Source of the DNA: Arthonia radiata
Taxonomy: Eukaryota > Ascomycota > Arthoniomycetes > Arthoniales > Arthoniaceae
Assembly: GCA_002989075.1 (NCBI GenBank)
Contig: PSQN01000006.1
Coordinates: 1,178,001-1,242,000 of the forward strand
Reading direction: 5' to 3'
Length of the DNA stretch: 64,000 nucleotides
Shown here: positions 1-64,000 of the stretch, piece after piece
Numbering within the stretch: the stretch's first letter is position 1
How the letters are laid out: each line of letters opens with the position of its first letter
Notes under the pieces: generated by a model
The model's database searches: none
What the model was told of the DNA's origin: nothing
What the model saw: the letters and a program-made list of their open reading frames with translations, nothing else
Made by a program: the position numbers and the translations under genes

Positions 1-107
1 GCTACAGAGCTGGATTCTGGACGGCGTTTGCGTGGATGGTGGTGACTTGTGCGGTCGGTGCATTTGGACTTAGGAAGGTTGGCAAAGTTGGATTGAAGAG
101 AGACTGA
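1..107 (+). CDS. MFS transporter, C-terminal end (partial)
   Basis: Reading frame 3 is open from the window edge to a TGA at 105-107 and gives 34 residues. They contain one hydrophobic segment (FWTAFAWMVVTCAVGAFGL) followed by a basic tail ending GKVGLKRD. This is the usual look of the last transmembrane helix and cytosolic tail of fungal drug/proton-antiporter MFS proteins. The rest of the gene lies to the left of the window, so subfamily and substrate cannot be judged. Base composition is normal and shows no RIP, although the RIP-mutated block begins only about 210 bp downstream. The family call rests on this short tail alone. Confidence 0.6.
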   Translation, partial: YRAGFWTAFAWMVVTCAVGAFGLRKVGKVGLKRD

Positions 108-320
108 CGGTCAGTAGTGAGAATATGTATTGACTAGTATATTCTTAGTCGCGTTCCGTTACGCAGGCTGTAGTTGCAGACAAGCCATGAATTTCCACCC
201 CTTTGTAAGAGTAGGCAATGCTGAAAAGTATGCACACAGAATTAAAGTAGCTGGAAGAAGACCTGCTTTATTTGATATATACGATGGACAGGTGGCCGAA
301 CACTGCCAAGCCTTTCTATA
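108..320. other. Short unmutated spacer between MFS gene and AT-rich block
   Basis: About 210 bp of ordinary composition. A 63-codon open frame runs through it (130-321, non-ATG start, first ATG at 187) but its product matches nothing I recognise. It ends exactly at the first base of the terminal inverted repeat, so it may be the remnant of something cut by the insertion, or simply the 3' flank of the MFS gene. Confidence 0.4.
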
Positions 321-496
321 GGCGCCCACAACTACCGACTAGTCATAAACCCGACTAATCCTGCGTCCGCCTTTTAGCCTATTTTACTACTAATACTTAA
401 ATATACTAACCGTATATACAATAATTTCTATTATTTCTAGGTAAATGTAGCTATAGCTCTTTAATATTAATAAAGCCTAGCTTTAGTAGTAAAATA
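321..496 (+). repeat. Left terminal inverted repeat of element X
   Basis: Pairs with 41984-42158. The outer 98 bp match except for a handful of positions, nearly all C/T or G/A differences, with the left copy the more AT-rich. The inner part is looser and ends in a shared block around AATAAAGC.TAGCTTTAGTAG (469-489). Confidence 0.8.
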
Positions 497-766
497 GAGT
501 AGCTAGCGGTACGCTGTTGTTAGTAAGCTATATAAGCGCCTATTAAACTACCTAATATATAAGATTATAGTATAAACGTAGCTAAATTATAGTATACTTA
601 TACTACTTACTTTAGTAAATAACGCTGTTATAATTATTAATTATATATATTATATATATTATTATATTTTACCTTAGAAATAATAATATTAATTATTTTA
701 AAGTTAAGATTATTAATATATATAATACTAATTATTTAAATAAATATATTTTAAAGTAGCTTCTTA
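497..766. other. Element X body, left fragment
   Basis: AT-rich, RIP-mutated sequence with no readable frame. It ends with the TSD TCTTA (762-766) of the solo LTR that follows. Nothing else is recognisable. Confidence 0.5.
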
Positions 767-976
767 TATAACGCTAGTCGCTGGAAGAACAGAACTAAGG
801 CTAACGTACCTTATATGCTTATCGACCTTAATAGTAAGTATTTTGTATACTAGAGACTAAAAGATAGAAGAAGTAAAATAAATTATAAAAAGTAAGAAGG
901 GCTTAATTAAGTAGATAGAAGGTAAAGTATATTACTTAAATATAGTTAAAAAACTTGTATTTAAAATGTTAAGTTA

Positions 977-1172
977 TATAATGCATAAACGTTCCGATAG
1001 CGAATTAGAACGGAATATTGCCTATTTGGGAAGGCTGCAATTCTGGAAGGATATCTTTCCTCTAGTAGACGCATTCCTTTCTAGTCTCCTTAATAATTAG
1101 CTTAAATACTAGTAAGACCTATTTAGGTCCTTTTTACTACCTAACTGCTCTCTACCCTACACTTAAATTACA
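977..1172 (+). repeat. Gypsy-3 5' LTR
   Basis: 196 bp, the same length as its partner at 14710-14905 and alignable without gaps by eye. The pair differ mostly by C/T and G/A. Preceded by the TSD AGTTA. Confidence 0.85.
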
Positions 1173-3004
1173 TCCTAATTATTCTAAACCTACGAGAGGG
1201 GCGGCCGGCAGTTAGATACCTTATTAACGTTACTTAGAGGTTAACTCGGTATAATTAAGTATAGCTAAGACTCTATATACACGTTAAAATAAATAATATT
1301 AAAATTAATTGATGGCCGGTGCTAACAAGTACTATGTTCGAAGAGAACGAGTAAGGAATTAAGCACGCAACGATAGTTACTTTATATCCGCCGTATAAGT
1401 AGAATACAGAGCGTAGCAAAATATAGCTAACGTCGAAGAAGACTAAAACCCTTATATAGAATCTAGCGACGACAATAAGTAAGAAGGCTTATAAGCCGGC
1501 AAACAGACGCTAAGTAAATTGTAAACTAAGAAGAACGATAGTCTAAATTAAAACAATAACAACAATAAAGGGGCCTACTAAGGCTTTAACCGTAAAGAAT
1601 CCCTTTTTAGCGCCTTTTTAAGCGTTAAGGTACGAAAGCTGAGACAAGAACTACTAGCATAGCAGTAGCAGTACACTATTAAGAAGCTTAAGCTTAAAAA
1701 GCAAATGCTTGAAGTTAAGCTTTAGTCTGTTTGTAATTTAAAGGCTGATAGTAAGCGGCTATAGAGCAATTTAAGCCTTTAAAGCTAAATTAACGAGCTT
1801 CTTAAGAAAGAGGCGTCTAAGCTTAAGAGAGCTATAAGCTCTATAGACACTCGATAGACTTAAATCATTAAAAAAAGATTTTAAATAGCTAATATATCGA
1901 ACTCCGACAACGTTTATATTATTATTTAGTACGTTTAAAGACTCTTTAGAGACCTAGTAGATAGATAGCAAACTTATACCAAAGAGAATAAAAAAAAGAC
2001 GTCGCTTTACGTATAAGCGTACTTTAAAGAATAGATAATAGAATATATTGTCGACTTAGCTATAGCTACTACAGCTAACGTAGAAAAGTTCTTTATATTA
2101 ACGTAGAGTTTAACGTAGAAGCTCGAGGACTTTCTAAGCTTTTTATAGAACAAAGAAACTAAGTTGCTAGATAGCAAGATACCGGACCTAAATTAGGCCG
2201 CATTTTACTATACGCGCTTATCTTTATAAATTAAGGCGAAGCTAATTAAGTAAGGTCTTTTAGAAAACCTACTTAAAGATATAAACAAGCTTCTAAAGAA
2301 AGTTTATTAATATATAAATATTGATCGTAGTGTATCGTAGAACGCCCGCAATACTAATATAAACTAAGATCGCTCTAATAGCGGATTAAATACAAACTAT
2401 AGCGGTTATAACGCTAGAGCATTCTTATAGAGGTCGGACCGCGGACGAGACAGTTTATACCGAGAACGAGGCAACTTGCTAGTCCAATAAAGAAACAATA
2501 GCTCTGCTGTATAGAGGCAATTAGAGTCGATATATAGTAAAACAAATATTACCTGCTTTATATACAATTAGAAAGGGTATTATACTACTAAATGTACTAC
2601 GCTCTAAACTAGTATTAATTTAACGTTAGTTAGACGGAGAAACGATAGACCCCGAGAGTAAGCTTCGCGTCTCTAAAGCTTAAGGCTGTTAATTAACAAC
2701 AAGAATAAATTAAAGTCTCGGTACAGCTAAATAGGTCGCCGCAAGAGATTCTTATGCTAATAGATTCTAGTACAGAGATTAACCTTATTAATTATTATAT
2801 TGTGCTTAAAAGAGAATAGCAAAAATTCTATAGAGTAAAGCTTCTGTATATTAAGTTCCTTAATAAAAATAAGCTATAGCTCTACAGCGCTTATAATATA
2901 AATATAACTATAAGAAATATATATAAAGAGGAACGGTATTATCAACTCTACCTATATTTAGCTAACTTTATAGGATACAGCCTCGTCTTAGGATATCTAT
3001 AGCT

Positions 3005-3499
3005 TGTTAAAGGAGGGTGCAGGGAAGAAGAAGGATACTACTACAAAGAGTAGAAAGACGAGACCAGCTTGAGACTAGTACAATACTCAGGCTTGTTACA
3101 GGTACAATACTTAGTAACAAAGAGAAGCTGTTGTTGTGTTGTCTGTCTTGTTAGCTAGAATCCTCTAGAGGGATCCTAGCTTATATATCTAAGTCTAGCG
3201 GCCCGTACAGGACTTACTAGATATCTGTTCTTTTGATAGGGGCCAGATAACCTGTAACTTACCGCATAAGACGGTAATTCCGTCTATCTAAAACTGTTAG
3301 TTTCTAAGTCTATTCCGTGTTGTCTTAGACTACGGGCCAGTTGTCTAGGGCGGGTCGTACAATGCTCCTTTTTGTCCTAGGCCCGACCCTTTAGGTAAAA
3401 GGCTTGTTCTATTCTAGGCCGAGACAGCTGGTAGGACCTGTCCAATACTCCGGGCCCCTGGGGGTTCCGGCTAACCAGCTAGTTGGTTAATTTCCAATA
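3005..3499 (-). mobile_element. Solo Copia LTR inside Gypsy-3
   Basis: About 495 bp, matching the 507-509 bp LTRs of Copia-1 and Copia-2, and flanked by TSD TAGCT (3000-3004, 3500-3504). It sits between the protease and RT regions of Gypsy-3. It keeps many more C/G bases and CpA/TpG steps than the other copies (for example around 3421-3480), so it is probably one of the youngest insertions in the block. Confidence 0.85.
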
Positions 3500-6400
3500 T
3501 AGCTTAAGCAAGTTGAGCTTCGACTTAGCTGAGCAATAAGAACAATCGCTTGGAAAAACCTTTCTACGCTCAAAGAACGGATAGCAAGAGCTAAATCTGT
3601 TAAGATTGTTAATAAAGACGTAATTTTAGTATATTTATAAAGAGGCGAACAGTACTATTCTACGATTCTATAGATAAGAGTAGATAAACGTTATAAGTAT
3701 TAAATAGCGGTCTTATTAGACGTTAGTTCGCCGCTAAACTAAACTCTAGATAGCGAGCCTAAGAAAGTAGAGAAGCGAGATAAGCTTTCTTCTTAGTACG
3801 CTAAATATAAAAATATCTTTTCTAAAGAACTATCGAGTAAGCTTACGCCGCTTAATAAGTATACTTATAAGATTAAACTTAAGGATAGCATAGAACCTCT
3901 ATATAAGCTAATCTACCCTATATCGTAGAATAAGCTAAAGACGCTCTGAAAGTATCTAAATACTATAATTAAAAAAGAATAGATACAACCCTCTATTAGT
4001 TCGGCGGGTGCTCTAGTTCTGTTTATACTTAAGGCAGATAGATTGTTGAAACTATATATTAACTACTACGATTTAAACAATATAACTATAAAGAATCGCT
4101 ATGCATTGCCGCTAGTCTCTAAGATTCTTAATCGCCTGTAAGGCTCGAAAGTATTTACAAAGCTTAATCTTTATAATGTCTATTACCGTATCTATATTTA
4201 TAAAGGAGATAAGTAAAAGACGGCGTTTTGTATCCGATATAGGCACTATAAATATCTAATAATACCTTTTAGACTAGTAAACGCCTCTACTACGTTCTAG
4301 GTATATATCTATAAAGCTATAGGCAATCTTATTGATACCGTGTATATCGTTTATATAGACAATATCTTAATTTTCTTTAAAGATAAGGAAAGCTATAAAA
4401 GCTATATTAAAGAAGTCCTGCGAAGGCTCTATAAATAGAGTTTATTTATAAAGCTGTCTAAGTGTTAATTTTATATTACTAAGGTTTCTTTCCTAGGGTT
4501 CACCGTAAGAGTCGATAATATCGAAATAGACCTAAAAAGGGTACAGACTATAACTAAATAGTTAGTTTCTACTATCGTAAAGTAGATTCTATCCTTTCTA
4601 AAATTTATAAACTTCTATCAGCAATTTATCTACGGATTTGGCTGCATCGTAGTACCAATAAACGTACTAACAAAAGACATTAAGTTTATCTAGAGCAAAG
4701 CTCAATAAAAAGCTTTTAAAGCGTTAAAGCAAGTCTTTATAAATATACTAGTACTAACATACTTTGACTTAGTACTATCGATCGTTTTAATAACTAACGC
4801 ATTAGACTTTATAATAGTAGGCATTCTACTTTAGCTAAGAGGAGATAGCCGATTACTATTGCTATTAAATATTAACTTAGACTTGTTTATACTAAATATA
4901 GCGGATACCGCCCGGACTAGTACTAATAACAAGGCAGATATATATCTATATCCGGTAGCGTTCTTTTTAAAGAAATTTGTAGACGCTAAGCTAAGATATA
5001 ATACCTATAACAAAGAGCTTATAGTAATATAGACTAGCTTTAAGCACTAGTACTATTACCTTATTAGTATATAGTATTTAGTAAAGATTGTAATAGACTA
5101 CAATAATCTATAATATTTTATAATAATAAAAGTATTGTCTCGCCGATAGGCGCGCTGGATAGAAGACCTGTTAGTATTTAACTTTAAAATACTATACCGT
5201 ACGAGTAGCAAGAACCTAGCAGACGTACTATCGCACCGTTTAGATTATAAGAATTTACATAGAGTAAAGAAAGATAGCGCTAACAAGATATTACCGAGCC
5301 TATAGTAGAAGCTTAGAAGAGGTGCTGCTTTGCCTAGTACTGTAAAAGAGCCCTTTAGCCTAAAAGAAGGTATAATTGCTGTCTTAATTATATTACTTAA
5401 AAATTAGTTTAAACACTATTAGCGGTTTAGCTACTAATTTAAAACTCTAAACGCGACTGTAGCTTAAATCGAGAATAAATTAGAGTTAAATACAGACCTT
5501 ATATAGGACGCTTAGAAGCGAAAAACGTGTCTGTCTTTCTCTACTAATATAGAGTCTTTTTTAGTAGCTCTCGTATTACGAGTTAAGGTAGTTGTAGCTA
5601 CCGCTCTCAAAATAGCTTACAATAATACTTCTTAGGATCTTATAACTTTAATCCTTAAAGTTTAGTAGAGAGACGCTTTTATAAAGCAGAAAGTATTAGA
5701 GTTAAAATTATTGGCTGAGACTAAAGGTCAGTAGAGTAATAAAACGGTAATAGATCGCTATTAAGCTGGTACAAGAAAGCGCCGTACAAGTCGAATCGAC
5801 TTAGATACCCTAATAGGGCCCAACTTAAACTTTAAGTCTCTAAAGTACGTAGAATAGTTAGTCGACAGCTATAAATTGTTGCGTTAAGATAGTAAAATTT
5901 AGATACTAAAATACTCTATGTTAAAGCTTAAAATTATAAGCAGAAATTATAATAATAAGCTTGCTAGTTACTTTAAGGTTAAAAAGACCCTTAAAATTCT
6001 AAGACATAAATATACGTAAAAAAAAGATAGCAACGTATATTAAGAACTTTGTTGCTAAATATAATATATACTAACAAACAGCCGTAAAGAGGTATAAGCT
6101 ATACAGCGAAATAGTAGCGATATCGGTCTCAATTAGCTTCTTTAAGGACCTATCTTTAAACTTTATTGTTAAACTACTAATAGTTCTTTTAAAGAACAGA
6201 GACACTGTTAATTTAATTCTTATAGTCGTAAAACGCTTCTCTAAGTTTATAATCTATATTTTAGTTAGTAAAACTATAGATGCTATAGAGCTAATAGAAG
6301 TGCTTTACAAACACTAAACAAAAACGTTAAGATTCTCAAGAAACCTTTTGTCTAACAGAGAATTTATGTTTACTAGCTTATATTAGAGCACCTTTTACTA

Positions 6401-8403
6401 GTATTTAACTGTAAAGCGAAGGTTAAGTACAGCATTTTACTCTTAAACTGATAACTAAACCAAGCGCTAGAACTAAAAGCTTAAAAACTACCTATATATC
6501 TATATCTCTTAGAATTAAGATAATTAGTATAAGTATCTAAAAGAAGCTACTTTTACGTATAATTTAAAAGTTTATTTATTAACAAAAATTTTGCTAATTA
6601 AATGTATGTTTAGTTACGTTATAGACGTACTAAACGGCGCGCTGCCGCTAGATTGGTACTACACCGTAGTTAAGCTAAACAACCTTTCTGTCGGTAAGAA
6701 CACCTTCTATTAAGAAGAAAGGTAGTCTAAACTAAAACATTCTATAGCAGTTAAGTATATAGAAGAACGCCTTCTCTGCTAACAAGAAATAAAGCAGCAG
6801 CTAGAAAAAGCTTAGCGTCTATAGATAGAATAGTATAATACTAAGTATACACTAAAATACTATGTAGTAGATAACTTAGTGCTGCTATTGTTAAAGAATC
6901 TTAAGATAAAGAGGTTAATAAAGAAGCTCGACGATCGAAGCTTAGAACTATTTAGAATCCTTAAGAAAGTAGGTAAACAAGCTTACTAGCTAGTACTACT
7001 AGACTCCTACTATATCTACTCTGTCTTCTATGTATCCTTACTAGAGCTATATCGCCGTCGGCCTGATATAAAACTGTCTGGTCCGGTCGAAGTCGATAGT
7101 AGTAAAGAATAGCTTATTAAGGCGATTTGCTTTAAGATTAAGAATAAAGACTAGTATTAAACTAAGTAGCAGAGATAGTTAGAGGCAAATAATATAATAA
7201 AGCTGCGGATATATCTTAAAGACTCTAACGTCCTTAAGAAATTTAAGAAGCGTAAAGACGCTAAGCCGAGAGACAAGCGTCTAAGATAAACTAGACAATA
7301 TAGATAAAAAAGAGCTATAAGTCTATATAATTAGTCTACGATATAACGTTAAAGAGAAGGTAAATTACTTTAAGTACAGTTTAGAACATAAAATTAGTAT
7401 AGTATTAAACTTTAAAACTATTTATATATAATTATAAAGCTTAAGCTATAAGAAAGCTAAAATAAGACTTGTATAGGAAGAAAATATAGAACTATTCCGA
7501 TAGGCCAAGAAAAACTACTTATATAGACTAAAACCCTAGTTAAACAAAAGACAGAAAACTACAAGAAGACTACCTAAACTAGCATCGAAGTTAGTACGGA
7601 TCGGCAATATAATACTACTTAATCCAGCCGCGACTATCATTAATACAGTTCTAAATCTAATTAATTAGACCTATTAAAGCTAGCTTATAAGGGGTCTTAT
7701 TTATAGACGGCTAAGGGTTATATAACCCTATATTAGAATCGAAGCTCTAGCGTAGCATCTTAATACGCTTAAAATCGTTAGTATCGGCCTACTCGACCAA
7801 CTTAGTGCCCAGACCGCGCTATTAGACCTATAGCTAAACGTAAAAGGCGCAAAGCAGAGTAAGATAGTCGTTATAGAAAGACTTTTTGTTATTTTAGACG
7901 TCCTCGCTAGAGGTTAAGAAAAAGTTAGCGCGTACAAGAAGGTTATAGATACGTTTTTATTAAGCAAAAACCTAGTATACGTTAATATAAGGTTAATTAG
8001 TATCTAAGATAAGGAAGTATTAGACTTATTATCTTATACTTATCTTCTAACCTCTTAATATTAGTACAGCGAGTATACTTAACGTACTATTCTTTAGGCT
8101 ATTTATAGGTCTAATCCTTATAATACTTAAAATTAAAGTTTGTAGAAGAACTACTATATACAGCTATATTGCTAAATAAGGTCTTTATATAACGGTAGCA
8201 TACTAAGACGTAAGCCTCTAGCTAAGGCTAAATTAATATAAATACGGCACAAAAAGCGGGATTCGAGGAGATAGACCGGCGAGACTTTATAAACGACTCG
8301 GACTTATAAGCAGTACCGCGGTAATAAGGAGAACAAACAATTTTGTTATTATTAGAGTCGTCTTTATAGACGTAATACTTTTAATAAGCTAAAATACTAA
8401 TAT

Positions 8404-8685
8404 TTAGACTAAAATAAAGCAATAAGAGATAGTAGACTTATAAGAAGTCGTAAAAGTTAAAGATACGCTATCTAGTTTAAAAGAGTATAGACTAGAAAAA
8501 GCTGCAGATAATTTAGAAATTAGTAAAGCAACCTTAGAAGCTTTCTTCTTACGAGCGTTATAAAGAAGAGCTTTAAAATTAATAGCGGCTTTAGAGTCCT
8601 TAATACTGCAAGTTAAGCGGTAAGTTAGCGCTTTAGAAGAGCTCGCTTTAGCAGCAGGTTTATTAATAGAGTTAAAATCTAACAT
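8404..8685 (-). other. 93-codon open frame in Gypsy-3 3' segment, probably chance
   Basis: A Lys/Ser/Ala-rich frame of 93 codons lies antisense to Gypsy-3 pol, between integrase and the 3' LTR. Long frames are rare here because RIP creates TAA/TAG, so it stands out, but no domain is visible. The plus-strand reading of the same bases is also rich in Leu, Lys, Glu and Ala, so the conserved strand, if any, is uncertain. I regard it as fossil sequence. Confidence 0.2.
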
Positions 8686-8991
8686 AGTAAAGATTATAAA
8701 GGCAAATTAAAGGCAATCTAACATTAAATTAGCTATAAACTTATTACTTAAAAAGAAAAGTAAAGACTTACTAAAGAAGAGAAGCTTGCAGACTAAGTAG
8801 AAGAGTATAATAATATTAAAGAAAGAAAGAGAAAGTTTAAAAGAGTAAGAGCCTTATTTTATATCTATCGTTAGATACCGATAATAAAGCTTCTGCCTAT
8901 AGATACTAATATAGAAGCAAAGAAGCCTATTTATATAGGTTATTACTACCTATAGAGGCAATTTATTGGTAAAAGTGTATATAAGAGTATT

Positions 8992-9499
8992 GTTAAAAAA
9001 GGGTGCAGGGAAGAAGAAGGATACTACTATAAAGAGTAGAAAGACAAGATTAGCTTAAGACCGGTACAATACTTAGACTTCGTACAGGTACAATACTTAG
9101 TAGCAAGGAGAAGCTGTTGTTATATTATCTGTCTTATTAGCTAAAATTCTCTAGAGAGATCTTAGCTTATATATTTAAGTTTAGCGGCTTGTATAGAACT
9201 TACTAGATATCTATTCTTTTAATAGGAGCTAGATAACCTGTAACTTACCGTATAAGATAGTAATTCTGTCTATTTAAAACTATTAGTCTCTAAGTCTATT
9301 CTATATTATCTTAGACTATAGGCCAGCTATCTAGAACGGGTCGTATAATGCTTCTTTTTGTCCTAGGGCTGGGCTACTAGGCAGGACCCTTTAGATAAAA
9401 GGCTTGTTCTATTCTAAACTAAGACAGCTAATAGAATCTATCCGATACTTTAGGCCTCTAAAGGTTCCAGCTAACCAGCTAGTTGGTTAATTTCTAATA
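8992..9499 (-). repeat. Copia-1 3' LTR
   Basis: 508 bp, with partner at 13892-14400. The purine run just inside it on the minus strand (near 9500-9515) fits a polypurine tract. Confidence 0.85.
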
Positions 9500-9544
9500 T
9501 ATTCCCTTAATTGACTAGTTGTTTTAGCCAGATTATAAGCTAAT

Positions 9545-9769
9545 TTAAGTTCTAAACGTTAGTATTTTAGCTAAGTCGATCGGTTTTGTTAAACCGTCTG
9601 CTAATTGTTTCTTTATAGAAACGTATTTAAGCTCTATTTGGCCTGTCTGAACGTTTTCTCTAACATAGTAATACTGTATATCAATATGCTTAGATTTAGC
9701 TCGGAAGGTAGGGTTTTTTGTAAGTTCTTTTGCTAAATTGCTGTCGGTAAGTAACAGTTTTACCGGCAA
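9545..9769 (-). pseudogene. Readable C-terminal fragment of Copia-1 pol (RNase H end)
   Basis: A surviving 74-codon frame contains the motif KYVSIKKQLADGLTKPI, the hallmark C-terminus of Copia polyproteins. It lies just upstream of the 3' LTR in element orientation, exactly where that end is expected. It is only a piece of a fossil polyprotein. Confidence 0.85.
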
Positions 9770-12700
9770 AACCGGGGTCTCCGGTCTAATTTAACTGGCT
9801 TGCCCGAGCAAATATATGCTTGCCTGGTGCGTTAGAGCCCGCCGAGTCTTTTTATCCGCAGACTTTTTAAAAGTACCCGCTAAAACGGTAGTAATCGAAT
9901 TTTCTTCGAAAATCCCGGACAGTTCGGTAGCAATTAATCCAATAAATAACTGTTCCTTTATAGCTTTTTTAAGGGCTATATATTTAGCCTTATAAGAGCT
10001 TAAGGCGACCGTTTTTTGTAGCTTCGAATTCTAGCTAAGGGCTCCGTTTCTGAGTAGAAAGATATAGCCGGTAGTCGATCTCCTGGTACCGAGGTTCTCC
10101 CCTCAATTTGCGTTATAATAGCCGGTTATACCGTTTATTAAGGGAAATTTATAGTATAGGCCAAGGTTAGGAGTTTTATCTAAGTAAGCCTAAAGGCTAC
10201 TTAAAACTCTCTAGTGCTTCTTACTAGGATTCAATATATACTAGGCTAGTAGATTAGTTGTAAAGGCAATATCGGGTCTTGTCTTTGTTATTAGATACAA
10301 AATCGATCCAATTTGTTGCTAATAATTAGAAATATTGGCACTGCTAGCTTAATTAGGATTCGGTGTCAATTTTGAGTCGACGGGTTGCGGTATTTTTCCG
10401 GGCATTCGGCCGTTTTCCTTCGAGTATTTGGTTAAAATTTTAGCTAAATAAGTCGACTAGTCTAGGCGAATTGTTTTTGCCGGGCGATCTCGAGTAATTT
10501 TAATTTCTAGAAACTTATTAACGTCTTCTAAGTTCTTAACTATAAGAGTCTTATTTAGTTTCTAGTAGATTCTAGAGATTATTTCGGTAGAATCGAATAT
10601 AGCTAATATATTGTCTATATAGACAATTAAAATTGCCTGCTTTTTAGTTCTTCGAATATAAACCGACTAATTGGATACTAGAGGTTTAAAACCTATGTTC
10701 CTTAGTAATTCTTAAAGATAAGCTTTCTACTATCGGTCGGTCTGTTTCAGACCGTAAAGGGCTTTCTTTATTCAATATACTTTATTAGTTCCGTTAGATA
10801 GGCCAGTTAGTTGCTCGATATAAACAATCTTATCTAACTTTACGTTAGAATAAGCTAATTTTACGTCCTATTACTTTATTTTCTAGTCTTTCTCTACTAC
10901 TAAGGCTAATATAAGCCGGTAAATAATTAGATTTACTATATTTGCAAAGGTCTCTATAAAATCGAGGTCGGATCTTTGCTGGCAGCCCTTAGCTATCCAG
11001 CGGGCTTTAAAAATCGGCTCGCTCTTTAGAGGGTACTTAACCTTTGGTATTCAGCACCCTTTTAGCGCCTTTCTACCCGGCGGCAGCTCGGTTAATATCT
11101 AGGTTTCTTAGTTAGCTAGCTCTTTAAGCTCCGACTATATTGCGTTTAGCTAAGAAGACTAATCCTTAGATACCCTTATTTCTTTTAAGTTATTAGGCTC
11201 TTTAGTAACTGCGACTAAGGCCTGTTTAGCGTATTGTTCTAGATTATTGTAGAACTCGTTAAACTAATTTTTGTCGGCGTTTTTGTATATAAAATCTATT
11301 TTCTGGGCGCAATCGATATCTACTCGGTCGAGGTCTTCGGTACTTCTATAATCTAACTCGGTAGAAAGGTTAGACTCGTCTAGAGCTCTAGTTTAGTATA
11401 GTTCTTATTTAGATTTATCCGCTAGTTATTAAGATATAGAGAGGGTATACTGTTTCTTATACAGAGAACTTCCTTTTTTATCGGGAGGTACCTCTCTATT
11501 ATCTTAAGAAATAGTGGTCGGATTTAGCTCATTTTTGAACTCGACTTTTAGTTGTTCTTCGGGCTCTTTAGAAATACTTTTGGTTAATCGATTAACTATA
11601 GATCCCTATAGGTTTCAAATAAATTTTTCTTCTTAAACATAGACGTCTCTTCCTCAGTAAACCTTCCGGCTATTAAGGTCTAAGAGCTTATATTGGTTTA
11701 ATTCGTAGTCTATTAGGATATAGATAGTTACTCTAGCGTCTAGTTTTTTTTAGTTTAGGTTCTTTAAGATAAGTAACTGAGCCCTAGATTTTAATAGTAC
11801 TAACATCCGGTTTTTTGCCGTATTTTACTTCGTACGGGGTAATAAACCCCAGTAATCCGGTATAAGGGGTCCTATTATAAATATAGATAGCTGCTTTTAA
11901 CGCTTTACCCCAATATATCTAAGGTAGTCCGGCGGTATAAAGCATTGCTCGAACTTTACTAACAATTGTTCGGTTAAAGCGTTTAGCTCGTTTATTTTGC
12001 TAAGAGGTATATAGTACAGATATTGTTAGAATAGCTTCTTTTTGTTCTAGAAGCTGTTTTATTTAGCCTTCCCGATATTCTTTTGCGTTGTCTAAGTATA
12101 GTCTTTTAAAAGGATACTCGGACTATATTTCTTTCTGAGTAATATAGATAGATAGTGCGTCGAAAACCTAATCTTTAGACTATAGTACCTTAGTAGTTAT
12201 ATACTAGGTTTTATTGTCTATAAAGCTAGTAAATAATTGACCTTTAAAAGGGGTTTGCGGTATAATTAGCCCGCAAATATCTAAGTAGACTTTTTCTAAA
12301 TAATTAGCCAATTTATCTAGAGTTTTTTAGCTAACTTTAGCCGTTACCTTTGCTTTAAAGCAAATTTAGCAATTATCTTCTAATTTGTCCGAATAATCTG
12401 TTCCTAGAGCAACCTTTTTAAGCTGTTTTAAGGCGTTTTCGCTTATATATCCTATCCGTTAATATTAAAGGTCAGTTTTTAAAGAAATAGTATAGAGAGA
12501 TTGAACTATATTAATAGTCTAAGCTTCTATTACAATTAGACCGTTAATATACTGTCTCTCGGTAGTTAGTTGTCCGGCTCAATCAACTTTTAGCTTGTTT
12601 TAGCTAAAAGTTATCTTATCTCCCCTCTTTCTAAGTTTATTAAAGCTTAGAAGGTTAATTCTAAATTTCTTAACAAACAAAACTTCGTTTAGAACAATTA

Positions 12701-13875
12701 TTTTATTCTTAAAGAACAGTTTTGCTTTGCCTGTCTATAAGGCTCGAATTAACTTTCCTCCTCTTTAACGAATAATTCGGTTAGTTAGCCGGATATCCGT
12801 TAGAAGATCAATATTCGAGTAAATATAGCTTATTAAGCTTATATCGAAGATCTAAGAATTAGTAAAGTAATTAACTCTGTTTAGTAATGCTGTAAAGCAT
12901 TCTTCTTCTTATAGATTGGAACTATATACAGAAAATATTAAAAAATCGGTGTTTTTGGAGCTTTTATTAGAATTTAGCTAGAAGTTTAGATATTTTTTCT
13001 AACAAGTTGCCGGTTTATACCCCTTTTTGTTATAAAAGGAGCATTTTTCTTAGTTTTTACTTAGAGATTTTAATTTTTCTCCGGTCCTTTACGTCGATTT
13101 ATTGTCTATTGCAGTAAATACCTTTTCTACTGGGGTACTACCGCGGATTCGGCGAGACTCGTCTATAAGTTAACTAAATAAGTCCTATAAACTTATATCG
13201 CTAGTTGTTTGCTAGTAGCTTTAGCTAATAATAGCTACCGTATGCTTATATTCGGGGGTCAGATTATAAAGGATGTAGGTAGCTACCACCTTGTTAGATA
13301 GTGCTAGTCCTTAAGTTACTAAATCGTCCGTTAATTGTCTAATTTTAGTAAGGTAAAGCTTAAGGTTTTTTACCTTACTAAGTATAGTGCTAAAGAGCTC
13401 CTTACAAATTAGAAACTCGGAACTAAAACCTTTCGATTTATATAACCTTTTTAGGCTATTCTAAAGCTCTAGAGAGTTATAAATCCCCTTTATTTAAATA
13501 AAGGAACCGTCCTCTAGAGTTAGTTAAATAAGGGCTGCTACCCTTGTCGACCGTTTCTAACGGCTAGCTTCGGTAATATCTCTAGCTAAATAGCCGGAAA
13601 AGGGGATTATAATATTACTGTAGCTCTTTTTAGTTAAAACGGCCTCTATTTAAATCGACTAAATGTTCCAATTAATCGAGCCCTTGAGTTTAGAAATCTT
13701 ATAGAAGGAGTCCATAGCCGAATATATAGTCGGAGATTTCCAGAAAAAAAAATGAAATTCTGTTCTAATAGTTAAATTTGACTAAAAATTTAGAGTCGAT
13801 TGGTAATACGATCGTTTAGAGGTGCCAATAGGTAGAATATTTCTTAAAAAGAAAATTTAAAAGGAATTGGTACTA

Positions 13876-13891
13876 ACCCGGGCTCATAACC
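13876..13891 (-). other. Copia-1 primer-binding site, initiator-tRNA anticodon type
   Basis: Directly next to the 5' LTR on the minus strand lies GGTTATGAGCCCGGGT. It is complementary to the anticodon arm of initiator tRNA-Met (which contains GGGCTCATAACC), not to a tRNA 3' end. Drosophila copia is known to prime from a 5' half of that tRNA. The equivalent site in Copia-2 begins at 17990. Confidence 0.7.
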
Positions 13892-14400
13892 TGTTAAAAA
13901 AGGGTGTAGGAAAGAAGAAGGATACTACTATAAAGAGTAGAAAGACGAGACCAGCTTAAGACCGGTACAATACTTAAGCTTAATATAGATACAATACTTA
14001 GTAGTAAGGAGAAGCTATTATTATATTGTCTGTCTTATTAGCTAAAATTCTCTAGAGAGATCTTAGCTTATATATTTAAGTCTAGCGGCCCGTATAAGAC
14101 TTACTAGATATCTATTCTTTTAATAGAGGCTAAATAACCCGTAACTTACTATATAAGATAGTAATTCCGTCTATCTAAAACTATTAGTCTCTAAGTCTAT
14201 TCTATATTGTCTTAGACTACAGGCCAGCTGTCTAGAATAGGTCGTATAATGCTTCTTTTTATCCTAGGTTTGGGCTACTAGGCCCGACCCTTTAGATAAA
14301 AGGCTTGTTCTATTTTAGACCGAGACAGCTAGTAGGACCTATTCAATACTCCGGGCCCCTAGGGGTTCTAGCTAACCAGCTAGTTGGTTAATTTCCAACA
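13892..14400 (-). repeat. Copia-1 5' LTR
   Basis: 509 bp. Its outer end abuts the right TSD copy AGTAT (14401-14405). Confidence 0.85.
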
Positions 14401-14709
14401 AGTATATAAAAGAATATAAAATTAGATAAAAATAATATATAACCTCACTATTAAGCTTATAACTTAGGCTCGGGAGCTTTAAATTAAAAGTAAAGCTTAG
14501 CACTATAACTCGATGCTACAGAAAATTAGTACTAAACGACGTATAGAATAATAGTAAGCAACATTACTCTTTTTTTAACTAAACGTAGATATAAGCTAGT
14601 AGATTTTTAACGAGGTTATTGCTCTACGTAAAACAATAAATAGAAGGTACGATAGAAATAGTAGATTGTACTTAGATCGAGGGCAATTCTCCTTAAGAGG
14701 GAAGATAGT

Positions 14710-14905
14710 TGTAATGTATAAACATTTTAATAGCAAATTAGAACAGAATGTTGTTTATTTAGAAAGGCTACGATTCTAGAAGAATATCTTTTCTCTAGTA
14801 GACGTATTCCTTTCTAGTCTCCTTAATAATTAGCTTAAATACTAGTAGAGCCTATTTAGGCTCTTTTTGCTACCTAACTGCTCTCTGCTCTACACCTAGA
14901 TTACA
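14710..14905 (+). repeat. Gypsy-3 3' LTR
   Basis: 196 bp, partner of 977-1172, followed by TSD AGTTA. Downstream, at 14911, the interrupted solo LTR resumes. Confidence 0.85.
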
Positions 14906-15175
14906 AGTTAATAGACTAAAGTTTTCTAAAAGTTAGCTATTAGTTTAGCTATATAGTTTAAGATATATAAAGAAGTTTCTTTATATCTATTAAGCTCGAT
15001 AATACTTATATTGGGTTTATAGGGAATATAGACTTTAAAGCTGTTTTACTTAATAATACCTACAGCAGATTTATAGGCTTAGTCGAGAATAATACTAGTA
15101 GAATTAAGATAACTAGTAGCAGTTAATACTTTTAAGTACGCTAAGCCGTCTAAGACTGGCGCTCGTAACATCTTA

Positions 15176-15384
15176 CTATTAATATTAATATTAGTCTCTT
15201 TATACTTACTAAAAGACTTAGAGTATAGAAATTAATAAGTAATTAAAAAAGAAAGTAAGTTATTACTAATAACTAAATATAGCTTTAAATTATTATTAGC
15301 GTTCTATTTTATATCTATAAGTGTAATAATAATAAAATACTAAAGATTCTATAAGAGAAGAACTACTAAATTAGCTTAGAATAG
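15176..15384. other. Element X body, middle fragment
   Basis: AT-rich, RIP-mutated sequence between the solo LTR and the left TSD (GTACT, 15385-15389) of Gypsy-1. No feature is visible. Confidence 0.5.
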
Positions 15385-15389
15385 GTACT

Positions 15390-15838
15390 TGTTATAGTCT
15401 TACTATATCCGACTAGTACAAGACTAAGCGCAGTCAACCTTATTGAAGCATTATACAGGATACCCGATAACTCCGATATAGCGACGTTGCCGACGTCGCT
15501 ATATTGCAATAGAATTCCGATAGCGCGATAGAAAAGCTATTGTAACCGTTAAATACAGAGGAACCTATTTATATACCTTAAACTATATAGCTAAACTAAT
15601 AGCCAACCTTAGAATAAACTTTAGTCTATTAACTTAATATTTAAATATAAGTTTCTTAACTATATTTAAATAACGTACTTTACCTTCTATCTACTTAGTT
15701 AAGTTTCTCTTACTTTTTATAATCTATCTCGCCTCTCCTGTCTTTTAGTCTTTAGTATATAAGATACTTACTACTAAGGTTAATAAGTATATAAGGTAAG
15801 TAAGCCTTAATTCGGTTCTTTTAGCAACTAGCGTTATA
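15390..15838 (+). repeat. Gypsy-1 5' LTR
   Basis: 449 bp, partner of 37257-37707. The 3' half matches the corresponding half of the Gypsy-2 LTR (read on its own strand), while the 5' (U3) half does not, so Gypsy-1 and Gypsy-2 are subfamilies sharing one LTR half. Confidence 0.85.
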
Positions 15839-17482
15839 CTTTAATAGACTCGCTATAAAAGTAGAGAAATTAGATTAATTATATTTACTACTTTAGTACT
15901 CAATAGCCGTAATGCTGCGGATAGGTTAGCTAACAGAATAGCCAGTATAAGTAAGATATCGGACGTTAATACTAAGATAAGAAAGAGTTTCTTAGATAAA
16001 CGTTTTTAAGTTACTTTATTCTTAATACGCTTAGCTATATACTTTAAAACTTATAAAGACTAGTTTCTGAACGACACTACTATAGTTCTATTTGCTATCT
16101 CTTATATAGACGGAGACGCTTATAAGTAGGTTAAGTATTATCTCGACGACTTTTTATTTACCTTAATAAAGAATAGGCGCAAGAATACCGATGAATTCTT
16201 CGCTAGCTTTGCCTTCTTCTAGAAAAAACTTTGAGAGATTTTTAGATAGACTAACGTTGGGCGCGTCGCTACCAGAAAGCTCCAGAATTTAAAGCAAATA
16301 GAACTAGTAAGCAGGTATGCTGTCGAATTTATATAGTATGCTAATTAAATAGGATAGGACAAAAAATCTCTTATTAAGACCTTTTACGAAGAACTTAAGG
16401 ATTATATTAAAGAAATAATCTATATTTGTAGAGAGAAGTTTAATAATCTCGATAGCTTTATATAATAAGTAAAGGAGATCGATAACAGTAACTTTAAAAG
16501 ATAGATAGAGAAGAAGGGTAACCCTACTAATAGATTCTACAAAATAAAGAATCGAGCAAACTTATAATAAGACCGAGGTAATCTAATAAGTTAGATTTTA
16601 TAAGACTTTAAGGGAAACTAAACAATCAGAAAAGAAAATATAGAATAAAGAATAAGCTATGCTTATACTATAGAAAACTAGGGTATTAAGTTAAAGAATA
16701 CCGTTCTAAGAAATAACAGTTTAATAGTACCGAACAAAGCGGACATAACAATAATTAATTTTAGAAACTCTGCTTACCGCGATAACAATTCAATATAACT
16801 ACCCTAGCAAAACTATACAACACGCTCTAAGACTTAGGGCTTCTACTAAAATTAAACCTATTTAAGTTGTATATAAACTAGAACACTAACAATGAGTTAT
16901 AGAAAGAAATAAAGAAACAACAAACAAACTAGAAACAATAGAATCTATAGGACTAAAATAATATTAACCGTAATATTCCGAGACATTAGGTATAAAGTAC
17001 CGTTGCACTATATAAAACACTATTCTAGACCGTATACTATAATAATAATTGTACGATCTATAAATTCGATAAACAGGGGTCAAGATAGTAGCTAAAGAAA
17101 CCGATATCTCTAAAATAAGGTTCGATACAAGAACTAGGCTTTACTTGAGGACAACCTAGGTTACCTTATCTAAAAACCTAAGAGAAATTTAAGGAAGAAT
17201 AGACCGTAAAAGCTAAGTAAGATAGTATCTACGATACGTTATAGATAAAACAACGACTTAAAGATAAAAATATAGATTCTAACGGTATAGAATCTTCTCT
17301 TAAGAACAATACTAACTAAAAAGAATAAACTCTAATTTGTTAGAAAAGAATAATATAGAGACTTTATTAGTTAGCTTTTTATAATAGAAAGTTAAGCGCT
17401 AATAAAGATATTAACGATATTCTAAAATATATTTATTTACGCTTACAACGACTAATAAACTATCTTATTAAAGATTTAAAAC

Positions 17483-17989
17483 TGTTGGAAATTAACCAAC
17501 TAGCTGGTTAGCCGGAACCCTCAGGGGCCCGGAGTATTGAATAGGTCCTACTAGCTGTTTCGATCTAAAATAGAATAAGCCTTTTATCTAAAGGATCGAG
17601 CCTAGTAGCCCGGGTCTAGGACAAAAAGAAGCATTGTACGACCTATCCTAAACAGCTGGCTCGTAGTCTAAGACAATATAAAATAAACTTAAAGACTAAT
17701 AGTTTTAAATAGACAGAATTACTGTCTTATACGGTAAATTATAGGTTATCTAGCCTCTATTAAAAGAACAGATATTTAGTAAGCCCTATACAAACCGCTA
17801 AACTTAGATATATAAGCTAGAATCTCTCTAGAGAATTTTAGCTAACAAGACAGACAATATAACAACAGCTTCTCCTTGCTACTAAGTATTGTATCTGTAC
17901 TAAGCCTAAGTATTGTACTAGTCTTAAGCTAATCTCGTCTTTCTACTCTTTGTAGTAGTATTCTTCTTCTTCCCTGCACCATTTTAATA
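17483..17989 (+). repeat. Copia-2 5' LTR
   Basis: 507 bp, beginning TGTTGGAAATTAACC. The primer-binding site follows immediately. Confidence 0.85.
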
Positions 17990-20900
17990 GGTTATAAGCC
18001 CGAATTAGCATCAATTCCTTTCAAATTTCCTTTTTAGAAAATATTTCCCCTACGACATCTATCGGTACCTTCAAACGATCCTATTACCAATCGACTCTAA
18101 ATTTTTAGCTTAATTTAACTATTAGAACAGAATTTCCTTTTTTTTCCAAAATCTCCGACTATATATTCGGCTATAGACTCCTCTCATAAGATTTCTAAAC
18201 TTAAGGGCTCGACTAATTGAAACATTTAGTCGATTCGAATAGAGGCACTTTTAACTAAAAAGGGCTACAGTAACGTTATAATCTCCTTTTCCGGCTATTT
18301 AGCTAGAAATATTACTAAAGCTAGCCGTTAGAAATAATCGATAAGGGCAGCAGCCCTTATTCAACTAACTCTAGAGAACGGTCCCCTTATTTAAATAAAG
18401 GGGATTTATAACTCTTTAGAGCTTTAAAATAGCCTAAAAAGGTTATACGAATCGAAAAATTTTAGTTTCGAGTTTTTAATTTGCAAGGAGCTCTTTAGCA
18501 CTATACTTAGTAAAATAAAAAACCTTAAGCTTTATCTTACTAAAATTAGGCAATTAACAGACAATTTAGTAACCCGAGAACTAGTACTACCTAATAAGGT
18601 AGTAGCTACCTACGTTCTTTACAATCTAACCTCCGAATATAAGCACACGGTAGCTATTATTAGCTAAAGCTACCGGTAAACGACTAACAATATAAGTCTA
18701 TAGGACTTATTTAGTTAACTTATAGACGAGTCTCGCCGAATCCGTAGTAGTACCCTAGCAGAAAAGGTTTTTACTGCAATAGACAATAAATTGACGCAAA
18801 GAACCAAAGAACAATTAAAATCTTTAAGTAAAAATTAAGAAAAATGCCCCTTTTGTAACAAAAAGGGGCATAAACCGGCAACTTGTTGAAAAAAATACTC
18901 AAACCTCCGGCTAAATTCTAATAAAAGCTCCAAAAATACCGATTTTTTAATATTTTCTGTATATAGTTCTAATCTACAAGAAGAACAATGCTTTACAGCA
19001 TTACTAAATAGAGTTAATTACTCTACTAATTCTTAAATCTTCGATATAGGCTTAATAAGCTATATTTGCTCGAATATTAACCTTTTAACGGATATTCGGC
19101 CAACTAACTAGATTATTTGTTGAAGAGAGAGGAAGTTAATCCGAGCCTTATAGACAAGTAAAGCAAAACTGTTCTTTAAGAATAAAACAATTGTCTTAAA
19201 CAAAGTTTTATTTATTAAAAAATTTAAAATTAACCTTCTAAGCTTTAATAAGCTTAGAAAGAGGGGAGGTAAGGTAACTCTTAGCTAAAATAAGCTAAAA
19301 GTTGATTGAATCGGACAACTAACTATCGAGAGGCGGTATGTTAACGGCTTAATTGTAATAGAAGCTTAGACTATTAATACAGTTTAATCTCTCTATACTA
19401 TTTCTTTAAAAACTAACCTTTAATATCAATAAATAGAATATATAGGCAAAAACGTCTTAAAACAGCTTAAAAAAGTTGCCCTAGGAATAGATTATTTAGA
19501 CAAATTAGAAGATAATTGCTAAATTTGCTTTAAAGTAAAGGCAACAGCTAAAGTTAGCTAAAAAACTCTAAACGAATCGGCTAATTATTTAGAAAAAGTC
19601 TACTTAAATATTTGTAGGCTAATTGTATCGTAAACCCCTTCTAAAGGTTAATTATTTACTAGCTTTATAGACAATAAAACTCGGTATACGACTACCGAGG
19701 TACTATAGTCTAAAGACTAGATTTTTAATATACTATCTACTTATATTACTTAAAAAGAAACGCAGTCCGAGCATTCTTTTAAAAGATTATACTTAAACAA
19801 CGCAAAAGAATACCGGGAAGGTCGGGTAAAATAGCTTCTAGAACAAAAAAAAGCTATTTTAATAATATCTGTACTGTATACTCTTCAGTAAAATAGACGA
19901 GCCGAACGCTTTAACCGAACAATTGTTAGTAAAGTTCGAGCAATACTTTATACCGCCGAGCTACCCTAAATATATTGGGGTAAAGCGTTAAAAGCAGCTA
20001 CCTATATTTATAACAGGACCCCTTATACCGGATTACTAGGGTTTATTACCCCGTACAAAGCAAAATACGGTAAAAAACTGAATGTTAGTACTATTAAAAT
20101 CTAGAGCTTAGTTACTTATCTTAAAGAATCTAAATCAAAAGAACTAGACGCTAGAGTAACTACCTATATCTTAATAAACTACGAATCGAACTAATATAAG
20201 CTCTTAGACCTTAATAGCCGGAAGGTTTATTAAAAGCGAGACGTCTACGTTTAAAAAGAAAAATTTATTTAAGATCTATAGAAATCTACAGTTAATCGAT
20301 TAACTAAAAGTATTTCTAAAGAGTTTAAAGAACAACTAGAAGTTAAGTTTAAAAACGAGCTAAATTTAACCGCTAAATCTTAAGATAATAGGAAGGTACC
20401 TTTCGATAAAGAAAGAATTTTTCTATATAAGAAACAGTATACGCCCTCTATATCTTAATAACTAGCGGACGAATTTAAATAAGAACTATATTAAACTAGA
20501 GCTCTAAACGAGTCTAACCTTTCTATTAAGTTAAATTATAGAAGTACTAAAGACCTTAGCCGAGTAGACATCGATTGCGCCCAGAAAATAGATTTTATAT
20601 ACAAAAACGCCGACAAAAATTAGTTTAACGAGTTCTATAATAACCTAGAATAATACGCCGAACAGACCTTAGTTGCAGTTACTAAAGAGCTTAATAACTT
20701 AAAAGAAATAAGGGTATCTAAGAATTAACCTTCTTAGCTAAACGCAATATAGTCGGAGCTTAAAGAGCTAGCTAACTAAGAAACTTAGATATTAATCGAG
20801 CTGCTACCGGGTAGAAAGGCGCTAAAAGGGCGCTAAATACTAAAGATTAAGTATTCTCTAAAGGGCGAGCCAATTTTTAAAGCCCGCTGAATAGCTAAGG

Positions 20901-22386
20901 GCTGCTAGCAAAGACCCAATCTTAATTTTATAGAGACTTTTGTAAATATAGTAAATTTAATTACTTACCGGCTTATATTAGCCTTAGTAGCAGAGAAAGA
21001 CTAGAAAATAAAGCAATAGAACGTAAAATTAGCTTATTTTAACGCAAAGTTAGATAAGATTATCTATATCGAGCAACCAACTGGCCTATTTAACGAACTA
21101 ATAAAGTTTATTGAATAAAGAAGGCCCTTTACGGTCTAAAACAGGCCGACTAATAGTAGAAAGCCTATCTTTAAGAATTACTAAGGGGAATAGATTTTAA
21201 ACTCCTAGTATCTGATTAGTCGGTTTATATTCAAAGAACTAGAAAGCAGGCAATTTTAATTGTCTATATAGACAATATATTAGCTGTATCCGATTCTATC
21301 GAAACAATCTCTAGAATCTATCAGAAACTAAATAAGACTCTTACGATTAAGGACTTAGGAGACGTTAGTAAGTTTCTAGGAATTAAAATTACCTGAAATC
21401 GTCCGGCGAAAACGATTTATCTAGATTAGTCGACTTATTTAGCTAAAATTTTAACTAAATACTCGAAGAAAAACGGCCGAATGCGCAGAAAAATACCGCA
21501 ACCCGTCGGCTTAAAATTGACACCAAATCCTAACTAAGCTAGCAGTACCAATATTTCTAATTATTAGCAACAAATTGGGTTAATTTTGTATCTAATAACA
21601 AAGACAAGACTCGATATTGCCTTTACAACTAGCCTACTAGCTCGGTATATATCGAATCTTAGTAAGAAGCACTAGAGAGTTTTAAGTAGCCTTTAGGCTT
21701 ACTTAGACAAAACTTTTAACCTTAGCCTTTACTATAAATCTCCCTTAATAGACGGTATAACCGGCTATTGTAACGCAGATTGGGGGGGGAACCTCGGTAC
21801 TAGGAGATCGACTACCGGCTATATCTTTCTACTCAGAAACGGAGCCCTTAGCTAAAATTTAAAGCTATAAAAAATAGTTGCCTTAAGCTCTTATAAGGCC
21901 GAATATATAGCCCTTAAAGAAGCTATAAAAGAACAGTTATTTATCTAATTAATTGCTATCGAACTGTCTGGGACTTTTAAAGAAAATTCGATTACTACCG
22001 TTTTAGCGGGTACTTTTAAAAAGTCTACGGATAAAAAGACTCGGCGGGCTCTAACGCACCAGACAAGCATATATTTACCCGAGCAAGCCGATTAAATTAG
22101 ACTAGAGATCCCGGTTTTACCGATAAAACTGTTACTTACCGACAGCAATTTAGCAAAAGAACTTACAAAAAACTCTACCTTCTGAGCTAAATCTAAGCAT
22201 ATTAATATACAGTATTACTATGTTAGAGAAAACGTTTAGGCAGGCCAAATAGAGCTTAAATACGTTTCTATAAAGAAACAATTAGCAGACAGTTTAATAA
22301 AACCAATCGACTTAGCTAAAATACTAACGTTTAGAACTTAAATTAGCTTATAATCCGGCTAAAATAACTAGTCGATTAAGGAAGTG

Positions 22387-22894
22387 TGTTAGAAATTAAC
22401 CAACTAGCTAGTTAGCTAGAACTCTTAAAGGCCTAGAGTATCGAATAGATCCTACTAGCTATCTCGGTCTAAAATAGAACAAGCCTTTTATCTAAAGGGT
22501 CGGGTCTAGTAGCCCGGGTCTAGAACAAAAAGAAGCATTGTATAATCTATTTTAGACAGCTGGCTTGTAGTCTAAGACAATATAAAATAGACTTAGAGAC
22601 TAATAGTTTTAAATAAACAGAATTACTGTCTTATACAGTAAGTTATAGGTTATCTAGCCTCTTTTAAAAAGAATAGATATCTAGTAAGTTCTATATAGAC
22701 CGCTAAACTTAAATATATAAGCTAGAATCTCTCTAGAGAATTCTAGCTAATAAGACAGATAATATAATAACAGCTTCTCCTTGCTACTAAGTATTGTATC
22801 TGTACTAAGTCTAAGTATTGTACTAGTCTTAAGCTGGTCTCGTCTTTCTACTCTTTGTAGTAGTATTCTTCTTCTTTTCTGTACTATTTTAACA
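22387..22894 (+). repeat. Copia-2 3' LTR
   Basis: 508 bp, preceded by a short purine-rich tract (22374-22386) and followed by the right copy of the TSD AAAAC. Confidence 0.85.
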
Positions 22895-23340
22895 AAAACT
22901 ATATAGTTAGTACTAATATCTTTAACTAACAATATATAACTTATAAATACGATAAGTATTAACTAGCGATAGTTGTATAATTAAAGCAGAAATCGTAAAT
23001 AATAAACTAGACGTTATAATAAAAGTAGTACTAAGATATCTAATATAAAAATTCTTACAGTAAATTAACTAATAGTAAATTTTAGTATTTAAGATACTCT
23101 AGAACGTATATAATTAACAGAAAAAAGACTAAGTCGACTACTTTAAGGGTAGTAGTACCGGTTCGTTTAACGATTAGATTCTCTAAAAGTTTAGCTCTAT
23201 ATAAGCTTAACTACCTATAGAACGTATCTATACACTTAGATAACAATAAACTATAGAAATATTAATATTATAATTAATTTAGACGCAATAGGTAACTTTA
23301 TCTCGATACGCTATGTTAAGGAGTACCGAATATAAATATA

Positions 23341-23622
23341 TATAAGAGGGCGAACTAATAACAGTAGGGACGCAATACTAAGAGCTCTATTTAATTGTAG
23401 ATATAAAGAGAATTAGATACAGAATAAGAACAAGAGGTCGAGCGATGCCCTTATATATATTAAGAGGATTTAAATTACCTAATAGATGCGCTGAACTAGA
23501 AATAGGAAAGCTAGGGGCAATAGTGCGGTTAGAATGTGTCGGGAACGTTGATCGGAAATTGCGATAATGCGCCAAGCGCTTGGAGGCCTAGCGCTCGGAG
23601 GACCTAGAACGGGTTTATAACA
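23341..23622. mobile_element. 282-bp LTR-like insertion in Gypsy-1, family unknown
   Basis: Comparison with copy 2 of the duplication (near 25255) and with Gypsy-2 (near 32450) shows about 282 extra bases here. They are flanked by the near-direct repeat ATATA/ATACA (23336-23340, 23623-23627). Its ends and a TATATAAG motif near its left edge fit a small solo LTR. The right half (about 23470-23615) is GC-balanced and rich in TG/CA, unlike everything around it. A 62-codon minus-strand frame (23387-23575) lies in it and is probably chance. Confidence 0.55.
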
Positions 23623-23792
23623 ATACATAAGAAGAAATTACTCTACGTACTGTTTAAATTTTAAGGAGCAAAAAAAAGAGTTAACTACAAAACTCTACTA
23701 ATAAGTATAACTATTAAGAACTATTAGAAATATAGTTAGCTAGAATAATTCAAAGGAATGTATATACTAGTTATTCTAAATTGCTAGCATTA

Positions 23793-25357
23793 TACAATAA
23801 GTAAAGAAGATTAATAATAGTAACTTTAAAAGATAGATAAAAAAGAAGGATAACCCTACTAATAGATTCTATAGAACAAAGAATCGAGTAAACTTTCGAT
23901 AAGATTAAGGCGATCCAATAGAGTTAGATTTTATAAAGCCTTAAGAGAAATTAAATAACTAGAAAAGAAAACATAGAATAAAGAATAAGCTATACTTATA
24001 TTACAGAAAACTAGAATATTAAGTTAAGAAATACTATTTTAAGAAACAATAGTTTAACAGTATAGAACAAAGCGGGCACAACAATCGATCTTAGAAGCCC
24101 CGCTGTTTGCGACAATAGTTCAATATAACTATCTAGATATAGAAGAATACTTACTAGGTTACTACCAATAAGAAGTATAGCAAACTAAACTTGTTTAATT
24201 TATATAAAAACTGGGATACAGATAGTAAGTTATAGAAAAAAATAAAGGAACGATAAATAAAATAGAAACAATAAAACCTGTAGAATTAAAACAATATTAA
24301 CTGCACTATTCTAAGGCAGTAAGTATAAGATACCGTTATACTACACAAAATACTATTTTAAACTGCGTACTACAATAACAATTGTACGGTCAATAAATCC
24401 GATAAATTAGAATTAAAATAATAGCTAAAGAAACCAATATCTCTGAAACAAGATTCAATACAAGAACTAGGTCTTATCCGAGGACAATCTAAGTTACCTT
24501 ATTTAGAAATCTAAGGGGAATTTAAGAAAAAATAGACTATAAAAGCTAAGTAAGATAGTTACTACGATACGTTATAGATAAGACAACGACTTAAAGATAA
24601 AAATATAGATTCTAATAGTATAAAATTCTCTCTTAAAAACGATACTAATTAGAAAGAGTAAACCTTAATTTGTTGGGAAGAAATAATATAGAGACTTTGT
24701 TAGTTAACCTTCTATAAGAGGAAGTTAAGCGCTAATAAAGATATTAATAATATTTTAGAATATATTTACTTACGCTTACAACAACTAGTAAACTACTTTA
24801 TTAGAAGTTTAAAATTATATAGTTAGTATTAGTACCTTTGACTAACAATATATAACCTATAAATATAACGAGTTCTAATTAGTAATAGTTATATAATTAA
24901 AATAGAGATTATAAACAATAAACTAGATGTTATAATAAGAGTAGTACTAAGATATCTTATATAGAAATTCTTATAGTAAATTAACCGACAATAGGTTTTA
25001 GTACCTAAAATACTTTAGAACGTATATAATTAATAGAAAAAAGACTAAGCCGACTACTTTAAGAACAGTAGTACCGATCTATCTAACAGTTAGACTTTCT
25101 AGAAGCTTAGCTCTATATAAGCTTAGCTTCTTATAAAATATATTTATACACTTAGACAACAATAAACTACAGAAACATTAGAATTATAATTAATTTAGAT
25201 ACAATAGGCAACTTTATTTCGATACGCTATATCGAAAAGTATTAAATATAAATATAAAAGAAGAAATTACCCTACATACTATCTAAATTTTAAAGAATAG
25301 AGGAAAGAGTCGACTACAAGACTTTACTAATAGATATAACTATTAGAGACTATTAGA
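23793..25357 (+). repeat. Internal duplication in Gypsy-1, copy 2
   Basis: About 1565 bp, uninterrupted, colinear with copy 1 (16458-23735). The join at 23733-23790 holds a short inverted piece that matches the integrase region at about 35590-35643 on the opposite strand, so the duplication is not a simple tandem slip. Confidence 0.8.
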
Positions 25358-27313
25358 AAGAAATTATTTATAATATTGTAGATATTAACTAGCACTACGC
25401 TGTACTAGGTATACTCTAGTTATAACAATATAATCTAAAAGTAAACTAGAGAACTAAGAAACTCCTCTTTACTAAGTATAAGTACTCTAAACAAGAGTCG
25501 TTCTATAGAATAGATACTCTATAAGCTAATTTTAATAGTAAGAATAAGAAGTACGATAAAGAACTTATACAAGTTAGTACTACTACACTTCGATACTTAG
25601 ATATCTTATAAGAGAAGTCTAATGCAGTATCTTATCTATAGTTAGCTATATACAAGTATAAACAAAAGATAACTGTATACTAACAATTCTATATAACAAT
25701 AAGTACTCAGTTAATTACTAAAATACTTGAGAAATATAATTAATTTTAATATCTATTTAAGAAAGCTAAGTTAAACTTAGCTCTCTTAAGATATAAACTG
25801 TCAGATTATACAATACCATTATAAGAAGGTAAAACGCTAATATTTAGTTTAATATACTTTCTATTAAAAGCAGAAAATTAAGCGCTCCGCAACTATCTCG
25901 ATAAAAATCTTAAAAAAGAATTTATTCAGAAATTAATATTACTAGCCGGATATCTAATATTCTTTGTATTAAAGAAGAATAGTAAACTACGACTCTATAT
26001 AGATTATAGACAATTAAACAGAGTAACTATTAAAAACTAATATCTATTACTACGTATCGATAAAATTATAGATTAACTATATAACGTATAATAGTTTACT
26101 AAGTTTAATCTATAAAGAGTTTATAACCTAATCTATATAAAGAAAGGTAAAGAATAGAAAACAGTCTTCTATACCAGATACAGACTTTTTAAGTATTATA
26201 TTATATTCTTTGGGCTAATAAACGTACTAGTATTATTTTACAAACTAATTAACAATATACTTAGTAATTACCTAGATATATTTATAACTGCTTATTTAAA
26301 CGATATCCTAGTATATAGCTGTATACTAGAAGAATATAAAAAATATATTAAGAAGGTATTAGAAAGATTAGTGCGTACCAATTTATAAATTAATATCAAG
26401 AAAACCCAGTTTTAATTACAATCCGTCGAATTTCTTAAATTTATAATTATCGAGTACAGTCTTTAAATAAAAGATTTAAAGATTTAATCTGTTCTAACTT
26501 AACCTATACTAAAGAATATAAAACAACTATAATAGTTTCTTAGTTTTGCTAACTATTACAGGCGATAGATATTTAACTTTAGCCAAATTATAGTACTACT
26601 GTCTTAACGAACAAAACAATCGATAGAATTCTTTTAGACGTAAAAAGAATAATTAGTATTTAAAGAGCTTAAGAAAGCTTTTAAAATTAAGTCTATATTA
26701 GCAATATTTAATTCTAACCTATCAATTATTATAAAAATGAACGCGTTAGACTATATAATTAGAGTATATATAAGTTAAAATAATAAGGAAGGAAAGCTTA
26801 GACTAGTAACTTTCTATTTAAGAAAAATATTACTTACAGAATAGAACTACAATATTTACAATAAAGAGCTTTTAGCTATTATAGCAGTATTTAAAATATA
26901 GCGAGCTTATCTAAAAGAAGCAAACTATATAATTATAGTATATATAAAATATAAGAATCTAACTTACTTTATAATAATAAAGAAACTTAACTACAGATAA
27001 GTTAGATAGTTAAAAACTATAGCTCTATATAACTTTATTATTACTTACAAAAAGGGTTCTAAGAACGATAAAGCCGACGCTCTAAGCCGACATTTAGATT
27101 ATCTTAATAACAAAAAATACGTCGAGTACGCAATATTCTAAGAACACAATAATAAGATTAGATACAATTAATTAGCTATAACAATTAAATTTGTTATTAA
27201 ACTAGACAGCAGAATTCTAGATATCTTAAACGACCCTAAAACCTACTAGAAAAACAAGAAACAATACTTAAAATTAACTAAGAACAATAAAGGCTATTAT
27301 AAATTTTAAGATA

Positions 27314-28299
27314 TGTAACGTCGATCGCTAGAAGAACCGAACTAAGGCTTACTTACCTTGTATACTTATTGACCTTAATGGTAGTTGTCTTGTATACTAG
27401 AGACTAAAAGATAGGAGAAGCGAGACAGATTATAGAAGATAAGGGGGCTTAACTAAAGTAGATAAAAGGTAAAGTACGTTACTTAAATATAGTTAAGAAA
27501 TTTATATTTAGATATTAAGTTAATAGACTAAAGTTTAGTCTAAGGTCGGCTATTAGTTTAGCTATATAGTCTAAAATACAAAAGAGGTTCTCTTAGGGCC
27601 TGTTAAAAAAGATACAGAAAAGAAGAAGGATACTACTATAAAGAGTAGAAAGACGAGACTAGCTTAGAACTAGTACAATACTTAGGCTTAGTATAGATAC
27701 AATACTTAGTAGCAAGGAGAAGCTGTTGTTATATTGTCTGTCTTATTAGCTAGAATCCTCTAAAGGAATTCTAGCTTATATATTTAAGTTTAGTAGTATA
27801 TATAGGACTTACTAGATATCTATTCTTTTTAATAGAAGCTAAATAACCTGTAACTTACCGTACAAGATAGTAATTCTGTCTATTTAAAACTATTAGTCTT
27901 TAAGTCTATTCTATATTGTCTTAGACTACAGGCCAGCTGTCTAAAATAGGCTGTATAATGCTTCTTTTTGTTCTAGATCCGGGCTACTAGGCCCGACCCT
28001 TTAGATAAAAGGCTTGTTCTATTCTAGATTAAGACAGCTGTTAGAACCTATCCGATACTCTAGGTCCCTAAGGGTTCCAGCTAACCAGCTAGTTGGTTAA
28101 TTTTCAATAGAGCCGCTATAGCCGCTAGTGTTCTTATAGGTAACCGCAGCTTTCTAGCTTAATGTACCCGCTTTAACTGCTGTCGGTTAAAGAGGTTTTA
28201 TTGGCTAAAGGTACGCTAGTGCCTGTTAGCGTCTTAGCGAGTAGTAGATGTTAATACTCGAAGGTTCGCTCAGCCGTCCTAAGCTTAGCGTTTATAATA
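27314..28299 (-). repeat. Gypsy-2 3' LTR, split by a solo Copia LTR
   Basis: 27314-27600 plus 28110-28299, equivalent to the 472-bp LTR at 34730-35201. Confidence 0.85.
27601..28109 (-). mobile_element. Solo Copia LTR inside the Gypsy-2 LTR
   Basis: 509 bp, same family as the Copia-1/-2 LTRs, flanked by GGGCC (27596-27600) and GAGCC (28110-28114), a 5-bp TSD with one difference. This is the third nesting level here: element X, Gypsy-1, Gypsy-2, Copia LTR. Confidence 0.85.
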
Positions 28300-28705
28300 C
28301 AATTCCTCTTCTTTTAGTTAAGTTATCTTTAACTGACCCTTGCTTTTTTACTCTTTTTAATACCGTATAAGTACAACTCGCCGCAGTCCCTTAGATTTGT
28401 TCTGTAAGTCGTTATATTTAAGATTGCTATGTTACTGTCTAGTACTAATTAAAAGTAGGTTCGTGCCTTCTTAATCGAAACCTATAGCGACAAAATGCTT
28501 TCTTGTTCTCGTTGCGCTCGTCTAAGTTAGCGTTATTTTTTAGCGTCTAGTCGTTGTATATATACAGGCTGTACTTGTATAAAGAAGCTCTATAACGTTT
28601 GTCTCTCGCTAACTAATAGTTAGTTTCTTTTCTGTTTACTTTCTATTCTCTTACTAACGCGTTAGTTAGCTAATTTTATTTGTTCTCAATATCTCTAAAC
28701 ATCTA

Positions 28706-29011
28706 ATGCTCTTTAACGCGCTAAGAAGCGTCGTACCAAAAAGAAGCAGTCGAAGGAAGAGGCGGAGGAAAAAGCTTGAGTTACTTCGAAAGAGTGGCTT
28801 TAGGAAAAATAAAAAAGTCTCGCAGCTAAAGGAGAAGGTAGACGTATTGCGTGCGTCTATCTTAGACAAATTAAATTATAATAAGCTGTTAGAGCAAGAA
28901 GAGTTGTCTGCTGCTATATTAGGTAGCAATATACTAGATGCGTCTAGCAGGCTGTCTATAGATTTTTGTAAAGATCTATTTTCTAAATTAAATAGTAGGC
29001 TTATAATATAG
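28706..29011 (+). other. 101-codon open frame antisense to Gypsy-2, 3' segment
   Basis: An ATG-started frame of 101 codons survives between the integrase region and the 3' LTR of Gypsy-2, on the strand opposite to pol. The product is very basic near the N-terminus (KRSSRRKRRRKKLELLRK) and then helical and Leu/Lys/Glu-rich, suggesting a coiled coil. It may be chance in a less-mutated stretch, an old captured sequence, or an antisense ORF of the element. No family is recognised. Confidence 0.3.
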
Positions 29012-32000
29012 TAAGCTTGCTTGTTTATAGACGACCTGGGTGTTGGTATGGTATACTAGATAGTAAATTAGAGTATTAGTGCTGCTATAACCGATTAATA
29101 TTCTAGTTTTAATACTGTTAAATAGTGTCTTTATAGTTAGTTAGGTTTTATTTCGGTTTCTATTAATTTTTATATTTAGAATATCCTTTCTATTGTATAA
29201 GATACTGTTGTTTGCCTCGATATTGTCTATAAGCTTAAATTGTTTCGACTTTATACTCGGGTTCTTGGTTGTTAGGAAGGATTTCTAGATTAGATCGTTC
29301 TACTTCTTGAAAGTAGGCTAGTTTTAACAGCGCTACATAGAATATAGGATGTATTCTTATTGTTTTTGAGAGTTTGAGTTTAAAGGTTATAGATTCTAAT
29401 TGCTATAGAATTTTAAACGGTTCCGTCTTAGTATAGTTAAGTTTCTTACTTAGTCTAATAGTCTTTATATTTCTTATAAGTAAGTAAGCTCTTTTCTCTT
29501 CTTTTATGCTTGTATTCGGGGTAGTTCTTAACTTGTTATACTATTTCCTTGTTTATTCGTTAATAAACTCGCTGTCTAACTTTAAATATTGGTGCAGGGT
29601 TTTTATGCTTATAGCTATTTACGTAGCTAATTCGTTTTCTGTATTATTCTATAGTTGTCTTCTCTAAAGAGGGTAATAGCTATATAAAGTATAGAACGGA
29701 GTTATTTTAGTTATATCGTTCTTTATATTATTGTACGCGGCTTACGCTACTAGTAGTAATTGTACCTAGTCGTTTTGCTGGTAGTTAATATATACTCGAA
29801 GATACTGTTCTAGTATTTAATTTGTTGGTTCTATTTATCTGTCTATCTATAGATAGCACGATATAGATATTTTCTGTTTTGTTTCTAGTTGTTGCATTAA
29901 GGATGTTTAAAATCGTAAGACGAATTTTTAGTCTCTGTCTAAAACAATTCTTTATAGTTAATTATAGTTTGTTAGGATAATCTAAAGGAATATATACACT
30001 AATTGTTCTAAATTGCTAGCTTCCTTATAAGATACGAAGTACGCGTACTTTGTTAGTTTGTCGCATATAACTAAGATAGCGTTGTAAGCTACTTCTATTA
30101 GTAAATCCTTGAACGTTAGTAATTTAGTAATAAAGTCTAGTAAAACTGTATATTATAGCCTTTTAGATATCTTTAGTGGCTGTAATTTACCGTATAATAT
30201 ATACTTTAGGTGCTTAGTTCTTGCGTATACGTCGCATTCTCGGATATAATTTTTGATATAATGTCGGATTCTCGGGATATAGTAGGTTCTTGTAATCTTT
30301 TCTATAGTGTTGTCGATACCCTTATGTCCCTTTGTTGGGTTATTGTGGAAGTTACTAATAATATATCGGATTAGATTCCTTAGAACATAGATTTTGCCTT
30401 AGAATTCGTAATAGCTCTTATTGTTCTTTATTAGTCCTAGCTATCGTTTCTCGTCTTTCTAATAAGTTTTAGGGTCATTTAGAATGTTTAGGATTAGATT
30501 GTCTGGTTCGATAATAAACTTAGTTATTATAGCCAATTAATTGTATCTAATCTCGTTATTGTGTTCTTAAAATATTATATGCTCGATATGTTCCTTGTTA
30601 TTAAGATAATTAGAACGTTGGCTTAGAGCGTCGGCTCTATTATTCTTAAAACCCTTCTTGTAGATAATAATAAAATTGTATAGAGCTATAGTTTTTAACT
30701 ATTTAACTTGTCTGCGGTTAAGTTTCTTTATTGTTATAAAGTAGATTAGGTTCTTATAGTCTGTATATATTATAATTGTATAGTTTGCTCCTTTTAAGTA
30801 AGCTCGCTATATCTCGAATACTGCTATAATAGCTAAAAGCTTTTTATTGTAAATATCGTAGTTCTACTCTATAAGTAATATTTTTCTTAAGTAGAAAGCT
30901 ACTGGTCTAAGCTTTCTTTTCTTGTTATTTTAACTTATATATACTCTAATTATATAGTCTAACGCGTCTATTTCTATAATAATCGATAAATTAGGATTAA
31001 ATATTACTAGTACGGGTCCGATCTTAAAAGCTTCCTTAAGCTCTTTAAATACTAATTGTTCTTTCTACGTCTAAAAGAATTCTATCAATTATTTTGTCTG
31101 TTAAAACAGCGGTGCTGTAATTCGGCCAAATTTAAATATCTATTGTCTGTAGTAGTTAGTAAAACTAAAAAACTATTGCAATTATTTTATATTTTTTAGT
31201 ATAGACTAGGTTAAAACGGATTAAATCTTTAAATCTTCTATTTAAAGACCGTACTTAATAATTATAAATCTAAGAAATTTAACAGATTGTTAATAAAACT
31301 AGGTTTTCTCGATATTAATTTGTAAATCGGTACGCGCTAATCTTTCTAATACCTTCTTAATATATTTTTTATGTTTTTCTAGTATATAGCTATATACTAA
31401 GATATCGTTTAAATAAGCAGTTATAAATATATTTAGATAGTTACTAAGTATATTGTTAATTAGTTTTTAAAATAATACTAGTACGTTTATTAGCTTAAAG
31501 AGTATAACGCAATACTTAAAAAGTCTGTGTCTAGTATAGAAGGTTGTTTTCTATTCTTCGCCTTTCTTTATAGAAATTAAGTTATAGGCTCCTTATAGAT
31601 TAAACTTAGTAAACTATTACGCGTTATACAATCGATCTGTTATTTCGTCGATACGTAGTAAGGAATATTGGTTTTTAATAGTTACTTTATTTAATTGTTT
31701 ATAATTTACGTAAAGTCGTAGTTTACTATTTTTCTTTAGTATAAAGCGTATCGAGTATCTAGCTAGTAATATTAACTTTTAGATAAATTCTTTCTTAAGG
31801 TTTTTATTGAGATAGTTGCGGAGCGCTTAATTTTCTGCTTTTAATAGAGAGTATATTAGACTAAAGGTTGGTATTTTATCTTCTTATAAAGGTATTATAT
31901 AATCTTACGATTTATATTCTAGAAGAGCTAAGTTCGGCTTAGCTTCCTTAAATAAGTATTAAAATTAATTGTATTTCTCGGGTATCTTAGTAATTAACTA

Positions 32001-34729
32001 AGTACTTGTTGTCGTATAGAATCGTTAGCGTATAGTTGTCTCTTATTTATACTTACGTGTAGTTAGCTATAAACAAGATACTGCGTTAGACTTCTCTTAT
32101 AAAATATCTAAGTATCGGAGTATAGTAGTACTAACCCGCGTAAGTTCTTTATTGTGCTTCTTATTCTTACTACTAAAAATAGCTTATAGAGTATTTATTT
32201 TGTAGAACGACTCTTGTTTAGAGTACTTATACCTAATAAAGAGGAGTTTCTTAGTTCTCTAATCTACTTTTAGGTTATATTGTTGTAACTAAGGTATACC
32301 TAGTACGGCGTAGTACTAGTTAATATTTATAATATTATAAGTAATTTCTTTCTAATAGTCTCTAATTATTATATCTATTGGTAAAGTCTCGTAGTCGACT
32401 CTTTTCTCTGTCCTTTAAAATTTAAACAGTACGTAGAGTAATTTCTTCTTTTATATTTATATTTAGTACTCCTTAACGTAGCGTATTAAGATAAAGTTGC
32501 CTATTACGCCTAAATTAATTATAATTTTAATGTTTCTGTAGTTTATTGTTGCCCGAGTATATAAATATGTTCTGTAAAAAGCTAAGCTCGTATAGAGCTA
32601 GACTTTTAAAGGGTCTAACCGTTAAACGGACCGGTACTACTGCCCTTAGAGCAGTCGGCCTAGTCTTTTTTCTGTTAATTGTATATATTTTAGAGTATTT
32701 TAAGTATTAAAACCTATTGTTAGTTAATCTGCTATAAGAATTCCTGTATAAGGTATTCTAGTACTATCTTTATTATAACGTCTAGTTTGTTATTTACGAT
32801 TCTTACCTTAATTATACAACTATTGCTAGTTAAAACCTATCGTATCTGTAGATTATATATTGTTAGTCGAAGATATTAGTACTGACTATATAATTTTAGA
32901 CCTCTAATAAGATAGTTTACTAGTTGTCGTAGACGTAAGTAAATATATCTCGGAATATTATTAATATCTCTATTAGCGCTTAACTTTCTATTGTAGAAGG
33001 CTAATTAACAAAGTCTCTATATTATTATTTTTTAATGAATTAGAGTTTGTTCTTTCTAATTAGTATTGTTCTTGAGTAAGAATTCTGTACCATTAGAATT
33101 TATATTTTTGTCTTTAAGTCGTTATCTTGTCTATAACGTGTCGTAGCTACTATCTTACTTAGCCTCTACGGTCTGTTCTTCCTTAAATTTTTCTTAGGTT
33201 TTTGAGTAAGGTGACCTAGATCTTCTTCGAATAAGGTCTAGTTCTTGTATCGAACCTTGTTTTAAAGATATCGGTTTCCTTGGCTATCATTCTAACCCTA
33301 ATTTATCGGATTTGTAGGTCGTATAATCGTTATCGTAGTACGTAGTTTAGAATAGTGTTTTATATAGTATAACGGTATCTCGTATCTACTGCCTTGAGAT
33401 AGTATAGTTAATGTTGTTCTAGTTCTATAGACTTTATTATTCCTGTTTTATTTATCGTTCCTTTATTTCTTCCTATAACTCAATATCTGTGTCTCAGTTT
33501 TTATATAAGTTAAATAAGTTCTACTCGTTATATTTCTTGTTAAAAGAAACCTAGTAAGTATCTTTCTAGTTACAGAAAGCGCTCCAGTAAATATCCCTTT
33601 GCTTCTTAGTTAGTTCAGTAATGTACTTATATTAGTTCTAAATAGTCTTCTATAAGAGACTTAATTCTTAAAGGGGACAATCCTCGGTTGAGTTTATATA
33701 TTAGTGGTCGAAGAAGGCTGCTAGTAATTCTATTGCCTTATTGCAACCGTTGTCCTCTTGTGTCTAAATAGTTATATTAAACTATTGTCGTAGAAAATAG
33801 AGTTTCTAAGATTGATTATTGTGTCTGTTTCTACCGGTACTGTTAAACTATTGTTTTTTGAAACGGTATTCTTTAACTTAATGCCCTAGTTTTCTGTAAT
33901 ATAAGTATAGCTTATTCTTTATTCTATATTCTTGTTCCTGATTGTTTAGTTTTTCTTGAGACTTTATAAAATCTAACTCTATTAGATTGCCTCGGTCTTA
34001 TTAAGAGTTTGCTTGATTCTTTGTTCTATAGAATTTATTAGTAGAGTTACTCTTCTTTTCTATTTATCTTTTAAAGTTGCTGTCGTTAATTTTCTTTACT
34101 CGTTGTATAAAGTTATCGAGATTATTAAACTTCTCTCTATAAATATAGATTATTTCTTTAATATAATTTTTAAGTTCTTTGTAGAAAGTCTCAATAAGAA
34201 GTTTCTTATTCTATCCTGTTTAATTAGCATACTGTATAAATTCGGCGGCGTATCTGCTCGTTGGTCCTATTTACTTAAGGTTCCGAAGCTTTCTAGTAGC
34301 GACGCGTCTAGCGTCGGTTTGCCTAAAGATTTTATAAAGCTTCTTCTAAAAGAAAACGAAGCTAGCAAAGAACTTGTCGGTATTCTCGCGTCTGCTCTTT
34401 ATTAAGGTAAATAAGAAATCGTCGAAATAATACTTAATCTACTTATAAGTATCTCTATTTATACAAAAGGTAGCGAATAGAACTATAGTAGTGTTATTCA
34501 GAAACTAGTCTTTATAAGTTTTAAAGTATACGGCTAAGCGTATTAAGAATAAAGTAACTTTAAAACGTTTATTTAAGAAGCTTTTTCTTATCTTAGTATT
34601 AACGTTCGATATCTTACTCGTACTAGCTATCCTATTGGCTAACCTATCTATAGCGTCGCAGCTATTGGGTACCGAAGTAGTAGATATAATTAATCTGCTT
34701 TCTCTACTTTTATAGCGAGTCTATTAAAG

Positions 34730-35201
34730 TATAACGCCGGTCGCTAAGAGAACCGAACTAAGGCTTACTTACCTTGTGTACTTATTAACCTTAGTGGTAG
34801 TTGTCTTGTATACTAGAGACTAAAAGGTAGGAGAGGCGAGACAGATTATAAAAGATAAGAAGGCTTAACTAAAGTAAATAGAAGGTAAAGTACGTTACTT
34901 AAATATAATTAAGAAACTTATATTCAGATATTAAGTTAATAGACTAAAGTTTAGCTTAAGATCGGCCATTAGTTTAGCTATATAGTCTAAGGTACAAGAG
35001 AGGTTCTCTTAGAGCCGCTGTAGCCGCTAGTATTCTTATAGATAACCGCGGCTTTCTAGTCCGACGTACCCGCTTTAGCTGCTGTTGGCTAAAGAGGTTT
35101 TATCGGCTAAAGGTGCGCTAGTACCTGTTAGCGTTCTAGCGAGTAGTAGGTATTAATGCTCGGGGATTCGCTTAGCCGTTCTGGGCTTAGCGTTCGTAAT
35201 A
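34730..35201 (-). repeat. Gypsy-2 5' LTR
   Basis: 472 bp. The same LTR type makes up the solo LTR at 767-15170. Confidence 0.85.
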
Positions 35202-37256
35202 AGATAAGATTTACGTTCTATAAAACTTAATTCAATATATTATTAGTAACTTCTACGATAATCTAACGAAAGGATATAAAGGCATCGATAACATTATTAA
35301 AAAAATTACGAGAATCTACTATATTCTAAGAATCCGGCACTATATTGAGAATTATATTTAAAAATACGATGTATACGTAAGAACTAAGTATTTAAGATAC
35401 TTACTATATAGTAAACTACAGTTACTAAAAATATTTAAAAGACTATAGTATATAGTCTTACTAGACTTTATTACTAAGTTACTAATCTCTAAGAATCTAC
35501 TTATAGAAGTAGCTTACGATGCTATCCTAGTTATATGCGATAAACTAACAAAGTATATATATTTTGTATTTTATAAGGAAGCTAGCAATTTAGAAAATTT
35601 AGTATATATATTTCTTTAGATTATTCTAGCTAACTATAGACAACCGTAAAGAATTGTCTTTAATAGAGATTAAAAATTTGTCTCGCGATTTTAGACATCT
35701 CTAATACAATAACTGGAAACAAAATAGAAAATATTTACTTTATTTTATCTGTAAACAGACGAATAGACAGAACAAATAAATTAAATACTAAAATAGTATC
35801 TCTGAGCATATATTAATTATTAGTAAGACGATTAGATATAATTACTATTAGTAGCGCAAGCTACGTATAATAATATAAAGAACGATATAATAAAAATAAC
35901 TCTGTTCTATATCTTATATAGCTATTACCCTCTTTAGAGCAGACAACTATAGAATACTACAGAAAATAAAATAGCTACGCAAATAGCTACGAGCATAAAA
36001 ACTCTGTACCAGCAGTTAAAGTCTAACAGCGAGTTTATTAACAAACAAACTAAAAAATAGTATAATAAGTTAAAAACTATCTTAAATATAAGTATAAAAG
36101 AAGGAAAAAGAGCTTACTTACTTATAAGAAACTTAAAAACTATTAAACTAAGTAAAAAACTTAACTATACTAAGACAAAACTGTTTAAAATCTTATAGCA
36201 ATTAAGACCTGTAATATTTAAACTTAAACTTTTAAAGATAATAAGAATATATTCTGTATTCTACGTAGTACTGTTAAAACTAGCCTACTTCTAAGAAGTA
36301 GAACAATTTAACCTAGAAATCCTTTCGAACAACTAAGAATATAAGTATAAGATTAAAATAATTCAAGCCTATAAACAATACCGAAGCAAACAATAGTACC
36401 TTATAAAATAGAAAGGATACTCTAAATATAAAAACTAATAGAAACCGGAATAAAACCTAACTAACTATAAAAATACTATTTAACGATATTAGAACTAAAA
36501 TATTAATTAATCGTAGTAGCACTAATACTCTAATTTACTATTTAGTACGTTCCGCTAGTACCTAGGTTACCTATAAACGAACCAGCTTACTATATTAGTA
36601 ACCTACTATTTAACTCTAAATATAGATTATTACGAAAATCTATACTTAAGCTATTTAGTATATTTATAATATTACTACTAAATATAGCCGCTAGCTATTC
36701 TTTCTCGAACAATATATTATTCTAATCTGTTTTATTCTGTATCTAGATACGTAATCTTTTAAGTTTCTTCTTTAAATTAATAACCGCCGCTTTAATAGCT
36801 TTATACTGTCTTTTCGCTATACAAACAACTTTCTTTTCTTCTATTAAACGCTTACGCTGCCTTTAAAGGGCGTTTAATACTTATAAGTACTAAGAACGGA
36901 TACTCTAAGCTAAAGAAGTTAAAACTAGTTTAAAAATAAACATTAAATAGAAACTAACTATCTTCTAACGATAAATAAACGTTATACAACTCTTTATCGC
37001 AAATATACACAAAATATAATACCTTTCTAGACTTTAGAACATACTTCTTGTCTAAATAAGAGCAACAGAAATATAGAGGCATCTCTTGATTATAAACTTT
37101 AGTAAGAACAGTATTAATCTTAAGCGCTTTATTAGTATTAAGGACCTTCTTAATTTTAAATATAACGACTTATAGAATTAAATCTGTTACTAAGTAACAA
37201 CAAGGTTTTAATATTTTTAGGGCCGTTATAAACGACTAGCCTTAAAGAGGAGACCT

Positions 37257-37707
37257 TGTATTACAGTTTTACTATATTTAGCTAGTATAAGGCTAAGCAT
37301 AGCTAGCCTTATTAAAGTATTATATAGAATACCTAATAACTCCAATATAGCGACGTTAGCGATATCGCTATATTGCAATAGAATTCTAATAGCGCGATAG
37401 AGAAGCTATCGTAACTATTAAATATAAAGAAACCTACTTATATACCTTAAACTATATAGCTAAACTAATAGCTAATTTTAAAATAAACTTTAGTCTACTA
37501 ACTTAATATTTAAATATAAGTTTCTTAACTATATTTAAGTAACGTACTTTATCTTCTATCTACTTAGTTAAGCTTCTCTTACTCTTTATAATTTGTCTCA
37601 CTTCTTCTATCTTTTAGTCTCTAGCATACAAGATACTTACTACTAAGGTCGATAAGTACACAAGGTAAGTAAGCCTTAGTTCGGTTCTCTTAGCGACCGG
37701 CGTTACA
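37257..37707 (+). repeat. Gypsy-1 3' LTR
   Basis: 451 bp, partner of 15390-15838, followed directly by the right TSD copy GTACT. Confidence 0.85.
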
Positions 37708-37712
37708 GTACT

Positions 37713-40700
37713 CTAGTAAATTTAAAAGAATATAAATATTAAACTTTACTACTTACTTAAAGAGTATATTACTAATTTTAAGTACTATATTACTAATATA
37801 TAGAAGATCTTTAGTAATAATAATATAATAAACTATAGCTACTAGTTTACTTATTATTATCTCTATTAAAAGAAGTATTATCTTATAAAGATATAAATAT
37901 TTTTAATTTATAGTAAATTAGTTTAAAAGACGTTACTTACTGTATATTCTAGTATAGTAGTTACCCTTCTTACTCTCATTATACTAACTATACTTAAGAC
38001 TCTAACTATATTTAGTCTCTTAATAGATATATAAAGCTTAAAAAGTTTAGCTTTTAAGTTTATATAAATATTAATATTTATACTTACTCTATTTTTTCTT
38101 TTACTTTATTAGTATCTTTATATATATATATATAGTACTTTATACTTTAATAATATATTAAAACGCTTTTAGATCTTTAATACTCTCTATAAATTATTTA
38201 TACTAACTATAATATAGAGATATAGCTAGTTACTCTTTACTATAGAAAAATTTAGATAAAAGTCTATAGCTCTTTATTATAGTTCTACTACTTTTATAGT
38301 ATAAGTAAAAAGAACTAAAAGATTAAAGTTTAGTAGCGTCTACTTAGATAAAGATAACTATATACTTTTACTAATTTATTTTAATTCTATAAGAATAATA
38401 GTAAATTTAATAAAGCTAGAGAAATAGATAAAATTATACTTAAGATAATTTATATACTAATTATTTATAATACTATTAATATCTTTATTACTAGCTATAA
38501 CTTAAAGCTAATTTAAGCTTAAAAGAATTAATTTTATATACTTTTAAAGTAGCTAATTAAAAACTACTTATAGCTACTAGCTAGTATAAAGAACTTTATA
38601 GTTAATATTAATTTTATAATACTTAATAGCTTTTTATATAGCGTTTTAAAATATAATAAAAATAAATACTTATCTTTAGTAACGTATATAAAGTACTAAG
38701 AGCTTCTTGTTAATACTAACTATCTTAAGTAGCTAAAATAGAAGATAGCGTTTAACTTTAATTACTATATATACTAATAGACTTATTTTTAGCTATACTA
38801 GAATTTATAAGTATATCTTAATACTAGTAATAATCTTAAAGAAACTATAGCGCTATTCTATTAGAATAGATAACGTCTAGTAAAGCTAATTCTATAGCTA
38901 ATTAAAGACTATTAAGATAAGCTATAGAATATAGTTAGTAAAAATAAATTATAAGATAGTAATAGTAAGATAGGTATAAAGAAGAAGCTAAATAATCTAG
39001 CGTATATTAAAGGCTTTTTAGCGTATAATAGAATTAATTTAAGTATTAAAATAGAATAGATATATACTACTACTTAATAAGACTAATACTATTTATAAGT
39101 CTTATAAGATAGTATACTTTAATAATATAGTATTTAGCTATAGAAAGAAATTCTATAACATAACTTATATAAAAGGATAGTACTAATTTTACTAAACTAA
39201 TTTATTAAAATAATAATATATTTAGTATCTAAAGTAGTATAATAGTAATAGTCTATTAATAGTAGTACTATCTATAATATAGAGTAAAGTAGCTTAGCTA
39301 TATACTAAATTCTAACTCTACTTAAGCTATAGTTATTACTATACTAACTATTATTATATTATATCTAAAAGAGTTAGTTTTAGCTTTATACTAATATTCT
39401 TAGTAAGTATACTAATAGTAAGGCTAGTAGACTTTAATAACGTATATAGAAGAATTTAACTATATTAGCGGCTTTAAGCTAGAACTTTACTATTCTTTAT
39501 TTTTATATAATAAAGAAGAAAAAAGAAATAGAAAATATAATTAACTTTTATATATATAGTACTTTTATAAATATCTTACTAATAATAGAGCTTATATATT
39601 TTTAACTATAGCTCGTTAGAATAACCTATACTCTAGTAATTTATATATTTTTTATAGTACTATTATATAGGGTCGCTTCTACCCTAGTTATATATAGAAG
39701 ATACCTCTAGTACTAGCTATTCTAGTAGATACTATTATTCTAGAGCTTAAGAATATATTTTAAAAGTAATTAAGTTAATAGACTACGCTAGCGCTAGTTA
39801 AGTCTATATTAAATTTAGCCGCAAGGCTAGTATAGCCTTCTAAACTAGCTAAAGTTAAAGAATGTTACTTAAAGAGTAACTAAAATAAGCGTATAAAGAA
39901 TCCTAAAAGTCCTAACTATAAGAGCTATCTTAAATTTAACTAAATAGTTAGTGAGTATATAAAAAATACTAATAAAAGTACTCTTATTAAAGCTTATATT
40001 TAGTTCTATATTATTATATTTAGTAAAAAGAAGCTATTTAGTTATACTATATAGATTAGTAGCAATACTACCTATAATACTAATATAGAATAGTCTAATG
40101 CTACTTATAATAATCTTATTCTACTATATATCTTTATCTTTAAGAAGAGCTACTATAGTCTAAAAGGCTAGTTATAGATTATTAATTATTTTTACCTTTA
40201 TCTTATATATAGTTTTATAAAGATAAAAAATAAGTTTATAAGTAGATCTAGTTTCTTTAGTATAAGTTACTATTATCTTAAAGATACTAGCGTAACGTTA
40301 AGTAAGTAGGTAAAGTACTTTATAAAGAAAAAGAAGAATAATATTTATATTATAATCTAAAGATAATAGCTAAAGCTAAAAAAGCCTAAAAAATATAGTA
40401 AAGAGTTATTTATACTATTATCTCTAATAGCGTTTATATCTTTATCTACTAAAAAGGAGATTAAAAAGGAAATTAAGAAGAAAAAGAAGAAAAAGAAGAA
40501 ATTTATTAAGCTAGAGCTAAAGCTATTTTATAACCTCTAGTATTATTTATACTAGAACGTCTATAAATTAAGTAGTAAAAAACTAATAGAAGAAGAATAA
40601 GAAAAAGATAGACGTTACTATACTACTAGAGACTTCTAAAACTATATATAGTAAATATATACTATTGCCGCTAAGTAACTTAAATAAGTAAGTAAGGTTA

Positions 40701-41983
40701 TAAATAAGAGTTAAAAGTCTTAAAGATAGGAATAAAAATAAAGCTAGTATAGCTAAAGATATAAAAAAGAATCTTAAGACTTAAAATAAGATTACTAGTA
40801 GTAGTAAAGATAATAATAATAATAATAGCTATCTAATATACTAAATAAGCTGTTAATACTATTATTAGCTCTATGTTTAAGAAATATAGTAGTCTTATAT
40901 ATACTAAAAGTAAAGCTAAAGATAGTAAAGTTAAAGAAGCTATAAGTAGAGAAGCTATAGAGACTATAGTATACTTAAATATCTAAAAAGTAAAATTTTT
41001 TTTTAATATTCTTTAGTCAAAAGATTATATAATCTTACTATATTAATTATTTTCTAGAAATTAGTCTGTTTATAGTTTTTCTTTCTAAAAATTGTACTCT
41101 AAAGATATAGTAGTGTCTTATAAGTTCTATAGCATAGTTGCTTTTATAATATTATTATTATAGCAAGATAGAGACTATACTAGTAATATTATACTAAGAT
41201 AAGTATCTTATACTTAAAAAATAGAATAATTAGAGTTAGTAATCTAAGTAAGCTTAAAAGAAGAGAGTAGTAAACTAAAATATATACTAATATTAGTAAG
41301 ATACCTATAAAATTTACTACTAAGTCTATTTCTTATGTAAATAATATTACTAAGCTTATTAAGACTTACTCTCTATTTATATATATATTAAAGTACTGTC
41401 TTTATATAAATATAATAGATTTAAATATATTAAAGTTAAGAGTTAATATTATATCTTACTATATCTTTTTTAATAGTAAAAATAGTATAGTTTCTTACTC
41501 TTTAATAGGCTTAATAGCTATAATTATCTTTTTAAACCTTAAGTATAATATGAAAGCTACTTACAAAGAAAATAGTAAGATATAAGAGCTTATAAAAATA
41601 AAAATCGTTACTAATAACTTTTAACCTATATTAACTATAAGAGCTTATTAAAACCTATTAAACATTATTACTATAGTGTTAAAAATGTCTTAAAAATAGA
41701 GCTAAACCTACTTTATAATAAATTACTACTATTTAAGCTAAGTTTTAAAGTCTAAGTTAGTTTGACTAAAAGATATATTATTAGTATACTTCTATCCTTT
41801 CTTCTTCTTTCTTTCTTTCTTTTTATTAAATAGAGTAATTTTATACGTATAAATATATATAACTATTTTAAAATTAAGTAAGGCGATTTAAATATACTAA
41901 AGGTCTCTTTAATCAATAGTAGAGCTAGTACTATCTAGCCTGCTAGTAATTAAAGAAGCCTACTATCTATACTAATAATATTT
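37713..41983. other. Element X body, main fragment (4.3 kb)
   Basis: The largest uninterrupted part of element X. It is the most AT-rich and TpA-rich stretch of the window, with CpA/TpG nearly absent and no ORF above 60 codons. A basic, Lys-rich plus-strand composition near 40380-40520 and 40600-40900 hints at coding ancestry on the plus strand, but no transposase motif could be read. No LTR remnant lies within it. Confidence 0.5.
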
Positions 41984-42158
41984 TCCTACTAAAGCTAAGC
42001 TTTATTAACGTTATATATAATTTTAAATATAATAGTAACTTAACTAATACTATTTTATTATATACGCGGTTAGTATATCCGGGTTTTGGTGGTAGAATAG
42101 GCTAAAAGGCGGACGCGGGATTAGTCGGGGTTATAACCAGTCGGTAGTTGTGGGCGCC
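41984..42158 (-). repeat. Right terminal inverted repeat of element X
   Basis: Reverse complement of 321-496. The outer 100 bp keep more G+C than the left copy (for example 42063-42130), so RIP has been lighter on this side, next to the genes. Confidence 0.8.
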
Positions 42159-42485
42159 CGTCCTTTCCCCGGCCATCCTCTTTTTCAACGGCCAGGCAGA
42201 TTAACTACCGCATCCTCGTCATTCAATCAAGACTTCGATGCTCGCTCTTCTACACAATCGCCTGCGTTGCTTGTGTCTGCTGTGGTAGATGTTTCATGGC
42301 TTAAGCTAGCTCTCTTTTGTGGTTGTCAGCGCTCTGCTCGGTGTGCCGTAGTGCTTATGCAGCCTGCGCCACGCTTACTGTAAGCCATTAGATACCTCTC
42401 AGTATTCTGTTAACTCCCGCAAAAACTCTTCGAAACTCCTGACCAAGCGCGTGAAACCCCGAACCACGGCACGAACTACGGCAAA
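42159..42485. promoter_or_regulatory. Spacer/5' region between element X and the PNPOx-like gene
   Basis: 327 bp of normal composition starting exactly where the inverted repeat ends. It must hold the promoter and 5' UTR of the gene starting at 42486. CT-rich runs near 42159-42185 are the only visible feature. No TATA box is obvious. Confidence 0.35.
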
Positions 42486-43432
42486 ATGGTCAAGTTTCTC
42501 CCCAGGTACGTTAACAAGCAGCGTCCACGTGTGGTGTGAGGCCACGAAGCATTGTACTGTAGCTGAGAATACCCAGCATTTCAGATGACCTGCGCGACTG
42601 GGCACTTCGTCAACCGGGCTTCTGGGTGGCTTCTGCGCCGCTGAGAGGCAAACATATCAATCTATCGCCCAAGGGTATGGCATCTGCCACCTTCACCATC
42701 TTCGACCCCAATCATTGCGCATACGTAGACGCAACTGGCTCTGGCTGCGAGACGGTCTCTCACATATACGAGAACGGCCGCGTGACACTGTGCTGGTGCA
42801 GCTACGACCCGCTGTGCCGCATCCTGCGCTTCTGGTGCTGGGGCAAGGTGATCGAACATGACTCACCAGCATTCCCGAAGATGCTGAAGCGCATGGGCAA
42901 GGAAGCCATACCAGGTGCGCGAGCGATCATCATGTTGGAGGTCTGGAAGGTCTCGACGTCTTGTGGTAAGGCTGTTCCTATGCTACAACCTGCAGCGGAG
43001 ACTCCGTCACCGTCCGATATAGCGCCGTCGGACACTGCTCCAGACGCCAAGACTGCTGCAATGCAGTCGAACGAGCAAGCCAGCAAGTGGGCGGATAGAG
43101 ACGAGCTGAACGAATTTGCAACAAAATTGGGCCCGGAGAGGGTGCAGAATTACCGTCGCCGAAATAACGCAAACAGTCTTGACGGTCTGGCTGGGCTGCG
43201 CACGGCGAAAGATCAAAGGTTGAGGAAACTTGGTGCATACGATATTGGGCCATTTCTGGAACGAGTCACTGGGGGCTTGCAGCCGTTTGTGTCGGGTTTG
43301 TTTCTGGGCGTGCTCATCATGATTGTGGCGCAGGCGGTGTTTTCCACTTCAACGAATCGTGCTAGAGATGGAAATTCGAGATGGCTGAGCGCGGAGCAGC
43401 TTCGAGGGAATTTGGCTTCGGCTACACCGTGA
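42486..43432 (+). CDS. Pyridoxamine-5'-phosphate-oxidase-like flavin split-barrel protein
   Basis: Exons 42486-42505 and 42577-43432, 291 aa. The start is set by splicing: ATG GTC AAG TTT CTC CCC AG joins across a 71-nt GT..AG intron to give MVKFLPSISDDLRDWALRQP. The large exon alone has no ATG in the right place. Residues about 20-125 form the PNPOx-like split barrel: HINLSPKG, then AYVDATGSGCETVSHI, ENGRVTLCW and RFWCWGKVIEH, as in the fungal FMN-binding family. A Ser/Pro/Ala-rich linker follows, and one membrane segment lies near the C-terminus (FVSGLFLGVLIMIVAQAVF). A membrane-tethered oxidoreductase is inferred; the substrate is unknown. It is the first gene beyond the RIP block and shows no RIP. 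Confidence 0.85.
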
Positions 43433-43654
43433 CCAAGACGAGAATGTATTTCATGAATCACAATACTGATGATAAAGATGAGGAAGGCGAGATTGATTGG
43501 AGCATCTTCACAAATAACACAGTAGACTATTTCGCTTGGTTGTGTCTATTGCTAACAGCGCGGCAGTATTGTAGCAGCCAAAGATGACAAGAGCTGATCA
43601 ATCTCAATGGTCTCTACTCAGATCAATTCCTGCAAACTCTATCTCATTCAACCA

Positions 43655-44027
43655 CTACTTTGAGCTCGCAGCCTTCACAAGCTTTTCCTGATCTTCGGGC
43701 TTGCTCGCGTAGAGCGGCTCATTTCCAAAGAATGGCTCATTGGCATCGCCTTGCATGTGAATCTTCTGCACGTCAAGCTCTTCATAGCCGGTTGGATGCA
43801 TAACCAGGTTCAGGGTCTTGACCTCCCACTTTCCACCCTTCTCACGCACTTCCCTCTTGTGTTTGGAAACGGTGATGGTTTCACGAACGCGACCAGTGCG
43901 TTCGATCTTCGGTTCATCCTGTGACTATGTGAGCATGTGGTGCTTTCCCTTATCTTCCTATACATTGTATGAAGAAAGGCGAAGGATACAGAATTTGGCT
44001 TACAGGGACTTTTCCGTTGGGAGGCAT
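43655..44027 (-). CDS. Small basic protein, 95 aa, unknown function
   Basis: Exons 44004-44027 and 43655-43918 (minus strand), separated by an 85-nt intron with GTAAGC donor and CACAG acceptor. The first exon is only eight codons (MPPNGKVP), followed by DEPKIERTGRVRETITVSKH. The frame is continuous to TAG and the product is 95 aa. It is hydrophilic with no signal peptide or membrane helix and has alternating charged residues (VSKHKREVREKGGKWEVKTL) suggesting beta strands. I do not recognise the family. The precise splice and clean frame argue that it is real. It is tail-to-tail with the PNPOx-like gene (222 bp apart). Confidence 0.65.
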
Positions 44028-44251
44028 AGTGACTACAGAGGATGTTCTTTAGTAAGTTTAGTGGATTGTGAGGTGCAGATATGTTGGGCTATTGAGCATG
44101 TCTACAAGAAAGATTCAAGGAAAGATATATCATCTTCTGAGAAGCACAACGTGGCTGCTACCATTGACGCGAGAAGAACAATACATTGCACTCTGTGTGC
44201 AGACGTCATCCATACCAAATTAGCGACGCAACTGTACTCTGACTTCGGAGC

Positions 44252-44400
44252 ACAGGTGTTCGCAAGAAAGACGTCCAGAACCAACGACAGTGACTGCTTC
44301 GATCTGACATAGGTGTGCTGTAATTCGGCGTACAGGTGTTCGCAAGAGAGACACCTAGAACTGACGATAGCGACCGTTGCAATCCGCCCCTCCGACTGCA
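44252..44400. repeat. Two degenerate 80-bp direct repeats
   Basis: The block CAGGTGTTCGCAAGA.AGAC followed by an AGAAC..ACGA.AG.GAC pattern occurs at 44253 and again at 44333, 80 bp apart, with about 80 percent identity by eye over 42 bp. Function unknown. Confidence 0.55.
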
Positions 44401-44435
44401 GCCTCTGGACCACGCTTTCAAGCTCGAAATACTTG

Positions 44436-44968
44436 ACGCAAACGTCCCAAAGAGCTCGACACGGCCAAATAACAACAGTCGCTACATCATCCGCTGTTTG
44501 CAGATCGCTACGGATGCAGAGCAAGGTGATAGGCCTCGCTTGGCCGCCACAACGTTCTTGGCTGTGACTGGAGGGACAAGTCCTAACTCAACATCGACCT
44601 TCTAAGAAATACTCCGCGCAAACGTGTGTAAGCGCTCGGCGAGGCTACATAACTAAATACACTACAGGATCCGCTATTTGCAGACCGTTACAGACACAGA
44701 ACCGAATGATAGGCCTCGCTTCGCCGCCACGGCGTTCTTGGTTGCGACTGGAGGAACACGTTCATACTTACCTTGAATCTTTCAGGAAATGACTAGCGCA
44801 AACGTCTGCATGAGCTCGCCGAGGCCGCATAACAGAAGTCGCTACCCCATCCGCTATTTGCGGACCACTGCAAACGCAGAGCCGGAGGGTCGGAAGGTAG
44901 ACCTCGCCTAGCCGCCACGGTGGAGGGACACGTTCACAATTGCTTTCCACCTTCTATGAAGTAATCAG
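44436..44968. repeat. Three tandem copies of a 180-bp unit
   Basis: The block GCGCAAACGT recurs at about 44436, 44616 and 44796, exactly 180 bp apart. It is followed each time by GCTCG.C..GGC, ATCCGCT.TTTGC, TAGGCCTCGCTTCGCCGCCAC-like and GACTGGAGG.ACA blocks. The third copy is about 8 bp shorter. The units have diverged by roughly 20-25 percent, so they are old. Several short shadow frames here arise from the repeat. Confidence 0.7.
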
Positions 44969-45506
44969 TGCATCCGTCATCATGGGGCGTGCTTCGTCGC
45001 AGCTGCAAGTGACGATCAAAGTAATCATTGCGTGATAAATGAAACATCCAGTGATGACGGGTGATGGTTCCGCACTGGTAGCTCGACCCAGCGATGGAGA
45101 ACGCAGTGATGACGAAGAAAACCATGAACCAAAGGCGAAGAAACCAAAGAAGCGGCATGGAAACGTTTCTCCTGCGCACGGTCTTCTTTTGCGCAACGAC
45201 CGCAGACCGTATGCAAGCGTTTTCAGCCGTGGCCGCAGGTATATGTGGGTCGTGTGGGGCATACTCTGGAGCGGCAGGACCCAAAGCGGAGAGGGTCGCG
45301 CGGCCCGGCAAAATGCACAACACTGGATAGTGACTCGTGAAGAAGGCCGTGTAAAAATACATGTAAATTGCGCTTAGATGGCCAATTGCTAGTAGATTAT
45401 ACCTTAGCGCTTGAAGCCCAGAAGTCAATCGTGTATACCCGAAGAGAAGGTTCAACGTTGTGGTGATCACCTCTCGTGCGTGTGTCGGGATAGTTTGCCG
45501 ACCCAT
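44934..45506 (-). CDS. Candidate membrane protein, 190 aa (uncertain)
   Basis: A single 190-codon minus-strand frame starting at the ATG at 45504-45506. Two hydrophobic stretches are visible, about residues 40-70 (LLAIGHLSAIYMYFYTAFF) and 118-142 (PLLWFLRLWFMVFFVITAFS), separated by a Pro/Ala-rich then Arg-rich linker. No family is recognised and the last codons run into the third 180-bp repeat, which speaks against a conserved gene. Overlapping plus-strand frames are shorter. It is the longest frame in an otherwise gene-poor 2.4 kb, so it is recorded with low confidence. Confidence 0.25.
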   Translation of the reverse strand: MGRQTIPTHAREVITTTLNLLFGYTRLTSGLQALRYNLLAIGHLSAIYMYFYTAFFTSHYPVLCILPGRATLSALGPAAPEYAPHDPHIPAATAENACIRSAVVAQKKTVRRRNVSMPLLWFLRLWFMVFFVITAFSIAGSSYQCGTITRHHWMFHLSRNDYFDRHLQLRRSTPHDDGCTDYFIEGGKQL

Positions 45507-45512
45507 CCTCAA

Positions 45513-46412
45513 AGCAGTCAGCAGAGTGTTTGTGCAGCATCAGCAAATGCATGATGCGAGAAATTATAGCCACGCTACCTCTTCAGCATCTCTATGACCA
45601 CTTTAAACGATTAATTGCGCTTACGCATACGCTCGAATTCTGGCACCACCGGTTGTCCAGTATTCCGCTGTCGGCAACCTAGTCTGACATTAGATGTACA
45701 CGGCAGTAGGTATTCTTGGCTATATAATTTACGTGCAAATATGCTGTAGATTATTGTAGTCCACGCTCACATGGTCCAATAGGTCGTAAACATACTTCTA
45801 ACCTATTTAAGAACACGGGGTTCCCGCGCTAGCCCGTGCGCCAAACACGATGGGCTTATTCTGCACCTTACTCGACCACGTACCTCATGCAGTCTCTTCT
45901 GCTTGCAACTGCTTATTTATTGTGAAGCGGTCGCAGGTTTTTTTCGCGGCCAGATCGCATATGGTCGTCAACCTTCTCAGCTGCCACACGCCGCAAAATG
46001 CGCAGCTCGCTGGGAGCGGCCGGTAAGGCGATCTGTTGTGCGCTTGCTGGAACGTCTGAACGCGGTTCCGGCAGACAAACGATACCATGTCCGTATTTGC
46101 TCGATAGCGTTCGTCAAGGGGTTGGCCACATGAATGAACATCACAGAAGCATCGTCGGCATCCGGCGTTGAAGATACGTATGACCAGCGGGACGAAAACC
46201 CAACTGTATGCCATTCACGGCTTGATCGGTCGAAGGTGGGCTGCAACGACACGTCTCTTGTCAGAGTGTGCATTCGTTAGAACCATACGTGTTGCCACAA
46301 TCGCATATTATAAGATGAAGGCTACTCTCAGTAAGGGTCAAAGCCTCCAGTGACTCAAACAAATACTTTCCTACACACCCAATTCTCGAAGTAAGAATTC
46401 GACGTCTTGAAG
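45513..46412. other. 900-bp stretch without a convincing gene
   Basis: Several overlapping frames of 60-110 codons on both strands (for example 45885-46214 minus) lack any motif and conflict with each other. The last few hundred bases must include the promoter of the gene at 46413. Confidence 0.35.
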
Positions 46413-47100
46413 ATGCCTGAGCTAATCCAATGGATGCCGCCGAGCGAGAAAGGCAAGAGCGACAACGAGCGCGTCATCGGTATGATTTCTTCGTCATCTT
46501 TAGCAACCTTTCAGAAACATGGTGTCTTTTCAGCAATTTGGTGTCGTTTAGAGGGAGACTATGAGCTGCTATGGGCTGACACGTCGTCCCACAGGAATTG
46601 CCGTTGCAGCGTACAATGTCCAAAATCAGGTCGCTGCTGGAACGTCTGATGAAACAACCAAGAAAACAAATCATTGGACTGTCTTCCTCATCACGAGCAA
46701 TACGCCAGGACGCTCCATCCGTCTGGACCCTAATCCCACGCTCCCAGGGAACCTGAATCGCATGCAGTTGTTGACTTACAAGAAGAGTTATGCGTACAGT
46801 AATACCGCTAACAAGGTGGCAACCTTCGAAACGAAGGGAAGCCCCACAGTGAGCGACGTCATGAAGCTGATTACCGACAATGGCATGGAAAAGTATCAGT
46901 TCACCGCTACCGGTAACGGCTGTCGTTATTGGATTTATTGCTTGATAAATAAGATCAAGCAAAAAGGGTGGGTCAAAGAGGACTCGCAATACAACGCTGC
47001 CGCCGTCGCCATGAACACGGTATGGAAATCCAAGGACACGGCGGCATCGGCTGGACAGCAGACTGCTGTCGGCTCTGCGCCGGGTACCTTCTATACTTAG
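46413..47100 (+). CDS. DUF7770-like ascomycete protein, 190 aa
   Basis: Exons 46413-46479 and 46595-47100. The first exon MPELIQWMPPSEKGKSDNER joins through a 115-nt intron (GTATGA..CACAG) to GIAVAAYNVQNQ, giving an unbroken 190-aa frame. The centre has NHWTVFLIT, SIRLDPNPTLPG and a C-terminal half with NGCRYWIYCLI. This layout (NHW strand, SxRLD strand, late CRYW helix) resembles the small ascomycete proteins grouped as DUF7770. That family match is from memory and tentative. No signal peptide or membrane segment is seen, so a soluble protein is likely. Function unknown. Confidence 0.7.
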
Positions 47101-47737
47101 GTTCGATCAGCTGTACCGTAGCGAGATTTCTGCTATTTGAAGAATCTGTTCAAAGTGGCTACACTGTTCTCGTGATCATCTTTTCGAGAGATTCTATTTC
47201 GCTAGGCAGTGACATAGATTCTCATCAGATACAATGTCCCCAGCAACGAGACTGCGCGACTGGATGTAAAGCCTTGCATCTGCGCAAGATTGCGCAAGCT
47301 TCGCTACAAAACAAAGTATGAGTATAGGAGCATTCCTGAAGAGCAGTCACACCAGCAACAACTAGTTCAGAAACGGAGCTCAGAATAGACTGGAGAGGAA
47401 ATGTCGGCACAGTTTCTTCCAAGGGTCGTTCAACTTTGAAACAAAGCGTCTAAGTGCAGCGCCAGTGCGCTAGCAGCCTGACAAAAGTTGTGAGGCAACA
47501 GAAGGGAACGCTTGGAGGCTCTACGACTTACCCAAGGGAACAATTTCAGCACAGATATTTTTGTACAGCATCTACACTGATCCCAGTAGCATCAAAGCCG
47601 ACTGTTATTGAGCAGTGCCGGCGGATGGGCCGCTGAACGGACCATTCAGAGTTTCAGGATCGAACGTGTGGGTGCTCTGCGAATTACACAGAAGCTGTGA
47701 AGCCAACCCGAAGAGCCGGGACACGTTGACAACCACC
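47101..47737. other. Convergent intergenic region
   Basis: 637 bp between the 3' ends of the DUF7770-like gene and the phosphotransferase gene. Only short conflicting frames are present and nothing is recognisable. It should contain both 3' UTRs. Confidence 0.4.
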
Positions 47738-48679
47738 TCATCTCTCTAGATATGGATTATCCATGCCTGCGCCAGTCGTGAGCGCCCAAGTCATATCATC
47801 CAACGTCCTCAGTTCTGACGCCCACTGCTTCGGCTGAAACTCCGCCAGCAGCATCTCCAAGAAAACAACCTCTTCCTTGCTGTTTCCATTTGTTTTCGCC
47901 AGGGTCGCCTTCTCCAACCAGGCAGGATATCCGCCTGCGAAATGCCAGTCGACAAAATACGGCTGCCCTTTGTGTACGAGGATATTCGTCCAGTTCAAGT
48001 CCAGGAAACCCATCACTAGACTCTTGACTTCGAGATCTGGCGTAGTCTTCTCCACCCGACCCAGCCTCTTGACGACGTCCAGCCGGGATTTGAACCACGC
48101 CTGCAACTCCGCTCTGTTTTTGAACGGTCCTGCACCGTAATAAGTGAAATAGAACGAGTTGCACCTAGCGTTCGGTGGACCGCCCTGAGGACCCGGGTGC
48201 GCTACAGGGATTTTCTGCAATTTTTCCAACTGCTGTGCAACCGCTATGACAAGATCCCGGCGCTCGTGCTTTTTCATGTGACGCCATATCGTATCCAGTC
48301 GCTCTCCGTTGAGATATTCCTCGAGTAGGAACGTTTGGCCATCGTGGACCCAGCAGTCGAATACAACTGGCGCGTTGACGTGGCCTTTGACGGCTCGTAA
48401 ATTTGCAGCTTCGTGCGAGGTGACACGTGTCCCATATTTGCAGACTGCACCAGGACTGATGTGGACGACTCTGCAGTCATGGCAGTCTGTGAAAGCGGGG
48501 GCATGCGGGACTTTGAGGATAACATTCTCGCGGGTGAGCTCAGTGTCTTTCAGGGGCGGCGACTTTGGAGACATCAGTTCGTGGACTATTTTGTGCGCGA
48601 GGCCGCCGGTGGGGTGCCATTGGTGGGTCGGCGACATATATGCGTGATGGGGACGAACCTTTGTGGAGTCTTCGGTCAT
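47738..48679 (-). CDS. APH/choline-kinase-like phosphotransferase
   Basis: Single exon, 313 aa. It has the aminoglycoside-phosphotransferase (protein-kinase-like) fold: a small lobe with VCKYGTRVTSHEAANLRAV (Lys81 and Glu90 as the nucleotide-binding pair), hinge FLLEEYLNGERLD, catalytic loop FLDLNWTN (225-232) and metal-binding DWHFAG (244-249), then YPAWLE. Asp227, Asn232 and Asp244 are kept, but the His of the usual H-x-D loop is Phe here. Such fungal proteins are widespread and mostly uncharacterised; antibiotic resistance should not be inferred. The likely role is a small-molecule kinase in the cytosol. It is convergent with the upstream neighbour and divergent from the tyrosinase locus. 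Confidence 0.85.
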   Translation of the reverse strand: MTEDSTKVRPHHAYMSPTHQWHPTGGLAHKIVHELMSPKSPPLKDTELTRENVILKVPHAPAFTDCHDCRVVHISPGAVCKYGTRVTSHEAANLRAVKGHVNAPVVFDCWVHDGQTFLLEEYLNGERLDTIWRHMKKHERRDLVIAVAQQLEKLQKIPVAHPGPQGGPPNARCNSFYFTYYGAGPFKNRAELQAWFKSRLDVVKRLGRVEKTTPDLEVKSLVMGFLDLNWTNILVHKGQPYFVDWHFAGGYPAWLEKATLAKTNGNSKEEVVFLEMLLAEFQPKQWASELRTLDDMTWALTTGAGMDNPYLER

Positions 48680-50022
48680 GATGTTGGGAAGGGCAGAATG
48701 CCATGCTTACATAGAGGTGATTTAGAAGGCAACGTGGCTGATCTCATATGGCTAGGTGTCAAACTTCCTGACGCTTCCAGCTGTTGAAGTTCGGGAGGCC
48801 TGAGGCTTATATCGAGTTCTGAAACTGCATCTGGTCAGGTGATATAGTGCTTGTTGTGTCATAGCTTACGATATGCCAAGCAGCGCTAATCCTGATATAG
48901 TCTAACAGGATAGCTTGCCGCCTTCGACGGCTCTTTGGCCGTTTTTCACTGCGCCAGCTTGCACCACTGCTGCGAAGTATTCATTATTTACATCGAACGC
49001 TGCACAAAAGCGCATCGCAGTGGACGCATGCATTGCTACAATGAAGTTCTCTCGGCGTCAGGAACCATTCCCCTTAAACATCGGCACGTGGCCACCGAGC
49101 TGTTCATCAGCACGTTTGCGATTACGCATCTCTGCACCAGCGCTGCGAACTACTTGCTATGCGTATGGGTAAATGCGCACGAGTGCAGTGCAGTCGAAAC
49201 ACATCTTGCAATCAGAAAGCTAAGTTGGCGACGATAGATACGACCCCAGATATCAGAATGAGGCGGCTATGGCACTAGTTTGTGATTCTGGGGTTGACCC
49301 TCGCCGGAATTTCCTCCAGCGGCGTTTGACCTTGGCAGCCCTCGTGGCCCTCTGGAGTACTCGTCGCTCGAGGAAACAACAGAGGTTCAAGCAGGCTTTT
49401 TCTACAGAGTGACGCAAATTGAGACTCGAAATGAAACAGCTTGGAGGTCCTTCCACCGCCAGCGGGTTAGCTTTCAGTCCTCACCGCCCTCGCTTTCAGC
49501 CCTACTGCCCACGCCCTCGAAGGAGGCACATGCGTGCATGCTTCTGGAGCAGAATTTGCGCGGATCACCAGTAGCATTTCTCGCTCTCTCGCCTTCTCTT
49601 GTATCCGCTTAGCAGCCTTCGTATGTGGATTCTGACCCCACCGTAAGCTGACACCCATCAATGAGCGGAGGCCTCGAACATTTGTGGCCAGGCGGAGAGT
49701 AAGACTATATGCGGAAGTAATCATCTTCAACTGTCCATGACTTGTGATTTGCTTCACCAGGGTGTATCATTAGTTTGTGAATGATCATTGGTGAGGCGGC
49801 CGTTGCCACATACAGTGACTCCTCTCTCAGTATGCCGCTTGCGAGCTGGCATTGCCTCACCGCAGACAGCATCTTAAGAAATGATGATAAGTATTATAGG
49901 TACTGAAAGTATCACGCGTACATCTGACACTCAACGAGAATGGAAACAGCGATATTATATATTCGTTCGACTGCTCCTCGCTGAGGATCCCAGCACGGTT
50001 CCAGTTCTAATCAACTTCCATC
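48680..50022. other. Divergent intergenic region, 1.3 kb
   Basis: Lies between the 5' ends of the phosphotransferase and tyrosinase genes. Frames up to 100 codons occur on both strands but overlap and have no motifs. A weak repeat (GCACCA.CGCTGCGAA at about 48961 and 49135) is the only pattern seen. Promoters of both genes are expected here. Confidence 0.4.
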
Positions 50023-52287
50023 ATGGCAGCTACTTATCCTATTATCGGCATCAAAGCTGGGGCTGGCCCCAATGGCAAAGTTCCTGTCCGCCGTGACATT
50101 GATGAATGGTGGAACAGCTCATCTGTTGTCGATGTCAACCAGCACGCCCTGGTCATCCAAGCTTTGACTATCTTCCAACAGATTGATGTCACGCAGAAGC
50201 TGTCTTATTTCCAGATTGCTGGCATCCATGGTCAACCTTTAGTCCCCTAGGACGAGAACACCAAGTCTGTCAATCCGGACCAGAACCTTGGCTACTGCAC
50301 TCACGATTCGGTCCTCTTCCCATCATGGCACCGGCCATATCTGTTGCTTGTCGAGGTTCGTCACGCCTGTGTCACATCTAAGAATACCTAGGTAATAGCT
50401 GATGCAACCCAGCAACGTATCCACGAGATCATGATCAACGAAGTCATACCAAAGTATGCCGAAGATGATCAAGCAGATCTCAAGACCGCTGCTGATCAAT
50501 GGCGTCTGCCATTCTGGGTACGTTCGCCCGGCGACGGAAAGTTCACATTCGCTGAGGCAGGAGACTAGGATTGGGCGAAGCTCAGTACCCCTACGCTTGT
50601 CGGCCTGAAGAATGTAGAGATACGGACGCCGACCGGATCAGCCACAGTCCGCAATCCCTTCTGGGACTTTCAGATGCCCGCTGTGAATGGGCAAATTGCA
50701 ACTATGGGCCAGTTCGGTATCACGGAGGTCAATGAAGAGCCAGTAAGTGCTGCTTGCTACGTATCCAAGTAACGAGTCCTACGCTGACCCCATGCCAGTT
50801 CCAAGACTGCATTGCCACCTCCAAGCAGTCGCCCACTGACGATCCTTCGGACCCGCGATACCAAGCAGACTGGGTGTAAGTATTCATTGCCTCCGCACAA
50901 ACTCCCGGTGCACACTGCTGATGTCGTCTATAGCTGAGGTGGTGTGCAAAACACCGAAGCCATCGTCCAGGCTCTCGAGTCCGAAACTGGCTTCGGCGTC
51001 CTCCCCGAGGCCGTCTTTCGCCTCTTCACGGAGTCATACTTCGCTAGCTACGACGCCTTCGCATCTACCCGCTACAACCCCCGCCCCTTCCCTCCAGGCC
51101 AAAACATCCCTCACTACCTTTCTCTCGAAGGCATACACAACAACATTCATGGCGACACAGGCGGGCTCGGCCACATGTCTATCGTGCCCGTCGCGGCTTT
51201 GGATCCAATCTTCTGGCTTCACCACTGCAATGTCGACCGCCTCTACGCCATCTGGCAGGCTCTCTACCCCGATAAGTGGTTCAGCCCCGACTCCAACTTC
51301 AACGCGCAGCGCGAGGACACCGGCACCTGGTCCAACGAAGTCGGCATGCTCGATACGCCGCAGACCGCGCTTACGCCTTTCCATCGTGACACCAAAGGCA
51401 CGTACTGGAACTCAGACGACCAACGTGACCACATCAAGCTCGGCTACTCATACACTGAGCTCCAACCATGGCTCCGCAAATACCAGCTCAACGGCCAATT
51501 CAACCAGACAGCCTACCAAAACGACATCAAAGCCCAAATCGACAGGCTCTACGGCAGCACAGGCAAAATGGCGCTGCAACCCTCATCACCAAGCTTGACA
51601 ATCCAACTCAAAGCCGCAGCCGCTCAGCCCGCTGCGGCCGTCGCCTCAACCATCGGCGCAAACGATCAGAAGCCGCTTCAAGGGCCCTCCGACCCCTCCA
51701 CCGCCCCGAACCCACCACGCCAACCCATCCATGCCCACAACCCCCAACCCACCGAAGCCAACCCCACTGAAGCCACAACCCCCGACCTCGTCATCAACGT
51801 CCTCTACGAAAAGTTCGCACTAAACGGCAACCCCTTCCGCGTCCACTTTTCGCTCAACGGGCATGAAATAGGCTCCGTGTACAACTTCTCCGCGCCGGCC
51901 GCCAGTCTGGGTCGATCCGCCGAGGAAGGGTGCGGGAACTGCCATCGGCAACAAGCTGAGCACGCCAAATCGACGGGGCAGGTGGTATTGACGAATGCGC
52001 TGCTCGCTTCTCTCACAGGGAGGCACGACTACGGGATGGAGCTGCGGAGTCTGGATAAGGAAGAGGTGGTGCGGTGTCTACGGCAGCACTTGAGTTGGAA
52101 GGTTACGCAAAAGGGGCGGGAGGTGCAGCTGGGGAGGCTGCCGGGTTTGAAGGTGAGTGTTGCGATGGGTACAGGAACGCATTATGTGGAGGAGGGAAGG
52201 TTGAGTGTGTATGGGGGGTATGAGGTTTTGTGGGGGGTGACGGAGGGGCGGGAGGGGGGCGCGGGGGAGGGTGATGGGGTTTGTTAG
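50023..52287 (+). pseudogene. Tyrosinase (type-3 copper phenol oxidase) gene with two in-frame stops
   Basis: Exons 50023-50355, 50392-50517, 50569-50742, 50799-50875 and 50934-52287 (introns of 36, 51, 56 and 58 nt) make a 688-codon reading colinear with fungal tyrosinases. Copper A ligands: His69 (AGIHG), His94 in the thioether motif YCTH, His103 (SWHRPYL). Copper B: HNNIH (about 305-309) and FWLHHCNVDR (about 333). A C-terminal beta domain follows (CGNCH, YGGYEVLW). Two codons inside conserved text are stops: TAG at 50248-50250 where families have Trp (HGQPLVP-stop-DEN), and TGA at 50935-50937 where Arg is usual (V-stop-GGVQNTEAI). Both fit single C:G to T:A changes. Everything else is intact, so it is a young pseudogene, or a sequence-error case. 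The working enzyme would oxidise phenols toward melanin. Confidence 0.85.
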
Positions 52288-53216
52288 GTGCGGATGTGGG
52301 TTTTGTGTGGGTTGGTGAGGTGGGTTGGTATGCTGCTGGTTGGATGGATGTGTTGGTTCAGCGGTTATCTCGTTCGCTCTCGCGACCAAAATGTCGATCT
52401 TGCTCTTGCCTCCACACTCCTTGTTGTCTTGCCTCACGGAATGGCTCCCTCTCCCTCCCAACGATCCGGTACCATGACTATGAGAAGACGCGCCAGCAGC
52501 ATACAAGTGAGTCAACGAGATCCCAGGTTTTGCCGGGGCAGACCGGTGCATAAATGCTCAGTGTTCTGGCTTCCGTGGGGACTGCGCCTGGGGTGGTGAG
52601 GGTGGGGAGTTGGTGTGACCTTGACCGGCGTTTGGAAAATTGCTGGGCTTGAGGGTCATTGTGGGTGATATCCAGATAAAAAGAGACGAGGGAGAGTGCG
52701 GCGTCGTAGAGAGTTAAGTTGGGGTGTGAACTTGGGAAGAGAAGTGGCAGAAGATGGAACGAGTTGAGTAGTAAGGTGTTGGACTCGGCACATTTCTGGT
52801 GTGGGCTGCAGAGGCTTAGAGTCTGCTGAAGGGGTTAAATTTAATTACGATAGTCGTGCCGTGACTGAGCCATCGGCTTCTCGAGAACTAGCTTAGTGTA
52901 CTAGGCATCGCTTGTGTTTCATATTGTAGAGCTTTCGTCGAAGGAGTGTATCTGGCTATATATACAAGCTTTTGCGTTCTGGTCCCGTCCAAGGTTAGAG
53001 AGCCACGTAAGCGACCACACCGAGCTTAAGACACACCTTTGTGTCACATTTTGCGTGGCAGTCATTGCTGCATCTCGTTGTGAGCAAGTGGGTGTTGGCA
53101 ATGGGCGTAACTGGCTAAAAACTCACACTTGTGAGAGACTATCCATATGTCATACTCAATAAGATATCGCTTGTGCTCGGAGGCTGGCCACGTCAAAATC
53201 TCACGGCGGCTTCGAC
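52288..53216. other. Convergent intergenic region, 0.9 kb
   Basis: Lies between the 3' ends of the tyrosinase and F-box genes. GT-rich just after the tyrosinase stop (52288-52350). Only short frames are present, none with motifs. Confidence 0.4.
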
Positions 53217-54841
53217 CTAAATTTCAGCCTCCTCCTCCTCGTCAGTGTAGTACTGTTGCTCTTCATCAATGGGACGCTCCATCTCCCTGATCCTCCGATA
53301 TCGCGTCTCCTGAATAGCTTTAGCCGCCCGCGCTATACCCTCAGGCAGTGCCGTCCAAGCGTCGGGTCCATCTTTATCCAGCCCATCCGCGCCGTAGACA
53401 CTGAACGCAAGACGAGCCGTCTCACACGCCTGTGCGAGCTCCTGCGTCCACACATCCAGGCCTCCCTCCACCCACGACGCAGACATCGATAGCCGTCGCA
53501 TATCGGGATGCGTGCGTCCCACATTTTCCACAAAGTCAACCAGCTTTTGGGGAGTGCCATGCAGGAGTATGAAAAAGTGAACAGCTTTCAGTTGTGGCGG
53601 CACCGATTTCGCCAGGTCCTGTGCGAATTCAGGCGCGGACAGGTCGCACAAGGCGTCACAGTTGACTGCGAGTTCTTGCAGCGCGGTGAAGTCCTGCAGA
53701 GAGAACCTCGCTTTCGGATCGTGGATGAGGGGAAGGCTCAACACGAGCCTCCGAAGTTTTGGCTTCAGGTGGTTGATCGCGTCGCCGATATTCGGAGGCT
53801 GTGTTTCGAATCGATGGCTTGGGGTGCAATAGACGCGTAGAGATGTGAGAGCCTTGCAACAGCGAATTGGGATGTGGAGGTTGTCAAGTCTATTGGCGTC
53901 AGTATTGGCACGGGTATCAAGTACAACATCCCCATCCGAACCAGATTTGATTTTCATGAGCCACTGCGACCTGATCGTTGTCTATAGGGTGGGAGGGTAG
54001 TCGTACGTACCGCTGTTCATGATCTTCGAAAGCGAGACCGAGATGCTCCAGATCATGGTTCTCCTTGGTTTGGCTAAGAGCATCATCGTTCTCTTGAGCC
54101 GACCAATCTGTCTCCAATCCAAGTAACTCCACTCGTTTGACGCCTGGTATCTGCAAGAGGTCCATGCCCACATCCAAATCGACCCGCCACTCCATGTAAA
54201 AGGCTTTAATGGCAATCATTTCCTCATTGTAGAGCGAGATATCTGTAATCTTGCTCAATGACTCGGAAACGTTGCGATCGTTGATCGTCTGAAGTATTTG
54301 CGCACTGGGGGGATACTCATCCATGATACCCAAGAACACAGACTGCAGGTTGGGCAACTTACGCAGCATCGAGTGCAAAGAAAAGCGCGTGGCCCGCGAT
54401 GCGTGGTGTGCAGCGCTACAAGCGTCGTCCGATCCGAAAAAGTGCGCTTGAAGACTCTCCGCTTCTTCCGCGTCGAACCTTTTATACCAGGCCTTGAAAT
54501 CCTTGCCAACAATTTCGTGGAGATACTCCACAGACAAGTGGCTCACATGAGATGCCATGTCGGTGTTCGTCAGCGCTGCACGCGCGAAACCGACTAGTCT
54601 TCTCCAGCTATGGATCTTCCCATCGAACACGAGTGAGCGATACAACGCTCGGCGCGCAAAAGCGTTGCATGCCTTCGAACTACAACGGATGTCTTAGTAC
54701 AGAATGTCTCGCGGGAGCGGTGGACAGCACTGACGCTCTGGATAGCCGGACAAGAGTTATTTCGCGGCCGCCAAATGTATCAATATGCGAAAGCACGACA
54801 TCCGTCAGCTCCCTTGGTAGTGTTTCAAGATGTGATAACAT
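53217..54841 (-). CDS. F-box protein, 509 aa
   Basis: Exons on the minus strand: 54735-54841, 54011-54679 and 53217-53970, with introns of 55 nt (GTCAGT..TGTAG, CTAAG branch) and 40 nt (GTACGT..ATCAG; a 43-nt alternative exists). The join gives LVRLSRASKACNAFARRALY, restoring a full F-box at residues 5-45: LPRELTDVVLSHIDTF, then TLVRLSRASK and ALYRSLVFDG. The rest is Leu-rich with scattered beta/alpha pattern (LRRLVLSLPLI, LQELAVNCDAL), as in F-box proteins with degenerate LRR-like folds, and ends in an acidic tail (DEEEEAEI). Role by family: substrate adaptor of an SCF ubiquitin ligase binding Skp1. The target is unknown. ATG at 54841 was chosen because it lies just before the F-box. Confidence 0.8.
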
Positions 54842-55893
54842 TGTCTCCCGCGAAGGAGATTTTATTAGCTGCCGCTCGGGTATTTGACAGTGGTATATAC
54901 AGAGAGCTTTGCTATTCAAAATGCAATTGTGGAGTTCCTTTTGAATAGCACGCATTCTGCCTTGGGGACGCCAAGATTTAGTCGGCGAGCTATCCCACAT
55001 CAGGCTAGACAAGCCAATTGAAATCAACAAACTGCGCTCAGTGACCGCAAACGAATTGCATATTCGGATTTTTGGTCAAAATTTGGGTTGGTGCGCATAC
55101 CAATGCACAAGAACTATGCGGATCGCGTTGTTGGACAGCGAGACCTCGAACTCATGATTGTTCTCTTGGTAAGCTAGCAGCTAGCTTGTGGAGCTAGCTC
55201 CATCTTGTACAAGCGCCGTCTTTCAACATTGAAATCGACGAAATGACCATAGATTTCCGTGCGTCCACGCTGTCAATCTGCAGAAAGTCGCAATCGATTT
55301 TTCGTCAAAATCCGAGGTGGTGCGGATGCCAGTGAGGTAAGCGCTTCTGTAGAACGTTGGCGGTTACGAACATACACTTCTTGACCAAAACGCGCTAGTG
55401 GATACCGTAGATTAGGGGCTTGAGAACTGTGCCTTCCAAAGCACATTCAACGTCTTCTATCTCACTGCCTGGATACGCATTGTGAGAAATGAATGAAACG
55501 GATAAACGAGATCGATCAAGACATGCAACGGATATCAAGGCACGCGCAGCTCCGTCATCTCGCCAGTCACGTCCCTCCCCCTCCCACACGCCATCCCCGC
55601 ACGGCAGTCACTAGTCCGAACTCCCCAAACCTTCTCCACACGTGCGTCCGCCCAACGGCAGTCCCAAACGACCGCGCCAGTCACCAATCGTCGTCTGTAC
55701 TCTGACAAGACGCCAATGAATTGGGTAAGGTTTGCCGTGAGGGCGCCCAGAGTACGGAATGAGGTACAAGTAGGCGGGTATCTGCAGTGTGCCGTTTATC
55801 ATTCTTCTCTCTGCTTCATAGATTTGCTACGCTGTCGTTGTAGGTTTGCTGGGAGCTCGTGTATAGAGAAAGGTATTAGAAAGTGTGCTCAAG
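54842..55893. promoter_or_regulatory. Divergent 1.05-kb promoter region (F-box / sugar transporter)
   Basis: Lies between two divergent genes and has no supported ORF. It holds a degenerate 40-bp direct repeat, ATTTTT.GTCAAAAT..G.G followed by TGGTGCG.AT.CCA, at 55067 and 55297. A cluster of AGCTAGC words (55171-55203) is partly palindromic. Both could be regulatory, but no factor can be named. Confidence 0.4.
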
Positions 55894-58180
55894 ATGAAGA
55901 TCAATATGTTTGGCCGCGGCTTCAAGCTGCAATTGGCCATTATCGTAGCATGTCAGATGGCGTTCATTCTCTTCGGTAAGCACTCAGTCACTGCAGTAAT
56001 AACATTCCACTCCCCTGGTGAGAACTATGTAACTAGGGATCACGACCACCACGATCATCGCACTACGATACTCACAACACCCAGGCTACGACCAAGGCGT
56101 CTTCTCCGGCATCGTCGGCAACCCCGACTTCCTCAACGTCGTCAACCACCCCTCCTCCGCCCTCGAAGGCATCATCGTCTCCATCTACAACCTCGGCTGC
56201 TTCACCGGCTGCATTGTCAACTTCTTCACCGCCGAGATCACCGGCCGCCGCCGCGCCATGTGGTTCGCCATGGCATTCGTCATCGTCGGCGCGATCCTGC
56301 AATGTACTTCCTACGGCGTGCCCCAACTCATGGTCGCGCGCTTCATCACTGGCATGGGCACTGGCATCGAGACGTCCACTGTTCCGATGTACCAGTCTGA
56401 GCTTTGTGAAGCGTCTAAGCGCGGCCGTATCGTCTCGGCTGAACCGCTGTTTGTCGGCGTTGGGATTGTCATTTCCTACTGGTTCGATTATGGCATGTCC
56501 TTCACAGACGGCTCGAAGGCCTGGCGCGTGCCCATTGCGTGTCAGGTCGTGTTCGCGCTTGTGGTCATCGTGCTTGTGTTTGGGCTGCCGGAGAGTCCGC
56601 GGTATCTGTATGCGCACGGTAGGAATGAGGAGGCGCTGCAGGTGCTGTGTGATGTCTACGACGGGGACCCGGAAACTGAGAAGATCCGGATTGAGCAAGA
56701 GGACATCTTGGAGGCGCTGGAGACAGAGAGAGAAACCGGAGAATACCGGTGGAGTGAGATCTTTAAGCGCGACGAGGTGCAGACAGGGAAGCGGGTATTC
56801 CTGGCATATGGTGAGTCGTTCCTTTACTCAGTGACGGCGCGATGCAGGAGCAGCCGCTATGTTGGTGCCGACGCCAGATAGGGGCAAGGCGGAGCAGCAG
56901 CAGCAGTTGCTATGAGGTCTTTGTGCCGTCGACACTTGATCAGACCGTGTTCCGGCTTTCCAGTGCTGCCCTAGATCAAGCTGTCATAAGTCAACAAGAA
57001 AGCTCTCAACAATCCTCTTCACCTCAAAACACAATCATGTCACTAACCAACCAACCCAGGCATGCAATTCATGAACCAAATGGTGCGACTACCTAGCCCT
57101 CACAACCCCACAATCCCCTTAACTAACAAATCCCAGGGCGGCATCAACCTCGTAGTCTACTACGTGACCTCCGTCCTCCAAATCAACGTGCAACTCACCC
57201 GCAACCTCTCCCTCCTCCTCGGCGGCGTAATCCAAATCATGTTCCCCATCGGCTCCCTGGTGCCCGCGCTCTTCCTCGACAAAATCGGCCGCCGCCAGCC
57301 CATGATGTGGGGCTCCCTCGGCCTCGCCATCTCCATGATGATGATCGCGGCCCTGCTCGCGGTGCCGGGGAAGAGCTACGCCACCGCCGCCGTGGCCTTC
57401 TTCTTCACTTATATGCTGATTTTTGGCGCGACCGCGAATTGTATACCGTGGGTGTATGTGCCGGAGATTCTGCCGTTGCATGCGAGGGCGAAGGGCGTGG
57501 CGGTGGGGATTAGTGCGAATTGGTTGTGGAATGTGAGTGCCCTTTCTCTTCCCTTCTTCTCCAGGAATACGAAGAGAACGAACGTACGGCGTTGCCCTTG
57601 TCTGTCCATCGCCTACCACGACAGCTCCGTCGGCGCATCCGCTAGCGCTGCTGAGATTAGCCGCTTCGAACAATGGGCGATCCGGCGACCACGCTGTCAG
57701 AGGACATCGCGCTGATACACAATCACATACGGGCATGTACGGAACCCAGAGACCTCAAGCTAACACCACCAGTTCTTTGTCGTCATGATCACGCCCACGA
57801 TCATAACCCAGCTCCAATGGAAAGCCTACCTCATCTTCATGTGCCTGAACCTGGCCTTCATCCCGCTCGTTTTCTTCGTGTATCCGGAGACGGCGAACCT
57901 GACTCTCGAGGAGATGGACTATCTCTTTACCACGGATACCAACAGCGGGGATGAGAGCGGCAAGAGTGAGGGCGCCATGAAGAGCCTGGGTAGAAGCGAG
58001 GACGTGATGAGAAGTCTGGAGCGCGAGCGGCTGGGGAATGTGCGGAAACGGGTGCAGGTGAGGCGAGGGAGTGTGGGTGTGGAGGAGGGGGGTGAGAAGC
58101 GGATGTTTCGATCTGTGGACGGAGGAATGGAGAAGGAGAAGGAGGGCGTGGGGCATGTGGAGAGGGTTGGGTCGAACTAG
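55894..58180 (+). CDS. MFS sugar transporter (sugar porter family), 544 aa
   Basis: Exons 55894-55975, 56085-56810, 57060-57082, 57137-57532 and 57773-58180. All introns are GT..AG (109, 249, 54 and 240 nt) and frame-consistent; the third exon is only 23 nt. Family marks: early QGV after helix 1, GRRRAMW after helix 2, GTGIETSTVPMYQSE, the porter signature PESPRYL before the central loop, QMGGINLVVYY on helix 7, DKIGRRQPM after helix 8, and a C-terminal PETANLTLEEMD. This gives twelve expected membrane helices and a 90-residue charged cytosolic tail. It is a plasma-membrane uptake carrier for hexose or a related sugar by family; the exact substrate cannot be read. It is convergent with glycogen phosphorylase, 121 bp apart. 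Confidence 0.9.
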
Positions 58181-58301
58181 AAGGGCATTAATCTGTCTGG
58201 GATGGATTTAACATTAGAGTATGGGAACGTGCCTCATTACCTCTGTTCGCCTATCTTCGGCACGGCTTTGCCTCTACTGATCAATTGTGAAGTATGCCAA
58301 A

Positions 58302-61044
58302 TTATGCACCATCAGCCCCATTCTTCTGCTCCTTCACGACAACAGGCTCCACATTCCAAATCCCCTCTGCGTACTCAGTGATGCACCGATCACTGCTGAA
58401 GAACCCCATCCGGCTTGTGGCCAAGATACACTTGTCCAACCAGGCCTCGCGATCGCCGAAGAACTCCTTCTCGATCATACGCTGCGTCTCGATGTAGCTG
58501 TGGAAGTCGTCGCTCACGAGGTAGTAGTCACCATGGTGTTCGATGCTATCAAGAAGGGCATTGTACTGGCCCGGATCCGCAAACGTGCCCTTTCGAATCG
58601 CCGCAAAGACCTCAGCGAGATCCGAGTCAAGCGTAGGCGGAGACGATGAGTACAGGTGCGCATGGCGAAGGTCCTCCACCTTTTCCGCGAGGTTGCCGAA
58701 GAGGTAGATCTGATCCTCGCCGATTTCACGCGTGATCTCGATGTTCGCGCCGTCGCAGGTGCCAATGAGCAGGCCGCCGTTCATGACGAACTTCATGCAG
58801 CTTGTGCCGCTGCCTTCAGTGCCGGCCGTGGAGATGTGCTCGGATATGTCAGATGCAGGGACGATCATCTCACACTTGCTGACGTTGTAGTCCTCAATAA
58901 AAACGACCTTCATCGCGTCGCCGATCTCGGGGTCGTTGTTGACGATATCGCCGACCTTGTTGATGAGATGGATCACGGACTTGGCCATGTAGTAGCCTGG
59001 CGCAGCTTTGCCGCCGATGATGGTGACATGCGGACCTAGCTTCTTGCGCTCTTCAGGGGACATCTTTTTGACGGATAGATAGCGGTGTATGGCGCCGAAA
59101 ATGTTCATTTGCTGTCTCTTGTACTCGTGCATACGCTTGACTTGTATATCGAACAAGGCGTTAGGGTTCAGAGTGACGCCTGTAGTCTCTTTAACGTATT
59201 GTGCAAGACGGACTTTGTTGGCATGTTTGATCTCAGCCCACTCGGAGCGGAAAGCCTTGTCATCCAGGAAGTTCTCCAACTCCGCCACTTTGGTGAAGTC
59301 CTTGAGAAAATCGTAGCCGCCAAGCTTGGATGCAATAAGCTCAGAGAGGCGTGGGTTGGCTTGGTGTAGCCAGCGACGGGGCGTGACGCCGTTGGTCACG
59401 TTCGTGAACTTATCAGCGCCGTAGATCTTGACAAAATCTTTGAAAAGAGTGGTGCGAAGGAGCTCAGAATGCAGCTCAGCGACGCCGTTAACTTTGTGCG
59501 AGCCGATAATGGCAAGGTAGCCCATGCGCACCATCTTCGGCTGGCTCTCCTCAATGATGGATACTCTTGTCATGAGGTCACGGTCACCTGGAAAGCGCTT
59601 CTCGATGTCTTGCAGAAAATTCATGTTGATTTCGTAGATGATCTGAAGGTGCCGTGGCAGTAAGTTCTGCACGAGAGGAACTGACCACCTCTCAAGAGCC
59701 TCTGACATGACCGTGTGGTTGGTGTAAGCAAATGTCTTAGTCACAATCGACCAGGCATCATGCCACTCCAGGCCCTCTTGATCAATCAAGACCCGCATCA
59801 TCTCAGGGATGGCAAGCGTGGGGTGTGTGTCATTGAGTTGAATGGCAACCTGGTCTGGGAAGGCTGACCAAGATCGACCGGTCTTCTTGAAGCGGCGCAC
59901 AATGTCATAAAGCGACGCAGCGCACCAAAAGTATTGCTGTCTCAGTCGGAGTTCCTTACCGCGCTCAAAATTCTCGTTGGGATAGAGCACGTTGGAAATG
60001 GTCTCAGCCCTCTGTTGGTCTCCAACGGAGCCTTCGTAGTCCCCGGCATTGAACTTCTGGAAGTCAAATTCACCAGTTGAAGCTTTGCTGGACCACAAGC
60101 GGAGGTTGTTTGTGGTAGTTGTGCCATAGCCAGGGACGGGGCAATCGTATGCCACTGCAGTAACTGTCTCACCAGGCTCCCATACGGAGACTGACTTACC
60201 ACTTGTCTTGTCTTGACTCTTATTCACATTCCCATAGAAGTGAATGTCGACAGTGACATCATGTCTGGGGAACTCCCCTGGATACAAATTAGTATTCACG
60301 CCCTTTAAGGGCAGTGGCCACAAATTGCTTGAACATACATGGATTGAAGTCGACCCAATAGTCGGGCACTTCGACCTGGTAGCCGTTGACAATCTCTTGA
60401 CGGAAAATACCATACCTGTACCTCAAGCCATAGCCCCAGGCGGGGAAATTCATAGAGGCCATGCTATCGATGAAGCAGGCTGCCAGTCGTCCGAGACCAC
60501 CATTGCCCAGTGCTGCATCACGCTCCTGTCCGATAAGGTCTTCAAGACGGAAACCAAGATCTGCAAGGCCTTCCTTGGCCACATCTTTCAATCCAACGTT
60601 GAGCATTGCATTATCCATCGCGCGGCCCATGAGGAACTCGAGACTCAGATAATAGACACGCTTCTGGTCGGCCATGGACTGCTGCTGCTGCGTGCGATTC
60701 CAGTCGATGACCAAGCGATCGCGGAAAGCAAGTGCGGTACCAGCATAGGCTGCGTATTCATCACAGTTGTACAACGAGCGAGCAAGAGTGGTCTCGATGT
60801 GACGAACGGCCTCATCTTCGAACTCTTCTTTGGTCAGGAAGCCACGAGCGGAATGCTTCTTCCATGCAGCGCGCTGCTGCTGAGGGATGACTGACTCGAT
60901 GTTCTTGATTTCTTGCGGACCGTATCCGGTGGCGGTTCTCTTGTGCTTCGGCCTACTGAAGCCAGGACCAATGGCTGCAATGTCAGTGATTGGAGCTCCC
61001 ATGGAAGGACTCCGCTGGTGGTTAGAAGCGGTAGCGGTCGCCAT
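58302..61044 (-). CDS. GPH1: Glycogen phosphorylase
   Basis: Exons 60339-61044 and 58302-60277 on the minus strand with one 61-nt intron (GTATGT..TCCAG). The join reads YWVDFNP-WEFPRHDVTVDI as in all phosphorylases. 893 aa, close to yeast Gph1 (about 900). N-terminal regulatory region, then RVYYLSLEFLMGRAMDNAML, the glycine-rich ALGNGGLGRLAACF, the WHDAW/HTVMSEALERW region, and the pyridoxal-phosphate site SGTSCMKF with Lys731. It releases glucose-1-phosphate from glycogen (alpha-1,4 links, phosphate as acceptor) in the cytosol. Phosphorylation control is likely in the N-terminal 60 residues (SPSMGAP, KRTATGYG), by analogy. No frameshift or missing key residue is seen. Confidence 0.95.
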
Positions 61045-61617
61045 GATTACTCAGAGACCTTATGTTGGACAGCTGCAGGGAGCGTTTGTGACCTTACGAA
61101 CCTACAGTGAAGCAAACAGAGGAGTAGCAAAGCGGAGCAATCTAAAGGAATCGAGAGGTACAAAAAATTGGAGCAGAGTTGTTGAGGGTCTCGACTCAGA
61201 CAAAGATCGCACCTGCAGCAGGAGATCTGCTCTTGGCCGGCGCTGCGGTTTCAATTCTCGCACGTCAAGCTTTTCCGCTGCTCGGCTGGTGTCTCGCCAG
61301 AGGTGCAGATGTCTCAGAAACGACTGGCGTCCGAGCCTGGATGAGTGAGACCTCAATGGAGATGGATGAAAAGAGATGAGATGACAGGAACGCGCCGTCC
61401 ACCCCACGCCGATCCCCACCATCCTTTTCTGTCACCACTCCTCACCCTCTCCAGATCACGCTAGCTTCCAATGAGTGCTATCTCTGGACGAGCTACCTTG
61501 CTACATCTACCCTGGAGCTCGGCAATCGTATGTCCGTTTGCGTGGTCGATCTCCAAGTCTCCAGCGCGGCCAGCAGCATGACCTCGTTCTCTGAACCACA
61601 CATCGCTCCAGAGCATC
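61045..61617. promoter_or_regulatory. Divergent promoter of glycogen phosphorylase and monooxygenase
   Basis: 573 bp shared by two divergent genes. No long frame of its own. CT-rich tracts near 61390-61460 on the monooxygenase side are typical of fungal start regions. No specific operator is recognised. Confidence 0.45.
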
Positions 61618-63648
61618 ATGCCCAGCGTCAATGGCACCAGCGTCCACCATGAGCAGACGGACGATTTGACACAGCCAACGTCGTACTATCATGAGCAAGC
61701 TCAAAGCAATGGCGCTCCTCCCCTCGTCAACGGAGATGCCAATGGCATACCGCCGGCAGAAGCATACAATGAGGCGGACCACATGGCAAAATGTACCATC
61801 CCGCTGAGCAATGTGCCTGCCTTCACGCCAAAGAGAAAGCTCCGCGTCGTCACGGTGGGGGCGGGCTACGCTGGCATGACGCTTGCACACAAGATACAGT
61901 ATCAGCATGCCGAAGAGATGGACAGATGCATTGAACACGTCATCTACGAGGGCAAGGACTGTGTTGGGGGGACGTGGGTCGCAAACACCTACCCAGGTGT
62001 CATGTGCGACGTCCCGTCAGCCATATATGTATGGGCAATGAATCACACAATGTCAGAAACAGGAGCGCTGACCACATCGATAGGCCTTTCCTTTCGATCC
62101 AAATCCAGAGTGGAGCCACTTCTACAGTCGAGGCGAGGAGATACTCGACTACTTCCAAAAGACCGTCAAGAAATGGAACCTGGATCGAGATATTCGATTC
62201 AACACCATGGTGAAGAGTGCGCATTGGCAGGAAGACAGGTCTCAATGGCAGCTGACGGTCCAGCGTCGAGGGGAAGCCGAGAGGGTGGAATACGCAGACG
62301 TACTGGTATCAGCTCGTGGCTTCCTGTCCCAGTGGAAGTGGCCGAACATATCTGGATTGCATGACTTCAGAGGTCAGCTAGTCCACTCTGCAGGATGGAA
62401 GCACGACTACGACTACACCCATAAACGCATAGCATTGATCGGGAACGGCTCCTCAGGCATACAGATTCTGCCAGAAATGGCCAAACTGTCCGGTACCCAA
62501 GTTACTTGCTTCCAACGTGGTCCCACCTGGGTCGTCTCGCGCATGACACCCGCAAAATTACTGGGTAAGGATGATCCCAGCTTCAACCCTGAGTACACGG
62601 AAGAGGACAAAGCCAGCTTCCGCGCCAACCCGGACGAGATGAAGGACTATCGTAAACTCATACAAGGGCGGATCAACAAGCTTTTCCGCATGTTTGTCAA
62701 AGGGTCCACTGAGAATCTTGAGTCGACCGACTTCGCCCGTAAGCAAATGGCCGACAAGCTCAACAATGACCCTGAGCTCTGTGACAAGCTCATACCTAAA
62801 TGGGAGCTCGGCTGCCGCCGCATTACGCCCGGTCAAGGCTATCTTGAGTCTTTCACGCAATCCAATGTTCATCTCACCAATTCAGCTATCACACACATTG
62901 ATGCGACGGGCGTGAACACTGAAGACGGCGAACATCACGATGTGGACGTCGTCATCTGTGCCACTGGCTTCGACGTGAGTCAAGTCCCAAACTTCTTTGT
63001 CGTGGGTCGAAACGGTGTCTCCCTCGCGCAGAAGTGGTCAAAAGAGCCCGAGAGCTACATCAGTGTTGCGTGCCCGGAGATGCCCAACTACTTCATTTTC
63101 ACCGGCCCAAATGCCACCGTCGGTCATGGTTCACTGCTGTATTCAATGTCGTGGGCCGCGGACTGGATGGTGCAGTGGTTCGCTAAGATGGCCACCGAAG
63201 ACATTGCGAGTGTGGCGCCAAAACAGGACGTGGTGGATGAGTTTGTGAGATACAGTGATCAGATACACAAGACCTTGACGTGGACTGGTGGTTGTAGGAG
63301 TTGGTACAAAGGCAATAGAGTGGATGGACGTGTTACGGTAAGTCAACAGCACTTCAGCCGCCTTTTATGGATGCCTGCATTGCAAATTTTGCTATACGCC
63401 GGCAGGGCGTCAGCGGACGACATCCAACAATATTTGATCTACATCATGGTGAGTGCTGACGCTACAGACAGGCAACATTCGCAGGAAGCGTGCTTTTATT
63501 CCACAAGCTTGTCGAGCGCGTTCGACCAGAGGACTTCGACATTCGGTACCGAGACGCACGCAACCGATGGGGAGCCATGCTTGGTAACGGCTTCACGAGC
63601 TTTGAGCTGGACGACGAGAATGACTTGAGCTGGTACGTTACCCAGTGA
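61618..63648 (+). CDS. FAD/NADPH monooxygenase, Baeyer-Villiger type
   Basis: Exons 61618-62028, 62084-63337 and 63472-63648 (introns 55 and 134 nt), 613 aa. N-terminal FAD Rossmann motif VTVGAGYAGMTLA (Gly81-Gly86), GGTW and YPGVMCDVPSAIY before intron 1, then FPFDPNPEWSHFYS. The Baeyer-Villiger fingerprint is FRGQLVHSAGW (232-242; the residue after Trp is Lys, where Pro or Asp is usual), followed by the second Rossmann motif GNGSSG (257-262, NADPH) and ATGFD (430-434). The third exon ends GNGFTSFELDD and stops at TGA. By family it inserts oxygen next to a ketone or hydroxylates a substrate, often in secondary metabolism or steroid/terpenoid turnover. No biosynthetic cluster is visible. The 70-residue N-terminal lead is hydrophilic. 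Confidence 0.9.
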
Positions 63649-63874
63649 GAGAATACTCATACCCGAGCAGTGCCAAGATGTTGAGCGCGCATACCGAAAT
63701 AGTGCTATTCTCGAGGAAGCCGCACATACAGCAAGAAGCTAGCGCAGTAAGTACTTTGTGAAGATAAAGACATAACTTGCTCCTGGCGAAGGCTCTGACT
63801 TTATGCTGATACTGAATGCCTCTCAACAACGCCCGGTATTCTGACTTGACAGGGACAATATGTCCCGCGGTCTC

Positions 63875-63977
63875 TCACTCACCCAGCGAGATGATCTCTT
63901 TCCAGTCTTGGGCAGTGTCGTCGTCATATTCCTGGTCGAAGAACCTCACCTCGTACTCCTCCGTCTCAGGCAAGTAC
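63875..63977 (-). CDS. Last exon of an unknown gene (partial)
   Basis: On the minus strand an open frame (YLPETEEYEVRFF, then an acidic stretch DDDTAQDWKEIISLGE) ends in TGA at 63875-63877. Just upstream a TACTAAC branch-site motif (63988-63994) and an AG at 63978-63979 suggest a 3' splice site, so this is probably the terminal exon of a gene lying beyond the right edge. It would be convergent with the monooxygenase (226 bp apart). The product cannot be named. Confidence 0.5.
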
Positions 63978-64000
63978 CTCCACATATGTTAGTATCGCAT

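What the first reader, a model, noticed from the sequence alone, without database searches (positions are those of the whole stretch)
321..42158. A 42-kb AT-rich block grown by insertions into one TIR element
The edges of the RIP-mutated block coincide exactly with an inverted repeat of about 175 bp, so the block is not a diffuse heterochromatic patch. It appears to be one 5.1-kb element that later collected at least seven LTR insertions. This gives a direct model of how an AT isochore can grow at one point between ordinary genes.
Basis: seen in the sequence. Interest (0 to 1): 0.75.

Follow-up and report, generated by a model that had tools for sequence, protein, structure and literature searches.

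The report
Nested retrotransposons inside one fungal transposon
A 42-kb AT-rich stretch between ordinary fungal genes can be read as one old DNA transposon with eight later retrotransposon insertions stacked inside it, a clear example of a process already described in other fungi.

Summary
The AT-rich block is bounded by an inverted repeat (318-424 / 42161-42055: 84% identical, 98% in purine/pyrimidine code). A candidate 7-bp target-site duplication (CCTTTCT/CCTTTCC) lies just outside. Inside, eight LTR insertions are delimited by 5-bp duplications (7 of 8 exact, 1 of 8 with a G/A difference): five with both LTRs, three solo LTRs, nested up to four layers deep. Families: one Ty1/copia, two Ty3/gypsy, one with a decayed chromodomain.

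LTR pairs differ by 248 transitions and 6 transversions in 2,129 sites, so RIP explains nearly all decay. RIP depth falls at 8 of 8 parent-to-child steps (permutation p about 0.001), agreeing with the nesting order.

Amendments: the GC drop begins some 45-100 bp inside the ends; the block also lost DNA (three solo LTRs); the base element's superfamily is unknown. No empty site or second copy could be tested, because no genome is held. Nested, GC-poor clusters with a base element and verified duplications are in print (PMC4522978), so this is a well-resolved new member of a known kind.

The parts
318..42161 (.). Whole block: base TIR element T with everything nested in it; T's own sequence is 318-766, 15176-15384 and 37713-42161, 5,107 bp without second target-site copies
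   Evidence: TIR match; layers sum to 41,799 of 41,844 bp
318..424 (+). Left terminal inverted repeat of T (weaker similarity continues to about 496)
42055..42161 (-). Right terminal inverted repeat of T
311..317 (.). Candidate 7-bp target-site duplication of T, CCTTTCT
   Evidence: chance 0.00065 at the fixed boundary for length 7, 0.032 if both boundaries may slide by up to 4 bp; other lengths not counted
42162..42168 (.). Right copy of the candidate duplication, CCTTTCC
767..15170 (.). F0: solo LTR of the F family (470 bp own: 767-976 and 14911-15170), split by X; TSD TCTTA both sides
977..14905 (+). X: Ty3/gypsy-type LTR element inside F0, LTRs 977-1172 and 14710-14905 (196 bp), TSD AGTTA both sides; holds A0 and A1
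3005..3499 (.). A0: solo LTR of the A family inside X, TSD TAGCT both sides
8991..14400 (-). A1: Ty1/copia element inside X, coding on the minus strand, TSD AGTAT both sides
15390..37707 (+). F1: Ty3/gypsy element inside T, LTRs 15390-15838 and 37259-37707 (449 bp), TSD GTACT both sides; plus-strand coding shown for the SH3 region, otherwise inferred from F2
17483..22894 (+). A2: Ty1/copia element inside F1, inverted relative to A1 (domains scanned in A1 only), TSD AAAAC both sides
27314..35201 (-). F2: second F element, inverted, inside F1; LTRs 27314-27600 plus 28115-28299 (split by A4) and 34730-35201 (472 bp each); TSD AGATA both sides
27601..28109 (.). A4: solo LTR of the A family inside one LTR of F2, TSD GGGCC / GAGCC
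23341..23628 (.). 288-bp insert in F1, absent at the same point of 2 of 2 homologous copies in the window; GC 0.41, weakly RIP-mutated; no clear duplication

Best explanation
A TIR (class II) transposon of about 5.1 kb, T, landed between two ordinary genes. It then served as base for at least eight LTR-retrotransposon insertions: F0 and F1 into T; X into F0; F2 and A2 into F1; A0 and A1 into X; A4 into an LTR of F2. Each layer was mutated by repeat-induced point mutation (RIP) after it arrived, so deeper layers carry more RIP. Three insertions (F0, A0, A4) were later reduced to solo LTRs, by LTR-LTR recombination as usual for such remnants (general knowledge). Shown: boundaries, duplications, nesting, transition-only decay and the RIP gradient. 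Inferred: that T moved as one unit, and that insertions accumulate here because the flanking genes do not tolerate them and perhaps because the F family's integrase carried a chromodomain that seeks silenced chromatin.
For: Repeat map. 5-bp duplications at 8 of 8 LTR insertions, 7 of 8 exact. LTR pairs of the five elements with both LTRs: 248 transitions, 6 transversions, 2,129 sites. GC and CpA/TpG ratio ordered parent to child at 8 of 8 steps, permutation p about 0.001. Within one family, the host F1 holds the mutated letter at 453 of 718 transition differences to the nested F2 in the two long aligned stretches. TIR far above controls and a candidate outer duplication. Copia and gypsy domains.
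Against: T's right 4.4 kb has no Pfam match at E up to 0.1 in six frames and one at E 0.15 when E up to 10 is listed; no transposase is shown. The outer duplication has one mismatch and a 3.2% chance if boundaries may slide. T's right part is taken as one element only because nothing else in the window matches it. Some short F1 stretches show no excess of mutation over F2 (26:32, 27:30, 60:58). No second copy or empty site could be looked for.
Confidence: 0.85

Rival explanations
1. The two outer inverted repeats belong to two different copies of one TIR family (or two decayed MITEs) that happen to flank a retrotransposon cluster.
For: Similarity is strong for only about 107 bp and then weak; no other body sequence is shared between the ends; the outer duplication is imperfect.
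Against: The only inverted partner found for either end is the other end, so neither is a complete small element. The candidate duplication sits exactly where purine/pyrimidine similarity ends on both sides. The remaining sequence sums to one element of 5.1 kb.
Confidence: 0.1
2. The AT-rich block is a diffuse heterochromatic or centromere-like patch whose ends only happen to lie near a transposon end.
For: The block is strongly AT-rich throughout, and RIP extends over nearly all layers.
Against: 41,799 of 41,844 bp fall in nine delimited elements and one short insert; the RIP signal ends at or within about 100 bp of both TIR ends and the flanks are normal.
Confidence: 0.03
3. The block is a cargo-bearing giant element (Starship-like) moved as a whole, and the retrotransposons are passengers.
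For: Large size and a candidate duplication outside terminal repeats.
Against: No tyrosine-recombinase domain found in six frames of T's right 4.4 kb (T's left 0.66 kb was not scanned); interior accounted for by retrotransposons. RIP could have erased a captain gene.
Confidence: 0.02

Closest known systems
Nested TE clusters with a base element in Mycosphaerella graminicola / Zymoseptoria tritici (PMC4522978; abstract and passages, the section on nested blocks)
   Same: Base element with later LTR insertions, target-site duplications checked, lower GC than flanks, sizes 7.5-63 kb; eight clusters over 20 kb have a DNA transposon or unclassified element as base.
   Different: For those eight the section reports verified duplications of the primary LTR insertion, not of the base; here a candidate duplication of the base is given. 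Eight LTR insertions here; the paper states 2 to 7 different elements per cluster. Organism here unknown.
AT-rich isochore 'fissures' of Pyrenophora teres (PMC5915480; abstract and passages)
   Same: AT-rich TE blocks wedged between syntenic gene blocks, variable in length and presence, growing by TE insertion and expansion.
   Different: Described at genome scale; no layer-by-layer dissection in the passages seen.
AT-isochores of Leptosphaeria maculans (PMC3493481, passages; the genome paper PMC3105345 is not held)
   Same: Large TE-rich AT blocks in a RIP-affected genome.
   Different: Not compared by sequence. The passage places avirulence genes in those blocks; no such gene was looked for here.

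Membership tests
Class II TIR DNA transposon (element T) | Terminal inverted repeats at both ends | tested here: met
   107 bp, 84% identity; best 100 bp 98% purine/pyrimidine identity against at most 77% in 292 controls
Class II TIR DNA transposon (element T) | Target-site duplication | tested here: inconclusive
   CCTTTCT/CCTTTCC, 6 of 7, one C/T difference; chance 0.00065 fixed, 0.032 sliding
Class II TIR DNA transposon (element T) | Transposase gene | tested here: inconclusive
   No Pfam match at E up to 0.1, one at E 0.15 in T's right 4.4 kb. Three-base periodicity Z 9.3 at 39513-40412, but tandem repeats inflate it: Z 3.6 and 1.8 in the two parts without them
Class II TIR DNA transposon (element T) | Several copies in the genome | not testable with these tools
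   No genome held; no exact copy of one terminal 20-mer in viral or prokaryotic contigs, which says little for a fungus
Ty3/gypsy chromovirus (F family) | Pol order RT-RNase H-integrase with Tf2-1-type SH3 | tested here: met
   F2 minus strand, one frame: RVT_1, RT_RNaseH, Integrase_H2C2, SH3_Tf2-1 in this order, above curated cut-offs
Ty3/gypsy chromovirus (F family) | Chromodomain at the integrase C-terminus | tested here: inconclusive
   After the SH3 domain in F2 (E 0.0012, 19.2 bits) and F1 (E 0.19, 12.1 bits), both below the cut-off of 25.1 (E 0.02 in the longer F2 frame)
Ty1/copia (A family) | Copia-type gag and RVT_2 reverse transcriptase | tested here: met
   Retrotran_gag_2 7.7e-12, RVT_2 9e-35 in A1; A2 not scanned
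Ty3/gypsy (X) | RVT_1 reverse transcriptase and RNase H between LTRs | tested here: met
   RVT_1 1.2e-17, RT_RNaseH_2 4.6e-10, SH3_Tf2-1 4e-09; no integrase zinc finger, integrase core or chromodomain match in the parts scanned
Repeat-induced point mutation | C-to-T transitions biased to CpA, high TpA, end at unique DNA | tested here: met
   248 transitions to 6 transversions in LTR pairs; TpA/ApT 1.6-2.5 in T and the eight LTR layers, 1.21 in the 288-bp insert; flanks normal. At still-differing sites CpA leads but is not exclusive: 67 CpA, 56 CpT, 39 CpC, 21 CpG, 65 with a differing neighbour
Starship giant element | Tyrosine-recombinase captain near one end | tested here: not met
   No such domain in six frames of T's right 4.4 kb; T's left 0.66 kb not scanned; RIP decay limits the test
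MITE pair | Each TIR paired with a near inverted partner | tested here: not met
   The only inverted partner found for either end is the other end

The most novel reading that the evidence does not exclude
The block is a self-reinforcing trap with a readable stratigraphy. RIP of the first element makes silenced chromatin, which draws in chromodomain-bearing integrases (F0 and F1 into T, F2 into F1), whose own RIP enlarges the target. RIP depth then counts sexual cycles since each arrival while transversions count elapsed time, so one locus would record the rate of sex over time.
Probability: 0.2. Interest if true: 0.6.

Novelty: new member of a known kind. Interest (0 to 1): 0.3.

Why it matters
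It is an unusually complete case: almost every base of a 42-kb AT-rich block is assigned to a layer, and two orderings obtained in different ways (nesting, RIP depth) agree. It shows that such a block can start from one DNA transposon between genes, grow from within and also lose DNA through solo-LTR formation. That helps annotation of AT-isochores and suggests transitions and transversions as two separate clocks. The general process is already described.

Tried and rejected
Own-genome search for more TIR copies and an empty site: not possible, no genome held. One terminal 20-mer, exact, in viral and prokaryotic contigs: 0 and 0. A 19-base TIR stretch and its complement in papers: 0. Rfam at gathering thresholds and ARAGORN: nothing in the window. 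Transposase in T's right part: no match at E up to 0.1, one at E 0.15. Coding strand of T by the purine-N-pyrimidine pattern: the measure cannot tell strands apart. The strong three-base periodicity in T (Z 9.3) mostly goes when tandem repeats are left out (Z 3.6 and 1.8), so I no longer claim that T was clearly coding.

My first reading of the F repeats as TIR elements with TA duplications was rejected: they pair as LTRs with 5-bp duplications. Terminal letters are TG..CA in 3 of 8 insertions (F1, A1, A2) and have one end reading TA in 5 of 8 (F0, F2, X, A0, A4), which I read as RIP of TG or CA. A duplication in place after insertion was rejected for the doubled part of F1: three well-aligned segments differ by 16 transversions in 1,380 sites, LTR pairs by 6 in 2,129 (p 0.002); a longer stretch with gaps gave 23 in 1,011.

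Corrected on checking: an earlier LTR count (7 transversions in 2,131 sites) included bases outside F2's LTR; one search gives 6 in 2,129.
Full report
Observation. The first 42 kb of the window are AT-rich (GC 0.19-0.39 per kb) and change at about 42.1 kb to GC 0.50-0.60. No genome is held for the window, so the sequence evidence below comes from the window itself. In the right flank, 10 frames were scanned; those with matches above curated cut-offs are a phosphotransferase, a tyrosinase, a sugar transporter, a 706-aa glycogen-phosphorylase frame and a flavin monooxygenase. The left flank holds an open frame of 34 codons with its stop at 105-107 (its resemblance to a transporter end is by eye only). 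The block thus lies between genes and, as far as 317 bp on the left show, cuts none. That the organism is a filamentous fungus is my inference from RIP and gene content.

Ends. 318-424 and 42161-42055 align as inverted copies without gaps, 84% identical, 15 transitions and 2 transversions; similarity is weaker to about 496. In purine/pyrimidine code, which RIP cannot change, the best 100 bp are 98% identical; 292 control pairs reach at most 77%. Immediately outside are CCTTTCT (311-317) and CCTTTCC (42162-42168). A match that good at a fixed boundary occurs in 0.065% of random pairs, or 3.2% if both boundaries may slide by 4 bp; other duplication lengths were not counted. I therefore call it a candidate.

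Interior. Self-comparison and boundary reading resolve eight LTR insertions with 5-bp duplications: F0 TCTTA, F1 GTACT, F2 AGATA, X AGTTA, A0 TAGCT, A1 AGTAT, A2 AAAAC, A4 GGGCC/GAGCC. The nesting is T(F0(X(A0, A1)), F1(A2, F2(A4))). F2 lies inverted in F1, which produces the 3-kb inverted repeats. F0, A0 and A4 are solo LTRs. Layers plus a 288-bp insert sum to 41,799 of 41,844 bp; T's own share is 5,107 bp.

Families. A1 has copia gag and RVT_2 on the minus strand. X has RVT_1, RNase H and SH3_Tf2-1 on the plus strand. F2 has RVT_1, RNase H, integrase zinc finger, SH3_Tf2-1 and a weak chromodomain on the minus strand; its plus strand gave one match below cut-off. The chromodomain trace recurs at the matching place in F1, below the curated cut-off in both. 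T's right part has no convincing match. Its three-base periodicity (Z 9.3 at 39513-40412) shrinks to Z 3.6 and 1.8 when tandem repeats are left out. Whether T coded, and its superfamily, stay open.

RIP and order. LTR pairs of the five elements with both LTRs differ by 248 transitions and 6 transversions in 2,129 sites. At sites that still differ, contexts are 67 CpA, 56 CpT, 39 CpC, 21 CpG and 65 with a differing neighbour; CpA leads but does not dominate, as expected if most CpA sites are already mutated in both copies (inference). The ratio (CpA+TpG)/(ApC+GpT) is T 0.10, F0 0.26, F1 0.35, X 0.39, F2 0.41, A1 0.46, A2 0.46, A4 0.49, A0 0.64. It rises at 8 of 8 parent-to-child steps, and so does GC (permutation p 0.0012 and 0.0011; the 288-bp insert, 0.86, was left out of the permutation). 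Families differ in original composition, which weakens this. Within one family, F1 carries the mutated letter at 453 of 718 transition differences to the nested F2 in the two longest aligned stretches (sites are not fully independent). Shorter F1 stretches against F2 are mixed: 63:43 and 46:24 in the same direction, 26:32, 27:30 and 60:58 without excess, the 26:32 and 60:58 stretches overlapping in part. GC drops some 45-100 bp inside the TIR ends while CpA/TpG are scarce closer to them; the flanks look normal.

Mechanism. Best supported: one TIR insertion, then retrotransposon insertions accepted inside it, each RIP-mutated in turn, some reduced to solo LTRs. Targeting by the F chromodomain is an inference. 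A passage of PMC3605345 says that residues forming the H3K9me cage of HP1 are conserved in group I chromovirus chromodomains; whether F has them was not tested. A passage of PMC9970103 says that 58.4% of the TE copies it traced remain in low-GC isochores and 20.5% moved into them.

Prior work. PMC4522978 (abstract, passages and one whole section) reports 78 putative nested clusters of 7.5-63 kb with base elements, duplications verified in 35 of 49 with an LTR base, one of 47 kb with a GC dip, and eight over 20 kb with DNA-transposon or unclassified bases. PMC5915480 (abstract and passages) describes AT-rich fissures growing by TE insertion. The finding is a very clean member of this known kind. 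Whether RIP depth and transversions have been paired as clocks on one nested stack was not searched for.

Noticed in passing
16458-25359: F1 holds about 1.7 kb of its interior twice (16458-23730 with inserts, and 23790-25359), joined by a 58-bp inverted piece of the same family (23731-23788). Three segments differ by 16 transversions in 1,380 sites, more than LTR pairs (p 0.002), so F1 looks like a mosaic of two F copies, perhaps from template switching.
   Followed up: partly
23341-23628: A 288-bp insert in F1, absent from 2 of 2 homologous places in the window, GC 0.41 and weakly RIP-mutated, with a short tandem repeat; no clear duplication.
   Followed up: partly
14993-15170, 15390-15560, 37259-37426, 28115-28299, 35017-35201: F-family LTRs share about 280 bp but differ in the rest: F1's pair and F2's pair show no match there, and F0 matches neither at the thresholds used, so three LTR variants seem to coexist.
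   Followed up: no
7053-8985: X carries about 2 kb after its SH3 domain and before the 3' LTR with raised three-base periodicity (Z up to 6.1); no Pfam match there up to 8450, the part scanned.
   Followed up: no
44426-44866: A 180-bp tandem repeat (2.5 copies, 73% matches) in the normal-GC right flank.
   Followed up: no
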